Under the pieces are notes generated by a model, which was given only the letters and a program-made list of their open reading frames with translations, had not been told where the DNA came from and did no database searches. 64,000 nucleotides of DNA from Clostridia bacterium (GTDB taxonomy: Bacteria > Bacillota > Clostridia > Lachnospirales > Lachnospiraceae), in contig CAJTDE010000013.1 in NCBI GenBank assembly GCA_910574835.1, positions 1 through 64,000 on the forward strand, in the 5' to 3' direction. Below are positions 1 through 64,000 of the stretch, piece by piece; positions within the stretch are counted from its first letter, which is position 1; each line of letters starts with the position of its first letter. The position numbers were made by a program, and so were the translations under genes.

Positions 1-356
<356 letters not shown>

Positions 357-570
357 AAGTGTTTAATCTTTGGTCAGAACAACTACTAGCTATTCTTCCC
401 GTTCTTACTGTTTTTAGGTCGCTTATCTCTAAGCTGTTCTTGAATGATAATTGCTTTGATTCCTTATAAACCAAAACCTTTATCCATGATTCTCTTTCAG
501 AATTTTCAAGGTTTTACACTGTTTAGTTATCAAGGTTCGCTTGCCGTTGCGTTCAACACGCAACTTTGAC

Positions 571-599
571 ATTTTACCACGTCGTTTTAGCTTTGTCAA
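571..599 (-). promoter_or_regulatory. rRNA operon promoter P2 (sigma-A type)
   Basis: On the reverse strand, TTGACA (599-594) is followed after exactly 17 bases by TAAAAT (576-571), pointing at the 16S gene about 220 bases downstream. It is the nearer of two tandem promoters. Confidence 0.8.
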
Positions 600-655
600 T
601 ACCTAATTTGTATTTTTTTCAAAAAACTTTTTTCTCACCGACGCGGTGGAATTAT

Positions 656-684
656 ATTATATCACCCGTTCCTTTTATTGTCAA
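656..684 (-). promoter_or_regulatory. rRNA operon promoter P1 (sigma-A type)
   Basis: On the reverse strand, TTGACA (684-679), a 17-base spacer and a perfect TATAAT (661-656) form a consensus promoter directed at the 16S gene. It lies just below the 3' end of tRNA-Ser. The tRNA transcript could also read into the rRNA operon. Confidence 0.85.
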
Positions 685-722
685 TAGCCGGAAGGGTAAA
701 AAAAATATCTTTTGAAAAGAAA

Positions 723-811
723 CGGAGAAAGAGGGATTTGAACCCTCGCGCCGTTATTCACGACCTACACCCTTAGCAGGGGCGCCTCTTCAGCCTCTTG
801 AGTATTTCTCC
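723..811 (-). tRNA. tRNA-Ser (anticodon GCU)
   Basis: The reverse strand folds as a class II tRNA with a long variable arm. The acceptor arms GGAGAAA and TTTCTCC pair, followed by discriminator G at 723. The anticodon loop contains GCT, which reads AGC/AGU serine codons. The T-loop matches GGTTCAAATCC. The 3' CCA is not encoded. It is transcribed from the promoter at 868-896. Confidence 0.95.
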
Positions 812-840
812 TGAAGTTCTATCTTTCAAACGATATTCTT

Positions 841-896
841 TTCTGCGTCACTCAGGACGCAGAAGTAATTATACTTGACCTTTACTTATTTGTCAA
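841..896 (-). promoter_or_regulatory. Promoter and leader hairpin of tRNA-Ser
   Basis: The reverse strand has TTGACA (896-891), 17 bases, then TATAAT (873-868), a perfect consensus promoter. The -35 box overlaps the last codons of the tadA deaminase gene. Just after the expected start, TTCTGCGTC and GACGCAGAA (841-864) form a 9-bp hairpin. It could end tadA transcription or be part of the pre-tRNA leader. There is no clear T-tract after it. Confidence 0.7.
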
Positions 897-1370
897 CATG
901 TTTTTTTCTTTTTTTCGACTTTCTCTCAGATGCTGAAAAAAAGCGCTTAACATTTCGCTGCATTCCTTTTCCAGAACCCCGCGTTCTACATCTGCCTGAT
1001 GATTAAACTGAGGATGTTCCAAAAGGTTTAAAACAGAGCCCGCGCAGCCTGCTTTAGGATTCATAGCTCCGATTACCACACGTCCCACACGAGCTTGTAC
1101 TATCGCTCCGGCGCACATTTGGCAGGGTTCTAAGGTAATGTACATGGTACAATCCTCCAATCTCCAATCTCCCGTCTTTTTGCTTGCCTTTCGAATCGCA
1201 TTCAGCTCCGCATGAGACAATGTGTTTTTGTCCGTATTCCTTCGATTATATCCTCTGGCGATGACTTGTCCTTCTCGTACTATGACACAGCCGATAGGCA
1301 CTTCTTCCAAAGCCTCTGCTTTTCTTGCCTGCCGCAGCGCTTCCTTCATATATCTTTCATCTACTGTCAT
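882..1370 (-). CDS. tadA: tRNA-specific adenosine deaminase TadA
   Basis: This 162-residue cytidine-deaminase-fold enzyme converts A34 to inosine in tRNA-Arg(ACG). The catalytic zinc site is visible: HAE near residue 54 supplies one ligand and the proton-shuttling glutamate, and PCQMC near residue 83 supplies two cysteines. The length is normal for the family. ATG at 1370 is preceded by AGAAGGAAA at good spacing. It is a different gene from the pilus ATPase also called TadA. The region 1371-1530 between it and the next gene holds a hairpin and a run of eight Gs, with no gene. Confidence 0.95.
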   Translation of the reverse strand: MTVDERYMKEALRQARKAEALEEVPIGCVIVREGQVIARGYNRRNTDKNTLSHAELNAIRKASKKTGDWRLEDCTMYITLEPCQMCAGAIVQARVGRVVIGAMNPKAGCAGSVLNLLEHPQFNHQADVERGVLEKECSEMLSAFFQHLRESRKKEKNMLTNK

Positions 1371-1426
1371 AACATTTCCTTCTGTGTTCTTTCGTTACCG
1401 TTCACACGCCGCTGTTCCACGAGGTG

Positions 1427-1449
1427 TTTCCGCACATTTTGTGCGGAAA
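1427..1449. other. Perfect 10-bp hairpin in the gap upstream of tadA
   Basis: TTTCCGCACA and TGTGCGGAAA flank a 3-base loop. Neither strand has a strong T-tract after it, so it may be an mRNA processing or attenuation structure rather than a full terminator. A G8 run lies at 1511-1518. Confidence 0.45.
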
Positions 1450-1530
1450 TCCCGAGTTTTTCAGCGCGAAACCGCATCTTTTTGCAGCTTCTGTGTATTA
1501 ATTATCATAAGGGGGGGGACCAAGCAGCCG

Positions 1531-2463
1531 TCACATTAGAGTTCGGCACCAATAACCAAAGCTTCCTTTTCTTGTTCCCGGCTCTTTTAACATTCGAAAC
1601 TCCTGAAAGCCAAACATAGACGCCATCATTTGCTCTTGATCGCTGTAAGTTCCCGGAACACCTATATAATATGTTATTTCCCTGTCCGTCTGCCGCCGCA
1701 GAAGCAGCAAATGACGGTATTGATAAATTCCATGAAGCAGAAAACTATTATTTCCAAGCTCCCACTTATCTCTAGGTACTTTTGTAAGGCTCTGAGGATC
1801 TAAACGAATACTGGACATAACGGCGCCCTCTCCATCCACATACTGCATCACAGGAAAATGCCGGAGTAAATACTCCCATTGTTCACTGCGGGAGTCCGGT
1901 TTTCTCTTTTCCTCTTGTTTTTCTTCCGTTTTGGAGTTCAAAGGCGCTTTTGATTCCTGAATCATATCTTCCGCTTCCGCTGCCTCTATCACCTCCGCCG
2001 CCTTAAGAACCTCTGCCGTTTCCTCCTCAGCCATTCCCTCATCCACTCCATCCACAGCCTGCCTGACCGACCTCCTTAGCGGTTCAAAACGTTCCACATC
2101 AACTGGGAAATCATCCCACTGCGCCGCATAGATGTGATCGTCCCCTTCTATATAAATTCCTTGGCTTTCCTCCAAGCCAAAGCCGCCTTTCATCAGATTG
2201 TCTGTCTCTGTGACGCCGCACCACTCCAACGCACCGTTTTTGCTTTCCAGCTCTCCTAAAATCAAACCGGAAAGCCGCTCGCGTTTCTGTGTAAATATGT
2301 AAGCCTCGCAAGGCTTCTGGCCCCGGGTGTAAAATCCACGCATATGAATCCGGATCTTGCATATGCCATCCTTGGCATTTACTTTCACAAACCCTAGGCT
2401 CTCCCTCTTTTCTCCCTGTACATATTCATAGATATAAGAAATAAACCGTTTATAATCAGACAA
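1531..2463 (-). CDS. Conserved hypothetical protein of Lachnospiraceae type (DUF6128-like)
   Basis: This 310-residue protein has no signal peptide or membrane segment. Residues 1-125 form a beta-rich domain, and residues 215-310 a second conserved-looking domain. They are joined by a low-complexity linker rich in Glu, Ala and Lys (about 135-195). The arrangement resembles the uncharacterised DUF6128 family found near rsmA in related genomes, but I assign this from memory and it is uncertain. It lies between rsmA and tadA on the same strand. No catalytic motif is recognised. Confidence 0.7.
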   Translation of the reverse strand: MSDYKRFISYIYEYVQGEKRESLGFVKVNAKDGICKIRIHMRGFYTRGQKPCEAYIFTQKRERLSGLILGELESKNGALEWCGVTETDNLMKGGFGLEESQGIYIEGDDHIYAAQWDDFPVDVERFEPLRRSVRQAVDGVDEGMAEEETAEVLKAAEVIEAAEAEDMIQESKAPLNSKTEEKQEEKRKPDSRSEQWEYLLRHFPVMQYVDGEGAVMSSIRLDPQSLTKVPRDKWELGNNSFLLHGIYQYRHLLLLRRQTDREITYYIGVPGTYSDQEQMMASMFGFQEFRMLKEPGTRKGSFGYWCRTLM

Positions 2464-2573
2464 AGAAATACCCTCCTACTTTCGTTTCTGCTATTTAAAT
2501 TCCGCAAAAACTGCTTTCTTTGAGATATTCTATGCCTGACTTGTCTCTCTCATGTCTGATCTTATAAAACTTC

Positions 2574-3473
2574 TTATAAGTCCCGGTGCAGAGTTTTTTG
2601 AAGTTCCCATGTCAAATTGGCCAGCTCCGCAAACTGCGGAAGAGTTAATGCTTCCCCGCGAATGTCAGGAGTCAATCCCATTTTCTTAAGGGCTTCCTCA
2701 AATTTCTCCTTGGGTACCAGGACGTCTGCCGCATGATTTAAGCCATTTACCAGCGTCTTTCTGCGCTGCTGAAAGGACGCTCTTATAAGTTGGAACAAAT
2801 ATGCTTCATTTTCCGCCTCAACAGGCGGCTTTTCATGCCGGGTAAGACGAACCACAGCAGAGCCTACCCTGGGTCTTGGGATAAAACAGTTAGGCGGCAC
2901 ATTCGCAATCAGATCCGGGCGGGCATAATACTGAACCGCCAGAGACAAGGCGCCGTAATCCTTGGAGCCTGGTCCTGTCCGCATCCGGTCTGCCACTTCC
3001 TTCTGCACCATTACCGTAATACTCTCTACCGGCACATGGCTTTCAAAAAGTCCCATAATAATCGGCGTAGTAATGTAATATGGAAGATTTGCCACTACTT
3101 TTATGGGACGCCCGCCATTCTCTTCCTCTGCCAAACGGCACAAATCTACTTTCAGAACATCCTCATTCAGAATTGTTACATTGTCATACCCGCTTAAGGT
3201 ATCCTCTAATATGGGAATCAGAGCCTTATCAATCTCTATAGCCGCCACTCTGCCTGCCTTATATGCCAAATATTGGGTCATAGTCCCAATTCCAGGGCCT
3301 ACCTCTACCACAAAATCCTCCGGACCAATTTGAGCCGCAGAAATAATTTTATCCAACACATGGGTATCTATCAAAAAGTTTTGCCCATATTTTTTCTGGA
3401 ATACAAATCGGTATTGATTCAATACCGCTATCGTATTCCGTGGATTTCCCAGGGCTGGTTCAGGTCTGTTCAT
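2574..3473 (-). CDS. rsmA: 16S rRNA (adenine1518/1519-N6)-dimethyltransferase
   Basis: This SAM-dependent enzyme dimethylates two adjacent adenines near the 3' end of 16S rRNA. The protein begins MNRPEP and shows KKYGQNFLID, the SAM-binding motif VVEVGPGIGTMT near residue 60, and the catalytic NLPYYITTPI (NLPY motif) near residue 130. A longer reading frame begins at 3563. I chose ATG 3473 because AAGGAG lies nine bases upstream and the resulting 299 residues match the family length. The longer start would overlap tatD by over 70 bases. It lies 17 bases downstream of tatD, a common pairing in Firmicutes. Confidence 0.95.
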   Translation of the reverse strand: MNRPEPALGNPRNTIAVLNQYRFVFQKKYGQNFLIDTHVLDKIISAAQIGPEDFVVEVGPGIGTMTQYLAYKAGRVAAIEIDKALIPILEDTLSGYDNVTILNEDVLKVDLCRLAEEENGGRPIKVVANLPYYITTPIIMGLFESHVPVESITVMVQKEVADRMRTGPGSKDYGALSLAVQYYARPDLIANVPPNCFIPRPRVGSAVVRLTRHEKPPVEAENEAYLFQLIRASFQQRRKTLVNGLNHAADVLVPKEKFEEALKKMGLTPDIRGEALTLPQFAELANLTWELQKTLHRDL

Positions 3474-3490
3474 ATGGAAGTTCTCCTTAT

Positions 3491-4333
3491 CTAAAAATGT
3501 CCCCTCGCGCCATCCCGCTTTTTCTTTGAAGCGGGATCTGCTTTGTTTACCCTCAGTGGACAAGGTTTATTTAAAAAATACAAGGCTTTGGCATTGGCAT
3601 TTGTCACTCGGATGACCTCTTCTGCCTCAATCCCTTTTAACTGTCCGACTGCTTCTGCCACATACGGAAGGTTTAAAGAGGAATTTCGCTTTCCGCGATT
3701 TGGTTCCGGTGCCAGATAAGGACAATCTGTCTCCAGAAGAATCCGTTCTAAGGGCAGCATTTTCACAACTTCCTTTAACTTTTTAGCATTTTTAAAGGTG
3801 ACCACGCCGCCAATTCCAATGTAGTATCCCATATCCAGGTACTCTTTGGCAAGCTCCGGGCCATAGGAAAAGCAATGTATCACACCCCGCAGTCCGGAAC
3901 TATGGGCTTTTCGCACCTCTTCTAAGGTATCCGCCGCTGCCTCACGGCTGTGCACGATCATAGGCAGCCCCAGCTCTTTCGCCAAATCCATCTGGCGGCG
4001 AAACCAATATTTTTGAAGCTCATGCTTTTCCTTATCCCAATAATAGTCCAGTCCGATTTCACCTACTGCCGCTACCTTAGGACGAAGACACTGATCACGC
4101 AGCCACGAAAAAGATTTTTCATCTAATTCTCCCACTTCATCCGGGTGTATCCCAACCGCTCCGTAGACAAACGGATATCGCTCCGTCAAGGCCAGTGTAC
4201 TCGCTGCGGACGCCAGGCTGGCGCTAACATTGATTATGGTTTCTATGCCCTGTTCTTGACACTGTGCAAGAAGCTCTTCCCGATCCTCGTCAAAGGCTGC
4301 GTCATCATAGTGGGCGTGGCTCTCAAATATCAT
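3491..4333 (-). CDS. tatD: TatD-family metal-dependent deoxyribonuclease
   Basis: This TIM-barrel hydrolase of the TatD/YcfH family is 280 residues long. The metal-binding HxH motif is SHAHYDD at residues 5-11. Further family motifs are GEIGLDYYWD near residue 92, IVHSREA near 127, IHCFSYG near 152, and ETDCPYLAPEP near 207 with its catalytic aspartate. The C-terminal 25 residues are basic and extend past the usual end. It is immediately followed by rsmA on the same strand. Confidence 0.93.
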   Translation of the reverse strand: MIFESHAHYDDAAFDEDREELLAQCQEQGIETIINVSASLASAASTLALTERYPFVYGAVGIHPDEVGELDEKSFSWLRDQCLRPKVAAVGEIGLDYYWDKEKHELQKYWFRRQMDLAKELGLPMIVHSREAAADTLEEVRKAHSSGLRGVIHCFSYGPELAKEYLDMGYYIGIGGVVTFKNAKKLKEVVKMLPLERILLETDCPYLAPEPNRGKRNSSLNLPYVAEAVGQLKGIEAEEVIRVTNANAKALYFLNKPCPLRVNKADPASKKKRDGARGHF

Positions 4334-4393
4334 TCCCTAATCCTTCCTTATCCGCTTGACTTGTTGATTCATGCCGCTGCTCTATCACCGGCT

Positions 4394-5413
4394 TCAGCAT
4401 GCCATATGCTCTCTTTCGGTCTTATTATATAAGAGTTCCCCTGAAAGATCCACCAAATATTTCACATCCGCAAAGCCCACGCAATCCCCCGGGCGAATAC
4501 GGGCTTTTTCATTGACCTCCAGGCGTCCGCCGTTTAAGAAAGTGCCATTAGTCGAATTGAGGTCTGTCAGATAATAAATGCCGTCTTCCTTTGAGATCTT
4601 TCCATGCAGGCGCGAGATGCCTCTTGCTTTGATAAAGCCGTCTACCGCATCCTTTTTCTTTCCAATCAGGAACTGCTCTCCTCGAATCTCCATACTTGGA
4701 TAAGCCGGATTCTCACTGCGCAATACCAAACCGGAGATTTTCTTTAAAAATGTAGTTTCTCCTTTTTCCATGCTTTGCAAAGGCGTTTCCACGTTTTCTT
4801 TTGTTTCTGTCTCAATCGCTGCGCCTGACTCTGACGTCCTTGTTCCTTCCATTATTTCTTCTGCCGGTTCCCTTCCCTTTTTCCATTTGGATAATACCGC
4901 CTCCAAAGAGGCATTCTCCTCTCCTGCCATTCGATAGAAGTCATAACCAAGGGCAACTGCTTCCGAATCTTGCTTGTCTAAGCGATCCAATAGGTATTCT
5001 GCCAGATCCAAAAGCCCGTTTCCCATATTTCCTTCATAAAAAGGAAACAAGCAGAAAAAAATTTTCCAGGTATCCGGGTCAAGATAAATATAATCAGGAT
5101 CTAACAGCAAGGTTTGAGTGTCCAGAAGATATTCCTCACAGCTTCCTGCCGTTTTCATCAATCCCTCCAACAACGCCTCAAGCTCCGACCCATTCAGGCG
5201 CTTTCGCTCCAGCACTAGACGCAGGTTCTGCCGAGAGGTAATCTCATAATAAATATCAGCCTTTTTATCGATTCTATTTAGGCTGCATTCCAAAAGCCCC
5301 GGTATTTTGTTTTTTACCAGCATCCCCACCTGATAATTATCCTGAAACACCTCCTGCTCTAATATTAAATAATTGTGATCCAATTCTCTTTTATAGGATA
5401 CTTTTATATCCAT
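4394..5413 (-). CDS. FHA-domain protein with N-terminal DUF6382-like domain
   Basis: This 339-residue cytoplasmic protein probably senses phosphothreonine. The N-terminal 190 residues look like DUF6382, a domain seen in Clostridia Tad loci. The C-terminal FHA domain (about 240-330) shows the core SRLHGKI and LNSTNGTFLNG motifs that contact phosphothreonine. A charged linker separates the two. It is the last gene of the Tad pilus operon: its ATG lies directly against the stop of the small TadE-like gene. A regulatory role for pilus assembly through a Ser/Thr kinase is an inference from position; no kinase gene is in the window. Confidence 0.85.
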   Translation of the reverse strand: MDIKVSYKRELDHNYLILEQEVFQDNYQVGMLVKNKIPGLLECSLNRIDKKADIYYEITSRQNLRLVLERKRLNGSELEALLEGLMKTAGSCEEYLLDTQTLLLDPDYIYLDPDTWKIFFCLFPFYEGNMGNGLLDLAEYLLDRLDKQDSEAVALGYDFYRMAGEENASLEAVLSKWKKGREPAEEIMEGTRTSESGAAIETETKENVETPLQSMEKGETTFLKKISGLVLRSENPAYPSMEIRGEQFLIGKKKDAVDGFIKARGISRLHGKISKEDGIYYLTDLNSTNGTFLNGGRLEVNEKARIRPGDCVGFADVKYLVDLSGELLYNKTEREHMAC

Positions 5414-5414
5414 C

Positions 5415-5825
5415 TCAATTCCTCTCTCCCAATCTTTTTATCTCTCGGATACTCCGGAGCCTTTTTGTCGGATTCAGCCGCACAGCCTCCCCCTCTTCCT
5501 TCACCGATAAGCCCCCAAGCAGACTTGATCTGCCTGTGTAGCTCACAGTGATTTTCTGCTTGGTAACCTTGACGGAAGCTTCCGTATCCTTCAAGCAGAG
5601 AAGCTTTCCTCTTGCCAATCCAAAAGCCTGTCCTTTAAGCCAAGCTTCCAGTTCTTTCTCATCCCGGTATTTTTCCGCCGCTCCCTTTCCTGCCAGCTCT
5701 GCGGCACAGGAAGATAATACGCTCCTGTCATGAAGATACAGAGTCAGGCACAAAAATGCAAAAATAATTAAAATCAGAAACGGTATCAGCATGGACGCTT
5801 CCACCGTAAGGCTTCCCTTTTTCAT
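5415..5825 (-). CDS. Small TadE-like pseudopilin
   Basis: This 136-residue protein has the TadE signature at its N-terminus: KKGSLTVEAS followed by a hydrophobic segment (residues 13-33). TadE proteins are minor pseudopilins processed by the prepilin peptidase. A longer frame runs back to 6128, but it overlaps the peptidase gene and lacks the family start. ATG 5825 puts the KGSLTVEAS motif at residues 3-11, as expected. It sits between the peptidase and FHA genes with almost no gaps. Confidence 0.85.
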   Translation of the reverse strand: MKKGSLTVEASMLIPFLILIIFAFLCLTLYLHDRSVLSSCAAELAGKGAAEKYRDEKELEAWLKGQAFGLARGKLLCLKDTEASVKVTKQKITVSYTGRSSLLGGLSVKEEGEAVRLNPTKRLRSIREIKRLGERN

Positions 5826-5833
5826 TTTCTTTC

Positions 5834-6259
5834 TCAAAAAATCATCCTCCCCACATATGCCAGCAATAAAAACGGAACAAACGGCACTCGTTCTTTTAGC
5901 TTCACTCTTCCTGTCATAAAGCCTGCGCCCAAAATAACCGCACTGCATACGGCGCCCCAAAATAACAGATTCAGGTTTTCCAAAAACCCCAGATAAATCC
6001 CTGTTGTACAGATCAGAAAACCATCGCCAAATCCAATTGCTTCCTTTGTAAAAAATGCTGTCAGCAGCAACAGCACGCCAAGTGCGGCGCCTCCTGCTAT
6101 CTGAAATGTGCTTCGGCTTCCAAGCCAAACATTTAAACCAATTCCAACTGCTCCAAAGACGCCTAAGCTAATCAAGCTGACCTCTCTCCTGCGCCAATCC
6201 GATATGCTGTTGATAAACAGCAGTAAAAGGACGGCTGCCTTTATTATTTTTTCTTCCAT
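5834..6259 (-). CDS. Prepilin peptidase of the TadV/CpaA type (A24 family)
   Basis: This 141-residue membrane aspartyl protease has about four or five membrane segments. Two catalytic aspartates are visible: D in NSISDWRRREV near residue 21, and D in AIGFGDGFL near residue 78, the GxGD motif. It would cleave the Flp1 pilin and TadE-like leaders. The open frame extends to 6355, but ATG 6259 gives the standard short form starting just before the first membrane helix. It overlaps nothing and lies 12 bases after the preceding TadE-like gene. Confidence 0.9.
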   Translation of the reverse strand: MEEKIIKAAVLLLLFINSISDWRRREVSLISLGVFGAVGIGLNVWLGSRSTFQIAGGAALGVLLLLTAFFTKEAIGFGDGFLICTTGIYLGFLENLNLLFWGAVCSAVILGAGFMTGRVKLKERVPFVPFLLLAYVGRMIF

Positions 6260-6270
6260 TCTACTATTTT

Positions 6271-7167
6271 CTATCCTCCACACACGGAGCAAGGCGGCAG
6301 CCCGCCTGTCTCCGAAATTCGAACCGTTCGAATCCCTCTCACCAGTCCGGAGCAATTCAATGTTTCATGATATCGATTCCCTTCTGTTGTAATGTATATC
6401 ACCTGACTTCCATCCTTCCAGCACCGTTCGCAAGGGGCGTATTTTCCGCCGTTTCCATTTCGGAGACTCCCTACCTGTGAAAGATCGGCCTGCCGAACGG
6501 AAAGCTTCAAATGGCGGCAGCTTAAGCTACGGTGATACACCGTCCCATAATCTGTTATGTAGACAACTTCCTCCCCTTCTTCTCCCCAGGCAGGCTGTCT
6601 TTTTCCAAAACCCGTCCAGCCCCGGACAATTTTTGTCTGTGTAATTTTAACAGGATGAAACCAGGAGATTCCCGGGGGTAAAACGACCTGATAAGAGGCC
6701 CGCAGCGTCAGTATGGAATCTTCACTGCTCCACCTGCTTTCGGCCAGAGAAATTCCGTCAGCTCCGTGCTTTATAATTTCCGCTCCTGCATGTCCCCTTA
6801 AATATTCCTTTACTTTTCGCTTCCCATCTGCCGCAGCCAAAAGGGAACTTTCCATTCCTCCCATTGCCGCATTCTGTGACAGCTCTTTGCCTGCATCCGT
6901 AAGCCCGCGGCCAATCACCGTCTGTACTCTTAACAGCACCAGCAGGTACAGAAGGGCCGTTAGCGCAAAGAGAAACAAAGGGAATACCAGGGCGGCCTCT
7001 ACTGTCATGCTGCCTCGGAGATTATAAGAGGTGCACCAGGATGTTCTTTTGCGGAAAGGATTTTGATCATTACATAGAATATCCGTTGAACCGCCGGAAC
7101 AATCATTTGCAACTGCCTGGAGAGCTTTTTCTGTTTTAAGAGACTCTTTCTCGCAAAAGAACATCAT
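6271..7167 (-). CDS. TadE-like pseudopilin with two C-terminal Cys/His metal-binding-like repeats
   Basis: This 298-residue protein carries RGSMTVEAALVFPLF near residues 51-65 and one hydrophobic helix, the TadE type. Its C-terminal 100 residues hold two copies of a module of the form VxYITxxGxxYHxxLxC followed by PCxxC (about 205-260 and 262-298). Each copy has one His and three Cys, in the order seen in Ada-type zinc modules, and would lie outside the membrane. ATG 7167 (tandem ATG ATG) is preceded by AAGGGG. The N-terminal leader of about 50 residues is unusually long for TadE, so a start near 7008 is also possible. A dispersed hairpin repeat lies directly upstream. Confidence 0.8.
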   Translation of the reverse strand: MMFFCEKESLKTEKALQAVANDCSGGSTDILCNDQNPFRKRTSWCTSYNLRGSMTVEAALVFPLFLFALTALLYLLVLLRVQTVIGRGLTDAGKELSQNAAMGGMESSLLAAADGKRKVKEYLRGHAGAEIIKHGADGISLAESRWSSEDSILTLRASYQVVLPPGISWFHPVKITQTKIVRGWTGFGKRQPAWGEEGEEVVYITDYGTVYHRSLSCRHLKLSVRQADLSQVGSLRNGNGGKYAPCERCWKDGSQVIYITTEGNRYHETLNCSGLVRGIRTVRISETGGLPPCSVCGG

Positions 7168-7182
7168 GGTACACCCCTTTCT

Positions 7183-7308
7183 ATTCCAGTTCCGTAATAT
7201 CCCCCATAGTACACCTTTGTGAAATCAATTTTCAGCCACAAGTCCATGTGTCTGCAAATTGATTTGTGCACTATGAGGGATATTACTGTTTTCAGTTCCT
7301 TAATATCC
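7183..7308. repeat. Dispersed long-hairpin element, copy 1
   Basis: Positions 7187-7288 can fold into one long imperfect hairpin. The outer arms are CAGTTCCGTAATATCC and GGATATTACTG, then the CATAGT/ACTATG arms, then an inner GAAATCAATTTTCAG arm pairing with CTGCAAATTGATTT. A further copy of the end sequence, CAGTTCCTTAATATCC, follows at 7293-7308. A second copy, also 102 bases long, lies at 36140-36241. It sits between the DUF5702-like gene and the large TadE-like gene within the Tad operon. Confidence 0.8.
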
Positions 7309-8762
7309 TACCACTCATAGGCAAATGTGCGCTCTGCCGCCCACTCTTTTCCGTTCAGTATAATCGTCCGCACCTGAAAGCTGTCCGTGCATTGGTCTAT
7401 GTAAAAGCCGCCGCAGCCCGGAAGTCTTCGTATCACGCCTTCTATTACGTCCAAGCTTCTCATAGTCTTTTTCTCCCGTCCCAGAGGCGTCAAAAGCATC
7501 CCTAAGTAATCCTTATAGGAAAGGCCGCCCGAATCTTCACCCTCGCCAAACCCGGAAACGGAATTTTGGAGATCAAGCGCTCCTGAAAGGGAGGTTCGCC
7601 AGGCGCCGTCCCCCTTCCAAAATGCACTCTTCTTTCCTTTTAGTAATGTCCTCACATCCGCAACACTTTCCGCAAAGGCCCAGGCCAGCATAAACGCCTG
7701 CTTCACAGCCTCTACCAAACCCGGAATCATTGTCGCTCCAACCATTGCTATCGCCAATGCCTCACATTCTGCTTTTTTTGCGGAATCTGTCTGTAGATAG
7801 GCATAATTCATTCCCTCGCGGATCGCCAAAATTCTTCCGCAAACCGCTTCCAAATTGGCAATATCCGTATCCTCGCCGCCAATCAAATACTCTATCTGAT
7901 AATCCAGCCAAGGTCCTCCCTCTGCTTCTCCTGCCAGGCAGTCCACCGCGTTGCCGAGATGCTCTAACAGATATGCGTGAAAAAACATGTCATTTCCCAC
8001 ATTCCCCCGGTGGATTCCTCTGGCTCCGCTTCCGGTCAGACAGTTTCTTTTGGAAGGTATATTCTCCAATAAAATCTTTTTTCCCGATACGCCTCCCGTA
8101 TCCGGCAAAAGCAGGTGCAGAATACTCCCTCCTTTCAGCGAGCTTATTGAGGCTGCCGGGTCCGGTGTGTGTATCTGCTCTTCCGTTTCCCTGCGCTGAC
8201 GAAGCTCCTCCAGGTTTTTTTCTTCTCTTGACTTTGTCTCCTCATATTCAGCGCTCTGTTCCTCCGCCTGCCTCCTCCATTCCTCGCAGGCTTGAAGCTG
8301 TTGAAAAAGAGACGCTCCCGTCTTTTGTTTCATATAAGCTACGGCCTGTTCATAATAAGCCATTCCCCTATTATCGGAAGCCCGGGCAAAATTCCGGCTC
8401 TCCACTGCTCTTACGCTCCCGTTAGGGACATTCATCTTTAGAAAGCCGCGAAGCCGCTGCTCCAGATACCCCTTATCCTCCGAACCGCCGTATCCCAGCT
8501 CCACATAGATAAGACCGTAGCGTTCAAAAAGCTCCCGATGATATTCTGAGAGGATCGAGTACTCCGCCAGTTCCAGCGCTTCCTGAGTCTGGCTGCGCAG
8601 GTATGCCATGCGGGCAGAGGTAAGGCATGCCTGAAAAAAGAAAAGAAGGACAGCCAGCATAAAGCTTACGAATACAGTTACTTCGCCCTTTTTGAAGCAG
8701 ACGCCTGAAACTATTTTGCCATTGGAACAGATAGGACTTCTGCTCATTCTGCCTCTTGCCAT
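7308..8762 (-). CDS. DUF5702-like Tad-locus membrane protein
   Basis: This 484-residue protein has a pseudopilin-like N-terminal motif (KKGEVTVFVSF near residues 24-34) followed by one hydrophobic helix, then a large extracellular domain with a coiled-coil-prone segment rich in Glu, Arg and Lys (about 145-195). This matches DUF5702 proteins that accompany Tad loci in Clostridia, as I recall the family. Its job in pilus assembly is not established. The start is uncertain: ATG 8762 lacks a clear ribosome binding site, and ATG 8747 is an alternative. It follows the Flp1 pilin gene with no gap. Confidence 0.8.
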   Translation of the reverse strand: MARGRMSRSPICSNGKIVSGVCFKKGEVTVFVSFMLAVLLFFFQACLTSARMAYLRSQTQEALELAEYSILSEYHRELFERYGLIYVELGYGGSEDKGYLEQRLRGFLKMNVPNGSVRAVESRNFARASDNRGMAYYEQAVAYMKQKTGASLFQQLQACEEWRRQAEEQSAEYEETKSREEKNLEELRQRRETEEQIHTPDPAASISSLKGGSILHLLLPDTGGVSGKKILLENIPSKRNCLTGSGARGIHRGNVGNDMFFHAYLLEHLGNAVDCLAGEAEGGPWLDYQIEYLIGGEDTDIANLEAVCGRILAIREGMNYAYLQTDSAKKAECEALAIAMVGATMIPGLVEAVKQAFMLAWAFAESVADVRTLLKGKKSAFWKGDGAWRTSLSGALDLQNSVSGFGEGEDSGGLSYKDYLGMLLTPLGREKKTMRSLDVIEGVIRRLPGCGGFYIDQCTDSFQVRTIILNGKEWAAERTFAYEW

Positions 8763-8764
8763 TG

Positions 8765-8935
8765 TTAAATTGTGCCGCTTTGACTTGTAATTTTGTCAAA
8801 GATTGTGTTCACTAAGGATGTGAGCTGGCTTTTAAATATAATCACAAGACCGATTAAAACTACCAGGATCAAGATCATTTCCACCACGCCGATTCCATCC
8901 TCTTCGCTCCAAAAACGATACCATAAATTTTTCAT
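8765..8935 (-). CDS. Flp1-type type IVb pilin
   Basis: I found this 56-residue gene by reading the gap between the tadC-like and DUF5702-like genes. The protein begins MKNLWYRFWSEEDGIGVVEM, followed by a strongly hydrophobic segment, ILILVVLIGLVIIF, and a short polar tail. That is the hallmark of the Flp/Flp1 major pilin: a short charged leader, G followed by the VVE motif, and one helix. The conserved glutamate after the cleavage site is present. It should be cut by the prepilin peptidase at 5834-6259. The stop lies two bases from the next start. Confidence 0.9.
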   Translation of the reverse strand: MKNLWYRFWSEEDGIGVVEMILILVVLIGLVIIFKSQLTSLVNTIFDKITSQSGTI

Positions 8936-8982
8936 CTCTCATTTCTCCCATTTAATATTCTGTTATAGTTCTCCCAATGCCT

Positions 8983-10320
8983 CTACATCTGCATAGACAT
9001 CCCTGCCGGTACTAAAATCAAAATCATCACAACTACCAGCATCAGAATCATCGGAAGCAGCATACGTGTCGCCGCCTCTTCTCCAACTCGGACAGCCAAT
9101 TCTTTTCGCTGTTCAAAAGCCTCCTGTACCTCTGCCTTCAGCAGACGGGTTAAGCCATGATTTCCCTTTCTCAAATTCTGTTCCAGCAGAACGGAAAGCT
9201 TCAAGTAGCAGGGAAGCCGGCAGCGAAGTCCAAAGCTTTCATACGCCTTGATTTCCGCAACTCCATTCTGCATTTCCCTGCAGGTCAGCGCCATTTCCTC
9301 GTAAGCGTACCGCAGCGGCTGACTGTTTTGTTCCCGTTTTATCTGATAATCCCCTACAATCATTTCCCAGGCAGTACGCACTGCGGCTCCTGCTCCCATC
9401 AGCAGCACCAGCTTACTTACGATCCGGGCATAATCCTTACGCATCTGCCGTTCCCGTTCCTTTGTCTTTTGTATCAGCTCTCGATCCTTTGCTCCATAAA
9501 GGGCTATCATACATATGAATGTAAGTATCAGTACTGTTATCGGAGATGCGGAAGTCTTTTCCTCCCAGGACAGGCGCCGCCCGTTTACCTGAAGCGGCAG
9601 CTCTTTGCGCGCCTGCTCTTCTCCTTTTTTCTGAAGTTCGTCAAGCTTTCCGGAAAGCTCCTGCATAAACTCCTCCCCTGCGCTTAAAATGGGGGGCAGT
9701 ATCTTTGCATATGCCTGATAAACAGCCTCCTCTTCATTGCAGGTCAAAAGGCCGGTCATTCCTACAATTATCCCTTCCTCTGTCAGCTTTTCCGGCCGGA
9801 TGCTGCCGTCCATATTCAATGCCTCATAGGAATCAAGCTCCCATTCTATGGTTATGGGAAGTCCTTCAACCTTCCGAATCAGCTTTAAGTCGCTTCGCAC
9901 CTCTTCCAAGGACGCATTATCTCCCAAGATGTATGCTTCCATCTCCTCTACTGTCCGGTTCAATAAATCCCGGCTCTCCTTTTGTGTCAATTTCTGAGGT
10001 TCTACCAGAATGTCAAGCTCCTGCCTTTCTCCGTCCTCCGGCGTTACAACCAGTTCCTGCCGATAGGCGCGCTGCTGTCTGGGCAGAAAACGTTCCTCCG
10101 TCAGCTTATGATTCCGTAAAGCAATCACGGCCGCCAGTACGGTCATGCCCAGACCTGCTGCAAGTATCTTTAACAAAAGGCTGAGCTTTTCCAGGTAGTA
10201 AAGCTCCTCTTCCTTCACTCCATCCGTTCCGGCATTGAGCAGCTTCAAGTTCTGCCTTACGGCCTCCCGCCCCGGCAGCCGCCCTTTTATCCTTTCCCAA
10301 ATGCGTTTATTCAGCTTCAT
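8983..10320 (-). CDS. tadC: TadC-like pilus assembly membrane protein (T2SS-F family)
   Basis: This 445-residue inner-membrane platform protein has a hydrophobic segment near residues 48-68, a long cytoplasmic region, a second near 267-285, a third near 305-325, and a C-terminal pair ending LMLVVVMILILVPAGM. The Tad platform is made of TadB and TadC, each an F-type half. The region between the first and second segments is longer than in proteobacterial TadC, as often seen in Clostridia. It starts three bases after the tadB stop. Confidence 0.85.
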   Translation of the reverse strand: MKLNKRIWERIKGRLPGREAVRQNLKLLNAGTDGVKEEELYYLEKLSLLLKILAAGLGMTVLAAVIALRNHKLTEERFLPRQQRAYRQELVVTPEDGERQELDILVEPQKLTQKESRDLLNRTVEEMEAYILGDNASLEEVRSDLKLIRKVEGLPITIEWELDSYEALNMDGSIRPEKLTEEGIIVGMTGLLTCNEEEAVYQAYAKILPPILSAGEEFMQELSGKLDELQKKGEEQARKELPLQVNGRRLSWEEKTSASPITVLILTFICMIALYGAKDRELIQKTKERERQMRKDYARIVSKLVLLMGAGAAVRTAWEMIVGDYQIKREQNSQPLRYAYEEMALTCREMQNGVAEIKAYESFGLRCRLPCYLKLSVLLEQNLRKGNHGLTRLLKAEVQEAFEQRKELAVRVGEEAATRMLLPMILMLVVVMILILVPAGMSMQM

Positions 10321-10323
10321 CCC

Positions 10324-11061
10324 TTATACCTCAATATCCAACAATCGTTTCCCCAGATGCCAAGCCAAAAGATACAGTCCCAGGACGCCGGTCATCACAC
10401 AGATCCCCGCCAGGTTTCCGTACAGCGGGTCCAGAAATCCCGGGCACCCTATCCGCAGATATAAGATCATCCCAAAGGGAACAAGGTTCATCACCTTCTG
10501 CTCATATCTTCTTGATGCAAGAGCCATAGACGCCTGCCGCTCCGTCTCCACTATCTGAGTAATGGTTCGGGCCGTATCCTCCATAATGCCGATCAAGTCT
10601 CCGCCGTTCCGCTTTCCCACGGCAAATATTTCCGCAAAGGTTTCCGCCTCCTCAAGTCCGCTGCGCTTAGCAAAGTCCTCCATCGCGGCCTCTATGGTCT
10701 GGTTTGCATCAAGCTTCCGCTCCATAGCGGAAAGCTCCTGCACTATGTCCGCACTTCCTGCATATACCAGCTGCAGATCCCTTCTGGCCTCCCGGACGGC
10801 ATTTTCCGCCGAATAGCCTGCCGCAAGAGCCGCCGCAATTCCCTCAACCGCATCCTTAAACTGCAGCTTTAGTTCCTTTCTCCTCCTCTCCCCTAACGTC
10901 TGCCCCTTCTCTCGAAAAAGCCAGAGAAGCACCAGCGGAAACGTACCTATGGCCCAAGGCGAGTTGTAAAAGCAAAGGGCAATAACACCCGTCAATGCGG
11001 CTGCCTCCAGTCCAAAAAGAATCCGCTCCTTTTTGCCTGCTTGATAGCGTCTATAATCCAC
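10324..11061 (-). CDS. tadB: TadB-like pilus assembly membrane protein (T2SS-F family)
   Basis: This 245-residue platform protein has two N-terminal hydrophobic segments, a cytoplasmic T2SS-F domain (LKLQFKDAVEGIAAALAAGYSAENAV, described here by its first and last residues), and two C-terminal helices. ATG starts exist at 11151 and 11115, but both overlap the upstream ATPase gene heavily. I prefer GTG 11061, which has GGAGG seven bases upstream and overlaps the ATPase stop by only 11 bases, giving coupled translation. The core VGKRNGGDL matches the family. Confidence 0.85.
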   Translation of the reverse strand: MDYRRYQAGKKERILFGLEAAALTGVIALCFYNSPWAIGTFPLVLLWLFREKGQTLGERRRKELKLQFKDAVEGIAAALAAGYSAENAVREARRDLQLVYAGSADIVQELSAMERKLDANQTIEAAMEDFAKRSGLEEAETFAEIFAVGKRNGGDLIGIMEDTARTITQIVETERQASMALASRRYEQKVMNLVPFGMILYLRIGCPGFLDPLYGNLAGICVMTGVLGLYLLAWHLGKRLLDIEV

Positions 11062-12232
11062 CTGCCTTCCTCCCGACGCCTGCCGCCTCCATTTTTTCCG
11101 TGTGATGCAGCTCATCTTGCCGCTCCAATCGCCCTTGAACTCGCTCCCCACGGCTTTCCTCTTCCTTAAAGGAGAATAAAGAGTGCAGAAGTATTTCTCC
11201 CGCCTCTATTCCGTCAACCTCCACAATTTCCAAAACCCTGCGGCTTGCGTCCCTCTGACGGCCCAGATGAACAATCAGATCCACACCGGAGGCTATCTGT
11301 TTGCGAACAGCCGCCAACGGCAAATCCATTCCCATCAGCACCATCGTTTCCAGACGGCTCAGCATATCCTTGGGACTGTTGGCATGGCCGGTGCTTAGGG
11401 AACCGTCATGACCGGTATTCATGGCCTGAAGCATATCAATAGCCTCCGCTCCCCGGACTTCCCCTACTACAATCCGGGTCGGGCGCATACGGAGGGCCGT
11501 ACGGATCAAATCGCGAATGGTTATCTCATGCTCCCCCTCCAAATTAGCATTTCTGGCCTCCAGTCTTACTAAATTTTCAATTGTCACAAGCTGAAGCTCC
11601 GCATTGTCTTCTATGGTAATAATGCGTTCTCCCGCAGGAATAAACTCGGAAAGCGCATTGAGAAATGTGGTTTTCCCCGAGCCGGTGCCGCCGCTTACAA
11701 AGATGTTGTACCCTGCCTCCACTGCCTCCTTTAAAAACTCTGCCGCCTCTCTGGTTACGGACCCCCACTCAATCAGCTGCGAAATCCGTATCGGGCGCTC
11801 CGGAAATCTCCGTATCGTAACCACCGGCCCATTTAACGCAACGGGATCCAGTACAATATTTACTCTGGAGCCATCTGCAAGCCTTGCATCTGCAATGGGA
11901 TTTGTTTTAGAAATATTTCGATTGCAAAAGCTCACAATCTGCTGTACTACATCCTCCAGCTTTTGTTCCGATGAAAATTGCTTGTCCCATCGAAAGAGAC
12001 GTCCCTCCTTTTCCACAAAAATATCCCTGGGGCCATTTACCATAATTTCTGTTACCAAAGGATCTTCAATCAGCTCCTGCAGCAGATCCAATCTTCGAAT
12101 CCCGTTAAAAAGCTCCTTTTGTATCCGCAGCTTTTCCCCCAACAGCAGATAATTACTGCTGCTGAAACGAAGGATCTCCTGCATAATCAACTCCTCTACT
12201 TCCTCATCTGTCAGTTCCCTGGACAGATCCAT
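11051..12232 (-). CDS. cpaF: CpaF/TadA-family pilus assembly ATPase
   Basis: This hexameric secretion ATPase of the GspE superfamily powers Flp pilus assembly. Visible motifs are Walker A SGGTGSGKTTFLN near residue 181, the Asp box IITIEDNAELQL, Walker B RIVVGEVRGAEA, and a His box STGHANSP. ATG 12232 gives 393 residues. The frame stays open upstream, and the N-terminal part reads as plausible family sequence back to a CTG at 12289. That CTG overlaps the tadZ stop and has GAGGTGGAG six bases upstream, so the true start may be the CTG. Confidence 0.93.
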   Translation of the reverse strand: MDLSRELTDEEVEELIMQEILRFSSSNYLLLGEKLRIQKELFNGIRRLDLLQELIEDPLVTEIMVNGPRDIFVEKEGRLFRWDKQFSSEQKLEDVVQQIVSFCNRNISKTNPIADARLADGSRVNIVLDPVALNGPVVTIRRFPERPIRISQLIEWGSVTREAAEFLKEAVEAGYNIFVSGGTGSGKTTFLNALSEFIPAGERIITIEDNAELQLVTIENLVRLEARNANLEGEHEITIRDLIRTALRMRPTRIVVGEVRGAEAIDMLQAMNTGHDGSLSTGHANSPKDMLSRLETMVLMGMDLPLAAVRKQIASGVDLIVHLGRQRDASRRVLEIVEVDGIEAGEILLHSLFSFKEEESRGERVQGRLERQDELHHTEKMEAAGVGRKAGGL

Positions 12233-12285
12233 CTGCCTCCGGATTTGCTCCAGCAGCTCCGAGCGCAGATTTTCCCAATTCCTTT

Positions 12286-13254
12286 TCAGTGTTTACTCCA
12301 CCTCTTTCCCTCTATTTTTCCATACCCCTCCATCTGCTCTATGCCTGAAAAGGTGATTTCTTCTGTCTTTTCTGAAATCTCCTGCATCTCCAAAAGCTTT
12401 AAAGTGTCTTGATACTGCCCCAGCTTTGCGCGGGCCGTTTCATCGGAAGCAACCGGCATATAGATCTTGTCGCAGCGCTCTAACAGCTCAAAGAGACCAT
12501 TTACTCCAAAGCTCAGATCCAGAATCACAAACTCATATCTGCTTTCGTTCTCTAAAGCCGTAAAAAGCTCTTCCCAGTCTTTTTCCTCAATATCCTTAAG
12601 CTCTACAGGCAGTTTTACCGGCGGAATATAATCCAAGCCGCCGACCTGCCTTATTATGCTTTCCAGTTTGCAGGCAAACGCCTTCTTGCCCTGCTTCATA
12701 AAATACATCAGCTCCGATAAGGTCTGTCCGCCCTCACAGGGATAGAGAGTCTCAAAGCCGGAAAACTCCTCCATATTCAGATACAGGACTCTACGCTGCT
12801 TTGCTAACTCCTTTCCAAAACTGAGGGCAAAGCCGGTCTTTCCCATGCGTCCCAGAGGTGAAAACACACCGATTCGCTTCATCTCTCCCAAATGCCGGGC
12901 GGTTCCGAGACTTAACGGGGTGCGCTCCGCATAGATGGCATAAGCCTTTCTCAATATTTGCGGACATGACTGGTATTTGTAGATTACCGGATACTCCGGT
13001 TCCTCCTCCTGGTACTCTTCCTCCGTAAGACAGATAATCTGCCCTGTCTGTTTCTCCTTAGCTAACTCTCCTGCGATATTTTTGGAAAGCAGTAATATAT
13101 CTGCCGGATGTTCTTTTGTATCTTTTAATAACTCCTCCATATCCGAATAGCCGTGAACCATAAACAGAGGTTCCCGATATCGATTGGCGTATCGGGCAAA
13201 CCGCTGTGTATAGTCTGACTCTTCGTCACAAACAGCAATCTGCTTTTTTCTCAT
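12286..13254 (-). CDS. tadZ: TadZ/CpaE-like pilus localisation ATPase
   Basis: This 322-residue protein has an N-terminal atypical receiver-like domain (1-125) and a MinD/ParA-type ATPase domain (130-300). The P-loop is SPLGRMGKTGFALS near residue 139, a deviant Walker A like that of TadZ. ILDLSFG near residue 245 is the Walker B-like strand. TadZ marks the pole where the pilus is built. It is the first gene of the operon. It is followed directly by the ATPase gene, whose likely start overlaps its stop. About 150 bases of AT-rich DNA (13255-13408) separate it from bofA; I see no clear promoter in it. Confidence 0.85.
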   Translation of the reverse strand: MRKKQIAVCDEESDYTQRFARYANRYREPLFMVHGYSDMEELLKDTKEHPADILLLSKNIAGELAKEKQTGQIICLTEEEYQEEEPEYPVIYKYQSCPQILRKAYAIYAERTPLSLGTARHLGEMKRIGVFSPLGRMGKTGFALSFGKELAKQRRVLYLNMEEFSGFETLYPCEGGQTLSELMYFMKQGKKAFACKLESIIRQVGGLDYIPPVKLPVELKDIEEKDWEELFTALENESRYEFVILDLSFGVNGLFELLERCDKIYMPVASDETARAKLGQYQDTLKLLEMQEISEKTEEITFSGIEQMEGYGKIEGKRWSKH

Positions 13255-13408
13255 CCGTCACCTCCTTCTTTCTCAAGTGTCCAATTGGAAATACGGTTTG
13301 ATTCAAACCAAAGATACAGGCTGTGCGTCTTTCGCATCAGCCGGAAAGATTAATCGATCTTGAATTAGATTATAGCCACGTCCTTTGAGTTTGTAAATTG
13401 TAAAAATT

Positions 13409-13627
13409 TCACAAAATTCCAAAAGCCGAAATCCCATAAAGCAGCCCAACCCCGCTGATACCAAGGCTTCCGGCTGTCAAAAGGGTTAAAATATTTAATC
13501 CTACAAATACACCGACATTCTGAGAAATCAGGATTGCATTAATAATCTGAATACCAATGGCGCCAAACACCATGCGAAGCAAAAAATTTAATACTTTCAT
13601 CCTGTTGTCCTGAATCTTTTTTACCAT
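13409..13627 (-). CDS. bofA: BofA-family protein (pro-sigma-K processing inhibitor type)
   Basis: This 72-residue membrane protein has two hydrophobic segments and ends with the family signature TAGSLGISGVGLLYGISAFGIL. In spore formers, BofA holds the SpoIVFB protease inactive in the mother cell until sigma-K is needed. ATG 13627 is given. ATG 13600 (MKVLNFLLRM) has AGGA at seven bases and is at least as likely. It points away from yaaL, unlike the usual same-strand recR-yaaL-bofA order. Confidence 0.85.
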   Translation of the reverse strand: MVKKIQDNRMKVLNFLLRMVFGAIGIQIINAILISQNVGVFVGLNILTLLTAGSLGISGVGLLYGISAFGIL

Positions 13628-13737
13628 TATATGGATATCCGATCCAATATATTCTATTTTTTAGTATAAATACCAGTGAAACTGCCTATACTTTTAGTAC
13701 AATACTAATACCTATTACGGAAAGTGGGGATTGCAGC

Positions 13738-13971
13738 ATGGGGTTTTTACGAAAAGAACCGGCAGCGCCGGAGGATTCCTTCACCAGACGACAGCTTCTG
13801 GAGGATCTTCACACAACCAAAAATGCACTTGATACCGCTTATGCCAATTTTGAAACAGTAGTGGACCCGGATCTCATCGACTGTTATACTTATGAAATCT
13901 ATTCTGTACAAAAACGCTATAAATTCTTATTGGAGCAGGCGAAGCAGATGGATTTGCAGACATTTTTTTAA
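13738..13971 (+). CDS. yaaL: YaaL-like protein (DUF2508)
   Basis: This 77-residue soluble helical protein of unknown function matches DUF2508: the conserved middle reads DLHTTKNALDTAYANFETVVDPDLIDCYTYE (first and last residues quoted from a longer conserved run of positions 22-52), followed by YKFLLEQ. It is preceded by GTGGGGA near the ATG. The 110-base gap upstream is AT-rich and shared with divergent bofA. A GC-rich hairpin follows at 13983-14018. Confidence 0.85.
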   Translation: MGFLRKEPAAPEDSFTRRQLLEDLHTTKNALDTAYANFETVVDPDLIDCYTYEIYSVQKRYKFLLEQAKQMDLQTFF

Positions 13972-13982
13972 TAAAGGAAGAT

Positions 13983-14018
13983 GCCCTGGCCGCGTTTTGC
14001 TTTTTCCACGGCCAGGGC
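13983..14018. terminator. Terminator hairpin between yaaL and the LacI-family gene
   Basis: GCCCTGGCCG and CGGCCAGGGC form a 10-bp GC-rich stem around a 16-base AT-rich loop. yaaL and the LacI gene converge here, so it may serve both strands. The T-tract is weak on both sides. Confidence 0.65.
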
Positions 14019-14031
14019 AATTCTATAGAAA

Positions 14032-15072
14032 TTAATAAATAGTCTCTTTTTTATACCTTAATATCTCACTTGTAACAATTGCAACTTCTGTAAAAATATT
14101 TTTAACTCCGGAATGATACAGCAAATATCGGCAGGTGTTGTCCAAGGCAAGCGCCGCCTGCTGCTCCGGATTTTGATCCAGGATAATATTAAAGTATCCC
14201 TCTCTCATCAAAGCCGCTGATTCCAGGCTCAAATCAAAGCCCAGGGAAACGATATCTCTTCTGCCGGCTTTACGAGCCTCGCTTCCGATGATGTAACAGT
14301 CCGCATCAATTCCAACAATCCCCGTCACATCCCGGCTCCCGATCAGCTCCGCCGCTTTTTTATGATACTCCTGCGCTCCGCCGGAAATCAAATGCTGCTC
14401 AATACCGATACCCGGATGATTCTCTACTATATAATCCGAAAATCCCCGAATACGCTCCTGGGTCTGCATCTCCTCAGACGCCTGCTTCATAATACAAACC
14501 TTGCCGTTTCCCCCAATATAATTCGCCATTACTTGGGCAGCGATACGGCCGGATTCATACGCTCTGGGTCCTACATAAAACATTCTTCTGCTTCCCGGCG
14601 CGTCCGCGCCAAAGGTGCAGACCACCTTTCCGCTGTCTACGAGACTGTTGATCTCCGGATTCAACTCTGTCATGCTGCTGGCATGCATAATTACCGCATC
14701 ATATTTTTCATCCTTCCCTATAGAGCGCAGCAGTTCCTTCGACGCCTCCAGCGAACGGTCTGCCGGAAGCAAAAATTCTATCCCGACCTTTAAGCTGCTC
14801 CAGGTTTTATGACAATTTCGGAACCCCTTTTTGGCTTCCGGGAAAAAATAACGATAGTCGCCAAGTATAATTGCTATGTTTCGAATACGATTGGTCGCCA
14901 ATATGCTTGCCGCCATATTCTTTTCGTAGCCCAGCTCCTTTGCTGCCTGAAGGACATTTTCCCTGGTTTCCGGACGGACAGTCTTGTCTCCGGACATTAC
15001 CTTTTTTACCGTTCGCAGTGAATAAGTGGATCTCTTGGCTACATCTTTTAATGTTACAGATTTTTCATACAT
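14032..15072 (-). CDS. LacI-family transcriptional regulator
   Basis: This 346-residue regulator has an N-terminal helix-turn-helix (residues 6-50, TLKDVAKRSTYSLRTVKKVM) and a periplasmic-binding-protein effector domain. The helix-turn-helix is slightly unusual, with KK where most members have SR after TV. It sits at the end of the reverse-strand cluster holding ABC system 1 and a sugar isomerase. A perfect 14-bp palindrome with a central CG at 20329-20342, upstream of that ABC operon, is a good candidate operator. The effector is probably the sugar taken in by that importer. Confidence 0.9.
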   Translation of the reverse strand: MYEKSVTLKDVAKRSTYSLRTVKKVMSGDKTVRPETRENVLQAAKELGYEKNMAASILATNRIRNIAIILGDYRYFFPEAKKGFRNCHKTWSSLKVGIEFLLPADRSLEASKELLRSIGKDEKYDAVIMHASSMTELNPEINSLVDSGKVVCTFGADAPGSRRMFYVGPRAYESGRIAAQVMANYIGGNGKVCIMKQASEEMQTQERIRGFSDYIVENHPGIGIEQHLISGGAQEYHKKAAELIGSRDVTGIVGIDADCYIIGSEARKAGRRDIVSLGFDLSLESAALMREGYFNIILDQNPEQQAALALDNTCRYLLYHSGVKNIFTEVAIVTSEILRYKKETIY

Positions 15073-15121
15073 CCGTCCGTCTCCGTTTACACATATCTGA
15101 ACATATATTATAGCATTTTTT

Positions 15122-16519
15122 TCATCCGATGAGAACCTGCTTACAGCCCAAAAAACGCCCCAGAGATAAAAGCTCGCTTAAAACATCTCCATAGATCAAG
15201 GCGCTGTGATGCGTAGCTCCGTTTTGACTGTACTCCTCCAAAAACCGCTCCAATGACACGTCCGGCTTGAACCAGCCATTGGTGGAATCTGCCATGCGGT
15301 TCTCTCCTGTGATTGTAAGCATTTCTCCCGGCGCAAGTGTCAGTGTATATCGTCCGGCCCCAAAAGGCGCCAGATTCAGCAGAACAGCCCGCCCGCCCTT
15401 CATCGTCCGATAGGCTACCGTCGGATTTTCTGCGCTTGTAAAGGGGAATGGCTTTTCCTGTAAAAGCGGCTTTCCGTCTGCAATCGCATAATTAAATTCC
15501 CCCATATGGCTTAAGAATACCGTTCCGTGCTCCCAATCCGGACAAAACATTTCCGTAAATGTAGTTTCCGGAAAAGCGCTCAGAAGCGCTCCCACCAGGC
15601 CGGCAGTCAGGACATCACCTTCTCCCGCGTATCCCAGACCGTTCGCCATAGCCGTACAGCACTCCGTGAACGGCATCACAGGAAGCCCCGGATTCGAACC
15701 CTCCGTCTCCAGGAAATTGATGGTAAAGGCTGTCAGGTTTTCATCCTCAGCCCATTTGCGGATGGCAAGGCTTGTCCGCGCCGTCCGATCGTAAACCTCC
15801 CGAGTCAGCTCAGGATCTACGTCAAAGCGCTCCTGATCTCTTGCATATTCGCTGTCAATCTCTTCCTGCGTAACAGCTTCAACCCGGGCCGCCCCTTTTA
15901 CAAAATCATACGGAACCGTTTTAATTCCCAAATCCCGCTCCAACTCTTCATAAGGCACACGGAAATCTCCCATGCCCGCAAAAGGTTCCCCCACAAGTCC
16001 GACCCGAGCTTTGCGAAGCTCATGGGCAACCATAGCAGATTTCGCCGCTGCAAAGACACGATCCAAGACATCCGAGTGTTCCAAATGCCCTGCACAAACC
16101 TGAAACAGCTTGCCGTTGCGTATCAAAAGGTTACACATATCCTGAACTCCATGTATTCCATGATTCAGCATTAACTGAGCCGGATCCGTATACTGATCAT
16201 ACGTGTAACTGGGTGTTGTGTCCAAAATGATCAGCGGAAGCTTCACCTTGCTCAAAGCTTTTTCAGATTCCAATGAAGGAGAGTAGGCCAGGTGCAATGT
16301 AACAACCGCATCCACATCCTCTGCCTCAAAATGCGCAATCGCTGCTTCAAACTCCTCAGATAGCCGGCAGACCGGCCCATTTACTACCTCCATCCCTCTG
16401 CGGCCCAAACATTCAAAAGCATATTGATGTGCGGCATCAATGTCCGGGCGAACCTCTGGTGTGGTGAGATCATATAACTCCACATAGAGGGGCAGAAGAC
16501 CAATTTTCGGTTTTCTCAT
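15122..16519 (-). CDS. L-fucose/L-arabinose isomerase-like protein
   Basis: This 465-residue protein resembles the fucose/arabinose isomerase fold in three parts: an N-terminal alpha/beta domain, a middle domain, and a C-terminal beta domain. The region TEGSNPGLPVMPFTEC near residue 275, then GYAGEGDVL and the EMFCPDWEHGTVFLSHMGE segment near 335-353, holds the Glu and His residues that bind the catalytic manganese in the family. It would interconvert an aldose and a ketose; the exact sugar is unknown. It lies downstream of the SBP gene of ABC system 1, after an attenuating hairpin. Confidence 0.85.
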   Translation of the reverse strand: MRKPKIGLLPLYVELYDLTTPEVRPDIDAAHQYAFECLGRRGMEVVNGPVCRLSEEFEAAIAHFEAEDVDAVVTLHLAYSPSLESEKALSKVKLPLIILDTTPSYTYDQYTDPAQLMLNHGIHGVQDMCNLLIRNGKLFQVCAGHLEHSDVLDRVFAAAKSAMVAHELRKARVGLVGEPFAGMGDFRVPYEELERDLGIKTVPYDFVKGAARVEAVTQEEIDSEYARDQERFDVDPELTREVYDRTARTSLAIRKWAEDENLTAFTINFLETEGSNPGLPVMPFTECCTAMANGLGYAGEGDVLTAGLVGALLSAFPETTFTEMFCPDWEHGTVFLSHMGEFNYAIADGKPLLQEKPFPFTSAENPTVAYRTMKGGRAVLLNLAPFGAGRYTLTLAPGEMLTITGENRMADSTNGWFKPDVSLERFLEEYSQNGATHHSALIYGDVLSELLSLGRFLGCKQVLIG

Positions 16520-16580
16520 AACGTTCCTCCTGTGGGCCGTCCTCTTTTTCTTTCACGACAGTCCCATTTTTATTTTAATT

Positions 16581-16610
16581 GCAGGGATGCCGGCAAGCCG
16601 ACATCCCTGC
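16581..16610 (-). terminator. Hairpin between SBP 1 and the isomerase gene
   Basis: GCAGGGATG and CATCCCTGC pair around a short inner stem. On the reverse strand it is followed by AATTAAAAT. It follows the substrate-binding protein gene. Such hairpins often reduce read-through so that the binding protein is made in excess of genes further down. Confidence 0.65.
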
Positions 16611-16635
16611 AGCTGTTCCAAGGTCTGATAACGAA

Positions 16636-17706
16636 TTAGTTACTTGCTGTTACTTCATACTCATACTTTGCACGGAACTGCTCCTGATTGGTTTCATTGA
16701 TAATGATAGAGCCTGAGTCAACGGCATCCGGAAGCGGATTTACGCCAAGGTCGCGGTAGCCGTCAATTACTTTCAGGTTGTTGTTCACATACGCATGAAG
16801 CCACTGTAAGGCAATGTAGCCCTCTACGTAGGAATTTTGCGCAAAGGAAGCCGCTACCTCGCCGTCACGAATCAGATCCAGTGTTGCTGTGTCGCGGTCA
16901 CGTCCTACAATTACGATCTCTCCGGTTTTTCCGGCTTCACGCACTGCGGTTGCTGCGCCTACTGCCGTGTATGCCTGCTGTCCGATAATTCCGACTACAT
17001 CCGGGTTTGCCTGAAGAGCTGCTCCGATATTTGTTGCCGCAACGTTGGAGTCGGAAGTATCGTCTACCTCAACAACCTTGATTCCCGGTGCGTTGTCCAA
17101 TACGGAGTGTGCGCCTTCCAGGTTGGCAACTGCGGAAGGCTGTGCCAATGCAAGAGCGGAAGAGATAATAACCGTACCGGTTTTTCCATCCAATAATTTC
17201 AGCATCTCCTCTGCCTGGCCTACGCCTGCATTGTAGGGATCGCATCCGATAAAGCTTAAGCGGTTAGAGGGAATATCCGTATTAACACAGATAACAGGGA
17301 TACCGGCCGCAATTGCATTGTCAATGGCATTTGCCGTTTCTTCTGTCTGGCCATGAAGCACAATTCCCGTTACTTTATTGGCAACCGCCTGGTCTATGGC
17401 CTGTACAATCTGATCGGGAACAAATTCCTGCGGGCCTGCATAATACCACTTTGCTCCGATTTCATTAGCCGCATCACATACGCCGCCCTTTAAGGCGTCA
17501 AAGAACTCCAATTGTCCTAAGGACATGATTACACAATAGGTCTCACCCTCGCCCGGCAGAGCTGCCGCAGCCTCGCCGCCCTCCGCAGCCCCTTCCGAAG
17601 GCGCAGCGGCTTCCGGTGCATTCTCTTGTTTGCCTCCGCAGCCGGCAAGACACCCCATCAGCATTGCAGTAAGCAATAACATTGTAACCAGTTTTTTCAT
17701 TTTCAT
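16636..17706 (-). CDS. Sugar ABC transporter substrate-binding lipoprotein (system 1)
   Basis: This 356-residue ribose-type binding protein (Peripla_BP_4 fold) captures a sugar outside the membrane. The N-terminus is a lipoprotein signal with a Cys in MLMGCLAGCGG, followed by an Ala/Glu-rich linker. QFDA-like features, GPQEFVPDQIVQAIDQAVANKV and VGRDRDTATLDLIRDG, are typical of the family (the first is a run of 22 residues, described here only by its position near 92-113). It is the third gene in a permease, ATPase, binding protein operon. Confidence 0.92.
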   Translation of the reverse strand: MKMKKLVTMLLLTAMLMGCLAGCGGKQENAPEAAAPSEGAAEGGEAAAALPGEGETYCVIMSLGQLEFFDALKGGVCDAANEIGAKWYYAGPQEFVPDQIVQAIDQAVANKVTGIVLHGQTEETANAIDNAIAAGIPVICVNTDIPSNRLSFIGCDPYNAGVGQAEEMLKLLDGKTGTVIISSALALAQPSAVANLEGAHSVLDNAPGIKVVEVDDTSDSNVAATNIGAALQANPDVVGIIGQQAYTAVGAATAVREAGKTGEIVIVGRDRDTATLDLIRDGEVAASFAQNSYVEGYIALQWLHAYVNNNLKVIDGYRDLGVNPLPDAVDSGSIIINETNQEQFRAKYEYEVTASN

Positions 17707-17755
17707 TTCCTCCTTTTTAGGTTATATTTTCATTCCGTTCCGGAACAAAACTCAA

Positions 17756-19267
17756 TTATTGCGGGCTTTCCGTATATCCCGACGCCATTGTCATCAAACG
17801 CTCTTCTCTCAGCTCTTTATTATTCAGCATACCGGTGCAGCGCCCCTCATACATCACCATTACGCGGTCACAGGAGGCCATCAGTTCCGGCATCTCTGAG
17901 GATACCATGATAACTGCCTTTCCTTTTGACACCACATCTCTCAGAAGCAAATGTATCTCTGCCTTAGCGCCTACGTCCACTCCGCGCGTAGGTTCATCAA
18001 TCAGCACAACATCCGGATCGGCAGACAGCCACATGGACAGCAGCACCTTCTGTTGGTTTCCGCCTGACAGATTCAAAACCTTCTGGGCCAGGCCGGAGCA
18101 TTTGATGCTCATGGCCGCAATGTATTTTTTCGCATTCTCCGCAATCTTTCCATAACGGACCGTTCCGCCCTGCACATAGCGTTCTGTGGATGCCGCCGCA
18201 ATGTTCTGCCGGATATCCAGATTCAGAAACAGTCCCAGGATCTTTCGCTCTTTTGTAATGTAGGCCAGGCGGTTCTTCTTGGCGTCGTAAGGGTTGCGTA
18301 TGGATACTTCCCTGCCGTGAAGCTTTACGGAACCGCCCGTTGTCTCTCTCCATCCAAACAGTGTCTCCAAAAGCTCGGTACGCCCGGACCCCTCCAGCCC
18401 CGCAATGCCTAAAATCTCTCCTTTATGCAGTTCAAAGGAAATATCTGATACTGCTTTGCCGCTGCTGAGGTGCTCCACCTCCATTAAAACCTCACCAATC
18501 TCGCTTGTCCCGACTCCGTACTCGTAAGCAACATCACGACCTACCATATAACGAATCATATCGTCCTTGGTGATCTCCTTTGTCATGGGCATGGTAGCCA
18601 CATGCTCCCCGTCCTTTAAAACGGTCAAAGCATCCGCAAGCTCCACTACCTCATCCAGACGATGGGAGATATAAATGATGGTCACACCTTTTTTCTTCAT
18701 ATCGTGTATCAGTTCAAAAAGCTTTTCCACTTCCACCTGGGTCAAGGCCGATGTAGGCTCATCCAGGATAACAACCCGGGCATTTTCATGCATCAGAGCC
18801 GCAATCTCCACCATCTGCTGGGAACCCAGGCTTAAGGTATTCATATCAGCTCTCTCATTGATATAATCCAGGCCGCAGGCGTCGAGGATCTCTCTTGCCG
18901 ACTGATAAAGAGCTTTATAATCGATGCGCCCGCGCTTTGTGGGCACCGCTCCTGCAAACAGATTGCTTGCCACGTCCAGATGCATAAAATTCGAAAGCTC
19001 CTGATACACGACTCCAATACCTGCTTTTTTGGCGTCCTCCGGGCTTTTGAAATGCACCGGCGTTCCAAACAGCTCTACCTGCCCCTCGTCACAGCCCTGT
19101 ACACCGGCAAGAATCTTGATCATAGTTGACTTTCCCGCACCGTTTTCCCCGATTATACAATGGACATCCCCCTCTTTGATCTCAAAGCTCACCTGATTCA
19201 AAGCACGGACTCCGGGAAACACCTTTGTGATACTTTTGAGCTTAATTGCCGTATTTTCCATATTCAA
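17756..19267 (-). CDS. Sugar ABC transporter ATP-binding protein, two domains (system 1)
   Basis: This 503-residue RbsA/MglA-type protein has two fused nucleotide-binding domains. The first has a full Walker A (GENGAGKST near residue 40), LSLGSQQMVEIA signature and Walker B VVILDEPTSA. The second has the usual degenerate GLEGSGRTE P-loop, LSGGNQQKVLLS and VLIDEPTRGVDVG. It is preceded by the permease gene and followed by the binding protein. The three make one importer. Confidence 0.95.
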   Translation of the reverse strand: MNMENTAIKLKSITKVFPGVRALNQVSFEIKEGDVHCIIGENGAGKSTMIKILAGVQGCDEGQVELFGTPVHFKSPEDAKKAGIGVVYQELSNFMHLDVASNLFAGAVPTKRGRIDYKALYQSAREILDACGLDYINERADMNTLSLGSQQMVEIAALMHENARVVILDEPTSALTQVEVEKLFELIHDMKKKGVTIIYISHRLDEVVELADALTVLKDGEHVATMPMTKEITKDDMIRYMVGRDVAYEYGVGTSEIGEVLMEVEHLSSGKAVSDISFELHKGEILGIAGLEGSGRTELLETLFGWRETTGGSVKLHGREVSIRNPYDAKKNRLAYITKERKILGLFLNLDIRQNIAAASTERYVQGGTVRYGKIAENAKKYIAAMSIKCSGLAQKVLNLSGGNQQKVLLSMWLSADPDVVLIDEPTRGVDVGAKAEIHLLLRDVVSKGKAVIMVSSEMPELMASCDRVMVMYEGRCTGMLNNKELREERLMTMASGYTESPQ

Positions 19268-19288
19268 TCCTCCTAAATGAGATACCGC

Positions 19289-20293
19289 CTATGCTTTTGC
19301 TTTCTTCTTTTTCAGCATCACATCCAGGCCGACAGCAAGAATCAGAATACAGCCGTTGATTACCTTTGTATAGCTGGCGTTCAAATATAGCAATGTAATT
19401 GCATTACCGACCATCTGCATCAGAACTACCCCAAGCATAGCTCCTAAAACGCTGCCCACGCCGCCGTCCATAGACACGCCTCCTACCAAAAGCGCAACTA
19501 CGTTACGAAATTCCAAGCTCTCTCCCGCATTCTGAGAGCAGCTTCCCAGACGGGCGGAAAGGATAATTCCCGCAAAAGCCGCTATGGTTCCGGTGATTGC
19601 ATATGTAATTACCGTAAATCGCTCAACATTGATTCCGGCCAGCTTGGCAGATGCCTTATTGGAACCGATATAGTATGCGTTGTGGAAGAAATTTGAATAT
19701 TTCAGTACAAGGATACCTACCACTACAATCACAAGCATATAAATAATGGTAACCGGAATCCCCAGTATGGTTGCCCGGCCTAAAACCAAGAAGCTCTCCG
19801 GGAAAGAGGATAACGTTCCGCCGCCCAGCATAACGAGCGCCGCTCCCCGGTAAGCCATCCAGGTACCCATAGTCGCAACCAAGGGAGTCAGGCCCAGTTT
19901 ATTGATGATAACGCCATTCAGTCCACCCAGCAGGAAACCGCTTGTCAAGCCAATCAGGATCGCCAACGGTACCGGCAGCCCCTGATTCAGCATCAGGGCA
20001 CAGATAGCGCCGTTCAGACAGAGTGCGGAACCGCCGGAAAAGTCAATATTACCTGCAATCAGTGAAATACACATGGGAATAGCTATCATCATATCGGTAG
20101 CCATACCCTGAAGCAGCACACGGAAGTTGGCAACCTGAAGGAAGTTTGGTGTGGCAATGCTTAAACATAAAGCAAAAAGGACCAACAGAATCGCCAGAGA
20201 AATTTCTCTCTTCTGCAGCAGCATACCTATTTTTTCCGAAAGCTGTCCATTCTTTGGGGACACTTTTCCTGTTTTCTGTTTTACGACACTCAT
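19289..20293 (-). CDS. Sugar ABC transporter permease (system 1)
   Basis: This 334-residue RbsC-type permease has eight to ten membrane segments. The family motif SLIAGNIDFSGGSALCLNGA lies near residue 90, and VGGVSMDGGVGSVLGAMLGV near 270. AGGAGG lies just before the ATG. The 124-base leader holds a palindromic operator candidate and the terminator of the upstream gene. Confidence 0.95.
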   Translation of the reverse strand: MSVVKQKTGKVSPKNGQLSEKIGMLLQKREISLAILLVLFALCLSIATPNFLQVANFRVLLQGMATDMMIAIPMCISLIAGNIDFSGGSALCLNGAICALMLNQGLPVPLAILIGLTSGFLLGGLNGVIINKLGLTPLVATMGTWMAYRGAALVMLGGGTLSSFPESFLVLGRATILGIPVTIIYMLVIVVVGILVLKYSNFFHNAYYIGSNKASAKLAGINVERFTVITYAITGTIAAFAGIILSARLGSCSQNAGESLEFRNVVALLVGGVSMDGGVGSVLGAMLGVVLMQMVGNAITLLYLNASYTKVINGCILILAVGLDVMLKKKKAKA

Positions 20294-20328
20294 GTTTCAT
20301 CCTCCTTAGAATTGATAATTTTTTCCAA

Positions 20329-20342
20329 TGCACTCGAGTGCA
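20329..20342. promoter_or_regulatory. Perfect 14-bp palindrome, candidate LacI-family operator
   Basis: TGCACTCGAGTGCA is a perfect palindrome with the central CG typical of LacI-family operators. It overlaps a possible reverse-strand promoter: TTGCAC, 17 bases, AATTAT (weak -10). It lies 36 bases upstream of the permease 1 ATG, and the LacI gene at 14032-15072 belongs to the same cluster. Confidence 0.6.
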
Positions 20343-20356
20343 ACTCGTGTCCTTTT

Positions 20357-20396
20357 AAAAGAGTAACTTTAGCCTGCAAGCCTTTGCTACTCTTTT
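20357..20396 (-). terminator. Terminator downstream of the YjbQ-like gene
   Basis: AAAAGAGTA and TACTCTTTT form an outer stem with an inner paired region. It lies 22 bases after the stop of the YjbQ-like gene and ends in a T-run on the reverse strand. Confidence 0.65.
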
Positions 20397-20417
20397 GTTT
20401 ATGAAAAATTCCCTTCT

Positions 20418-20912
20418 CTACTCGCCAATAACCTGTACCTGTACGGTTCGTTCCCTGCCCCTTGTCGCGTCAAAATCTATAAAATGAATAAATCCAAATT
20501 CACCCAGATCCAGCTCGCCGTCTATCAGTACGATGGTCTCGCTTCTTCCTATGATAGACGAACGAAGATGTGCATCCGTATTGTGACAGCATCTCCAGCT
20601 CTCTCCATGCTCTGCCGCATAAGCAATGGCTTTCTCACCGGGATGATGATACATTCCGTCGGTCCGATAGGCCGGGATAATATTCTCAAACACGTCCACC
20701 AGATCCTGCTGCAATGTCTCCAGTCCTGTCATGGACATATCAAAAGCACATTCCTGCGTAATCACACAGCAGGTTGTATGATGAGAATATACTACTGCAA
20801 TCCCATTCCTGATCCCGGAGCGACTTACAATCTCTTTTGTCTTTGCAGTCACATCGTGAAATGTGATCTCCTTATCTCTGGACATTACCTTGATTTCTTC
20901 TCTATAAACCAT
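20418..20912 (-). CDS. UPF0047/YjbQ-family protein, copy 1
   Basis: This 164-residue protein belongs to the YjbQ family, annotated as a 'secondary thiamine-phosphate synthase' because of a weak side activity; its real role is unknown. Conserved motifs are YSHHTTCCVITQE near residue 43 and NTDAHLRSSIIGRSE near 111, with GELDLGEFGFIHFIDFD at the end. The first motif has HHTTC where most members have a His-Thr-Ser-type sequence. It lies 51 bases downstream of the TIM-like isomerase and shares an operon with it. A second copy is at 49948-50568. Association with sugar genes points to a sugar or sugar phosphate substrate. Confidence 0.88.
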   Translation of the reverse strand: MVYREEIKVMSRDKEITFHDVTAKTKEIVSRSGIRNGIAVVYSHHTTCCVITQECAFDMSMTGLETLQQDLVDVFENIIPAYRTDGMYHHPGEKAIAYAAEHGESWRCCHNTDAHLRSSIIGRSETIVLIDGELDLGEFGFIHFIDFDATRGRERTVQVQVIGE

Positions 20913-20963
20913 GCTCTCTCCTATTCCGGTTCCTCAATAGCTTGTTCCTTGCTTCAGTGTCTT

Positions 20964-21665
20964 TTACTTTTTCAAATCATCTGCCGCTCTTCTGGTTGCC
21001 GCTATCATCTCGTCAATCATAGCCAGCGGATCTTCCGCATTCATAATTCCGGAAGCTGCCCCTGCCGCCTCTGAGCCTGCCATAATGAAGTCATAAACCT
21101 GCTGTCCGTTGGTAATGCCTGCCGCCTGCTCTACCATAATATTCGGATCGATGGCCTTGATTGCTTCAATCACTTCCTTCACATAACCCATATCGCTGAC
21201 TCCGCCGCCTGCTCCGCCAATAAGTTCGGACGGCTCCGGATTCAAAATATCCGGATGAAGCTGGGCCAGCGCTTTCGCTTCATCAACGGTATCGGCACAG
21301 GCAAATACGAGAAAGTCAAGCTCTCTGGCTCTGTCAATCGTCGCTTTGATTGCCGGAACAGACATGGGCTTCTCACAATGATTAACTACTACGCCCTGTG
21401 CTCCTGCCGCTTTCAGCCCTTCCGGCAGAATGTCAGCCATTCCCCGGCCCGGCCTCAGAGTATCCATATAAGGGGCCAGGACAATCAGGTGCTTGGTGTT
21501 CTCAACCACACGGCGTATCTCCGTACAGGGTGTGATAAAGAGCACGTCTATGTCATACTTCTCTGCTGCTGCGTCTGCTGCTTTGGCATATTCTAATACT
21601 TGATCTCCATAAATGTAATTTTTTGTTCCGATTTCAAAATATGGGGTTCTTATTTTGGGTTTCAT
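20964..21665 (-). CDS. Triosephosphate-isomerase-like protein (archaeal/LerI-like type)
   Basis: This 233-residue TIM barrel resembles archaeal triosephosphate isomerase and the tetrose-phosphate isomerases used in tetritol breakdown. The catalytic lysine is in IGTKNYIYGD near residue 14, the His-Glu region in VVNHCEKP near 94, and the catalytic glutamate in NPEPSELIGG near 144. The frame extends to 21827, but ATG 21665 is preceded by AAAAGGA and begins at the family start. The bases between 21665 and 21850 hold its promoter and three operator-like repeats. It is probably specific for a phosphorylated short-chain sugar. Confidence 0.85.
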   Translation of the reverse strand: MKPKIRTPYFEIGTKNYIYGDQVLEYAKAADAAAEKYDIDVLFITPCTEIRRVVENTKHLIVLAPYMDTLRPGRGMADILPEGLKAAGAQGVVVNHCEKPMSVPAIKATIDRARELDFLVFACADTVDEAKALAQLHPDILNPEPSELIGGAGGGVSDMGYVKEVIEAIKAIDPNIMVEQAAGITNGQQVYDFIMAGSEAAGAASGIMNAEDPLAMIDEMIAATRRAADDLKK

Positions 21666-21699
21666 GCCTTTTCCTTTCAAAAGTGGTGTTCTTAGAATT

Positions 21700-21781
21700 A
21701 TCATAAGACGGATTTCGTCATTTGTCAACATATTTTTGACTGATTTAATTATTTTTTTATTATTTTTGACCGTTTCAGTCT
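21700..21781 (-). promoter_or_regulatory. Promoter with three phased copies of a 15-bp operator motif
   Basis: TTGACA (21728-21723), 17 bases and TATGAT (21705-21700) form a near-perfect promoter for the TIM-like isomerase and YjbQ genes. The spacer itself is an operator copy: TGACGAAATCCGTCT (21720-21706). Two more copies lie upstream, at 21737-21751 (half-conserved) and 21767-21781 (TGACCGTTTCAGTCT). Start-to-start distances are 31 and 30 bases, three turns of DNA each. Confidence 0.7.
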
Positions 21782-21797
21782 TTAAGATGGTCAAATT

Positions 21798-21835
21798 AAA
21801 AAGCCACGGCATACTAAAATGTACCACGGCTTTTT
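21798..21835 (-). terminator. Terminator after GntR gene 1
   Basis: AAAAAGCC and GGCTTTTT form an 8-bp stem with a further TAC/GTA pairing in the loop. On the reverse strand it ends in a T-run 15 bases after the GntR stop, isolating that gene from the next promoter. Confidence 0.7.
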
Positions 21836-21850
21836 GTATTGAAACTATAA

Positions 21851-22543
21851 TTACAGCAGCACCTTCTTCGAACTCAAGGTATGAGCAACCATCGCTTTGC
21901 TGGCTTCTTCCACATCCTGCTTCCGAATCGCCTCATAGATCCGGTAATGCTCCTCATAGCAATCGTCCAAGATTGTCAGGTATTTGCTGAATCTTTTTAA
22001 ACAGGTTCTATTAATCTCTTCTATCGCCTCAAGGCACGCATACAAAATCGGATTTTTTGCACTTTTTGCCACTTGAAGATGGAAAGAAGTATCCATATAC
22101 TCCACCTGCAACAGATCCTCTGATGCAATTGCCGTTCTTAACCCCTGCAGGATCTTCTCCATCTCCGCCAGCTCTTCTTTGGTCCGCTTTTCCGCCGCCA
22201 TGCTCACTGTTCCGTTTTCTATGTATTCTCTGGCCGAATAAATCGCTTCAATGTCAACATCCTCAAAGTCTATAAGCTGATACAGCGGCTTCATGAACAG
22301 CCCCAAATCCACCTGCTTTACAAAGGTTCCCTTTCCCTGGCGAATATCCAGAATCCCCATCATATTCAACTTCTTGAGCGCCTCTCGTACCGTAATCCGG
22401 CTTACATTAAACTGCTCGCACAAAGTTGACTCATTAGGAAGCTTCTCACCCGTCTTGTAGACGCCGGTTATAATCATTTCCTTTAGCTGTTCTGTTACAA
22501 AATCACATTTTGTTACCCGATATCCGCCTGCCATATATGCCAT
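21851..22543 (-). CDS. FadR-type GntR transcriptional regulator with FCD domain, copy 1
   Basis: This 230-residue regulator has an N-terminal winged helix (recognition helix SRITVREALKKLNMMG near residue 48) and a C-terminal FCD ligand-binding domain. His and Asp residues that bind a metal in FCD proteins are present, for example in MDTSFHLQVAK, YEEHYRIYEA and VAHTLSS. ATG 22543 gives the same length as its paralogue at 32484-33176. A longer frame to 22588 is less likely. The DNA-binding helix is identical in both copies, so they probably read the same operator. It is the last gene after NagB-like copy 1. Confidence 0.92.
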   Translation of the reverse strand: MAYMAGGYRVTKCDFVTEQLKEMIITGVYKTGEKLPNESTLCEQFNVSRITVREALKKLNMMGILDIRQGKGTFVKQVDLGLFMKPLYQLIDFEDVDIEAIYSAREYIENGTVSMAAEKRTKEELAEMEKILQGLRTAIASEDLLQVEYMDTSFHLQVAKSAKNPILYACLEAIEEINRTCLKRFSKYLTILDDCYEEHYRIYEAIRKQDVEEASKAMVAHTLSSKKVLL

Positions 22544-22636
22544 GTCTTTTCGCTCTCCTTTGAGTCCTTCGTAGTTGTTACTCATCAAGCTTATCCTATC
22601 TTAGCTGGCAATAAATGTCAATATCCCCTCTTCCTT

Positions 22637-23611
22637 TTATAATACCGAAAAATCTTTGCCCCCCATATCGCTTGTCCAGCTTCCAAAGGGTTTTGCAATC
22701 CCTTCGCTCACATAGCACACGCCTTTTCCCAAACGCATGATAGACGCCGGACACTCCATAGAAATCGGTCCGTACAGCTCGATCCTGGAAATCATCCGCT
22801 GCCAGGAATCGCCTCCCGGATTCACAAAGCTGTGTATCTCAAACCTTTCTCTTGCATTTACCACATCTCTTGGTCCAATTGTTGCCGCACGCGGCGGAAC
22901 CGCCCATACATCTCCGGATGCTCCCATCGGGGAAAATAATGAATTTTCACAAATTGTAAGCGGAACCTGGGTCGTCAGCCTCGACCCCAGCTTGCAAAAC
23001 TCCTCCAGGGTATCTGCCCGGAACTCTTTTGCACCCGGATCGATAAATGCCGTATGTCCCGGCCAGCCGGTTGCGGAATAGATGACGTCCGCTCCGCCGC
23101 CTCCTGTTTCTTCAATGATAGAGGAGTATACATTGTCTCCTTTATTTTCATTCGTAAATACATGCCAGTGTTCCACGTCCGGGCGGAGATCCTCTCTGAT
23201 CTTTCCGTAAAAATGCTTTCGGAAAGAGAAGCCAAGACCGGCGCCATAGGTCAGCGGAGCAACATTTCCGTCCTGATCCGCCCATTCGTCCATAGCAAAA
23301 GCATCTACATTTCGACAGCTTACATTGTATCGGTTAATCATTTCCGCAACTGCGGAATACACGCCCGGCCACTGGTTTGGAAAAATCATGGTTAAATGCT
23401 TATCTTCCACGTCACTTAAATAGATTCTGTGAAAAATATCCTGGGCCAATATAAGCGTCGGATCTATCACAATCCGCACACTGTATCCATTTTCATTGGT
23501 ATACTCCATATCCTCTCGTTTTATATTTCTTACCCGGTCGAGCATCTCCACATCTCTTGACGGAAGCCAGCTTGCGGGCTGAAAATCAAATTCATAATTA
23601 TTCTTCGCCAT
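22637..23611 (-). CDS. NagB-like sugar-phosphate isomerase/deaminase, copy 1
   Basis: This 324-residue protein of the glucosamine-6-phosphate deaminase fold is longer than ordinary NagB (about 260). FAMDEWADQDG near residue 105 matches the catalytic DE(Y/W) region, SATGWPGHTAFIDPG near 180 matches the ring-opening His/substrate loop, and IGPRDVVNARE near 246 matches the phosphate-binding region. It could deaminate or isomerise an amino-sugar phosphate. It is nearly identical in protein sequence to 34426-35400 (15 differences in 324 by my alignment). AGGAGGT-type binding site GGAGGTAAAAA precedes the ATG. Confidence 0.85.
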   Translation of the reverse strand: MAKNNYEFDFQPASWLPSRDVEMLDRVRNIKREDMEYTNENGYSVRIVIDPTLILAQDIFHRIYLSDVEDKHLTMIFPNQWPGVYSAVAEMINRYNVSCRNVDAFAMDEWADQDGNVAPLTYGAGLGFSFRKHFYGKIREDLRPDVEHWHVFTNENKGDNVYSSIIEETGGGGADVIYSATGWPGHTAFIDPGAKEFRADTLEEFCKLGSRLTTQVPLTICENSLFSPMGASGDVWAVPPRAATIGPRDVVNARERFEIHSFVNPGGDSWQRMISRIELYGPISMECPASIMRLGKGVCYVSEGIAKPFGSWTSDMGGKDFSVL

Positions 23612-23656
23612 TTTTTACCTCCATTTTAAGTTCCGCGCCTTTTCCTGCCAACACTT

Positions 23657-25663
23657 TTATAAACTATAATAAATAACCTGCCCCAGCCGATCCCCTGAAC
23701 CGACAGCCAAACGCTTTCCGTCAGGGCTGACCGCACAGGAGGTTATAATCGGACAATGTATCGAACTATGCGGCGACGGAGAATCATATGTAATATGGCC
23801 GAGCCAGCGCAGGCCGTTTTCTTCGTCATAGGAAAATAATATCCCCATATCGTCCTCATGACCGCCTACGCCGAATACCTTCTTCCCATCCGGCGTCACA
23901 CACAAATCGCGGATAGGGCCGTTGTACACTGCCGGTCCCAGAGAAAAGACCTTTCCGTTTTCACAAACGGCAAGCATCCCATCCTTTGTTCCCGCAATCT
24001 GCTTATCGCCCACCGTAACTGCCGCCGACACAACTGCCTGATACTGCCTTCCCGGATAATAGGGCAGACCGGCAATCTCCGGAAGCCGATTCTTCTTTTC
24101 CATCAATTTCCGATAGCGGTCCGGATCCCGCTCTTTCTCTATAAGCTCCGTAATCTCTCCGTCCACAGTTCGAAACAGATATTCCTTTTCTCCTCCGCAT
24201 ACGCCCAAAATTGTTGTTTCATTTTCCCAGCACAATGCTTTGACCGCGGATTCCTGAATGTGATCCGGCGCCAGTGCACGCCATAATCGGGTGGGAGCGC
24301 TGGCCAGCTCCATCTCAACCTTCCAGTTATTCGCCTCCCCTAATTTATCCTGCTTGTAGAGAAACTCCGCTATTTTATCATAGCGTTCGGTCGTGGGCCT
24401 CTGGCAGTAAGGATCCGTAGTTACGACCATACCAAAATTATGCCTATCCTTCCTATACTGCTTTAAATCTACGGCAGTAATATCCGGGCCGTCCGTAGCA
24501 TGGTTTGTTCCGATGATAAACATAATGTCATCTTTATTAATGCTTATTTCGCTGGTCCAGCAGGCAACACGCTCCTTTGTTCCGATTACTCCCAGCCATT
24601 CCGGTTTTCCCCCTCGGGCAATATCCCAGCGAAACAGTGAGGAAGGCATACCGATTTCCCTGACGCCGCTGTAACAGTTCCGGCTGAACACAGCGTACCA
24701 AAGTACTCCTTCACTGTCAAATTCCATTGCAAAAACGCCGTTGCGCGTTTCTCCATCCGTATGCTTTTCATATCCCGGCATATAATCGCCCATATCTTCA
24801 AAGGTGTTCGTATCGCTGTCATAGGCCACCATATGGCGCCCATAGAAAAAGCACATATACAATCTTCCGTCCGGCCCGATTCCTCCGTTGCTTAAGCCTT
24901 TAAAATCGCCCCCTGTATACTCCGGATAGGTAACAAACGGTATGCGATACTCCAGATCCTGCACTTCCAGAGTTTCCGTATTAATCTTATACATATAACC
25001 GGAACGGGATGCTCCTAAAATATCTCCGTTTTTGTCAAAAAGCAGCCGGAAAGAAAAATTCTCCGCCATCTGGCCAAAGTCAGTCAGCTCTCGATCATCA
25101 AAGGAATAACGATATGTATGTCCCCTCATAAAGCCGGTAAAAAACAATGCATTATGCTTTTTGTCATAAAGCGATCCGTAAATAGATTCATGAGGAACCG
25201 GTATTCCCAGGTTTTCTGCCTTACCGGTCTCCCTGTCATAGATAAGGATGTTGGAACCGGCATAGCCTTCCCACGGATGATGATAGTACGCCCAAGGCAT
25301 CCATGCCGGATGAAGCGGGCTTTTATCCGTCGTATGGGTGGTCATAACCAGACGGCCGTCATTCATCTCACTAATAGAGGTATGAAATTTGCTTGCACGG
25401 ATTGCTTTGTAGGAAGGCATAATTACATCCTCCGCCTTAAAACATTCCGTAACCGTATTCGAATCATAATTATATCTGCACAATCTGGCATAGCCTGCCG
25501 TAGAAAGCTCTGTTGACAGAGAAAAATACAGGTCCCCGTTGCTAATCACTTTAGAGTCCCAAATTGCATTATGCATACTGTCCAACGGAAATATATATTG
25601 CTGCACGCCTGTCTGTGACATAATCTTATAATCTTCCGGTGTCTTAAATAAAAATTCCTTCAT
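23657..25663 (-). CDS. Large cytoplasmic beta-propeller protein of unknown function
   Basis: This 668-residue protein has no signal peptide, so it is cytoplasmic. Repeated segments such as NGGIGPDGRLYMCFF, DSEGVLWYAVF, TPDGKKVFGVGGHEDD and SPDGKRLAVGSGD point to two beta-propeller halves of WD40-like or SMP-30-like blades (about 20-400 and 470-660). It is rich in clustered His and Trp (MTTHTTDKSPLHPAW then YYHHPWEGYAG near 110-130; PSPHSSIHCP near 636), which could be a metal or sugar site. It is encoded between the NagA-like and NagB-like genes and is likely an enzyme or sugar-binding component of the pathway. A polysaccharide-lyase-22-like role is possible but unproven. Confidence 0.75.
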   Translation of the reverse strand: MKEFLFKTPEDYKIMSQTGVQQYIFPLDSMHNAIWDSKVISNGDLYFSLSTELSTAGYARLCRYNYDSNTVTECFKAEDVIMPSYKAIRASKFHTSISEMNDGRLVMTTHTTDKSPLHPAWMPWAYYHHPWEGYAGSNILIYDRETGKAENLGIPVPHESIYGSLYDKKHNALFFTGFMRGHTYRYSFDDRELTDFGQMAENFSFRLLFDKNGDILGASRSGYMYKINTETLEVQDLEYRIPFVTYPEYTGGDFKGLSNGGIGPDGRLYMCFFYGRHMVAYDSDTNTFEDMGDYMPGYEKHTDGETRNGVFAMEFDSEGVLWYAVFSRNCYSGVREIGMPSSLFRWDIARGGKPEWLGVIGTKERVACWTSEISINKDDIMFIIGTNHATDGPDITAVDLKQYRKDRHNFGMVVTTDPYCQRPTTERYDKIAEFLYKQDKLGEANNWKVEMELASAPTRLWRALAPDHIQESAVKALCWENETTILGVCGGEKEYLFRTVDGEITELIEKERDPDRYRKLMEKKNRLPEIAGLPYYPGRQYQAVVSAAVTVGDKQIAGTKDGMLAVCENGKVFSLGPAVYNGPIRDLCVTPDGKKVFGVGGHEDDMGILFSYDEENGLRWLGHITYDSPSPHSSIHCPIITSCAVSPDGKRLAVGSGDRLGQVIYYSL

Positions 25664-25697
25664 TTTTTCTCCCTTTCCATATATGATTATTTTTCTT

Positions 25698-26852
25698 TTA
25701 GACTACAATCTCCCCCTGCAGAATTACTCTTTTTACATGAACCATATCATCAATCAAAATAATATTTGCTGTTTTTCCTGCCTCCAGGCTTCCCACCTGA
25801 TCTTCTATTCCCAAAAGCCTTGCCGGATTCAATGTGGCAAATCGGACAGCATGGCATAAACCATAGCCCGTATGCTTCATAATATTTCTGCATGCATGGT
25901 CCAGCGTCAGATGGCTGCCTGCAAGATGTCCTTCATAGTCATAATTCAAATCCGGCCCATAAGCCACACCATCTTCTTCGTTGTTTGTAAAATTTCCACT
26001 TAACGGCATGGCGTCTGTTATCAAAATAATCCGCTCCACACCCTTTGTTCGGACAACCATTTTGAGCATATCCGGCGCTACATGGATTCCATTCTCATCG
26101 CAAATCAACTCCGCATAAATATCCGGATCATACAAAGTATATTCGTCACATCCTGCTCCTATGGTTCCCTGTGCAAAGCCAGGCGCTTTTCCGGAATCTC
26201 CATGATGCGTTTGCAGGCGCAGCCCGTATTTTTTTATTTTTCTGCAGTCTGCTGCCGAGGCAAAGGAATGTCCCATAGAAAAAATCGCATTGGAATCCTT
26301 CTCATGAACATACCTTATAAATTCTTCAATTCCTTCTCTCGCAGGATCAACCGCCCAGACCTTTGCATAGCCCTTTAATTCTTCAACCAGCGGCGCATAT
26401 TCCTCTTTTTGTATTTTCCCGCCCCACAAAATGTATTTTTGATTGCTTCCATTGCCGTTCATATATGGCCCTTCCATGTAAAGCCCATGCAGTATGCGTC
26501 CGACCCCGGTTTTCGCAGCCTCCCGAACCCGCTTTGCTCCCTCCAGTATCTGTTCTCGATTTAGGCTGCAGTAAAAGGTAGGAAGTATTGTTGTTTCACC
26601 GTGACGGATAAAATGCTCCGCACACTTCAGCGGCTCATCGCAGAACAGCTCCTTCTCCGATCCGTGATTGTGAATATCGATTAATCCGGGGGCCGTATAT
26701 AGCCCTCCGGCGTCCAGTACCTCAGCATCACTCGGAACAGTTATATCCGATGCACTGCTCACTTCAATGATTTTATTCCCTTCATAAAGCAGGATTCCGT
26801 CCCAGATGATGCCATCTGCCAGAATCAGCTTTGTATTGACAATTGCTTTCAA
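25698..26852 (-). CDS. NagA-like N-acetylglucosamine-6-phosphate deacetylase, copy 1
   Basis: This 384-residue amidohydrolase removes an N-acyl group from an amino-sugar phosphate. Motifs are GLIDIHNHGSE (HxH) near residue 55, YMEGPYMNG near 124, SMGHSFASA near 195, LQTHHGDSG near 217, CDENGIHV near 257, and ILITDAMPLSG with the catalytic Asp near 283. I place the start at TTG 26852, with GAGGG eight bases upstream, because the paralogue begins at the same residue. ATG starts further up would overlap the permease 2 gene. Confidence 0.88.
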   Translation of the reverse strand: MKAIVNTKLILADGIIWDGILLYEGNKIIEVSSASDITVPSDAEVLDAGGLYTAPGLIDIHNHGSEKELFCDEPLKCAEHFIRHGETTILPTFYCSLNREQILEGAKRVREAAKTGVGRILHGLYMEGPYMNGNGSNQKYILWGGKIQKEEYAPLVEELKGYAKVWAVDPAREGIEEFIRYVHEKDSNAIFSMGHSFASAADCRKIKKYGLRLQTHHGDSGKAPGFAQGTIGAGCDEYTLYDPDIYAELICDENGIHVAPDMLKMVVRTKGVERIILITDAMPLSGNFTNNEEDGVAYGPDLNYDYEGHLAGSHLTLDHACRNIMKHTGYGLCHAVRFATLNPARLLGIEDQVGSLEAGKTANIILIDDMVHVKRVILQGEIVV

Positions 26853-26895
26853 TTTGTTTACCCTCGTTCTCCGTAAAAAAAATAATACTTTATTT

Positions 26896-27888
26896 TTACT
26901 TTTGTCTGCGCCTGTTCGCCTCATCAATTGCTACGGAAATAACCATAATTGCACCAATTAAAACATTCTGCAGATTTGCATCAACTGCAAATAAGGTCAA
27001 CGCGTTGGCAATCAATGCCATCAGCAATATTCCAAGAAATGTTCCGGCAATTGACCCTTCTCCTCCATTCAGTGATACGCCGCCAATCAACAGCGCAGAT
27101 ATCACACGAAATTCAACTCCCTGACCTAATGACGCGGGTGCCGATCCATAACGGGAAATGGAAAGAACGCCTGCAAGCGCTGCAAAAAAGCCGATGAGAA
27201 TATAAAGAACATAAACGAATTTCGTTACGTTAATACCCGAAATCCGGGCAGATTCCTTATTGGACCCAATAAAATATGCCTGATGAAAAAAGGATACATA
27301 TTTTAATAATAAGGATGCGGTAACCGTTACAATCAGCATAACAACAATTAGAATCGGTATTCCAAAAACACTTCCCTCCTGGACAATATTTTTAAACGCC
27401 ACAGGAAAGTTTGACAGCGCACGGGAATTAATGATCATCAGTCCCACGCCTTTAAAGGTCATCCAGGTTCCCATTGTTGCAATCATGGGCAGAACCTTTA
27501 AATTTACAATAATAAACGCATTTAACGCACCGATTACACAGCCTACAAGCAATCCCCCGGCAATACTTACCGGAATACTATAGCCGGCATTCAGCAGCAG
27601 ACCACATACAAATGCGGAACACCCCATATTGGACCCAACCGAAAAATCCGTATTGCCTGCAATAAGAGATATTGTCAAAAAGGCTCCGATAATCATATCT
27701 GTCGCCATATAATTTCCAATTATCCGCACATTGGCTGTCGTCAAAAACTGCTGATGATTTAATGCCATAAAAACGGCAAGCAGCATAACCAAAAGAAAAA
27801 TTACAATTTCACGTATTTCAAAAATCCGCTTCAGGACCGTACGAGCATTGCTTCTCCCTCTGTTCTGAGTTTTCGTTAAATCACTCAT
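26896..27888 (-). CDS. Sugar ABC transporter permease (system 2)
   Basis: This 330-residue RbsC-type permease has eight to ten membrane segments. The motifs SLIAGNTDFSVGSNMGCSAF near residue 78 and IGGVSLNGGEGSIAGTFLGI near 268 are typical. Its start overlaps the stop of ATPase 2 by four bases. It precedes the NagA-like gene. Confidence 0.95.
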   Translation of the reverse strand: MSDLTKTQNRGRSNARTVLKRIFEIREIVIFLLVMLLAVFMALNHQQFLTTANVRIIGNYMATDMIIGAFLTISLIAGNTDFSVGSNMGCSAFVCGLLLNAGYSIPVSIAGGLLVGCVIGALNAFIIVNLKVLPMIATMGTWMTFKGVGLMIINSRALSNFPVAFKNIVQEGSVFGIPILIVVMLIVTVTASLLLKYVSFFHQAYFIGSNKESARISGINVTKFVYVLYILIGFFAALAGVLSISRYGSAPASLGQGVEFRVISALLIGGVSLNGGEGSIAGTFLGILLMALIANALTLFAVDANLQNVLIGAIMVISVAIDEANRRRQK

Positions 27889-29402
27889 GTCTCACTCTCC
27901 TTTGTATCAATTGTCAGGCCCGAAGTCTGGGCCATAATACGCTCCTCCGTAATTTGTTCCAATTTAAGCTGACCGGAAATTCTTCCCTCATACATGGATA
28001 CAATTCGATCAGATGCCCCTATTAGCTCCGGCATATCTGAGGAAACCATAATAACCCCCATTCCCTGTTTTGCAAAATCACGAATCAGACGGTGGATTGC
28101 CTCCTTAGTGCCCACATCAATTCCCCGTGTGGGTTCGTCAATCAATAAAATCTGCGGCTTACGGCTAATCCACATGGAAAGCAGCACCTTCTGCTGATTG
28201 CCTCCTGAAAGCTGGGATACTTTTTTGTCCACATCCGGCGTTTTAATCTGAAATTTTTCCCTGTACTCCATTGCACTGCTCCGTGCCGCCTGAAACTGCA
28301 TAAGTCCTTTTCGGGTAAATCGGTCTACATTGGCTGCCAGCACATTATCCGCAATCGACATTCGCAGATATAAGCCTTTATTTTTCCTGTCTTTTGTAAG
28401 ATAAGCAAGACCATTGGCTTTTGCGGCCTCCGGCGAAGAAATCCGAATCTCCTCTCCTTCCAGGAAAATCTTTCCCTCTTGTGCATGGCAGATTCCAAAC
28501 AGGCACTCAAGAACTTCCGTCCTTCCGGCTCCCTCCAGGCCCGCCAAACCAAGAACTTCTCCCCGGTGGAGAGAAAACGAAACATTTTTAACTTCTTTTT
28601 TATATGTTAAATTTTCTACACGAAGCAGCTCTTCTCCGATTTCATTGCTTCCTGCCCCATACTGATAAACAACGTCACGGCCAACCATGTATTTTACCAG
28701 CTCATCCTTGCTTGTATTTTCTACCGCAAGTGTCTTGATATATTGACCATCCCGCATAATTGTAACCGTATCGCATATCTGAAAAATCTCTTCTAACCTG
28801 TGAGAAATATAAATAATAGAAACGCCTTCTTTATTAAGCGTGCGCATAATTTCCATCAAAACCTCTGTTTCCCGTTCCGTCAATGCTGATGTAGGCTCGT
28901 CCAAAATCAGCACCTTTGCATTTTGTTTTACCGCACGCAAAATCTCGATAATCTGCTGCCGTCCAACGCTCAAGTTTCGTATGGTGGCCTTTTCATCTAT
29001 ATCCGTAAATCCATAAGTGTCCAGAAGCTTACGCACCTCTTTATGCATCTTTCGGTAATTGATAAATCCGGCCTTATTTTTGGGAGGATTTGTCGTAAAT
29101 ACATTTTCACTTACCGTAGTTGTTGGAAAAACGGATAATTCCTGATAAACAATGCTGATGCCTTTACGCTCCGCGTCAATGGGATTGGCAATCCTCTCCG
29201 GTATGCCATCCAGAATAATCTGACCCGTGTCCGGTGTATATACACCGGACAGTACCTTCATTAATGTGGATTTTCCTGCGCCGTTTTCCCCGATAAGCGC
29301 ATGGATGCTCCCGCGTTTCAGGAAAAACTGCATATTATCCAAAGCCTTTACACCAGGAAATTCCTTTGTAATACCTTTCAATTGAAGTATATAGTCTTTC
29401 AA
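27885..29402 (-). CDS. Sugar ABC transporter ATP-binding protein, two domains (system 2)
   Basis: This RbsA/MglA-type double ATPase has Walker A GENGAGKST and LSVGRQQIIEI in the first half, and a degenerate GLEGAGRTE, LSGGNQQKVLLS and LLIDEPTRGIDVG in the second. An ATG lies at 29465, but the first 20 codons from it look non-coding and include a hairpin. TTG 29402 has GAGGG eight bases upstream and gives 505 residues, matching its paralogues (503 and 493). Confidence 0.93.
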   Translation of the reverse strand: MKDYILQLKGITKEFPGVKALDNMQFFLKRGSIHALIGENGAGKSTLMKVLSGVYTPDTGQIILDGIPERIANPIDAERKGISIVYQELSVFPTTTVSENVFTTNPPKNKAGFINYRKMHKEVRKLLDTYGFTDIDEKATIRNLSVGRQQIIEILRAVKQNAKVLILDEPTSALTERETEVLMEIMRTLNKEGVSIIYISHRLEEIFQICDTVTIMRDGQYIKTLAVENTSKDELVKYMVGRDVVYQYGAGSNEIGEELLRVENLTYKKEVKNVSFSLHRGEVLGLAGLEGAGRTEVLECLFGICHAQEGKIFLEGEEIRISSPEAAKANGLAYLTKDRKNKGLYLRMSIADNVLAANVDRFTRKGLMQFQAARSSAMEYREKFQIKTPDVDKKVSQLSGGNQQKVLLSMWISRKPQILLIDEPTRGIDVGTKEAIHRLIRDFAKQGMGVIMVSSDMPELIGASDRIVSMYEGRISGQLKLEQITEERIMAQTSGLTIDTKESET

Positions 29403-29432
29403 AAGAGAATCCCTCCCTCCTGATTTACAGCC

Positions 29433-29450
29433 GGCCCCGTCACCGGGGCC
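29433..29450 (-). terminator. GC-rich hairpin between SBP 2 and ATPase 2
   Basis: GGCCCCG and CGGGGCC form a perfect 7-bp stem with a 4-base loop. With no T-tract it probably stabilises or attenuates the mRNA after the binding-protein gene. Confidence 0.6.
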
Positions 29451-29468
29451 AGCATCATCCGGCATATT

Positions 29469-30530
29469 TTATTTATCCGCATAGTTGAAGTCCAGGAAAT
29501 AATCTACATTGTCCTGATTGATTACCAAAGAACCCGTATCTACGAAGTTTGGTGCAATCAGCAGATTTGCAACCATATCATCGTTTGAAAATGCCGACTT
29601 GGGTCCGTGGTTAAAGTCATAACAGATTTTTGTTCCGTAATAAACCTCCGTATACTGCTTGCCTGCAACAGTAGAATAAATATCACCGTTTTTCACATAC
29701 TCTAAAGTTGCACTGTCTCTGTCAATGGAAATAATCTTCACCTTATCTCCCATTCCTGCCTCTTTTACCGCCGTAACAGCACCAACAGCCGAGGGCGCCT
29801 GACATCCGATAATAACTGCCGTATTTGGATTTGCAAGAAGCGCCGCACCAATCTTTGTTGCCGCAACAGCAGCATCTGACTGATCATCTACCTCTGCTAC
29901 AATTTTCATATTGGGGTACTTCTCTATCTGAGTGTGGATACCGGTCATAATTTCCTCCGCTGCAGAGGAACCGGCGGAAAGTGCCTGAGATATAATAACC
30001 TCACCGCTTTCATTTACAGCCTCCGCTGCCTGGTCAAGCATCATCGCACCATACGTCACATAATCGCTGCCAAGACAGGTAAGTCTTCTGGAGTTCGATA
30101 CATCCTGCCCTACATTAACTACCGGAATCCCTTTTTCCCATGCCATTTCATAGTACGGCTCATACGCCTCCGGGAAATGCCCCGGCATAATAATGCCTGC
30201 TGTTGTAGGATCGTTGATTGCGGTTTCCAAAATTGCACACATGGCATCTGCCTCCAGGCCGTCATCACCCAGGAATTTTGCCGTTACCCCCAGCTCCGCG
30301 CAGGCATCCTCCAGACCTACCCGATATGCCTGCCAATATTCGAGATTTGCCAACGGACACATGAACACATACGTTTCGTCTGCCTTGGCCTCTGCTTCTC
30401 CGCCTGCCTCTTCCCCTTGTTCACCAGTCGGAGCATCTGTGACAGGCGCATTGTTTTTTTGTGCGCAGCCTGCAAAAAGACTTGTCATAAGCACTACTGT
30501 TAAAACCAATCCCAATACCTTTTTCATCAT
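29469..30530 (-). CDS. Sugar ABC transporter substrate-binding lipoprotein (system 2)
   Basis: This 353-residue ribose-type binding protein has a lipoprotein signal with the lipobox LFAGC, then an acidic linker. The body has the features MCPLANLEYWQAYRVGLED and IISIDRDSATLEYVKNGD seen in the Peripla_BP_4 family. It heads ABC system 2 (binding protein, ATPase, permease) and follows two amidohydrolase genes. Confidence 0.92.
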   Translation of the reverse strand: MMKKVLGLVLTVVLMTSLFAGCAQKNNAPVTDAPTGEQGEEAGGEAEAKADETYVFMCPLANLEYWQAYRVGLEDACAELGVTAKFLGDDGLEADAMCAILETAINDPTTAGIIMPGHFPEAYEPYYEMAWEKGIPVVNVGQDVSNSRRLTCLGSDYVTYGAMMLDQAAEAVNESGEVIISQALSAGSSAAEEIMTGIHTQIEKYPNMKIVAEVDDQSDAAVAATKIGAALLANPNTAVIIGCQAPSAVGAVTAVKEAGMGDKVKIISIDRDSATLEYVKNGDIYSTVAGKQYTEVYYGTKICYDFNHGPKSAFSNDDMVANLLIAPNFVDTGSLVINQDNVDYFLDFNYADK

Positions 30531-30559
30531 GTTCCCTCCTTGTTTTTCTTGTGAATTAT

Positions 30560-31327
30560 TTAGTTGTTATTTAATAAATTGCACGCATTCCCGTACAAAA
30601 TACCTTCTATATCTGTTCCTCCTGCCGCTTCCATAAGCCCATCCAGACGATCCTGTATTAAAGTCCGAGCCATTGCCGCATCCTGACCAAAGCAATAATC
30701 AGAGCCGAACAAAATTTTTTCACGCTTAACTTTGCTCAGTATTTCTCGAATACTGCCAATGGTATTCCCCACAAGGCAAAGGTAAATATTATCCAGCTCC
30801 TGACTGGCTCCGATGGCTGTCCGATAGGAGTCATAAAGACCGGCGTGCCCCAATATTACTGGCACTCTCGGATACCGCTCTGCCAATCCTGCAATCTGGG
30901 ACGTATCCGCATATGGCGGCGTGCCATCGTGGAACAATACCGGAAGATGATACCGCTCTGCCGTCTCCATCACTTCATACATAATTGGATGATGAATGGC
31001 AAAACCCTGAATCCAGCTATGTATTTTGATCCCCTTAAATCCATACCCCTCCACGCACTGCCGTATCTCGTCTCTGCAGTGATCCGCGCCCCGAAATACA
31101 TCAAGAGCGGCAAATCCAACCAACTGAGCAGGATAATTCTTTACATAATTTTCATAAAGCTCCCGGTTATACTTCGTGTCATCCAGAGCTATTGCGCTGC
31201 AGTGGCTCAGCCAAATCTGGCTAATCTGATACTGCTCCATAGAAGCAAGTATCTCTTCTGCTGATATTGTGAATCGAGACCCCAGCGGATATCCCGGCCC
31301 CATCACATGCCCATGTGTATCTATCAA
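30560..31327 (-). CDS. Amidohydrolase-2-family hydrolase
   Basis: This 255-residue TIM-barrel metal hydrolase keeps the full metal site: MIDTHGHVMGPG (HxH) at residues 1-12, FHDGTPPY near 135, ILGHAGL near 158, and LFGSDYCFG with the catalytic Asp near 208. Such enzymes act on lactones, decarboxylate, or cleave amides. The neighbour at 31370 has lost the equivalent residues. The pair is co-transcribed with ABC system 2, so the substrate is probably an imported compound or its product. Confidence 0.88.
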   Translation of the reverse strand: MIDTHGHVMGPGYPLGSRFTISAEEILASMEQYQISQIWLSHCSAIALDDTKYNRELYENYVKNYPAQLVGFAALDVFRGADHCRDEIRQCVEGYGFKGIKIHSWIQGFAIHHPIMYEVMETAERYHLPVLFHDGTPPYADTSQIAGLAERYPRVPVILGHAGLYDSYRTAIGASQELDNIYLCLVGNTIGSIREILSKVKREKILFGSDYCFGQDAAMARTLIQDRLDGLMEAAGGTDIEGILYGNACNLLNNN

Positions 31328-31369
31328 AGGCGTTTCACCTCCTGTTTCTTAAATATAATTGTCAAAGCC

Positions 31370-32101
31370 TTAAAGCTTCATTACCCCGCGAATGGTCCTG
31401 CCGAAGATATCCTCCAAAAGCTCCGGGTCCTCAACCCCTTTCTCTACTCTGGCTATCTCATAAGATAATGTGCTGCGAGGCGAGGCGCTTCCGAATACCA
31501 TGCGGTCCGGGGCGTTGACTGCCATTGCCTGAATGGATACGGTCAGATTCAAGCTGGTATCCAGCAGAATATTTGGACATCCATGAAGAGCCGGAAGCGC
31601 ATCCCCAGCAAAATCATTGGCGCCGCTGTGTCCCATGATAAATGTCACCTCCGGAAAGCGCTTTGCCAAAAAATGCAGCTGAAACGGAAGCGCAAAGGCT
31701 GGGGTTCCCGTATGGAAATAGACCGGCGCCCGGTGCAGACCGCAAATCTCTATCAGCGGATACACCAACTCATCACTGATACAAAAGCCCTGTATGGAGG
31801 AATCAAAGTATACGGCTTTCATGCCATCATCCAGAGCGCGCTTCAATTCTTCCCGCGCCTTCTCTCCATACCACGGATTGCTTACCGCATATCCGGAAAA
31901 TCGTTTGGGATACTGCCGGCAGATATCGGCAATCATTTGATTCCCCTCTCTGTTGTATACGGCCGTATACTGCTTGGAGGGCGCTATAAACGCATGATCC
32001 ACTCCGTTCTCATCCATTTCCCCAAGAAGCCTTTCCGCTGTCTGACTGCCATCTATATCCTCGCCTAAAAAATTGATAACATCTATTCGCTCTATTTGTA
32101 T
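31370..32101 (-). CDS. Degenerate amidohydrolase-2-like protein with no standard start codon
   Basis: The protein from residue 29 on (ATG 32017) is clear amidohydrolase-2 sequence. The family N-terminus also reads in frame upstream: IDVINFLGEDIDG, where relatives have an HxH motif, here changed to Ile and Phe. The late metal Asp is also lost (MVFGSASP instead of GSD-P). No ATG, GTG, TTG or CTG exists in the 28 upstream codons after the stop at 32104-32102. The position with a ribosome binding site (GAGGTG) is an ATA at 32101. It may be a pseudoenzyme started from a non-canonical codon, a gene with a mutated start, or it may begin at 32017. Confidence 0.75.
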   Translation of the reverse strand: MQIERIDVINFLGEDIDGSQTAERLLGEMDENGVDHAFIAPSKQYTAVYNREGNQMIADICRQYPKRFSGYAVSNPWYGEKAREELKRALDDGMKAVYFDSSIQGFCISDELVYPLIEICGLHRAPVYFHTGTPAFALPFQLHFLAKRFPEVTFIMGHSGANDFAGDALPALHGCPNILLDTSLNLTVSIQAMAVNAPDRMVFGSASPRSTLSYEIARVEKGVEDPELLEDIFGRTIRGVMKL

Positions 32102-32123
32102 TCACCTCGCTTTGCATCAAAAC

Positions 32124-32138
32124 ATAATATCATATGAT
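32124..32138. promoter_or_regulatory. Palindromic motif shared with the ABC-3 leader (ATCATAYGATATKAT)
   Basis: On the reverse strand it reads ATCATATGATATTAT, matching 40059-40073 (ATCATACGATATGAT) in 13 of 15 positions. It lies in the 5' leader, about 50 bases after the predicted start. It is nested in a longer inverted repeat with arms ATCAAAACAT and ATGTTTTGAT (32116-32146). Confidence 0.6.
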
Positions 32139-32195
32139 GTTTTGATTTATGTTATATTTTGCTTCTTTAAAGAATCAAACTGTTGACTTGATTTT

Positions 32196-32224
32196 ATATT
32201 AGGACAATTAGATAATTTTGTCAA
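32196..32224 (-). promoter_or_regulatory. Promoter of the amidohydrolase and ABC-2 operon
   Basis: On the reverse strand, TTGACA (32224-32219), 17 bases, then TAATAT (32201-32196). It reads into the genes at 32101 and below. The phased operator-like repeats at 32233-32278 lie just upstream of its -35 box. Confidence 0.75.
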
Positions 32225-32232
32225 CTACTTTT

Positions 32233-32338
32233 TGACTTTTTCAGTCAAATTTTTGTTATTTTTTGACTGATTCGGTTTTTTATCTTACTGTTTTATTTTT
32301 AAAGAGTTTCTTTTGAAATATTTTGACAGAACCATTCA
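32233..32338. promoter_or_regulatory. Phased operator-like repeats upstream of the ABC-2 operon
   Basis: Two clear copies of the 15-bp motif lie at 32233-32247 (TGACTTTTTCAGTCA) and 32264-32278 (TGACTGATTCGGTTT), 31 bases apart. A weaker copy is at 32324-32338, 60 bases further on. The same motif and spacing occur upstream of the TIM-like isomerase (21706-21781), and once in the promoter at 48710-48738. Confidence 0.65.
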
Positions 32339-32352
32339 CTTGATTTCGGAAC

Positions 32353-32455
32353 AAAAGAAATCCACAGCATTATACCTTACCGAGCGGCATCCGCCCATCC
32401 CCAAGGACTGTTTATCATGGGGAAACCGCAGGTTGTACATCTGTGGATTTCTTTT
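32353..32455 (-). terminator. Long terminator or structured element after GntR gene 2
   Basis: AAAAGAAATCCACAG and CTGTGGATTTCTTTT are perfect 15-bp arms around a 73-base interior, which itself can pair (CCCCA with TGGGG). It lies 29 bases after the GntR 2 stop and ends in a T-rich arm on the reverse strand. It is far larger than an ordinary terminator. Confidence 0.65.
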
Positions 32456-32483
32456 TTAAATATGTTTTACTTGGCCGCTTCCG

Positions 32484-33176
32484 CTACATCAATACCTTCT
32501 TTGAACTCAATGTGTGCGCTGTCATTGCTTCGCCGGCTCCTTTGATATCCTGATTTTGGATTGCCTCATAGATTCGGTAATGCTCCTCATAACAGTCGTC
32601 CAAGATGGTCAGATATTTGCTGAATCGCTTCAGGCAGGTTCTGTTGATCTCCTCTATGGCCTCCAGGCTGGCGTAAAGAATCGGATTCCTTGCGCACTCC
32701 GCCACTTTCAGATGAAACGTGCTGTCCAAATATTCTACCTGTACCAGATTTTCCGATGCGATGGCCAGCTTTAAATTTTTCAAAATCTTCTCCAGCTCTA
32801 TTAAATCTTTATCTGTCCGCTTTTTTGCCGCCATGCCGGCTGTGCCGTTCTCAATATACTCTCTTGCGGAATAGATGCACTCAATATCCACATCCTCAAA
32901 GTCTATCAGTTGATAGAGGGGTTTCATAAACAGACCCAGGTCCACCTGATTGACAAAGGTTCCCTTTCCCTGGCGGATATCCAGTATTCCCATCATATTC
33001 AGCTTTTTTAAGGCTTCTCTGACCGTGATCCGGCTCACGCCGAAGTGCTCGCAGAGCGCGGCTTCATTGGGCAGCTTTTCGCCTGCTTTGTAGACTCCTG
33101 TTATAATCATTTCCTTTAACTGCTCTGTTACGAAGTCGCATTTTGTTACTTTGTATCCGCCAGCTATGTATGTCAT
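32484..33176 (-). CDS. FadR-type GntR transcriptional regulator with FCD domain, copy 2
   Basis: This 230-residue paralogue of 21851-22543 has an identical recognition helix (SRITVREALKKLNMMG). The winged-helix region differs at about ten positions, and most of the remaining differences lie in the FCD domain, so the two may bind the same DNA but different ligands. It is the last gene after ABC system 3, cyclase, NagB-like 2 and NagA-like 2. The operator array at 32233-32338 lies directly downstream of it, mirroring copy 1. Confidence 0.92.
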   Translation of the reverse strand: MTYIAGGYKVTKCDFVTEQLKEMIITGVYKAGEKLPNEAALCEHFGVSRITVREALKKLNMMGILDIRQGKGTFVNQVDLGLFMKPLYQLIDFEDVDIECIYSAREYIENGTAGMAAKKRTDKDLIELEKILKNLKLAIASENLVQVEYLDSTFHLKVAECARNPILYASLEAIEEINRTCLKRFSKYLTILDDCYEEHYRIYEAIQNQDIKGAGEAMTAHTLSSKKVLM

Positions 33177-33215
33177 CTTATTTCCGTACTCCTTTGAGTT
33201 TATTAAAAAATGCTC

Positions 33216-34382
33216 TTACCACTTCTTTTTCACAACGATCTCACCCCGCAATATAACCGTATTGACATGCACCATATCATCAATCAATATAAGATTCGCT
33301 GTTTTTCCCGCCTCTAAGCTCCCCACCTGGTCGTCAATTCCCAAAAGCCTTGCCGGATTCAATGTAGCAAAACGGATAGCATGGCACAAACCATAGCCCG
33401 TATGCTTCATAAGATTTCTGCAAGCATTGTCCAATGTCAAATGGCTTCCTGCAAGATGACCCTCATAATCATAATTTAAATCAGGACCGTAAGCCACTCC
33501 GTCCGCCTCATTATTGGTATAATCTCCGCTAAGCGGCATGGCGTCCGTAATTAAAATAATGCGTTCCACTCCCTTTGTGCGAATGACCATTTTCATCATA
33601 TCCGGAACCACATGAATCCCGTTTTCATCGCAAATCAGCTCTGCATAAATATCCGGATCATACAACGTATATTCATCACATCCCGCTCCAATTGTTCCCT
33701 GGGCCAGCCCCGGGGCCTTTCCCGAATCCCCGTGATGTGTCTGAAGGCGCAAACCATATTTTTTCAATTTTCTGCAGTGAGCAGCCGCGGCAAAGGAATG
33801 TCCCATAGAAAAAACTGCGCTTAAATCCTTAGAATGTACATATGCAGCAAATTCTTCAATTCCTTCTCTTGCCGGGTCCACGGCCCAGACCTTCGCAAAG
33901 CCTTTTACCGCCTCTACCAAAGGCATATATTCTTCCTTTCGGATCTTTCCGCCCCATAAAATATATTTCTGATTGCTTCCGCTGCCGTTCATATACGGAC
34001 CTTCCATGTAAAGACCTTCCAATATACGGCCAACCCCGGATTTTGCAGCTTTACGAATCCTTTTGGCTCCCTCCAGCATTTCTTCCAAACTCAAATTGCA
34101 GTAAAATGTAGGAAGTATTGTAGTTTCTCCATGACCAATAAAGTATTCCGCACATTTTAAGGGTTCTTCACAAAACAGATATTCCCTGGAGCCATGATTA
34201 TGAATATCAATCAATCCCGGCGCCGTATAAAGGCCTTTTGCATCTATCACCTCTGCGTCATCGGGAATTGTCACATGCTCTCTGCTTCCCACCTGTACAA
34301 TACATTCTCCTTCGTAAAGCAGCGCCCCATCCCAAACTATACCGTCCTCTAAGATTAATTTCGTATTAACGATTGCTTTCAG
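33216..34382 (-). CDS. NagA-like N-acetylglucosamine-6-phosphate deacetylase, copy 2
   Basis: This 388-residue paralogue of 25698-26852 keeps all motifs: LIDIHNHGSR (HxH), YMEGPYMNGSG, SMGHSFAAAA, LQTHHGDSGKAPG, CDENGIHV and ILITDAMPLSG. The start is placed at CTG 34382, seven bases after GGAGGTG and aligned with TTG 26852 of copy 1. An in-frame ATG lies five codons up the strand, just before the GGAGGTG, but it has no ribosome binding site of its own. It follows the NagB-like gene by 43 bases. Confidence 0.87.
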   Translation of the reverse strand: MKAIVNTKLILEDGIVWDGALLYEGECIVQVGSREHVTIPDDAEVIDAKGLYTAPGLIDIHNHGSREYLFCEEPLKCAEYFIGHGETTILPTFYCNLSLEEMLEGAKRIRKAAKSGVGRILEGLYMEGPYMNGSGSNQKYILWGGKIRKEEYMPLVEAVKGFAKVWAVDPAREGIEEFAAYVHSKDLSAVFSMGHSFAAAAHCRKLKKYGLRLQTHHGDSGKAPGLAQGTIGAGCDEYTLYDPDIYAELICDENGIHVVPDMMKMVIRTKGVERIILITDAMPLSGDYTNNEADGVAYGPDLNYDYEGHLAGSHLTLDNACRNLMKHTGYGLCHAIRFATLNPARLLGIDDQVGSLEAGKTANLILIDDMVHVNTVILRGEIVVKKKW

Positions 34383-34425
34383 CCTATTCACCTCCTGTCG
34401 CATCCGGATAGCAAAATCGTCATAA

Positions 34426-35400
34426 CTATAACGCTGAGAAATCTCCGTCTCCCATGTCATTCGTCCAACTGCCAAAGGGTCTTGCAATTCCCTCACTCAC
34501 ATAGCAGACACCTTTTCCCAAACGCATAATTGATGCGGGACATTCCATAGAAATCGGACCATACAGCTCGATTCGGGAAATCATCCTCTGCCATGAATCT
34601 CCGCCGGGGTTTACAAAGGTATGTATCTCGAATCGTTCTCTTGCATTTACTACATCTTTTGGTCCAATGGTAGCAGCCCTTGGAGGAACAGCCCACACAT
34701 CACCGGAAGCTCCCATTGGCGCAAACAATGAATTTTCACAGATTGTAAGCGGCACCTGGGTAGTGAGCCGGGAACCAAGCTTACAAAATTCCTCCAATGT
34801 ATCTGCCTGAAACTCCTTTGCACCCGGATCAATAAATGCCGTATGTCCCGGCCAGCCGGTCGCAGAATAAATCACATCGGCTCCGCCGCCTCCCACCTCT
34901 TCAATGATGGAAGAATATACATTGTCGCCCTTATTTTCGTTTGTGAATACATGCCAGTGTTCCACATCCGGCCGAAGATCCTCACGAATTTTCCCATAAA
35001 AATGCTTACGGAAGGAAAAGCCAAGTCCCGCCCCATAGGTAAGTGGAGCTACATTTCCATCCTGATCCGCCCACTCATCCATTGCAAATGCATCTACATT
35101 CCGGCAGCTTACATTGTATCGATTGATCATCTCTGCAACTGCGGAATATACCCCCGGCCACTGATTCGGAAAAATCATTGTTAAATGCCGATCCATAACA
35201 TCACTCAAATAAATTCTATGAAAAATATCTTGCGCCAGAATCAATGTCGGGTCCAGGACCACACGGACACTGTACCCATTTTCATTGGTATACTCCATGT
35301 CCTCACGCTTTATATTCCTTACTCTGTCAAGCATCTCCACATCCCTGGAGGGAAGCCAGCCTGCCGGTTGAAAATCAAATTCGTAATTATTTTTTGCCAT
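34426..35400 (-). CDS. NagB-like sugar-phosphate isomerase/deaminase, copy 2
   Basis: This 324-residue protein matches copy 1 (22637-23611) at all but 15 positions, and the motifs FAMDEWADQDG, SATGWPGHTAFIDPG and IGPKDVVNARE are intact. DNA differs at many third codon positions, so both copies are under selection and were not duplicated recently. ATG 35400 is used; the frame runs on to 35481 through the intergenic region. It lies between the cyclase and NagA-like genes. Confidence 0.87.
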   Translation of the reverse strand: MAKNNYEFDFQPAGWLPSRDVEMLDRVRNIKREDMEYTNENGYSVRVVLDPTLILAQDIFHRIYLSDVMDRHLTMIFPNQWPGVYSAVAEMINRYNVSCRNVDAFAMDEWADQDGNVAPLTYGAGLGFSFRKHFYGKIREDLRPDVEHWHVFTNENKGDNVYSSIIEEVGGGGADVIYSATGWPGHTAFIDPGAKEFQADTLEEFCKLGSRLTTQVPLTICENSLFAPMGASGDVWAVPPRAATIGPKDVVNARERFEIHTFVNPGGDSWQRMISRIELYGPISMECPASIMRLGKGVCYVSEGIARPFGSWTNDMGDGDFSAL

Positions 35401-35441
35401 TTTTATTCTCCTCAAATTCAATTTCACTCGTCTTTCTTTAT

Positions 35442-36122
35442 TTACTCTTCTACAATAACAGCCCTGCAGGGTGTACAGCATGTTCCGATAATTTTAAGAG
35501 GCAGCACCGTCAACTTTACGCGCGGTTTTGTTACCTTATCCAAATTTACACTCGGTCCCATCAAAAGGATTCCTTCATTTTTGAAAAGTTCAAAGATCCC
35601 CTGAGGCCGATCCACCAGTTCCCATCTGGGAAAATCGCCGCCGATGAGATATGGCTTTTTCTCTATCAGCCATTTCATTGCATCTAGCGATATGTACGGC
35701 GAGTGAGCGACAAAGTCCTTATGCTCCCACATCGCTCCCCAATGAGCACAAATCAAAACGGCATCACCCTCTTTAATCTCATCGGAACCCGGCGCATTCA
35801 AAATATGATCCAAAGTAACCGGCTTCCGCTCTTGGCTATTATCCGGATTAATCGGCCCAACGTCCAATACAACACAATCCCGGTTTGTCAGTTCGGCAAC
35901 ATCTACCTCATGAATCAAAAATGTATTTTCATATCCCAGAAAATGTCCGGGTGTCTCCAGGTAGGTCCCTGTCTGTGACTGCATCTGAAAGCTTTCCAGA
36001 TACACTTCTCCCTGCGCCCAGGGTACGGGCGGAAATGGCTGCATCTTAAAATCAGGAAACGGAGCCTCCAAATTCCACATTCCTTCATAAATTGTTCCTG
36101 TAATATCAATTACCTTGCTCAT
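35442..36122 (-). CDS. Cyclase-family (kynurenine formamidase-like) protein with altered metal motif
   Basis: This 226-residue protein has the fold of the cyclase/kynurenine formamidase family: DITGTIYEGM at the start, IGGDFPRWEL near 151, and LTVLPLKIIGTCCTPCRAVIV at the end. Active members have HxGTHxDxPxH. Here the segment is QTGTYLETPGH, so two His and one Asp ligand are replaced by Gln, Tyr and Glu. It may be a different hydrolase or a non-catalytic binding protein. ATG 36122 is used, because the upstream frame extends only into a repeat element. It lies between SBP 3 and NagB-like 2. Confidence 0.78.
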   Translation of the reverse strand: MSKVIDITGTIYEGMWNLEAPFPDFKMQPFPPVPWAQGEVYLESFQMQSQTGTYLETPGHFLGYENTFLIHEVDVAELTNRDCVVLDVGPINPDNSQERKPVTLDHILNAPGSDEIKEGDAVLICAHWGAMWEHKDFVAHSPYISLDAMKWLIEKKPYLIGGDFPRWELVDRPQGIFELFKNEGILLMGPSVNLDKVTKPRVKLTVLPLKIIGTCCTPCRAVIVEE

Positions 36123-36139
36123 GACTTCTCTTCCTATTC

Positions 36140-36241
36140 CAGTTCCGTAATATCCTTCCAAATACACTTTTATGAAATCAACTTCCAGCCGCATATCCAT
36201 GTGCCTGCAAATCGCTTTGTGCCTTTGTAAAGATATTACTG
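36140..36241. repeat. Dispersed long-hairpin element, copy 2
   Basis: 102 bases long, matching 7187-7288 from end to end. Outer arms CAGTTCCGTAATATCC and AGATATTACTG and an inner GAAATCAAC arm are conserved. Differences between the copies partly compensate each other in the stem. It lies directly upstream of the cyclase gene. The last 16 bases of the same end sequence, ATTCCAGTTCCGTAATA, also occur at 38932-38948 between ATPase 3 and permease 3. Confidence 0.8.
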
Positions 36242-36254
36242 TTTGCTTTTTATA

Positions 36255-36283
36255 TTTCGAGGCAGCTCAACGCTGCCCCGAAA
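36255..36283 (-). terminator. Hairpin after SBP 3
   Basis: TTTCGAGGCAGC and GCTGCCCCGAAA form a stem with a 5-base loop, ten bases after the SBP 3 stop. No T-tract follows on the reverse strand, so it is more likely a stabiliser or attenuator. Confidence 0.55.
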
Positions 36284-36293
36284 GTATTTTCTA

Positions 36294-37361
36294 TTATTGT
36301 GCCGGCTTCAATCCATCAATCAACTCCTGCGGGCTATCCTTGCCAACATAGAATACCTCGCAGTTTACTCTCTCGGGAATATCCGTATCCCCATCAAGAT
36401 ATTTTAAAAGCTGATCATAAGCGCTGGTTACAATGGACTCTCCCGGAATATTAATTGTACCGGTAAAGCTGCTATTGGGATCGCTGATTGCATCATATAA
36501 TTCCTGTCCATACCCGCCGCAGGCAAATACCGGAACACTCAATCCCTTTCTTTCCAAGCCTGCGATAGCACCGTGAGCATTGCTGTCCGAAGCCGCATAT
36601 ATCAAATCATAGGGCTCTACAATGGAGTCAATTACATTTGCCGCATCCTCTCTGTCCTGACAGTCGGAATCATTTACAATTGTCACATTTTCCTCACCCA
36701 GCTCTTTTTTCAGCTCTTCAAGAAATGCCTGCTGCCTTACAGCCATATACTCCAGAGTTTTCGAATCCAGACATACAAGTCTTACCTTCCCGTCCAAATT
36801 CTCTTTTACATATTTGGCCACATTTTCACCCAGCATAGTTCCTGTTCCTGCCTGATCCCATACAATATGAGAAACAAGCGGCTCCCCTTCCAAGGTTCCG
36901 TCCATAGCAACAACAGGAATCCCTTTGTCCGCTGCCTGCTGAACAGCCGGTAAAATAGCATCCGTAAAGCTTGTCAGCAGAAAAATAATATCATAATCCT
37001 GATTTACAAAATTTTCAATATGCTTTGTCTGCGTCTCCAAGTCGAACTCGGCAACCTGTACATTCACTTCTGCGGCTCCCAGCTCTTTTCCGATAGTTTC
37101 AACCGCATCGCTGACACTCACACACCATTCATCCATAAGCGTCAAATGTGCAAAGCCTATTTTCATTCCCTCTAACGGCTTATCAGAATTACCTTCCTTT
37201 GCTTCTGCCTCTGATGGCTCCTCCGGCACATCGGTCTCCTCCGGCGCTTCCGTATTTACTTCTCCTTCCGGCTTTGCTTCTTTTGCGGAGCACCCTCCCA
37301 GCGACATAACTGCCAGAGTCGCCAGTGCAACTACCATTGCGACAAACCTTTTGTTTCTCAT
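36294..37361 (-). CDS. Sugar ABC transporter substrate-binding lipoprotein (system 3)
   Basis: This 355-residue ribose-type binding protein has a lipoprotein signal with lipobox SLGGC and an acidic, Pro-rich linker to about residue 60. The body begins MKIGFAHLTLMDEWCVSVSD. Of the three binding proteins, this one is the most distinct in its first half, so the substrate may differ. It is the third gene of the permease, ATPase, binding protein operon. Confidence 0.92.
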   Translation of the reverse strand: MRNKRFVAMVVALATLAVMSLGGCSAKEAKPEGEVNTEAPEETDVPEEPSEAEAKEGNSDKPLEGMKIGFAHLTLMDEWCVSVSDAVETIGKELGAAEVNVQVAEFDLETQTKHIENFVNQDYDIIFLLTSFTDAILPAVQQAADKGIPVVAMDGTLEGEPLVSHIVWDQAGTGTMLGENVAKYVKENLDGKVRLVCLDSKTLEYMAVRQQAFLEELKKELGEENVTIVNDSDCQDREDAANVIDSIVEPYDLIYAASDSNAHGAIAGLERKGLSVPVFACGGYGQELYDAISDPNSSFTGTINIPGESIVTSAYDQLLKYLDGDTDIPERVNCEVFYVGKDSPQELIDGLKPAQ

Positions 37362-37437
37362 CTTTTTTCCTCCTTAAAATTTAATATGCAATTAACTGCG
37401 TACACCCGCAATTAAGGCCCTAAGCTTTTCGTGCATA

Positions 37438-38919
37438 TCAAATGCACATATTCATTACCTTTTCCTGCGTTGCTTCCTCCGAGGAAAGCTCGCCTGCCAA
37501 TCTGCCTTCATGAAGCACCAGAATCCGATCGCTGATTCCGAGCACCTCCGGCAATTCCGACGAGATCACAATCATTGTTTTTCCCTGTTTTACCAATTCG
37601 CAAATCAGATCATAAATCTCTCTTTTGGCTCCCACGTCAATTCCTCTTGTGGGTTCATCCATAATCAGGATTTCGCTGTCCCGATAAAGCCATTTTGCAA
37701 TTACAACCTTTTGCTGGTTTCCTCCCGATAAGTACTGTACCTCCGTATCAATGGAAGGTGCCGCAACCCTTAGAGTTTTCACATGCTCCCTGGCATACTG
37801 GCTCTCCAGCCTGTCATTTACAATTCCACGAGCCGAAATCCTGCCAAAATCCGTCATACAGATATTGGACTTGATGGGGAAGATCTGTGTACTTCCCTGC
37901 TGCTTCCGATCCTCCGGCACCAATCCGAATCCATCCTGAATCGCTTCCCGGAAATCCTTATACTTAACCTTCTTACCTCTTAAATAGACATCTCCACTGT
38001 CAACCGCATCTATTCCCAAAATTCCCCGCATCAGTTCTGTTCTGCCCGCGCCTACCAGTCCGGCAATTCCAAGAATCTCACCCTTTCGCAATTCAAAGCT
38101 GATATTTTCAAAAACGCCCTTTCGCGTCAGCTTTTCCACCTTTAAGAGCACTTCTCCCGGTGTAATTTCAGATCGCGGATATTCCATATTGACTGTCCGC
38201 CCTACCATCATATTTACCAGGGCGTCTTTATCTATTTCCTCTGTTCGAAGCGTTCCGATATGCTTCCCGTCCCGCAGCACGCTTAATTCATCCGAAAGAT
38301 TAAAAACCTCTTCCATCCGGTGGGATATATAAATAATAGTTACTCCGTCCTTTTTCAGCTTGGCGATAATTCCAAACAGTACATCCAACTCTTTGTTTGT
38401 GAGCGTAGCGGACGGCTCGTCCATAATCAGAATCTTACATTCCGCCACAATGCTTTTGCAGATTTCCACAATCTGCTTTTGCGCAACGGTTAAGGTTTCT
38501 ACCGGCAGGGTTACATCCAGCTTCACATTAAGCTCATCTACCATCTCCTGAGCCTTTCGGTTCATGGCCTTCCAATCAATCAGGCCCAGCTTTGTGCGAA
38601 GTGGTTTTCCAAGAAAAATATTTTCCGCTATACTCAGCGGTTCTGACAGCTTCAGCTCTTGATGGACGACGCTAATTCCTTTTTGTTTTGACATCTGGGG
38701 AGATTCAAAGACCTCTTTTTTTCCCGATATCCAAACCTCGCCTTCATATTTCGTATAGATACCTGCTAAAATTTTTATTAATGTAGACTTTCCGGCCCCG
38801 TTTTCACCGACAATCGCATGTACATGACCCTCTTTAATCGAGAATGATACATCGTCAAGTGCTTTTACACCGGGAAACGATTTGGAAACATGTCTAACCT
38901 CTAAAATGGTCTGTGCCAT
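37438..38919 (-). CDS. Sugar ABC transporter ATP-binding protein, two domains (system 3)
   Basis: This 493-residue RbsA/MglA-type double ATPase has Walker A GENGAGKST, LTVAQKQIVEIC, ILIMDEPSATL, then GLVGAGRTE, LSGGNQQKVVIA and ILIMDEPTRGIDVG in the second half. It has the usual operon position between permease and binding protein. A short repeat fragment lies just upstream. Confidence 0.95.
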   Translation of the reverse strand: MAQTILEVRHVSKSFPGVKALDDVSFSIKEGHVHAIVGENGAGKSTLIKILAGIYTKYEGEVWISGKKEVFESPQMSKQKGISVVHQELKLSEPLSIAENIFLGKPLRTKLGLIDWKAMNRKAQEMVDELNVKLDVTLPVETLTVAQKQIVEICKSIVAECKILIMDEPSATLTNKELDVLFGIIAKLKKDGVTIIYISHRMEEVFNLSDELSVLRDGKHIGTLRTEEIDKDALVNMMVGRTVNMEYPRSEITPGEVLLKVEKLTRKGVFENISFELRKGEILGIAGLVGAGRTELMRGILGIDAVDSGDVYLRGKKVKYKDFREAIQDGFGLVPEDRKQQGSTQIFPIKSNICMTDFGRISARGIVNDRLESQYAREHVKTLRVAAPSIDTEVQYLSGGNQQKVVIAKWLYRDSEILIMDEPTRGIDVGAKREIYDLICELVKQGKTMIVISSELPEVLGISDRILVLHEGRLAGELSSEEATQEKVMNMCI

Positions 38920-38957
38920 TAATCCACCTCCATTCCAGTTCCGTAATAACCCATAAG

Positions 38958-39941
38958 TTAATTTTTAACCCGGTTTCTCAGTACATCAATTGCGATTGCA
39001 ATAATCAGAACCGCGCCCTTCACTACATCCTGAACAAAGGGGTTGACATTCAACTGCGTCATCCCGTTAAACAGCACCATCAGGAAGATTACTCCAAATA
39101 ATGCTTGCACCACCTTTCCCTTGCCGCCTGACAGACTGATTCCGCCAAGAACACATCCGATTACCGCGTCAAATTCATAGGCATTTCCGCTTGATATGGT
39201 TACGGCATTTAACCTGGACAATAATACAACTGCTCCGACACCGACACACGCTCCTGCCATTACATAGCTGATAAGAGTATATTTCTTTACGGAAATTCCG
39301 GAAAAATAAGCCGCCTCCTCATTCCCTCCTATGGAATAAATGTATCTCCCCAATACTGTTTTTTTAGCCACAAAGGACGCCAAAACAAACATTAAGATCA
39401 TAATCACCGCACTGACCGGAACGATTCCAAACAAGTAGCCTCTTCCCAAAAAGGATATTTCAGAAGAAACATTGGAAATGGTTGCTGACTTAGAAAGAAT
39501 CTTGGCCATTCCGGTACAGATATTCATAACTCCCAAGGTTGCAATAAATGTAGGGATTCTTACAATCGCTACTAATATTCCATTTATCAGGCCGATAAAC
39601 ATTGCAGTGGCAATGCACAGGAGCAGGCCAAGCCACGGGTTTATACCAAAATCTTTAATCAAAATGGCTGCCACATAGCTTGACAGGCACACATTCTGTC
39701 CCAAAGAAAGATCCAGATTCCCGCCCAGCATGATAAACGCCTGCCCTATGGCAACAATCGCAACAGTGGCGCTTTGGAGCAGTATTGTCATAAAATTATT
39801 TGCCGTAAAGAAATATTTTGACGAGAAGCTAAATACCAAAACAATAATCAAAAGCGCTATTAGTATCATATATTCTTTACTCAGTTTTTTCATAAATCCA
39901 TAAATTTTGTTTTCAGTTCCTTTTACATTTGCCTCAGACAT
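38958..39941 (-). CDS. Sugar ABC transporter permease (system 3)
   Basis: This 327-residue RbsC-type permease has eight to ten membrane segments and the motifs QAFIMLGGNLDLSLGQNVCL and LGGISLSGGKGKVVQALFGV. It is the first gene of a seven-gene reverse-strand operon (permease, ATPase, SBP, cyclase, NagB-like, NagA-like, GntR). A 195-base leader separates it from its promoter at 40143-40170. Confidence 0.95.
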   Translation of the reverse strand: MSEANVKGTENKIYGFMKKLSKEYMILIALLIIVLVFSFSSKYFFTANNFMTILLQSATVAIVAIGQAFIMLGGNLDLSLGQNVCLSSYVAAILIKDFGINPWLGLLLCIATAMFIGLINGILVAIVRIPTFIATLGVMNICTGMAKILSKSATISNVSSEISFLGRGYLFGIVPVSAVIMILMFVLASFVAKKTVLGRYIYSIGGNEEAAYFSGISVKKYTLISYVMAGACVGVGAVVLLSRLNAVTISSGNAYEFDAVIGCVLGGISLSGGKGKVVQALFGVIFLMVLFNGMTQLNVNPFVQDVVKGAVLIIAIAIDVLRNRVKN

Positions 39942-40058
39942 TTTTTACCTCCAACCTTTTGTATTGATATACGACCGCTGTGTAAAGCTTCTTCTACCTT
40001 TCATCATTTGTAACTCAACCGCTCACTATTCTTCCTTTCCAAACCTCCCTTATGAATT

Positions 40059-40073
40059 ATCATATCGTATGAT
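40059..40073. promoter_or_regulatory. Palindromic motif in the ABC-3 leader (ATCATAYGATATKAT)
   Basis: ATCATA-TCG-TATGAT has perfect 6-base arms. On the reverse strand it reads ATCATACGATATGAT, about 65 bases into the predicted transcript. The only close match in the window is at 32124-32138, in the leader of the ABC-2 operon. Confidence 0.6.
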
Positions 40074-40134
40074 GTTTTTTCTTTTACTGCACTTATTCCC
40101 GATTTTTCGCTCCGGTTTTTTATTTATTATTTTT

Positions 40135-40170
40135 ATAATTAAATTATACGCGCCTCAAGCAATATGTCAA
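40135..40170 (-). promoter_or_regulatory. ABC-3 operon promoter overlapped by an AT-rich palindrome
   Basis: On the reverse strand, TTGACA (40170-40165), 16 bases and TATAAT (40148-40143) form a strong promoter. The 13-base palindrome ATAATTAAATTAT (40135-40147) covers the -10 box and start site. The same 13 bases occur at 40351-40363, just after the forward promoter, so both operons may be controlled by the ROK protein encoded at 43688. Confidence 0.75.
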
Positions 40171-40303
40171 TATTTATTTTCAAATCGCTATTATTTTGTG
40201 ATATTTGCAAAAATATTTCCTGCATTTTTTGGTCATATTGCATAATACCTTTTATCCACAAACCCCTTTCCATAAATTTATTATTTAATATTTAAATTTT
40301 CTC

Positions 40304-40332
40304 TTGATTTTTTCCTGCTCCATTTTTATAAT
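40304..40332 (+). promoter_or_regulatory. Promoter of the glycyl radical enzyme operon
   Basis: TTGATT (40304-40309), 17 bases, then a perfect TATAAT (40327-40332). It reads toward the glycyl radical gene at 40382. An operator-like palindrome follows at 40345-40361. Confidence 0.75.
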
Positions 40333-40344
40333 TAATCTATAATA

Positions 40345-40363
40345 AATTTAATAATTAAATTAT
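40345..40363. promoter_or_regulatory. Candidate ROK operator downstream of the GRE promoter
   Basis: AATTTAAT-A-ATTAAATT is a perfect inverted repeat (40345-40361). It contains the 13-base sequence ATAATTAAATTAT (40351-40363), also present at the divergent promoter. It lies just past the -10 box, the usual place for a repressor site. ROK repressors such as NagC and XylR bind AT-rich palindromes of this form. Confidence 0.65.
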
Positions 40364-40381
40364 TGAAAGGAGCACCCAAAT

Positions 40382-42616
40382 ATGACAAACCGAATCACCC
40401 GTCTAAGGGAATTACTCTTTTCGGGATACCACAAAACATTCCGAAAAGAATCTCTTAACCTTACTATTCTAAACGATGAAACCCGGCATCTCCCCTTCCC
40501 TATAAGAAAGGCAATGGCTTTTCGCATGGCACTGGAGCATATGCCCGTTTTTCTGCCGGAGGGAGATTTGATCTGCGGTGGGAAAACCGTTTACCAGCTT
40601 CCTACCTATGTAACAGAAGAAGAACTGGCATGGGGAAATCACAATTTTGAAACAAAAGGCTACAACAACGCCTTTGACAACTGCTTTAATCTTGGGCAGG
40701 ACGAACGCGGTTTCGCTCTCAATGACAGCAGTATTCCGGCCTATTACAAGGTTATCCCTATGGGAATCCCAGCCCTCATCGAAGAAGCCCGTTCCAAAAA
40801 AGAACAGACAAACGACCCGGATAAAAAAACTTATTACGAGTCCGTTATCATCTCAAACTGCGCGGCCCTCGGCCTGATGCTGCGCTACGAAACTTACATA
40901 AGAGATCTGGCCGCCAAAGAAGCCGCCCCCGCCCGCCAAAGCGAGCTGCTCCAAATGGCCGGCAACTTAAAGCAGCTGCAGACCGGAGCGCCCAAAACCT
41001 ATTGGCAGGCTTGTCAGCTCATGTACTTTATCCAATTTCTTATATGGGTAGAAGGAGGATACTTGATTCCTTTGGGCCGCACGGATCAGATTCTTTATCC
41101 TTTCTACAAAAAAGATCTGGAGGAAGGAACACTAACCAAAGAATTTGCATTTGAAATCTTGGAAGCCTTTTTTATGAAGCTGAATTATGAAATCGATCGC
41201 ACCCACGGAGACGCCATCAAGATCAACAGCGATACGGGACAATCCATCACCATCGGCGGCATCGATCCCATTACCGGAGAGGATGTGACCAATGAACTCA
41301 CTATGATGATCCTGGACGCCAAATGCGATATGAAGGTAACCGATCCCAAGGTTCATCTGCGCATACACAAAGACACTCCTGACGCCATCTGGCAAAAGGC
41401 AGCTTATCTCAACAGCCTGGGAATGGGTTTTCCCACTTATGAAAATGACGAAGCCATCATCGCTTCTCTTATGAACCAGCCGGAATATACCCTGGAGGAC
41501 GCAAGAGATTATGCCGCCTCGGGATGTTGGGAGGTTACCATCCAGGGCAAGGCTTTCAACCGGAATCTGGGAGGAATCTGCTGCTTAAGATGCCTTGAAT
41601 GGGCCTTAAACGACGGACAATATTTCCTGGGCGTGCCCAACGCCGATACCGCCCAGGGGCTTATCGGTGATCGCTACGGCATCCCCACCGGCAATCCGGA
41701 ATGGTTTGATTCCTATCGTAAGCTGTTCAACGCTTTTAAGGTACAGATGAAGCACAATATTGATATGGTTTCCTCCTACCTGAACCGCGCTATGATTTCT
41801 CCTTCGCCGTTCTATTCTTCTATGATGGAGGATTGTTTGGAAAAGGGGAAAGATTTTGACGAATACGGTGTGCGTTATACGGAAACAGATTTTCAGCTCT
41901 CCGCTCTTTCCAATTGCGCTGACGCCCTCTATGTCATCCGCAAGCTGGTTTATGAAGATCATGAATTTACCTTAAAAGAATTTACGGAAATTCTGAAAAA
42001 CAACTGGGAAGGCCATGAGCAGCTCCGGCAGCGCATCTTGAACGAATTTCCCAAATTCGGGAACAATGTAAAAGAAGTAGATCAGATAGCCGCTGAAATC
42101 GTCGCCTATTATACCCGTGAGGTAACAAAGCACCGCAATCCCGGAGGCCACACCTACCGCGCCCGGGTCAGCAGCGCTACCAACTATGTGTACGGCTCGC
42201 AAATTCTCGGCGCATCCGCAGACGGACGGAAGGCGCGGGAGTACTACAGCGATAACCTTTCTCCTCAGATGGGTGCGGACAAAAACGGCCCTACCGCTAT
42301 TGTGCTGTCTTGCGGCAAGGTGGATTTTTCCCATTGTTCCGGCGGCGGTGTTCTGGATATGAAATTCCATCCTTCCGCCCTTGCCAGCCAGGAGGGAAGG
42401 GACAAATTCATCGCAATGATTAAAGCGTATTTTCAAGTGGGCGGTCTCCAGGTACAGATCAATGTCCTGGATAATCAGGTATTGCTGGACGCCAAAAAGT
42501 ATCCGGAAAAATATCCGGATCTGATTGTCCGAATCTGGGGCTTCTCCGCTTACTTTGTTGCGATTCCCGAGAAATTCCAGGATCATATTATTGCGCGCTC
42601 CACACTGGCATTTTAA
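40382..42616 (+). CDS. Glycyl radical enzyme of unknown subtype
   Basis: This 744-residue enzyme of the pyruvate formate-lyase superfamily is not a pyruvate formate-lyase, which has two adjacent cysteines. It has a single active-site Cys and a Glu two residues later in SGCWEVTIQG near residue 382, as in dehydratase/lyase-type members, which carry a GCVE-type motif. The glycyl radical is expected at Gly in VRIWGFSAYF near residue 720, a variant of the usual RVxGY. Its activase is encoded downstream. It is the first gene of a forward operon with a strong binding site AAAGGAG. The substrate is unknown; a sugar- or polyol-derived compound fits the neighbours. Confidence 0.88.
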   Translation: MTNRITRLRELLFSGYHKTFRKESLNLTILNDETRHLPFPIRKAMAFRMALEHMPVFLPEGDLICGGKTVYQLPTYVTEEELAWGNHNFETKGYNNAFDNCFNLGQDERGFALNDSSIPAYYKVIPMGIPALIEEARSKKEQTNDPDKKTYYESVIISNCAALGLMLRYETYIRDLAAKEAAPARQSELLQMAGNLKQLQTGAPKTYWQACQLMYFIQFLIWVEGGYLIPLGRTDQILYPFYKKDLEEGTLTKEFAFEILEAFFMKLNYEIDRTHGDAIKINSDTGQSITIGGIDPITGEDVTNELTMMILDAKCDMKVTDPKVHLRIHKDTPDAIWQKAAYLNSLGMGFPTYENDEAIIASLMNQPEYTLEDARDYAASGCWEVTIQGKAFNRNLGGICCLRCLEWALNDGQYFLGVPNADTAQGLIGDRYGIPTGNPEWFDSYRKLFNAFKVQMKHNIDMVSSYLNRAMISPSPFYSSMMEDCLEKGKDFDEYGVRYTETDFQLSALSNCADALYVIRKLVYEDHEFTLKEFTEILKNNWEGHEQLRQRILNEFPKFGNNVKEVDQIAAEIVAYYTREVTKHRNPGGHTYRARVSSATNYVYGSQILGASADGRKAREYYSDNLSPQMGADKNGPTAIVLSCGKVDFSHCSGGGVLDMKFHPSALASQEGRDKFIAMIKAYFQVGGLQVQINVLDNQVLLDAKKYPEKYPDLIVRIWGFSAYFVAIPEKFQDHIIARSTLAF

Positions 42617-42624
42617 CAAAAAAC

Positions 42625-42669
42625 AGCCGCAGCGGGACAATGTGCCAAAGGGCTTGTCCCGCTGCGGCT
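42625..42669 (+). terminator. Strong hairpin between the glycyl radical enzyme and activase genes
   Basis: AGCCGCAGCGGGACAA and TTGTCCCGCTGCGGCT are perfect 16-bp arms, followed by TTCATTTTT. It would stop most transcripts after the enzyme gene, so that little activase is made, which suits a catalyst needed in small amounts. Confidence 0.85.
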
Positions 42670-42688
42670 TTCATTTTTGAGGTGTTTT

Positions 42689-43606
42689 ATGAAAGCTGAA
42701 ATCTTTGATATCAAACGATACGCCGTCCACGACGGACCCGGAATCCGAACCACCTTTTTCTTAAAGGGATGTCCTCTTCGCTGCCTCTGGTGCCAAAACC
42801 CGGAATCCATGCACCGCGGGCAGGATATTCTGTTTACCCGGATCAAATGCATCGGCTGCGGCGCCTGCCTGGAAGCCTGCGGCAAGCTGGACCAAACCCT
42901 CCGGCTGCCCAGAGAACTCTGTACTCAATGCGGAAGCTGTGTGGCCGCCTGCAAAACAGGTGCGCGTCATTTTGCCGCAAAGCTTTTGTCTCCGGAAGAG
43001 ACCGCCGCCCTCGCTCTTGAGGATCAAATTTTCTATGATTTATCCGGCGGCGGCGTTACCTTTTCCGGCGGCGAATGTCTTATGCATGCGGATTTTATGG
43101 CGCATACGCTGCGGCTCTGCAAAGAGTCCGGTCTCCACACAACTGTGGATACCTGCGGCTTTGTGCCCTTTGAAACCTTTGAACGGATTCTTCCCTTTAC
43201 GGATCTTTTTCTTTACGACATTAAGATTTTAGATCCTGCGCGTCATAAAGAATACACCGGCAGATCCAATGAGCTTATATTATCCAATGTGAAGGCTCTC
43301 GCCTTGAAAGGCGCAGGTCTTATTATCCGCGTCCCCCTTATTCCCGGCCATACGGATAGTCCGAAGAATATGGAAGCCCTTGGCGCCTTTATCCTGGAGG
43401 AGCTTGATAACCGGATTCTGCGTGTAGAACTTCTCCAGTATAACCGTCTGGCTGCCTCTAAGTACGGGAACACAACTATTTACACCGACGGCGGACCGGG
43501 TGAATACCCTCTGCCCGATCTAGAACCGCAGACAAAAGAATATATTTCTTATTTAAGCAGCATTTTAGCGGAAAAAGGGATTTGTGTTTTCTGTGAAACA
43601 CTGTGA
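42689..43606 (+). CDS. Glycyl radical enzyme activase (radical SAM)
   Basis: This 305-residue radical SAM protein installs the glycyl radical on its partner. The SAM-binding cluster is CPLRCLWC near residue 29, the CxxxCxxC pattern. A ferredoxin-like insert follows with two Cys-rich motifs (CIGCGACLEAC and CTQCGSCVAAC), as in most non-PFL activases. A TTG frame opens at 42677, but ATG 42689 is preceded by GAGGTG. It lies downstream of the terminator-like hairpin and is followed by a ROK gene with its own promoter. Confidence 0.95.
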   Translation: MKAEIFDIKRYAVHDGPGIRTTFFLKGCPLRCLWCQNPESMHRGQDILFTRIKCIGCGACLEACGKLDQTLRLPRELCTQCGSCVAACKTGARHFAAKLLSPEETAALALEDQIFYDLSGGGVTFSGGECLMHADFMAHTLRLCKESGLHTTVDTCGFVPFETFERILPFTDLFLYDIKILDPARHKEYTGRSNELILSNVKALALKGAGLIIRVPLIPGHTDSPKNMEALGAFILEELDNRILRVELLQYNRLAASKYGNTTIYTDGGPGEYPLPDLEPQTKEYISYLSSILAEKGICVFCETL

Positions 43607-43613
43607 TTTCGAT

Positions 43614-43642
43614 TTGACAAATCAAATGGCGGAAGATATGAT
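43614..43642 (+). promoter_or_regulatory. Promoter of the ROK-family gene
   Basis: TTGACA (43614-43619), 17 bases and TATGAT (43637-43642), directly upstream of the ROK gene at 43688. The AT-rich palindrome of the main promoters is not seen here, so the gene may be made constitutively. Confidence 0.75.
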
Positions 43643-43687
43643 GATACCAAGAGGATTACATATACTTACAAAAGCACAGGAGAAACC

Positions 43688-44908
43688 ATGAACCCGGCCG
43701 CTCTCACAACGAAAAAGAATAATAAAAAGAAAATTTTAAATTACACCATCACCCACGATGACGCTACGCGCATTAAGCTGGGCGCTGCTCTTGGCCTAAG
43801 CGCCGGAACTATCACAAATCTGGCGACGGAGCTTATACAGCAAAATCTGCTGCTGGAAGGGCGCGAAGCTTATTATAAGCATGGCCGCAAAACGAAATTT
43901 TTAAAATTCAACGGCGATTTTGCTTATGTCCTCTGCGCGGAGATGGCCGAGCAGGAAGCTCTGCAGCTTACGGTCTGCAACCTTCTGGGTGATAAAATCG
44001 CCTCTAAAACCATCCGCATGTCCTTCACCTCCTCCGGCAGCAGCTCCGTGCAGAATATTATGCGGAATTTTATCAATAATATCTGTTCTTTTTTAGAACA
44101 GCTGGGGGAAGATGTGCGCCAAAAGCTGTGCGCCCTTGCTGTCAGCATCAATGGTATGGTTGATACAAATAAGATGATTGACATGCCTCTCTACAACTGG
44201 CGGAGCGTAAACCTGTCCGCCCCTCTGGAGGCCGCCGTTCATCTGCCTATCTATATCGACAATATTACACGGATCAAATCTGTCTACGAGACCCGGTATG
44301 TGAATCATACGATCAAGAATATTATTTATTTAAACATGTCCCCGGGTATCGGCATTGCCCACTATTTCAACGGGAAGCTGATTTGCGGCATGAACGGAAT
44401 CAGCGGGGAGGCCGGCCATATGACACTCAAGGTGGACGGCGAAAAATGCTACTGCGGCAACTCCGGATGCTTTGAGGTTTACTGCGGGCACAAAGCCCTG
44501 CTTAACCGATTGAAGAGCGGGCTTTCCAAGCTGGATGAGTATGATGTGCTTCATCATATGATAGATGAGCAGCAGATGCCTTTGACCCTGGACACCTTGG
44601 ATCTTGCATTAAAGCAGGGAAGCATCTATGCAAATGAGCTTCTTATGGAAACAGGAAAATATCTGGGATACGGCCTGGTGAACCTTATCAATATCTTTGA
44701 TCCGGATCTGTTCATTGTCTCCGGTTATGGTATGGATTTTGATTCCTTTGTTCTGGAAGTGGCTTTGGCCGAAGCGCGCAGCCGGATTGTGAATACCTTC
44801 CGCCGGGAGATCCGCATGGAACATGCACGGTTAAAAAAGGAGGAGAACTACAAGGCCCTTACCGCCTATGTACTGGATGATAAGCTGGACGAGCTGGCTT
44901 CCCGGTAA
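43688..44908 (+). CDS. ROK-family transcriptional regulator
   Basis: This 406-residue protein has an N-terminal winged helix (residues 12-75) and a ROK sugar-kinase-like domain. The ROK zinc motif GEAGHMTLKVDGEKCYCGNSG, with CxCG and GCFEVY after it, is clear near residue 245. The ATP-binding and catalytic features of a kinase are weaker, and the winged helix marks it as a repressor. It follows the glycyl radical genes and is the best candidate for the palindromes at 40135-40147 and 40345-40361. The ligand is presumably a sugar. Confidence 0.9.
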   Translation: MNPAALTTKKNNKKKILNYTITHDDATRIKLGAALGLSAGTITNLATELIQQNLLLEGREAYYKHGRKTKFLKFNGDFAYVLCAEMAEQEALQLTVCNLLGDKIASKTIRMSFTSSGSSSVQNIMRNFINNICSFLEQLGEDVRQKLCALAVSINGMVDTNKMIDMPLYNWRSVNLSAPLEAAVHLPIYIDNITRIKSVYETRYVNHTIKNIIYLNMSPGIGIAHYFNGKLICGMNGISGEAGHMTLKVDGEKCYCGNSGCFEVYCGHKALLNRLKSGLSKLDEYDVLHHMIDEQQMPLTLDTLDLALKQGSIYANELLMETGKYLGYGLVNLINIFDPDLFIVSGYGMDFDSFVLEVALAEARSRIVNTFRREIRMEHARLKKEENYKALTAYVLDDKLDELASR

Positions 44909-44965
44909 TCTATCTCTTTTTTGTAAGAATCAAAATATTGCAGACAAACTATATTCTATTTTAAC

Positions 44966-45008
44966 AGCAGCGCCCCGCATACTTTTTGAGATTATGCAGG
45001 GCGCTGCT
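44966..45008. terminator. Bidirectional terminator between ROK and FGGY kinase genes
   Basis: AGCAGCGCCC and GGGCGCTGCT pair with GCATA/TATGC inside, with AT-rich flanks on both sides. The two genes converge on it. Confidence 0.8.
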
Positions 45009-45037
45009 TTCTTGTATTTTTATAAGTCCAAAGGATA

Positions 45038-46501
45038 TTACTGCTTTTTATAATATTCCTGAATCAATCCCCACATCTCCAGGAATCGCTCAAACTTTTC
45101 CACATAGAACTTTGTTTCTTCCACAATCGGCTCAAATCTATGCTCCACATGAGCCATGTTCTTTGCCGCCTCATGGTAATCCTTATAGAATCCCAACTGA
45201 CAGGCCGCTATCATAGAAGCTCCCAGCGCACAGATATCCGCCTGATTTAGCCGCAGAATGGGAACTCCGGTAACCGAGGCTATCATCTGGCACCAGAGGG
45301 GACTTTTGGACGCTCCGCCCATCATAACAATCTGGCGGATATTGCAGCCGTTATCCGAAAAATCATCTATCGCCCTTTTTACCCCAAAGGCAACACCCTC
45401 CATAATCGCCCTGGCAAAATCAAAGCGGTCATGCTCCAGAGTAAAGCCCGTGAAAGTTCCTTTGGCCTTTATATTCCAGATGGGATAAAATGCGCCTGTC
45501 AGATACGGATAGAAGAACAGCTCCTTCGTCTTTTCCCTTCTTTTCGCCGCCTCCTCGTTCATCTTTCCGAAGTCCTCCGGCAGAAATTCATTTTTAAACC
45601 ACTGCAGGGAAGCCCCGGAACAGACCAGAGAAGCAATCGCCCCATAAAGTCCCTCCACCGGATGCTTGCCCGGCGCTATATAGCTTTTTGTAAATAAGGG
45701 TTTTTCTCCAATCCCCATAAGCACCCAGGTGGTGCCGGCGGACAAAAGCATATCCCCTTCATGCACGGCGCCCGCTCCTATGGAAGCACAGTACTGATCG
45801 TGTGCTCCGTTAAATACGGGTATTCCCTCCAAAAGTCCCATTTCCCGGGCAGCTTCTTTCCGAAGTCCTCCAATCCGCATACCGGTAGGGCACACCCTGG
45901 GAAGCTCCTCCCGCGTCACGCCGGCCGCCTTCATCAGCTTTTCGTCCCAATCGTTTTTTTCCACGTCATAGAGCTGACGCATGGCGGCATTGGTGGGATC
46001 AATCACTGCCTCGCCCGTAAGATAACGATTCACCACTTCCAGAGTAGTCAGATATTGCCCGGCCTCCTTATAAGCCCCATTTTGTTTCATATGGCGAAGC
46101 TTTGCCGCATCCAGGGCCGGATTGATCTTCCAGCCGGAGGTGTGATATATATAGTCCGCTCCCAGCTCTTCCTCTATCTCCTCCGCTTCCCTCTGCGCCC
46201 GGGCATCCATCCAGGTTAAGGAATTGCCGATAAAATCCCCTTTGCCGTCTATGGCAACCGTACTTCCCCCCTGGGTGGACATGGACAGACCTGCCACCTG
46301 GTCAGGCGATATGCCGCTTACAGCCTCCCTCACAGCCTTTATGGAAGCCGCGATCCAATCCTCCGCCCGCTGCTCCACATGACTTCCTTTGCTAATCAGT
46401 TCATAGCCGCTGCTTCCCACCGCCGCCACGCGCCCCTGCTCGTCCGCCACAAGCGCTTTTGTGCAGGTAGTTCCAATATCCAGGCCGATTACATACATCA
46501 C
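45038..46501 (-). CDS. FGGY-family carbohydrate kinase (xylulokinase-like)
   Basis: This 487-residue kinase has the N-terminal ATPase motif GLDIGTTCTKALVAD, the substrate-domain SMSTQGG near residue 77, FNGAHDQYCASIGAG near 240 and MMGGASKSPLWCQMIASVTG near 404. The order and length fit xylulokinase-type FGGY enzymes, but the residue set does not fix the sugar. It would phosphorylate a ketose or polyol. It overlaps the downstream end of the epimerase-like gene by four bases, so the two are one operon (with DeoR). Confidence 0.9.
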   Translation of the reverse strand: MMYVIGLDIGTTCTKALVADEQGRVAAVGSSGYELISKGSHVEQRAEDWIAASIKAVREAVSGISPDQVAGLSMSTQGGSTVAIDGKGDFIGNSLTWMDARAQREAEEIEEELGADYIYHTSGWKINPALDAAKLRHMKQNGAYKEAGQYLTTLEVVNRYLTGEAVIDPTNAAMRQLYDVEKNDWDEKLMKAAGVTREELPRVCPTGMRIGGLRKEAAREMGLLEGIPVFNGAHDQYCASIGAGAVHEGDMLLSAGTTWVLMGIGEKPLFTKSYIAPGKHPVEGLYGAIASLVCSGASLQWFKNEFLPEDFGKMNEEAAKRREKTKELFFYPYLTGAFYPIWNIKAKGTFTGFTLEHDRFDFARAIMEGVAFGVKRAIDDFSDNGCNIRQIVMMGGASKSPLWCQMIASVTGVPILRLNQADICALGASMIAACQLGFYKDYHEAAKNMAHVEHRFEPIVEETKFYVEKFERFLEMWGLIQEYYKKQ

Positions 46502-47553
46502 GCTTCGCCTCCTTCTGCCTCAAATAATTCTGCCGACATCTCCGTTTCCAAGCTCTCTTTACCCTTGAGCCAGAGTGTATCTTTCTCCTGAGACGCCGCC
46601 TCAAATTCTCCCGGCAGGGAGGACCAAGGCTCTACCGCCATCGTATAGGCACGGCCATACCACGGATAATCCTTATTGCCGCAGTACATTCCCCAGATCC
46701 ACAGATGAGGAAACAGGGCCGGATCCCAGTTCATGCGGATTCCCAGCTTTTTCTCCTCATTGATCAGTTCATATTCTCCCTTCGCCAGATCCGTAACCGC
46801 ATATTCCATGTAAATATTATCTTCATGGGCATAGGCTTTGCTCATGTCAAAGGGGTTTCCTGTCTTGTCCGGCAGCGTGGGCCATTTCCCTTTTGTCTCT
46901 TTGTCAAAGGGGCAATTTTGCACTATCATGCTCTCCGGTACAAGCACCTGAGGCTCCCCGTCCAAGTACAGGCGAGTGTGTTCATCCACAAAGGGCCATC
47001 CGAAAGCCGGATGCTGTCCCCACATAAATTCCTGCGGTTCCTCGCTTAGATTGGTGATCCGCCAGGAAAGCTCCAGGCGGGCCGATCCTTCCCGCAGTCT
47101 GGCATATTTTTCTACCAGGAACGGCGTGCGGATAGTTCTCACAGAAAATTTCAGACAAATGCTCTCCGGCGTATCCTCTACCACCTGACATTCCCAAGGA
47201 TAGAGACATATCTCTCCGTGAATCCCTATTTCTCCTCCATGCAAGACCGCCGGACCGCCGTAGGTCGGGAATAAATCCTGCCAGCCGCCGCCATAGCTGT
47301 CAAGAAAGTTCCCTCCGGAAGACGGCTTTGTGGAAATGTGGGTGATATTTTTTAGCTCATTAAAGGAATGCCACATGTAATCGAGGTCCGCCGGCTTGTA
47401 TACAAACTCTACCAGATCCGTTCCTTTGTCCACGGCAAAGACTGCCTTTATCTTTTCATTTTCCATAGACGCCATTCGAATCCCGTTGCATATATATTCG
47501 CGAATACGGCATGCGTAATTGCGTGTATGTACATATTTTTCTTTTATCTTCAT
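46498..47553 (-). CDS. Aldose-1-epimerase-like protein
   Basis: This 351-residue protein resembles galactose mutarotase (and DUF4432) folds. The segments WQDLFPTYGGP, LHGGEIGIHGE (GGxxxxHGE) near residue 95 and MWGQHPAFGWPF near 178 match the catalytic His and substrate-binding regions of the family. It would interconvert sugar anomers. It lies between the DeoR and FGGY kinase genes. Confidence 0.85.
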   Translation of the reverse strand: MKIKEKYVHTRNYACRIREYICNGIRMASMENEKIKAVFAVDKGTDLVEFVYKPADLDYMWHSFNELKNITHISTKPSSGGNFLDSYGGGWQDLFPTYGGPAVLHGGEIGIHGEICLYPWECQVVEDTPESICLKFSVRTIRTPFLVEKYARLREGSARLELSWRITNLSEEPQEFMWGQHPAFGWPFVDEHTRLYLDGEPQVLVPESMIVQNCPFDKETKGKWPTLPDKTGNPFDMSKAYAHEDNIYMEYAVTDLAKGEYELINEEKKLGIRMNWDPALFPHLWIWGMYCGNKDYPWYGRAYTMAVEPWSSLPGEFEAASQEKDTLWLKGKESLETEMSAELFEAEGGEA

Positions 47554-47569
47554 AAGACCTCCTACTCTA

Positions 47570-47634
47570 AGTCGCTGCGCGACGGCACTAAAGGGTAAAG
47601 TCGCTTCGGCACACCTGTAATGAGAGAAACTTTT
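47570..47634 (+). repeat. Dispersed repeat family 2, copy A
   Basis: Sequence begins AGTCGCTGCGCGACGGCACT (containing the small palindrome GTCGCTGCGCGAC), then AAAGGGTAAAG and ends ACCTGTAATGAGAGAAAC. A 64-base match with few changes lies at 48431-48496; part recurs inverted at 50716-50765. It sits between the DeoR and epimerase-like genes. Confidence 0.75.
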
Positions 47635-47641
47635 ACGGCGC

Positions 47642-48415
47642 TTAGACCTCCGCCGTCAAGACCTCCATCCCGAAGCCTTCCAGCTGTGCCCGTATCTTTG
47701 AGTCAATCCGGCTGTCCGTTACAATGCGATCCACATCGGCAAAATCCGCATATCCCACCTGGGCGCAGGCGGAAAACTTATCGGAGTCGCAGAGTATCAT
47801 AACCTCGTTGGAATTGCGCATGGCCATCTCATCCATCCGGGCCGTATCAAAATCCGTAGTTGTAAAGTACTGCTTCATATCACAGCCGTCTGTCCCCAGA
47901 AAGCATTTTGTAAAATGAACCTTTGAGATGGCAAGCTCCGCCAGATAGCCGCTGAAATCCTTTCTATTCGCCCGATATTCCCCACCTATCAGCGTAATGG
48001 GCATACTGGGAGACAAAATCTCAAAATTCGCCAGGGAGTTCGTGTAAACACGCAGGTCAAAAGGCTTTTCCTCCATTCGGTGGGCCAGCTCCATGCAGAA
48101 GCATAAAACTGTTGTACCCACATCACAGAATATAACGTCTCCGTCCTGCAGCAAATCGCACGCCTTTACTCCAATTGCGTTCTTTTCTTCGATTTTGCTC
48201 TTCACCACCTGTTCAAAGGAATATTCCTGAGGATTCTTGACCGGCAGCTGGATTCCTCCGTGAATCCTTATAAGCTTTCCCTCTGCCTCCAATCTGGAAA
48301 AAAGACGCCTTGCTGTGGATTCCGAGATATCAAGAAACTCTACGACATCCGCAAGCTCCAGCCTTCCCTTAATTCTCAGCCTGTTCATCAGGGCTTGTTC
48401 TCGATTATAATTCAT
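47642..48415 (-). CDS. DeoR/GlpR-family transcriptional regulator
   Basis: This 257-residue regulator has an N-terminal winged helix (residues 5-58) with the motif ARRLFSRLEAEGKLIRIHGG, and a C-terminal sensor domain with DVGTTVLCF near residue 97 and VYTNSLANFEI (phosphosugar-binding). It is the first gene of the DeoR, epimerase, FGGY kinase operon. Repeats of family 2 lie on both sides. Confidence 0.92.
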   Translation of the reverse strand: MNYNREQALMNRLRIKGRLELADVVEFLDISESTARRLFSRLEAEGKLIRIHGGIQLPVKNPQEYSFEQVVKSKIEEKNAIGVKACDLLQDGDVIFCDVGTTVLCFCMELAHRMEEKPFDLRVYTNSLANFEILSPSMPITLIGGEYRANRKDFSGYLAELAISKVHFTKCFLGTDGCDMKQYFTTTDFDTARMDEMAMRNSNEVMILCDSDKFSACAQVGYADFADVDRIVTDSRIDSKIRAQLEGFGMEVLTAEV

Positions 48416-48430
48416 ACATCCTCCTATAAA

Positions 48431-48552
48431 AGTCGCTGTGCGACGGCACTAAAGGGTAAAGCTGCTTCGACACACCTGTAATGAGAGAAACTTTTATTCG
48501 AAAAAGCACTCTTAAAAGTTCCTCTCGTGCGCCTTTGCAGCTTTACCGTCCA
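48431..48552 (+). repeat. Dispersed repeat family 2, copy B, with inverted partner
   Basis: 48431-48496 matches copy A. The next 56 bases hold an inverted version of its second half (AAAAGTTCCTCTC, then GCAGCTTTACCGTC), so the whole can fold as a long hairpin, like a MITE. It lies in the 340-base gap before the amidohydrolase gene at 48803. Confidence 0.75.
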
Positions 48553-48709
48553 GCAGAAATTTTTTCTAATAAATACTTGATATTTCTTAGCCGGACCGGT
48601 ATATCACCCATATAAGGCAAAATGAGTATAACTGCCCTTTTTACAGATAGTATAACATGAAAACTTCTATTTGTACACCCCATTTTGCTTGTTTCACTCA
48701 TTTTTATAT

Positions 48710-48738
48710 TGACTAATGACCGAATCAGTCTTAAAATG
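48710..48738 (+). promoter_or_regulatory. Promoter with internal operator for the amidohydrolase at 48803
   Basis: TTGACT (48710-48715), 17 bases, TAAAAT (48733-48738). The operator motif TGACCGAATCAGTCT (48718-48732) fills the spacer. The same layout occurs at 21700-21728, where the operator also fills the spacer. A repressor here would block RNA polymerase. Confidence 0.75.
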
Positions 48739-48802
48739 AATATGGAATCACATCTATTTGTTGTCAGATGTCACACATTATTTTACAAAGAGAGGTATGC
48801 TT

Positions 48803-49843
48803 ATGTCTTTACTTCAAGTAACACATTACGATGAACAATTTTACAAAGAATATCTGAAGGACTTTCTTCCGGATACCTTCATTGACTGTCACAATCACAT
48901 TTGGCTCCGCCAATTTGTTACCGGAGATCTTTCGGCCAGCCGTTCCTGTGCCTGGCCGGAAATGGTTGCAAAGGACAATTCCGTTGAAGATTTGATAGAG
49001 ACCAATCTGGAGCTTTTCCCCGGAAAACGTGTAATTCCTGTGCTGTATTCCCATGTGAACATTGCGGTAGATACGGTACAATCCAATCACTATGTGCAGG
49101 AGTGCGCGAAGCAGCACGGCCTTCCGGCCCTGTATCTTTCCCGTCCGGAGGAGCCTGTGGAGGAAATTGAGCGCAATGTGACAGAAGGCGGATTCCTGGG
49201 TCTTAAGGTTTATCTGGAATATGCTCCTTCTTACATTCCAACTAACGAAATACGCATTTACGACTTTCTTCCTCACGAACAGCTTGCCCTGGCAGATCGT
49301 CACGGATGGGTGGTACAGCTTCACATTGCCCGGCCAAAGCGGCTTGCCGATCCTTTAAACTATGTTCAGCTTTTAGAAATCGAGCAAAAGTATCCGGGCC
49401 TTCAGCTTTTAGTGGCGCACTTAGGCCGGGCCTATGCCGACGAAGATCTGGGAAATGCTCTGGAATATTTAAAGCATACGGAAAAAACCGTGTGGGATTT
49501 CACGGCCAATACCAACGCTTATGTTATGGAGCAGGTGCTTCGATACTTCGGGCCGGATCGCTTTATCTACGGTTCGGACTTTCCTATTTTCCGCATGAAA
49601 GCGCGGCGCACTGTGGAAAAGGGCTTTTATATCAATGAAATCCCTGCCGGCTCTCTGGGCGATGTGTCAGGTGATCCTCATATGCGCGAAATTGCCGGGC
49701 CGGAGGCTGAAAAAATCACATTCTTCATTTATGAAGAAATCGCATCCTGTAAAAAAGCCGCAGAAAAGCTGGGGCTTGGACGCAAAGAGATTGATAAAAT
49801 CTTTTATGAAAACTCCGCACGAATCTTTAGGGTGGAAAAATAA
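48803..49843 (+). CDS. Amidohydrolase-2-family hydrolase
   Basis: This 346-residue metal-dependent TIM-barrel enzyme keeps the full metal site: FIDCHNHIW (HxH) near residue 26, LHIARPKRL, LLVAHLGRAYADE near 212 and IYGSDFPIF near 262 with the catalytic Asp. ATG 48803 (MSLLQV) has AGAGAGG seven bases upstream. Two earlier in-frame ATGs are too near that site. It likely acts on a lactone, amide or carboxylate of the same pathway, since its operator is shared. Confidence 0.88.
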   Translation: MSLLQVTHYDEQFYKEYLKDFLPDTFIDCHNHIWLRQFVTGDLSASRSCAWPEMVAKDNSVEDLIETNLELFPGKRVIPVLYSHVNIAVDTVQSNHYVQECAKQHGLPALYLSRPEEPVEEIERNVTEGGFLGLKVYLEYAPSYIPTNEIRIYDFLPHEQLALADRHGWVVQLHIARPKRLADPLNYVQLLEIEQKYPGLQLLVAHLGRAYADEDLGNALEYLKHTEKTVWDFTANTNAYVMEQVLRYFGPDRFIYGSDFPIFRMKARRTVEKGFYINEIPAGSLGDVSGDPHMREIAGPEAEKITFFIYEEIASCKKAAEKLGLGRKEIDKIFYENSARIFRVEK

Positions 49844-49876
49844 CCCGAAAATTTCTTTTTCCGTAAGCCCACAGAG

Positions 49877-49922
49877 AAACAGGGTATCTCGAAAATTTTC
49901 TTTTTCGAGATACCCTGTTTTT
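49877..49922. terminator. Bidirectional terminator
   Basis: AAACAGGGTATCTCGAAAA and TTTTCGAGATACCCTGTTT form a long near-perfect stem with T-runs on both sides. The amidohydrolase and YjbQ-like 2 genes converge on it. Confidence 0.9.
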
Positions 49923-49947
49923 TATCGGAATGGCAGTATGTTTCAAA

Positions 49948-50568
49948 CTAACGCTTTAACTGAAGATCAAACTCTTCCATATAAGCCTTCTCAGAATCCA
50001 GATACTTTCTCTTGGTATCAATCACTTCGCCATTGTTATACTTGCGGTCTCCTACATCCTCCGTAGTTCCCATAACAGTGATGTTCAGCTGTCTGCGGCG
50101 TGCGCGTACATGATCCCAGTCAACAAAATATACATGTGCAAATTCTCCGCCGTCCAGCTCGCCGTCCTTGATTGTCATCGCTTCGCTTCTGCCGAAAAAT
50201 ACGGAACGAAGATGTCCGTCCGTATTCATGCTGGTATAATCTCCGGGCTCGTTCACGTGACGGCCATAGCGGGCATGAATGGGACCCGGATGACGATACT
50301 GATGCTCCTCTGCAAAATCCGGAATCATCTTGCGCATGATATCCAGCAAATCATGCTGTAAAAATTCCAGATCAAAGCTGTCGATATCATGGGATGCCTC
50401 CTGTACCATAACGGAGCAGGTAGTGTGATGGGATGCGATAGTAACCGTGCCGTTCTTTACGCCGGACTCTTTGACGATCTCCAGCACTTCTTTTGTTACA
50501 TCATGAAAGGTGGGAATCCATCCTCTTGACTGCAGTTCCAGTTCCTTTTGAATCACTTTAAATTCCAT
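49948..50568 (-). CDS. UPF0047/YjbQ-family protein, copy 2
   Basis: This 206-residue relative of 20418-20912 has the same variant motifs (ASHHTTCSVMVQE near residue 45 and NTDGHLRSVFFGRSEAM near 115). The C-terminal 40 residues extend past the usual end. It has AGGAGG before the ATG. It stands alone between a terminator and the SIS isomerase gene. Two copies in one sugar island, both with HHTTC, suggest a sugar or sugar-phosphate function rather than thiamine synthesis. Confidence 0.88.
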   Translation of the reverse strand: MEFKVIQKELELQSRGWIPTFHDVTKEVLEIVKESGVKNGTVTIASHHTTCSVMVQEASHDIDSFDLEFLQHDLLDIMRKMIPDFAEEHQYRHPGPIHARYGRHVNEPGDYTSMNTDGHLRSVFFGRSEAMTIKDGELDGGEFAHVYFVDWDHVRARRRQLNITVMGTTEDVGDRKYNNGEVIDTKRKYLDSEKAYMEEFDLQLKR

Positions 50569-50715
50569 ATGCTTCCTCCTTGTTTATTTCTCTTTTTTCT
50601 TTTAGTATATATTTCAAAATTATTTTTGTCAATATCATTTTTTATTTAGAAAGTTTTAGAAAGATATTGAAAATGTTTTCGAAACCTTGTATGATAAGTG
50701 TATCTACAAATCAGC

Positions 50716-50765
50716 GCTGCTGCATAGCAACTTTACCATTTAGTGCCATCGCGCAGCGATTCAAA
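50716..50765 (-). repeat. Dispersed repeat family 2, partial copy C
   Basis: On the reverse strand it starts AATCGCTGCGCGATGGCACT and continues to AAATGGTAAAG, matching the first half of copies A and B. It lies just upstream of the SIS isomerase gene, in the opposite orientation. Confidence 0.7.
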
Positions 50766-50779
50766 CCAGGAGGAAGCCT

Positions 50780-51382
50780 ATGAAATCAGAAACTATGGAG
50801 CGTGCCCTTGCCGCCTTCACTATCGAAAGCGATTCGATTCTCGCCACACGAGATGCTATCGATCCGTCAGTCTTTGCCCAAGCCGTAGACGTTTTGTCCG
50901 CCGCCCCCCGTATCGGAACGACCGGCTGCGGCCACTCAGGAATTGCCTGTATGCACTTTGCCCATTCGCTATGCTGTATTGAACGTCCGGCGCGTTTTCT
51001 TTCTCCGGCCGAGGCCGTGCATGGAGCTTCCGGCTTTTTAAAAGAGGGAGACGTCCTTGTGTGGGCTTCCCGCGGCGGAAAAACAGATGAGCTATTTTCT
51101 ATTTTGGACATTTGCCGCACTAAAAAGGTGACCGTCATCGGCGTAACGGAAAATTTGGATTCCCCTCTCGCGCAGCGCTCGGATGTGATTGTACCTATGA
51201 AAGTTACGGCAGAGACAGATCGCTACAACAGTCAGGGCACCTCAAGCTTTACGGCTCTTTCCGCCGTTTTTGATGCGCTTCAGACTGCTGTTATAGAAGA
51301 GACCGGCTACCAAAACGAGCAGTTCGCCCTGATTCATCCGGGCGGAGCTGTGGGAAAGCGGCTGAATAAAAATAACACTTAA
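50780..51382 (+). CDS. SIS-domain phosphosugar isomerase
   Basis: This 200-residue single-domain protein of the KdsD/GutQ type lacks the CBS domains of arabinose-5-phosphate isomerases. GTTGCGHSGIAC near residue 47 and SRGGKTDE near 97 are phosphosugar-binding loops, and NSQGTSSFTALS plus LIHPGGAVGKRL are typical. It would interconvert an aldose and ketose phosphate. AGGAGGAA precedes the ATG. The DeoR gene follows 77 bases later. Confidence 0.9.
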   Translation: MKSETMERALAAFTIESDSILATRDAIDPSVFAQAVDVLSAAPRIGTTGCGHSGIACMHFAHSLCCIERPARFLSPAEAVHGASGFLKEGDVLVWASRGGKTDELFSILDICRTKKVTVIGVTENLDSPLAQRSDVIVPMKVTAETDRYNSQGTSSFTALSAVFDALQTAVIEETGYQNEQFALIHPGGAVGKRLNKNNT

Positions 51383-51459
51383 GGAACCGCCGCATTGTGC
51401 CCCTTATGGGATTATGTTATACTGAGTAAGAATATGTAAAGGCAGTGAGGGATTTTCTT

Positions 51460-52239
51460 ATGGAGCACGAACTGAAAATAGATTTTCGGAGACAAAGAAT
51501 CCTGGAGCTACTCGCTCAGGACGGACAGGTTAAGGTTACACAGTTAAGCGAATTATTCCATACAACGCCGGTCACCATTCGCAGCGATCTGGCTGCTCTG
51601 GAAAAGGACGGCTATCTAAAGCGGGTCACCGGAGGCGCCGTCCAAACGGTGCGGAATTTTTATACAATGGACGCACAGCAGCGTAAAAACTACAATCTGG
51701 AAGCCAAAACAGCGATCGCAAAAGCCGTGGCGGAGCTTATTGAAGACGGGGATACCCTGCTTATTAATTCCGGGACTACTACGCTTCTGATTGCTTCGGA
51801 GCTAAAAAAGCGCAACAGCCTGAATGTTGTAACCAATTCCATGTCGGTTTCCGTAGAACTGGCAAGCTGCCCTACCTTTCGCGTGCTTCTTCTGGGAGGA
51901 GAAGTAAATGCCCAGTATTCTTTTTCCTATGGAAATACGGCCCTGGAGCAGTTGAGCCGATACAAGGCCGACAAAGCCATCCTCTCCATCGACGGCATCC
52001 ACAGCCAGGCCGGTATCACTACTTATCACGCGGAGGAGTCGCCTATCTGCCGTATGATGATGGAGCGGTCCCATGAGACAATTGTGGCAGCGGATTTTTC
52101 TAAATTTGGATTTGAAAGTTTTTCTAATATTGCGGATATACAAAGTGCGGATTATTATGTAACAAATAAAACTGCCGATCCCGGCACGGTTGCTTCTATA
52201 AAAGAATTGGGGAAAAAAGTGATTTTTTCCGATTCATAA
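51460..52239 (+). CDS. DeoR-family transcriptional regulator
   Basis: This 259-residue regulator has a winged helix (residues 10-63) with TTPVTIRSDLAALEKDGYLKR and a sensor domain with NSGTTTLLIASEL near residue 106, VVTNSMSVSVELA, and LSIDGIHSQAGITTYH near 175. ATG 51460 has GAGGG upstream; an in-frame GTG at 51445 is less likely. It belongs with the SIS isomerase gene. Its target operon is not clear. Confidence 0.92.
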   Translation: MEHELKIDFRRQRILELLAQDGQVKVTQLSELFHTTPVTIRSDLAALEKDGYLKRVTGGAVQTVRNFYTMDAQQRKNYNLEAKTAIAKAVAELIEDGDTLLINSGTTTLLIASELKKRNSLNVVTNSMSVSVELASCPTFRVLLLGGEVNAQYSFSYGNTALEQLSRYKADKAILSIDGIHSQAGITTYHAEESPICRMMMERSHETIVAADFSKFGFESFSNIADIQSADYYVTNKTADPGTVASIKELGKKVIFSDS

Positions 52240-52286
52240 GCGGGAAAATAGAAGCGATATTATTTCAGGGAGCAAAGATAGTATGT

Positions 52287-53015
52287 ATGTACCGAATTGG
52301 AATATGTGACGACGATAAAATTTTCTGTTCCTTGCTGGAGGAACAGATCCAAGGGCTTTCGGCAGAATCTTTAGTAAAATTTGATATCGAGGTATGGTAC
52401 AGCGGAGAAAGCCTTGAATGTGATTTGAAAAAGGGGGTTGGATTGGATATCCTTTTTCTTGATATTGAATTGCTGCAAAAAAACGGCATTGAAATAGGAG
52501 CCTTTATCCGTGACGAGCTGGAGGATACGGATACCCATATCGTCTATATTTCCTCAAAGCAGGGTTACGCAATGGAGCTTTTCAAAATGCAGCCGCTGGA
52601 ATTTCTCGTAAAGCCAATTTCCCCTGCCCGGCTGAAAGAAGTGCTTGAAAGAAGCATGAAAAGAAAAAAGTATGCAAAAAGCTGCTTTGAATATCAAAGA
52701 GGAAGTCAGGTTTTCCGCGTTTCGGTAAAGGAAATATTATATTTTATGAGTATGGATAAAAAGATTTTGATGATAAAAAAAGATGGACAGGAGCAATTCT
52801 ACGGAAAGCTGAAAAATGTTATGGAGCAGCTTCCGGCAGGCTTCCTGATGATACATCAGTCCTATATCATCCATCAGGAATATGTGAGCGAGTATTCCTA
52901 CGAAAGCATAAAAATGATAAATGGCGACGTCCTAAGCGTCAGCAAACCATACCGGAAAGAGGTCAGGGCAAAAATCAAACAATATTTAAAGAGAAAAATG
53001 TACAATGATTATTAA
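52287..53015 (+). CDS. LytTR-family response regulator
   Basis: This 242-residue protein has a receiver domain (1-120) with acidic pocket ICDDDK, phospho-acceptor Asp in LDILFLDIEL near residue 54 and Lys in FLVKPIS near 107, followed by a LytTR DNA-binding domain (135-238). AgrA and ComE are relatives. The GHKL kinase gene overlaps it by 11 bases. Candidate binding repeats lie upstream of the lipoprotein gene (54322-54354). Confidence 0.92.
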   Translation: MYRIGICDDDKIFCSLLEEQIQGLSAESLVKFDIEVWYSGESLECDLKKGVGLDILFLDIELLQKNGIEIGAFIRDELEDTDTHIVYISSKQGYAMELFKMQPLEFLVKPISPARLKEVLERSMKRKKYAKSCFEYQRGSQVFRVSVKEILYFMSMDKKILMIKKDGQEQFYGKLKNVMEQLPAGFLMIHQSYIIHQEYVSEYSYESIKMINGDVLSVSKPYRKEVRAKIKQYLKRKMYNDY

Positions 53016-54267
53016 AACAGGATACGAATTACCGCTGATCTTGATTGTAGGCATTTTGCACACGGCGCTGCTGAAAAAGGTCCTGGATACCTTTCTTCCC
53101 GCAGAGGATAAGAGCCGTCTCATATGGAAGCTCGCTTTTGCGGGATATTATCTGCTGACAACAGCCGCCTACCATATATTTCATATATCGCTTTTCTATG
53201 AAATGTGTAATCTGGCGGGAATCATTGGCGTGACTTGTTTTTACCGCGGTGCATGGGCGAAAAAAATATGGATCTCTATGGTCTATTTCTGTCTTGATAC
53301 AGGCACCGGCCTGGCCGTATCTTTTGCCGGTTCGGAAACAATCCGTATGCAGCAGAGTGCAATTTCCGCCTTGCTCCTGCTGATTTGCACGGCAGTTATC
53401 TGCCATATTCCCGATCCGAAAGAAAGCAGGGAAAAAACCCTTGATAAAAAGCAGATGTTTCTGCTGTCCGCAATTCCCATATTAAGCGTGACGGTATTTT
53501 GGGAAATAACTTATGGAAGTATCGGAAGATTGACAGCGGTATTTGTGTGCGCCGTGATTTTAATTCTTAATCTGTGTGTGTTCTATTTGTATCATATTTT
53601 GCTTAAAAATTATGTACGGTTAAGGGAACAGGATATTTATAAGCAGCAGACAATTGCTTATCAGAACCAGTTTGAGCTTATGAAAGAGTCTCAGAGCCGT
53701 ATCAGGGCATTAAGGCATGATATGAAAAACCATGTGCTGGCCCTTGAGGGTTTGGCCAAAGGTTCAAAGACAAAAAAATTGATAGAGTATCTTGATTCCA
53801 TGCAGGAGTTTATGCAGAATCCGTCCGAACATATTTATACCGGAAATGAAGCTTTGGACAGCCTCCTGAATTTTAAGCTGCAAAGGGCACAGGAGGAATT
53901 AAAAAAGGTGGAAACGGATGTCGTACTTCCGGAGAAGATGAATCTTCATTCTTTTGATTTCAATGTAATCGTCGGAAATCTTTTGGATAATGCAATAGCT
54001 GCATCTGTTCGTACAGATGAGAAATATTTTAAACTCAGTATGCGGATGGAGAACGGCGTTTTATTTCTATTTATGGTAAATAGCTGTTCAGGGATTCCCG
54101 AAGGCATATGCGAAATACGCAGGCTGTCAGAAAAGTCTTCCCCGGAACATGGTATAGGGCTTTCAAACGTTCAGCGGATTGTGGAAAAATATCATGGCGA
54201 TATGGAAATGCATTGTAAAAATAACTATATGGAAACAGAAATTATGCTGTATATGAAAAACCTGTAA
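53005..54267 (+). CDS. GHKL-type sensor histidine kinase (AgrC-like)
   Basis: This 420-residue kinase has six membrane segments (1-205), then a phospho-acceptor His in RIRALRHDMKNHVLALEG near residue 240 and a GHKL ATPase domain with NLLDNAIAA and EHGIGLSNVQRIVEKYHG. Its architecture matches AgrC/ComD peptide sensors. I found no small precursor gene such as agrD nearby. It is coupled with the response regulator and ends at a terminator. Confidence 0.92.
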   Translation: MIIKTGYELPLILIVGILHTALLKKVLDTFLPAEDKSRLIWKLAFAGYYLLTTAAYHIFHISLFYEMCNLAGIIGVTCFYRGAWAKKIWISMVYFCLDTGTGLAVSFAGSETIRMQQSAISALLLLICTAVICHIPDPKESREKTLDKKQMFLLSAIPILSVTVFWEITYGSIGRLTAVFVCAVILILNLCVFYLYHILLKNYVRLREQDIYKQQTIAYQNQFELMKESQSRIRALRHDMKNHVLALEGLAKGSKTKKLIEYLDSMQEFMQNPSEHIYTGNEALDSLLNFKLQRAQEELKKVETDVVLPEKMNLHSFDFNVIVGNLLDNAIAASVRTDEKYFKLSMRMENGVLFLFMVNSCSGIPEGICEIRRLSEKSSPEHGIGLSNVQRIVEKYHGDMEMHCKNNYMETEIMLYMKNL

Positions 54268-54272
54268 ATGCC

Positions 54273-54306
54273 GAAAAAGCTGTCATATGTTCATGGCAGC
54301 TTTTTC
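54273..54306 (+). terminator. Terminator after the kinase gene
   Basis: GAAAAAGCTG-CAT and ATG-CAGCTTTTTC form a stem with a T-run, six bases past the kinase stop. Confidence 0.85.
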
Positions 54307-54321
54307 ATAAGGATTTTTTTA

Positions 54322-54390
54322 GGTTGATTTCGGAAAAAATATGGTAGAATTTCGCCGGAATAAAAAAACGCGGAGAAAGAAGCGTATAAT
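54322..54390 (+). promoter_or_regulatory. Putative LytTR-dependent promoter of the lipoprotein and ABC operon
   Basis: TATAAT lies at 54385-54390, with no -35 box (AAAAAA 17 bases above). Upstream, GGTTGATTTCGG (54322-54333) and GGTAGAATTTCG (54343-54354) are direct repeats with a 21-base period. Paired 9-10-base repeats at that spacing are typical LytTR binding sites. The response regulator encoded at 52287 is the natural candidate. Confidence 0.55.
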
Positions 54391-54428
54391 TCATACCATA
54401 ACCCATATGGGGACTTGACAGGAGGCGT

Positions 54429-55613
54429 ATGAAAATGAAAAAAAGAGTTTTAAGCATACTAATAGCCGGCGTATTAGAGATATGCGTTTTTACAGGATGC
54501 CAAAAAGCGCCGGAAGCATCCGCAGATAATGATGTTTCCCATGCCAAAAGCTCTTTGGAAAACGAGGCGGAAGCTATTGCGGCGGAAGAGCCTGACAAAG
54601 ATACGGCAAGAGCAGACGGAAGTTATGATGCTTTAGTCGGAACGGAGGAAAACGGTATTTGGATTTGTGCGGAAGTTCCTGCGGTGCCGCAGACAGTCCG
54701 GGCGCTGACTTTGCGGGAGCGGGACGACTGGGATGAGGAAAAGCTGAAGAAACTGCTTGACAGCGAAGGCGGAAATGTGCAGGACATTACTGCGGAATAT
54801 CTTGCACAGGCGCAAAAAGAGTTCAATGAAATGAATGAAGAGGACAGGCCGGTTGAATGGCTGAATTTCGGTGATGATTCTCTTATGATTTTATCAGATG
54901 GGCAAAAGGAGGCATCTTTTGCAAGAAATACATGTGTAAGCTATGTGGATGAAGCATTAAAGAAGAATTGTGATGCAATTTATAAAAAAGCCCCGGAAAT
55001 GGATGTTATCAGTGCTGATGAGGATGTTTCCGCAAATTTTTCCGTTTCCCGTGCAAAGGATATTCTTCTGGAGAAGCTGGCAGTATTGGACATTGCGGAA
55101 ATAAATATTTCCAGGGCTTTGTATTATGAGCTTGGCGGAACAGCATTTTATGAGCTGGTATTTACACCTTCTTACGAGAAGCTCCCAGTGGCGTCAGAGT
55201 TCGGTCAGATTGTGCTTGGGGAGGTTCATCCGAGAGGAACCGCATGGATTACTGCGGACGGCATAGCCGCAATGAATTTGGAGAATTATTGCGGAAAAAT
55301 TACGGAGCAGTCTGAAACCGGAAATATTCTGACCTTTCCCCAGGTAACAGATATTCTGGAAAAATATTTGGAAAACAATACGCTCTGCGGCAATCCCTGG
55401 GCAAAGCTGACAAAGGCAGAGCTTGTATATTATCCAACGCTTCGGGATTCACAACTGATTCTGACACCTGCATGGCATGTCTACATTCCATTGAATGAAA
55501 TGGAAACGGCGCTGGAGACCGGCGATAAAGCATGGCAGGAAGCGGCTGATGAAGGTGCGGCATGGAATATTTATCTGGATGCCGTGACAGGAATAATGAT
55601 AAAGGCGGAATAA
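54429..55613 (+). CDS. Putative lipoprotein of unknown function
   Basis: This 394-residue protein has a lipoprotein signal (basic residues 2-6, hydrophobic segment, CVFTGC). The mature part is acidic. A segment near residues 300-394 (PRGTAWITADGIAAMNLENYCGK described by residues, and DAVTGIMIKAE) looks like beta-rich repeats in lipoproteins associated with bacteriocin or antimicrobial-peptide ABC systems, though I do not recognise the family. ATG 54429 (MKMKK) has GGAGG upstream. It is co-transcribed with three membrane proteins and an ATPase. Confidence 0.8.
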   Translation: MKMKKRVLSILIAGVLEICVFTGCQKAPEASADNDVSHAKSSLENEAEAIAAEEPDKDTARADGSYDALVGTEENGIWICAEVPAVPQTVRALTLRERDDWDEEKLKKLLDSEGGNVQDITAEYLAQAQKEFNEMNEEDRPVEWLNFGDDSLMILSDGQKEASFARNTCVSYVDEALKKNCDAIYKKAPEMDVISADEDVSANFSVSRAKDILLEKLAVLDIAEINISRALYYELGGTAFYELVFTPSYEKLPVASEFGQIVLGEVHPRGTAWITADGIAAMNLENYCGKITEQSETGNILTFPQVTDILEKYLENNTLCGNPWAKLTKAELVYYPTLRDSQLILTPAWHVYIPLNEMETALETGDKAWQEAADEGAAWNIYLDAVTGIMIKAE

Positions 55614-55614
55614 A

Positions 55615-56373
55615 ATGAACGGATTTTTTTGGAAGGATATAAAAAGAAGTTTCCTGAATGTGGGGTTCTTTGCCGGGATGACTGGGGTGGCAGCGCTTTT
55701 GCTGACTGCCGCAGTGACGGGGACGCCGCCGGAACGTACACGGAGCAGTTATTATATTCTGTACAATGTGTTCGGCGCTTCGGGATTCGGGCCTTTTGCG
55801 GCTGTCTTTCCCGTACTGGCTTATTCCACCAGCTTCTGTGAAGAATATCAGAGCGGGTATTACCGCATGATTTTTTCAAGGATGAGTCCGGTGCGTTTTG
55901 GAAGAATCCGGATATGCAGCGTTGCGCTGTCCGGAGGCGTTATGCTGGCAGTTCCCATTGCAGCCGCCTGTATCATGGCTTTTACGCTTGGCGTTCCGGG
56001 TGTGCCGCAGGATTCGGATAAGGGTTTGCTGGACGGGACAATTATGCTTACCTACCTCATGAAATATGGGGATTGGTACATTGCAGCGGGGAAAACCGTT
56101 CTTGGCTTTTTGTTTGGATCTGTGTGGGCGCTTGTGGGACTTTTGTTTGCGGTATGGATTCCGAACCGCTATGTTGCTTTGATTGCGCCCTTTGTTCTAT
56201 ACGAATCTATGTGGATTGGGCTGGATGGGATTGTATGGCTGAATCCGATCCGGCTCCTCCGGGGGGATGATGTAGGCAGTTACCCTCTGGCCGCAGGAGT
56301 GGAATGTGTCTATATCATTATCGTGTCAGCCGTTATTATGGCAGGACTTGTGAGGAGGTATCGGAATGGGTAG
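55615..56373 (+). CDS. Membrane protein, putative ABC transporter permease subunit 1
   Basis: This 252-residue protein has about six membrane segments and no recognised domain beyond the general ABC-2 permease type. It starts one base after the lipoprotein stop and overlaps the next gene by eight bases, so the whole set is translated together. Confidence 0.8.
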   Translation: MNGFFWKDIKRSFLNVGFFAGMTGVAALLLTAAVTGTPPERTRSSYYILYNVFGASGFGPFAAVFPVLAYSTSFCEEYQSGYYRMIFSRMSPVRFGRIRICSVALSGGVMLAVPIAAACIMAFTLGVPGVPQDSDKGLLDGTIMLTYLMKYGDWYIAAGKTVLGFLFGSVWALVGLLFAVWIPNRYVALIAPFVLYESMWIGLDGIVWLNPIRLLRGDDVGSYPLAAGVECVYIIIVSAVIMAGLVRRYRNG

Positions 56374-57205
56374 CTTTGCTGTCATCACAAAGGGAATGTT
56401 TCAGCAAGAGCAAAGAAGCGGCAGGGTTGTCATGGGGTATCTTTTGGGCTTTGCTGTTATGGGCTATTGGATCGCCTGTTTCCTGCGGTATGCGGCTGAC
56501 ACAGGGGAGCCGGTCAACATACTGGAAGCCTTCTGCGTGGTTGAGCAGCATTATGTGAATATGCTGTTTTTAGTCTTAGGGTGGCTTTTGGTGGTGGCGG
56601 ACGCTCCATTTATAAAAGGGAATCTTTATCTGCTTTTGTACCGGTGCGGCAGAAAATGCTGGAATATGGGAATGCTTTTTTATATATTCGTGCAGGCATT
56701 TTTCTATAGCGGGGCTATGGCGACATTTAGTATTATCGTCAGCAGTTCTTTTGGGTTTGCAGGAGATATATGGAGCAGTCCGGTATACGCTCTGGCGCTT
56801 GATGTCGGAAACAATCTTGGCGTCAAATATAATATTACTTTTCCGTGGCTTGAAATGATGAAAGCAATGTCCGTTCCGCAGGCGTTTGCAGTAACGTTTT
56901 TATTTTTTTATCTGTATCTTGCTTTTATGGGAGTACTTTTATATACTTTTGCATTGCTGTTTTCGGGAAATGGGGGAATGGTGGCTGTAATGGGGGTACA
57001 TTTGGCCGGATATTTGCGAATGATGGATGGCCATACGGAAACTTCCCTTTTGGCAAGGGCGATTCCGGGTAATTTTATAGACGGGACGCTGTCTTATTTA
57101 CAATCAGCAGCTTTATTTTTGTCAATGATTATTGTTTTGATGGTGTTATCCTCTTTTTTTATAAACCGTGTTGAATTTAACTCGGGAACGGAGGTGGATG
57201 GATAG
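56366..57205 (+). CDS. Membrane protein, putative ABC transporter permease subunit 2
   Basis: This 279-residue protein has about six membrane segments (SFAVITKGMFQQEQRSGRVVMGYLLGFAVMGY, described by its first residues 2-33, is the first region). It overlaps neighbours by a few bases on both sides. Similar to ABC-2 permeases, it likely pairs with the two other membrane subunits and the ATPase at 57855. Confidence 0.8.
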   Translation: MGSFAVITKGMFQQEQRSGRVVMGYLLGFAVMGYWIACFLRYAADTGEPVNILEAFCVVEQHYVNMLFLVLGWLLVVADAPFIKGNLYLLLYRCGRKCWNMGMLFYIFVQAFFYSGAMATFSIIVSSSFGFAGDIWSSPVYALALDVGNNLGVKYNITFPWLEMMKAMSVPQAFAVTFLFFYLYLAFMGVLLYTFALLFSGNGGMVAVMGVHLAGYLRMMDGHTETSLLARAIPGNFIDGTLSYLQSAALFLSMIIVLMVLSSFFINRVEFNSGTEVDG

Positions 57206-57834
57206 TGTCGGAAAGTATGTTTATCAGGCTGTTTGCGGGCGTGCCTTCCGATTATTTCGGCTCTGTACCGCTCATTCCCTTCGGATGGTGGCTTTTGCCG
57301 ATTGGCCTTTTTTTGCTTGCGGCGGGATTCTATGCGGAAAGGGACAGGAAGCTGAAAGTGCTGTTGCTGTACCGTTGCGGAACAGTGAAGGGCTGGTGGA
57401 AAAGGCGTTTTGGAAAAGGGCTGTTATCCGGCGTAAAGACGGCAGCATTGTTCTTGCTCATTGTTTTGAACTGGGACATTGCTATGGGGAACCTATCTGC
57501 GCTTTCCGCAGAACTGCTTGCAGAAATCATCGTCTTATGGCTGTTCCACAGTGTCAGTATGGCGGCATTGTTTGTGTTGCTGGATTTGTTTCCTGTCAGA
57601 CGCTTTGTTCCGGGGGCGTTGCTTCTGTTAGAAGGCGTGACATTTATCATCGGCTGTCAGGTTCATGCGGTTTCTCATGTGATGTACGGAATGTGGGGCA
57701 TGTATCTGCAAAGCAGCTTTTGTGAGGCAGGCGGCTTTTCAGCGGGACCGGTTATCGCAGCGGAAGTCGTTTTGCCGGCGGCCGGATTTTTGATCGGACG
57801 GGAATATTTGAAAAAAGAAATCGATCTTGTTTGA
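57205..57834 (+). CDS. Membrane protein, putative ABC transporter permease subunit 3
   Basis: This 209-residue protein has five to six membrane segments. It starts GTG, overlapping the previous stop. It resembles a shortened version of the other two, so it may be a divergent duplicate. Confidence 0.8.
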   Translation: MSESMFIRLFAGVPSDYFGSVPLIPFGWWLLPIGLFLLAAGFYAERDRKLKVLLLYRCGTVKGWWKRRFGKGLLSGVKTAALFLLIVLNWDIAMGNLSALSAELLAEIIVLWLFHSVSMAALFVLLDLFPVRRFVPGALLLLEGVTFIIGCQVHAVSHVMYGMWGMYLQSSFCEAGGFSAGPVIAAEVVLPAAGFLIGREYLKKEIDLV

Positions 57835-57854
57835 GGAAGGGAAGGATTGCAGCT

Positions 57855-58493
57855 ATGGCAGAATGTATGCGTGTAGAGAATGTAACAAAAAGGTTCGGTG
57901 ACGTCGTTGCGCTTGACCATATTAATATCAGTTTTGAAAGGGGGAAAATTTATGGGATTATCGGCAGGAATGGTTCGGGTAAGACTGTTTTGTTCAAAAC
58001 GATGATTGGTTATTTAAAGCCCACATCCGGGAGGATTGTTGTGGGGGAAAGGGAGATTGGAAAAGATATTGATTTTGCGGACAATATGGGAATTATTATT
58101 GAAAATCCCGGATTCTTAAGCAGATATACAGGGTACAAAAATCTGGAATATCTGGCGTCTATCCGTAAATTGATAGGCAGGGGGCAGATTAGGGAGAGCA
58201 TGGAGCGGGTAGGCTTAGATCCGGACAGCCGCAAAAAAGTCGGGAAGTATTCCCTTGGTATGAGGCAGAGGCTTGGTATCGCCCAGGCAATTATGGAAAA
58301 CCCGGATATTCTGATTTTGGACGAGCCAATGAACGGACTTGATAATGAGGGGGTAAGCGATGTGCGGAATATTCTCTTAGGGTTAAAGGAGGAAGGAAAA
58401 ACTGTTATACTTGCCAGCCATAATAAAGAAGATATTGAAGTTTTGTGTGATACCGTATATGAGCTGGAACATGGAAGGCTCCAGACCGTATGA
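57855..58493 (+). CDS. ABC transporter ATP-binding protein
   Basis: This 212-residue ATPase has Walker A IGRNGSGKT near residue 36, a signature YSLGMRQRLGIAQAIM near 128, and Walker B ILILDEPMNG near 151. An in-frame TTG lies at 57831, but ATG 57855 follows GAAGGA. With three membrane proteins it forms an exporter or resistance transporter. Its stop lies against the truncated AbiEi-like fragment. Confidence 0.9.
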   Translation: MAECMRVENVTKRFGDVVALDHINISFERGKIYGIIGRNGSGKTVLFKTMIGYLKPTSGRIVVGEREIGKDIDFADNMGIIIENPGFLSRYTGYKNLEYLASIRKLIGRGQIRESMERVGLDPDSRKKVGKYSLGMRQRLGIAQAIMENPDILILDEPMNGLDNEGVSDVRNILLGLKEEGKTVILASHNKEDIEVLCDTVYELEHGRLQTV

Positions 58494-58552
58494 AGCAGCA
58501 AAGGACCGCGCTGTTCTTCTAAAAGCTTGTCAAGCTGTTCAAACTGTGTCAT
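58494..58552 (-). pseudogene. Stump of an AbiEi-like antitoxin gene
   Basis: ATG at 58552 with AAAGGA nine bases upstream begins MTQFEQLDKLLEEQRG, which matches the start of AbiEi-type antitoxin proteins (for example MTQFEKLDELL). It runs into the end of the ABC ATPase gene after about 20 codons, where similarity ends. It is probably the 5' fragment left after the accessory module inserted or recombined here. An open frame extends further but overlaps the ATPase gene in antisense. Confidence 0.6.
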
Positions 58553-58560
58553 GTCGTTAC

Positions 58561-58604
58561 TTCCTTTCGTGCTACTATTATATGCGATTGTAGCACGAAA
58601 GGAA
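58561..58604. repeat. 15-bp inverted repeat with the promoter of the AbiEi stump
   Basis: TTCCTTTCGTGCTAC and GTAGCACGAAAGGAA are perfect 15-bp arms around a 14-base loop. The loop contains a reverse-strand TATAAT -10 box. AbiEi antitoxins bind inverted repeats in their own promoters, so this is probably the old operator. Confidence 0.65.
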
Positions 58605-58639
58605 ATAACAGCCAAAATGAACGATCAAGCAAAAGCTCC

Positions 58640-60592
58640 TTAGCAGATCTCCGCTCCGGCCGGCATAGCCTTCTCCGGTACTACCAAAGCCAGATTCCCG
58701 TCCGCGTCCTCCGCGCAGAGCAACATCCCTTCCGACTTCACTCCGGCCAATGTTGCGGGCTTTAAGTTCACAAGAACCATCACCTTCTTGCCCACCATCT
58801 CTTCCGGTGTGTAATGCGCCTTGATACCGGACACAATCTGCTTCACCTGGCTTCCGATCCGCACCTGGGAGCAGAGCAGCTTTTTGGACTTCTTAACTGC
58901 TTCGCAGGCTATAATCTCTCCCACCTGGAACTGCAGCTTTTCAAAGTCGTCAAAGGTAATCTCTGCCTTTGGCTCCGGATCGATCACCGGCTCCGCCGGT
59001 GCCTCCGGCTGTTCCTCCAAAGCCTTTTTTTCTTCCACCTTTGCCAAAACCTCATTTACATCCAGTCTCGCAAAGAGGATCTCCGGCTTCTCCGTCACTT
59101 TCTGACCGGACTGATAGAGGCCGAACATATTCATCACTTCAATGGAGCGCTTCTTTGCGCCCAGCTGCTCCAGAATCTTTGCAGAGGTTTCAGGCATAAA
59201 GGGTTCCAAAAGGGAAGCGCCGATGCTGATTCCTTCTACCAGATTGTAGAGCACTGTAGCCAGGCGGTCCTTCTTGCTCTCATCCTTAGCCAAAGCCCAG
59301 GGCATGGTTTCATCAATGTATTTGTTGCAGCGCTTAAAGAGAGCAAAAATCTCCGTCATGGCGTCCGCCACCCGAAGCTCCTCCATCTTATCCGCTACCT
59401 TCCCTGCCGTGCACACAGCCGTCTCCCGCAGGTCGCGATCCAGCGGCTCCATAAATCCGGGATTGCTCACCACGCCGCCGAAATATTTATTGGACATAGA
59501 AACGGTCCGGTTCACCAGATTCCCCAGGGTATTCGCAAGCTCGGAGTTCATACGCTCTACCATCAGCTCCCAGGTGATTACTCCGTCGTTGTCAAAGGGC
59601 ATCTCGTGGAGCACAAAGTAGCGCACGGCGTCCACTCCGAACATTTCTACCAATTCGTCCGCGTAGAGCACATTTCCTTTGGACTTGCTCATCTTGCCAT
59701 CACCCTGTAAAAGCCAGGGATGGCCGAATACCTGCTTGGGCAGAGGCAGATCAAGCGCCATCAGGAAAATGGGCCAGTAGATGGTATGGAAGCGGATAAT
59801 ATCCTTTCCAATCAGGTGCAGATCCGCCGGCCAGTCCCTTTTAAACTGATCTGTGGACTCTCCGTCACAGTTGTAGCCGATTCCGGTAATATAGTTGGTC
59901 AGCGCATCCAGCCATACATAGGTTACATGCTTGGGATCAAAGCTTACCGGAATCCCCCAGCGAAAGGAGGTTCTGGATACACAAAGATCCTGAAGGCCCG
60001 GAAGCAGGAAGTTGTTCATCATCTCGTTTTTCCGGGAAACAGGCTGAATAAATTCCGGGTGAGTGTTGATGTGCTCAATCAGCCGATCCGCATATTTGCT
60101 CATTTTGAAGAAATATGCCTCCTCCTTGGCCGGCTTCACCTCTCTGCCGCAGTCGGGGCATTTGCCGTCCACCAACTGGGATTCGGTGAAAAATGATTCG
60201 CAGGGGGTACAGTACATACCCTCGTAGTAGCCCTTGTAGATATCGCCCTGATCGTAGAGCTTTTTGAATATTTTCTGAACCTGGGCTTCGTGATCCGAAT
60301 CGGTGGTGCGGATGAATTTGTCGTAAGAGGTGTTCATCAGATCCCAGATGCGGCGGATCTCTCCTGCCACATTGTCCACAAATTCCTTGGGCGTTACGCC
60401 CGCCTCGCCTGCCTTCTCCTCAATCTTCTGTCCGTGCTCGTCCGTGCCTGTCTGAAAGAATACGTCATAGCCCTGCATTCTCTTAAAACGGGCGATGGCA
60501 TCTGCCAGCACAATCTCGTAGGTATTGCCGATATGGGGCTTACCGGAGGTGTAGGCAATAGCGGTGGTGATGTAGTATTTTTGCTTTTCCAT
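58640..60592 (-). CDS. metG: Methionyl-tRNA synthetase
   Basis: This 650-residue enzyme charges tRNA-Met. It has the HIGH-like motif YTSGKPHIGNTYEI, the CxxC zinc knuckle pairs (CTPCES, CPDCGRE) near residues 129-148, the KMSKSKGN loop near 300, and a C-terminal tRNA-binding domain (545-650, EMAP-II-like) that allows dimers. The length is typical of Firmicutes. A T-box leader controls it. Confidence 0.97.
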   Translation of the reverse strand: MEKQKYYITTAIAYTSGKPHIGNTYEIVLADAIARFKRMQGYDVFFQTGTDEHGQKIEEKAGEAGVTPKEFVDNVAGEIRRIWDLMNTSYDKFIRTTDSDHEAQVQKIFKKLYDQGDIYKGYYEGMYCTPCESFFTESQLVDGKCPDCGREVKPAKEEAYFFKMSKYADRLIEHINTHPEFIQPVSRKNEMMNNFLLPGLQDLCVSRTSFRWGIPVSFDPKHVTYVWLDALTNYITGIGYNCDGESTDQFKRDWPADLHLIGKDIIRFHTIYWPIFLMALDLPLPKQVFGHPWLLQGDGKMSKSKGNVLYADELVEMFGVDAVRYFVLHEMPFDNDGVITWELMVERMNSELANTLGNLVNRTVSMSNKYFGGVVSNPGFMEPLDRDLRETAVCTAGKVADKMEELRVADAMTEIFALFKRCNKYIDETMPWALAKDESKKDRLATVLYNLVEGISIGASLLEPFMPETSAKILEQLGAKKRSIEVMNMFGLYQSGQKVTEKPEILFARLDVNEVLAKVEEKKALEEQPEAPAEPVIDPEPKAEITFDDFEKLQFQVGEIIACEAVKKSKKLLCSQVRIGSQVKQIVSGIKAHYTPEEMVGKKVMVLVNLKPATLAGVKSEGMLLCAEDADGNLALVVPEKAMPAGAEIC

Positions 60593-60621
60593 TTTATTTC
60601 CTCTCTTTCTGCTGCATAAAA

Positions 60622-60932
60622 AATCCCGTCTTCCTTATATTTAAAGAAGACGGGGATATTCCCGTGTTACCACTTCTGTTCGTCTGCCTCTCACGAAAAC
60701 AGACCTCTGGGAGTACCTTCATACTCCTCCGCTATAACAGGCGGAACCCTGTCGCAGCTTATCGCTTCCATGCGTTCATCTGCGCCGCTCTGAAACCATC
60801 TTCGGCCAGCTTCCTTCCTTCCCTCTCAGCCACCGGGAATTCTCTGTAGAAAATCCATCAAGCCTACTCTTTTCTTCTCTGCGTTTTCTTATTTTATAGG
60901 GAGATCCTAGCATATGAGGAATTGTTTGTCAA
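60622..60932 (-). promoter_or_regulatory. T-box riboswitch and promoter of metG
   Basis: The leader (about 60622-60897) has the promoter TTGACA (60932-60927), 17 bases, TAGGAT (60909-60904). The T-box reads AGTGGTAACACGGGAA on the reverse strand, followed by a terminator stem formed by CCCGTCTTC and GAAGACGGG and a T-run (60622-60657). The TGGT pairs with the tRNA ACCA end. The specifier loop should hold an ATG codon, seen in the stem I region (candidate near 60770-60785). Uncharged tRNA-Met would prevent termination. Confidence 0.88.
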
Positions 60933-60936
60933 GGTT

Positions 60937-62634
60937 CTACCTTCCAATCAATACGGTTTTCCCGCAAAAGGCAAAGCCGTATTTTCGTATTCTGTCCTTT
61001 GGAATCCCTTTTTCTGTCAATACGGCTGCATAGCGCTTCTCTTCTATCTGACGTACCGCCGCTCTCACCGTGTCCGTAAGCTCCGGCTCTTCGTCCGTAT
61101 CCTGAACCTTAAATTCAATGATAATCCCGTCTTCTTTTTTCGGATCTCTTGGTTCCAGCATTACATCATATCGGCCAAAACCGCTTTCGCGATTCGAAGT
61201 CAGCGTATATCTGTCAGCAAGGTCAACCATCAGCCCGAGAACAAACCCATGATAGAAGCGCTCCGGCTCCTGCCACGACGGATTTTTTCCCGTATCAAAA
61301 TAGCTGAATGTTGCGAAAGCTACTTTATTCATGTACACATTCATTGCTTTGATATCATCTGTCAGCAATGCTTTGACAAAATCATTGTACACGTAGGACA
61401 CTCTGCCAAACCATTTACGGATCATATTGCCAAACATAATCCGTACCTCCAGATTTGTAAGGCAAAGCTCGTAGACCTGTACCCAGTCGCCATAAGCCTG
61501 CGTCCGTGTTTCGATGCTTTTTACTCTCAGATATCCGCTGGCCAGCAGAAGGCTCCAGACTGCCTGTTCATCCCGATCCAATTGATTGTATACAATCTGC
61601 TCGTCAATTGCCGCATGGATGGATTCTCCGCAGAGTAATTTTTCAAACTCCTGCTTAATTTTTTTATCTCCTTCCTGAACCAGCTTCCCTGCCAATGTAT
61701 TCGAGCTGGAGTTGGCCCAATAGGTTCCCAGCTTTTTTGCCTTTAAATAATTGATAATAGACCACGGATTATAAATATCCGTTCGTTTTCCAAAAGTAAA
61801 GCCGTCATACCAGCTTTTTACATCTGCTCTTTGCTCTGACAGTCCAAACTCCTCCAAAGCATCGAAAACCTCCTGCTCCGTAAAGCCGAAGCTATCCTCA
61901 TATACTTCTGATGTAGTTGTTACCGCCTGTAAATTATTTAAATCTGAAAAAATGGATTCTTTGCTAATCCGGGTGATTCCTGTCATAAGAGCACATTCCA
62001 GATAAGGATTTGTCTTAAAGGTTGCATTAAACAGGCTTCGGATAAAAGAAGTTATCTCCTCCCAGTATCCGTTTACATAGGCTTCCTGCATGGGTGTGTC
62101 ATATTCGTCTAAGAGAATAATGACCTTTTTCCCATAATACCGCGAAAGGTAGCCTGACAGCATTTTCAGAGAAAAAGAGGCTTGATAATCCTCCATATCT
62201 ACGGATACGCTTCGGAAATCCTGCTTTTCCGATTCATTTAAAAAGTCTTCCTGAAGCAGAAAATCGTATTGATTGTAAATGTTCTTGATAATGCGGCAGA
62301 TTGCCTTCCGTGTCTGGTCAAAGCTTGTCTCTTTCACATCCGCAAAGCTGATCATGATCACAGGGTAGGTGCCCTGCAATTCCCTGTATTGTGCATTTTT
62401 CCAGATATTCAATCCTTCAAACAGATCTCCCCTGCCGGCATAATCTACGGAGAAGAATTTCTCTGCCATGCTCATGGTCAGTGTCTTTCCGAATCTTCTC
62501 GGGCGCGCGATCAAGGTTACACTGTCCTTCTGCTCCCACCACTCCTGTATAAACGAGGTCTTGTCCACATAAAAACAATTTTCTCTTCGGATTGTTTCAA
62601 AATCCTGTTGTCCGATTCCTACTGTTCTTGGCAT
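60937..62634 (-). CDS. AAA-family ATPase with PD-(D/E)XK nuclease-like domain
   Basis: This 565-residue protein begins MPRTVGIGQQDFETIRRE. It has a P-loop LIARPRRFGKTLTM near residue 43 (Walker A-like), IILLDEYDTPM near 177 (Walker B), and a C-terminal domain (490-565) with YDVMLEP, then IIIEFKV, the PD-(D/E)XK pattern. This family (AAA-ATPase-like plus DUF1703) is common in gut Clostridia and Bacteroidetes and may have a mobile or defence role, not proven. ATG 62634 follows AAAGGAGGT; a longer frame to 62688 is less likely. Confidence 0.85.
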   Translation of the reverse strand: MPRTVGIGQQDFETIRRENCFYVDKTSFIQEWWEQKDSVTLIARPRRFGKTLTMSMAEKFFSVDYAGRGDLFEGLNIWKNAQYRELQGTYPVIMISFADVKETSFDQTRKAICRIIKNIYNQYDFLLQEDFLNESEKQDFRSVSVDMEDYQASFSLKMLSGYLSRYYGKKVIILLDEYDTPMQEAYVNGYWEEITSFIRSLFNATFKTNPYLECALMTGITRISKESIFSDLNNLQAVTTTSEVYEDSFGFTEQEVFDALEEFGLSEQRADVKSWYDGFTFGKRTDIYNPWSIINYLKAKKLGTYWANSSSNTLAGKLVQEGDKKIKQEFEKLLCGESIHAAIDEQIVYNQLDRDEQAVWSLLLASGYLRVKSIETRTQAYGDWVQVYELCLTNLEVRIMFGNMIRKWFGRVSYVYNDFVKALLTDDIKAMNVYMNKVAFATFSYFDTGKNPSWQEPERFYHGFVLGLMVDLADRYTLTSNRESGFGRYDVMLEPRDPKKEDGIIIEFKVQDTDEEPELTDTVRAAVRQIEEKRYAAVLTEKGIPKDRIRKYGFAFCGKTVLIGR

Positions 62635-62822
62635 ATTTCTACCTCCTTTCCCCAGCTTTTTCCCGAACATTGTTTTTCTCTGCTCCACAGGATTGTTAAA
62701 TTCTGTCTTTCTTATAATATACAGGAAACCTCCCCTAAATACAATGTCAAAACCGGAATAATAAATAGCATTTCTTCCCGGCTTTCCTCATAGAATACAC
62801 CAACAATATTTCTGGTGAGAAT

Positions 62823-64000
62823 ATGAAACGTAAAAAGCTTTTGATTGCAGGCATACTCCTGCTTCTTTTTCTGTGCTGCGGCGTTTTTTTACTTCCCCGG
62901 CTTCAGGGAACTTCCGCTGAAACTGCGGATGAGGCATTTGAGCGCTTTACTCATACATTATTTCTGAACGAGGTTTCCTCTAATGCTCTGACACTTCACT
63001 ACACGCTCTCGGAACCGGAGCGTTTTGGAATTACGGATGTTCCTTCCGCTTTTTGTCTCTACTCCAAGGATTCCTCCGATGCGGCGGCTGCCGGTCTGGA
63101 AAATACCAGGCAGGCGCTTTCCGCCTTTTCCCGGGAGGAGCTTTCCGATTCCAACCGGCTTACTTATGATATTTTGTCCTATCAGCTCGAAAAGCAGGCC
63201 GCGCTGCTTAATTTTCCATATTATGAGGAAATATTAAGCCCCACCCTGGGCGCCCAGGCACAGCTTCCGATTCTCCTGGCCGAATATGCTTTTCGATCAG
63301 AACAGGATATTGAAAATTATATTTCTCTTCTTTCCACGATTGATGCCTATTATCAAAGCTTGATGGACTATGAACAGGAAAAGGCAAAGGCCGGACTGTT
63401 TATGTCGGACGAGACGGCGGAGGCCGTGATTGCTCAGTGCCGGGCCTTTCTTTCCAATCCCGGAGAGCATTTTCTTCTTTCTACCTTTGAGGAGCGGATT
63501 GCTTCCGCAGATTTTCTTTCGGAGGAGAAGGCGGAAAAGTATCTTGCTTCCAACCGGACAGTATTTTTCGGACATGTAATTCCGGCTTATGAGCTTTTGA
63601 TTCAAGGTCTGACTAAGCTTAAAGGCTCCGGAAAAAATCCTTACGGACTCTGCTATTATGAGAAAGGCTCCGATTATTATGAGGCATTGACGGCCGCCGT
63701 TACGGGAACCGGGCGGAATATGGAGGAAATCCTGCTGCTGATTGAAGAACAGCTTGACACGGATCTGGAAACAGTCACTTACCTTGTAAGCCTGAACCCG
63801 GAAATTCTGACGTCCGTATCCCGGCAGACAGGACTAACGGAGCCTGCTGTTATTTTGAAAAATCTTCAGCAGGAAATTTTGGAGGATTTTCCTTCCGCTC
63901 CCTCTGTTTCCTGCCAAGTAAAATATGTGGATTCCTCTCTGGAAAAGTATTTAAGCCCGGCTTTTTATCTGACGCCGCCTCTGGATCGGATGAATGAGCA
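62823..64000 (+). CDS. DUF885-like hydrolase, 5' part (runs off the window end)
   Basis: The open frame begins ATG AAA CGT at 62823 and continues to the window end (392 codons). The N-terminus has basic residues, then a hydrophobic segment ILLLLFLCCGVFLL, either a membrane anchor or a lipoprotein signal. The mature part (ADEAFERFTHTLFLNEV, then LTYDILSYQLEKQ) matches the DUF885 family of putative metal-dependent hydrolases. The divergent AAA gene shares the 135-base gap, in which I see no consensus promoter. Confidence 0.85.
   Translation, partial: MKRKKLLIAGILLLLFLCCGVFLLPRLQGTSAETADEAFERFTHTLFLNEVSSNALTLHYTLSEPERFGITDVPSAFCLYSKDSSDAAAAGLENTRQALSAFSREELSDSNRLTYDILSYQLEKQAALLNFPYYEEILSPTLGAQAQLPILLAEYAFRSEQDIENYISLLSTIDAYYQSLMDYEQEKAKAGLFMSDETAEAVIAQCRAFLSNPGEHFLLSTFEERIASADFLSEEKAEKYLASNRTVFFGHVIPAYELLIQGLTKLKGSGKNPYGLCYYEKGSDYYEALTAAVTGTGRNMEEILLLIEEQLDTDLETVTYLVSLNPEILTSVSRQTGLTEPAVILKNLQQEILEDFPSAPSVSCQVKYVDSSLEKYLSPAFYLTPPLDRMNE

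Follow-up and report, generated by a model that had tools for sequence, protein, structure and literature searches.

Three promoters of a sugar island in a gut Lachnospiraceae genome carry repeated copies of a short palindrome, raising the question of which regulator reads them. The window, the whole 64,000-nucleotide stretch that we analysed, had been predicted to hold the motif TGACYG-N3-CRGTCA at spacings of 31, 30, 31 and 60 bases, with two FCD-GntR proteins encoded in the island as its readers. Our analysis supports a phased operator-like element common to the three promoters, and the spacings are correct. The arrays are real, but the pattern as first worded was too strict, with no exact match in 64 kb. 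Allowing up to two mismatches gave 10 matches, a number reached by one of 100 shuffles, whose mean was 4.33. Over the 12 fixed letters of this motif, the proposed copies carry four mismatches at 21706 (reverse strand), three at 21737, one at 21767, one at 32233, two at 32264, two at 32324 and 10 at 48718. The last of these had been placed one base off, and positions 48717-48731 show a single mismatch.

Phased palindromes at three promoters

Comparison with seven related genomes gave the consensus TGANYG-WWW-CRNTCA, a 15-bp palindrome, and a recurrent layout (Table 1) in which one copy (O1) coincides with the 17-bp spacer of the promoter, another (O2) lies 30-32 bp upstream and a third (O3) is sometimes found about 62 bp upstream. 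The motif fills the 17-bp spacer at 21706-21720 and 48717-48731, as the original prediction held, with the former copy weak (2.9 bits). The copies at 32233 and 32264 were likewise confirmed to lie upstream of the -35 box (TTGACA, 32219-32224). A copy at 48686-48700 had been missed; its distance from the downstream copy at 48717 is exactly 31 bp. The copy at 32324-32338 scores 11.4 bits but falls off the conserved offsets, and we did not keep it as an array member.

Table 1. Coordinates of promoters, palindrome copies and genes in the window
Feature	Position	Strand	Remarks
TIM-like isomerase gene after the 21.7-kb array	20964..21665	-	
Promoter before TIM-like/YjbQ genes (21.7 kb), TTGACA-17-TATGAT	21700..21728	-	From sequence; -35 TTGACA 21723-21728, -10 TATGAT 21700-21705; also in G012, G007, G004
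O1 position in spacer, TGACGAAATCCGTCT	21706..21720	-	Weak; position kept in three related genomes
O2, 31 bp upstream of O1	21737..21751	-	
O3, 61 bp upstream of O1	21767..21781	-	
GntR1 (FCD), last gene of presumed operon from 32.2 kb	21851..22543	-	Not a likely array reader
Amidohydro_2 gene, first listed ORF after the 32.2-kb array	31370..32017	-	
Candidate GntR palindrome AAACATCATATGATATTATGTTT, leader of GntR1 operon	32120..32142	-	
Promoter of presumed Amidohydro_2/ABC/NagA-like/GntR1 operon (32.2 kb), TTGACA-17-TAATAT	32196..32224	-	
O1 position, decayed	32202-32216	-	
O2, 31 bp upstream of O1 position	32233..32247	-	
O3, 62 bp upstream of O1 position	32264..32278	-	
GntR2 (FCD), last gene of presumed operon from 40.1 kb	32484..33176	-	Not a likely array reader
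Candidate GntR palindrome AAACATCATACGATATGATAATT, leader of GntR2 operon	40055..40077	-	
DeoR1, proposed array reader	47642..48415	-	HTH_DeoR + DeoRC; ortholog in 8/8 array genomes
O2 of amidohydrolase promoter	48686..48700	+	
Amidohydrolase gene promoter, TTGACT-17-TAAAAT	48709..48737	+	From sequence; -35 TTGACT 48709-48714, -10 TAAAAT 48732-48737
O1 in spacer of amidohydrolase promoter	48717..48731	+	Same position in G012, G007, G004, G009
Amidohydro_2 gene divergent from DeoR1	48803..49843	+	

The motif by itself is weak, and the evidence lies in its conservation and phasing. Under a first matrix, single sites proved weak, as the highest score in 30 Markov runs (16.06) was above that of any real site (at most 14.9). 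A test matrix built on 27 distinct sites, all from the other seven genomes and none from the window's own genome (G000), ranked the window's array sites 1, 2, 3, 5, 6 and 7 across the 115-kb contig; positions 21158, 27321 and 48883 also score well, yet lie outside array promoters. Three pairs spaced at 30-32 bp are present in this contig (O2-O3 at 21737/21767 and 32233/32264, O2-O1 at 48686/48717), against none in 200 Markov sequences at 10 and 11 bits and a mean of 0.01 pairs (largest, one) in 200 at 9 bits. O1 scores 17.3 bits at 48717 and -17.9 bits at the 32.2-kb promoter.

Scanning the whole genome with the literal motif at up to one mismatch returned 37 places per strand, versus 21 for the reversed pattern, and we set this pattern aside as too degenerate. 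A strict composite, TTGACNNNTGANYGNNNCRNTCNTA, was found at four places with up to two mismatches (control, none), namely the 48709 promoter with no mismatch and three others with two each; it was rejected as a scanner, since it missed the 21.7-kb promoter. Rfam gave no match at gathering thresholds, either at the arrays or at the candidate GntR palindromes described below. Among titles and abstract openings, a literature search found no pointer to this operator, which is weak evidence given the partial coverage of journals.

Conservation of the arrays in related genomes

Across eight genomes, all 17 promoters compared have a copy with at most two mismatches 30-32 bp upstream of the O1 position (31 bp in 12 promoters, 32 bp in four and 30 bp in one). 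The only further copies over offsets 15-88 fall at 53 (one), 61 (one), 62 (six) and 71 bp (one), and among the seven at 61 or 62 bp, three are the O1 of the opposite promoter (the ABC operon of G004 and both promoters of G009). The promoters were chosen by eye or by scans matching O1 or O2, and the consensus came first from G000, G012 and G007, so the promoter tally and the matrix test are not fully independent; nor are orthologous promoters among the 17 independent of one another. Regions in which reading showed no site were for that reason left outside the 17: those upstream of the TIM gene in G009 and G790, those upstream of the kinase gene and of DeoR1 in G004 and G009, the region after GntR in G012 and the glycyl-radical/NagA regions of G000 and G007. 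The TIM gene of G009 and G790 is preceded by no copy, and a re-scan of eight of the excluded regions gave a best score of 6.6 bits.

Six of the eight islands pass a 10-bit pair test, which misses G790 and G791, whose weaker arrays were recognised by reading. A looser composite of O2 plus promoter gave nine matches with at most one mismatch, representing seven distinct O2 sites. These occur in six of the eight genomes that encode the DeoR-family protein DeoR1 and in none of 12 that do not, and all nine lie in DeoR1 island stretches. At up to two mismatches the composite is found at 44 places in 14 of 20 genomes (control, 10), 13 of them copies of one dispersed repeat in G007; we treat two mismatches as background and limit the composite evidence to the nine matches. 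In G015, which has the TIM gene and lacks DeoR1, no array pair was found.

These patterns also bear on whether a dedicated regulator is needed at all. The arrays might be A/T-rich, UP-like upstream promoter elements with a chance resemblance to operators, as the A/T tracts between sites and the weak excess of single sites over chance would allow. Such elements would not readily explain why the TGA...TCA palindrome and its 30-32-bp phasing recur at promoters that are unlike one another, in two genera, nor why composite matches with at most one mismatch are confined to DeoR1 genomes, and we regard this explanation as extremely improbable.

DeoR1 as the proposed reader

We consider it likely that DeoR1 reads the TGANYG-WWW-CRNTCA arrays and co-regulates the three operons through phased operators. 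The protein has an N-terminal HTH_DeoR domain (PF08220, 44.2 bits, cut-off 21) and a C-terminal DeoRC sensor domain (PF00455, 131.1 bits, cut-off 31.8), the architecture of DeoR-family sugar regulators such as GlpR, SrlR and AgaR. The NCBIfam profiles of these three match DeoR1 below their equivalog cut-offs, and a PDB sequence search with DeoR1 gave no match at 0.01. Each of the eight array genomes has an ortholog no more than about 5 kb from an array. In G000, G007 and G012, DeoR1 and an array promoter are divergently oriented; in G004 and G009 the array is followed by four ABC-transporter genes and then DeoR1 (about 5 kb), and DeoR1 precedes the array by 0.3 kb in G790 and by about 2 kb in G352 and G791. 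Recognition helices of DeoR-family members typically carry RRDL, whereas SEST[AV]RRLF is common to DeoR1 of all eight array genomes.

Arrays and DeoR1 co-occur, and the same distribution is shared by DeoR2 (51445-52239), an AgaR-like second DeoR-family protein, when homologues of at least 60% identity are counted. DeoR2 could itself bind the arrays, having homologues of 60-95% identity in the same eight genomes and being encoded within the island in G000, G004, G007, G009 and G012. However, its four copies in G352, G790 and G791 are on other contigs, in stretches (L109-L112) without an array pair, and the G009 stretch that holds DeoR2 (L113) has none either, though the weak arrays of G790 and G791 likewise escape this test. 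Upstream of DeoR2 in G000, G012, G007 and G004, no copy with fewer than three mismatches was found, and homologues of 47-48% identity occur in G003 and G008, which have no arrays. DeoR1, by contrast, is always close to an array, and DeoR2 seems an unlikely reader.

If DeoR1 is the reader, its control of the three operons is probably repression. Copies 30-31 bp apart, or three helical turns, would lie on one face of the DNA, with O1 at the -35/-10 spacer and O2 and O3 upstream, and a DeoR1 tetramer or adjacent dimers might bind them cooperatively and exclude RNA polymerase. A sugar-phosphate of the island may release the predicted repression, and the co-regulated set would comprise the amidohydrolase gene, the TIM/YjbQ genes and the ABC/NagA-like operon. 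Counting against DeoR1 control is the presence of a strong O1 at only one of the three promoters in the window's genome (48717).

Palindrome recognition is reported for some DeoR-type regulators (PMC2222622). The present arrays differ from sites of DeoR-family sugar regulators in their 15-bp palindrome, which returns at intervals of 30-32 bp and has one copy at the spacer of the promoter. The motifs of the DeoR-family regulator RhaR are described as imperfect direct repeats with a 10-11-bp periodicity (PMC3870299). Like RhaR, DeoR1 would control carbohydrate operons through repeated sites; unlike those direct repeats, the arrays are palindromes at three-turn spacing, which also counts against our preferred explanation.

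For a sugar island of gut Lachnospiraceae that is as yet uncharacterised, the analysis thus predicts a regulon, with its regulator, operator, spacing and target operons. Because copies keep an almost constant 31-bp geometry at unlike promoters, short DNA fragments would allow a direct test of whether a DeoR-family protein binds them cooperatively.

The GntR proteins and a second palindrome

The original prediction was that one or both GntR proteins bind the arrays, with repression at two promoters and another mode of action at the third. Both GntR genes lie directly upstream of an array, accounting for two of the three, and sequences one mismatch away from TKGT-N2-ACMA, at 21722 and 32218, run into the -35 boxes. 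With only O1 lacking at the third promoter, another mode of action may operate there, as upstream sites without O1 offer no obvious means of repression; it is not needed, since O2 and O3 keep the usual offsets of 31 and 62 bp. The identical recognition helices offered as support are weak evidence, because GntR1 and GntR2 are paralogues with 82% identity. Against these proteins as readers, five of the eight array genomes (G004, G009, G352, G790 and G791) have no close GntR homologue, their best matches reaching 27-37% identity. No array pair was found in the short stretches holding the GntR loci L025 (55% identity), L031 (a 60-residue match) and L050 (39%).

GntR1 carries GntR and FCD domains, as in the FadR/FCD subfamily, for which PMC4494728 gives the consensus TKGT/ACMA, with exceptions such as BioR. 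The array palindrome differs from this consensus, and the best TKGT-N2/3-ACMA matches at the three promoters have one or two mismatches and are off-centre from the array sites. We find it very unlikely that GntR1 or GntR2 reads the arrays, which corrects the assignment suggested by simple adjacency.

Instead, the operons ending in the GntR genes share a different candidate palindrome, distinct from the arrays and present also in G012 and G007. It is A/T-rich, a trait shared with the subfamily, and by inspection it has no TKGT/ACMA core, which sets both it and the arrays apart from the consensus in PMC4494728. In L025, L031 and L050 its best match has eight mismatches in 23 positions, with L025 covering only about 200 bases upstream of GntR. 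The chances appear even that the palindrome at 32120 and 40055 is the GntR operator, a candidacy resting on co-occurrence. GntR1 and GntR2 might then form a second layer of control, acting on the leaders of operons whose last genes encode them.

A broader reading, which we offer tentatively and with somewhat more doubt than confidence, is of a DeoR-family subclass whose recognition helix has diverged and for which palindromes phased at three turns serve as a ruler, with O1 inside the promoter and O2 and O3 in line upstream; in G004 and G009 a single central O2 would act for two divergent promoters at once. The GntR layer, with a separate operator, would have been added only in part of the lineage, where NagA/NagB-like operons occur. 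Matches to GntR2 at 1e-45 are found in one of 397 family genomes (G000 itself) and in two of 391 class genomes. The 32.2-kb operon would be the only one with both kinds of site, the array and the candidate GntR palindrome.

The operator array and its promoters

The conserved, phased operator array at three promoters of the sugar island is real. Its motif had been predicted as TGACYGNNNCRGTCA. The window contains no exact instance of it, and a tolerance of two mismatches yields 10 matches vs 4.33 expected. Copies do lie at the predicted coordinates, with 1 to 4 mismatches of 12 letters, except that 48718 is one base out, 48717 fitting with one mismatch. Good sigma-70-type promoters (n = 3) are present in the flanks of the copies (see table).

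Coordinates of features in the window's contig, or in the relative named
Feature	Position	Strand	Basis or remark
Promoter TTGACA-17-TATGAT	21700-21728	minus	sequence
Promoter TTGACA-17-TAATAT	32196-32224	minus	sequence
Promoter TTGACT-17-TAAAAT	48709-48737	plus	sequence
AAACATMATAYSRTATKATGTTT palindrome	32120; 40055
AAACATMATAYSRTATKATGTTT palindrome, G012	17921
AAACATMATAYSRTATKATGTTT palindrome, G007	11830
Paired gene runs	22637-32017; 33216-39941
TGAGAGAAACTTTTATTCGAAAAAGCAC repeat	48482-48509
YjbQ-family paralogues	20418-20912; 49948-50568
TadA/VirB11-like ATPase gene	11051-12232
Tad-type pilus cluster, perhaps	7308-13254
T-box leader	60643-60888	minus	Rfam RF00230
Methionyl-tRNA synthetase gene	58640-60592	minus
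Window edge	1-811	minus	partial 16S rRNA gene (1-356), tRNA gene (723-811)

In G012 and G007, relatives of the same genus, the island is present and rearranged, and reading the upstream regions by eye shows that the promoter spacer holds TGANYGWWWCRNTCA (O1) and that a second copy stands directly upstream of the -35 box (O2). The same element occurs in G004 and G009, also of this genus, and in three genomes of another genus in the family (G352, G790, and G791), with a weak O1 in G790 and G791. In 17/17 promoters with the element, O2 stands 30-32 bp farther upstream than O1. Because these promoters were chosen by eye or by motif scans, the tally is a description of the geometry rather than a test of it. 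A third copy (O3) stands at 61-62 bp in seven of the 17, and in three of these it is a divergent promoter's O1; G004 and G009 have a single central O2 between two divergent promoters. The promoters sharing the element are otherwise unlike, serving TIM, amidohydrolase, two kinds of ABC operon, a DUF4432 operon, and an FGGY-kinase operon.

When a matrix of 27 distinct sites from seven other genomes was scanned over the 115-kb contig containing the window, array sites ranked 1, 2, 3, 5, 6, and 7, and rank 4 was intragenic (21158). The contig holds three pairs spaced 30-32 bp, one per array promoter; 200 Markov sequences gave none at 10 or 11 bits and a mean of 0.01 (largest, 1) at 9 bits. Across eight islands, this pair test detected the arrays in six and missed those of G790 and G791, where O1 reaches 6.4 bits.

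Where present, O1 sits between the -35 and -10 boxes, and a protein bound there would block RNA polymerase. O2 lies three helical turns farther upstream and O3 six, both on the side of the DNA that O1 occupies; this phasing suggests cooperative binding by a higher oligomer. We infer repression, the oligomer, and an effector from the regulator family, and control may be of another sign at promoters whose O1 is weak or absent. Of the window's three O1 positions, the one before the amidohydrolase gene scores 17.3 bits, that of the TIM promoter 2.9, and that of the 32.2-kb promoter -17.9, so two promoters would depend on O2 and O3.

The regulator

The island encodes two DeoR-family and two FCD-GntR regulators, GntR1 and GntR2 being 82% identical. 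The original prediction made one of the GntR proteins the array reader, and their distribution speaks against it: among 20 genomes, close homologues (68-82% identity) occur only in G000 (the window's genome), G007, and G012, and in the array-bearing G004, G009, G352, G790, and G791 the best matches are 27-37% identical. By gene order, GntR1 and GntR2 are presumably the last genes of operons beginning near 32.2 and 40.1 kb, respectively; an array following a GntR gene is therefore the next operon's promoter.

The array is instead probably read by DeoR1, judging from sequence comparison. Orthologs (61-94% identity) are present in 8/8 array genomes, within about 5 kb of the nearest array and with a common helix, SEST[AV]RRLF, and in 0/12 others at cut-offs of 1e-80 within the genus and 1e-70 in the other genus. 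A composite O2-promoter pattern (at most one mismatch) was found in 6/8 DeoR1 genomes and 0/12 others, every match falling within the island; G015, which has the TIM gene but neither DeoR1 nor a close GntR, yielded no array pair. At 60% identity or more, the second DeoR protein, DeoR2, has a distribution identical to that of DeoR1, with homologues of 47-48% in G003 and G008, and could likewise be proposed as the reader. However, no array pair was found in four stretches around DeoR2 copies outside the island or in the G009 DeoR2 stretch, and four scanned regions upstream of DeoR2 itself lacked an operator copy; DeoR2 is disfavored because of position only. With DeoR1 as reader, the regulon would be new, though of a kind already known.

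A candidate site for the GntR proteins

The GntR proteins may bind a different palindrome, AAACATMATAYSRTATKATGTTT, a proposal from sequence to which we give about an even chance. At up to three mismatches, it occurs four times in the island stretches scanned, each time in the leader of a presumed GntR-ending operon (the intervening genes in G007 being identified in part), and the three distances measured from the -10 box, first base to first base, are 46, 59, and 71. At the same threshold, it was absent from the island stretches of the five genomes without a close GntR and from 10 Markov sequences. Three points speak against the proposal: the consensus was derived from the very sites it was then scanned for; three loci with more distant GntR homologues (L025, L031, and L050) gave a best match of 8 mismatches of 23; and a TKGT/ACMA core was not found in the palindrome.

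Island setting

The island comprises ABC sugar transporters, NagA- and NagB-like genes, amidohydrolases, a TIM-like isomerase with YjbQ, an FGGY kinase, and a ROK protein. Two gene runs are paralogous in their NagA-like, NagB-like, ABC-transporter, and GntR genes and may have arisen by duplication; G007 and G012 each have a single close GntR. The YjbQ-family paralogues are 42% identical and one adjoins the TIM-like gene, a neighborhood repeated in all six relatives whose retrieved stretch includes the TIM gene. Between DeoR1 and the amidohydrolase lies TGAGAGAAACTTTTATTCGAAAAAGCAC, similar to a dispersed repeat of G007 (13 near-identical places among the G007 matches listed) and possibly a REP- or MITE-like element. 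The neighbors of the TadA/VirB11-like ATPase gene keep their place beside the island in G012, G007, G004, and G009, and the T-box leader lies upstream of the methionyl-tRNA synthetase gene.
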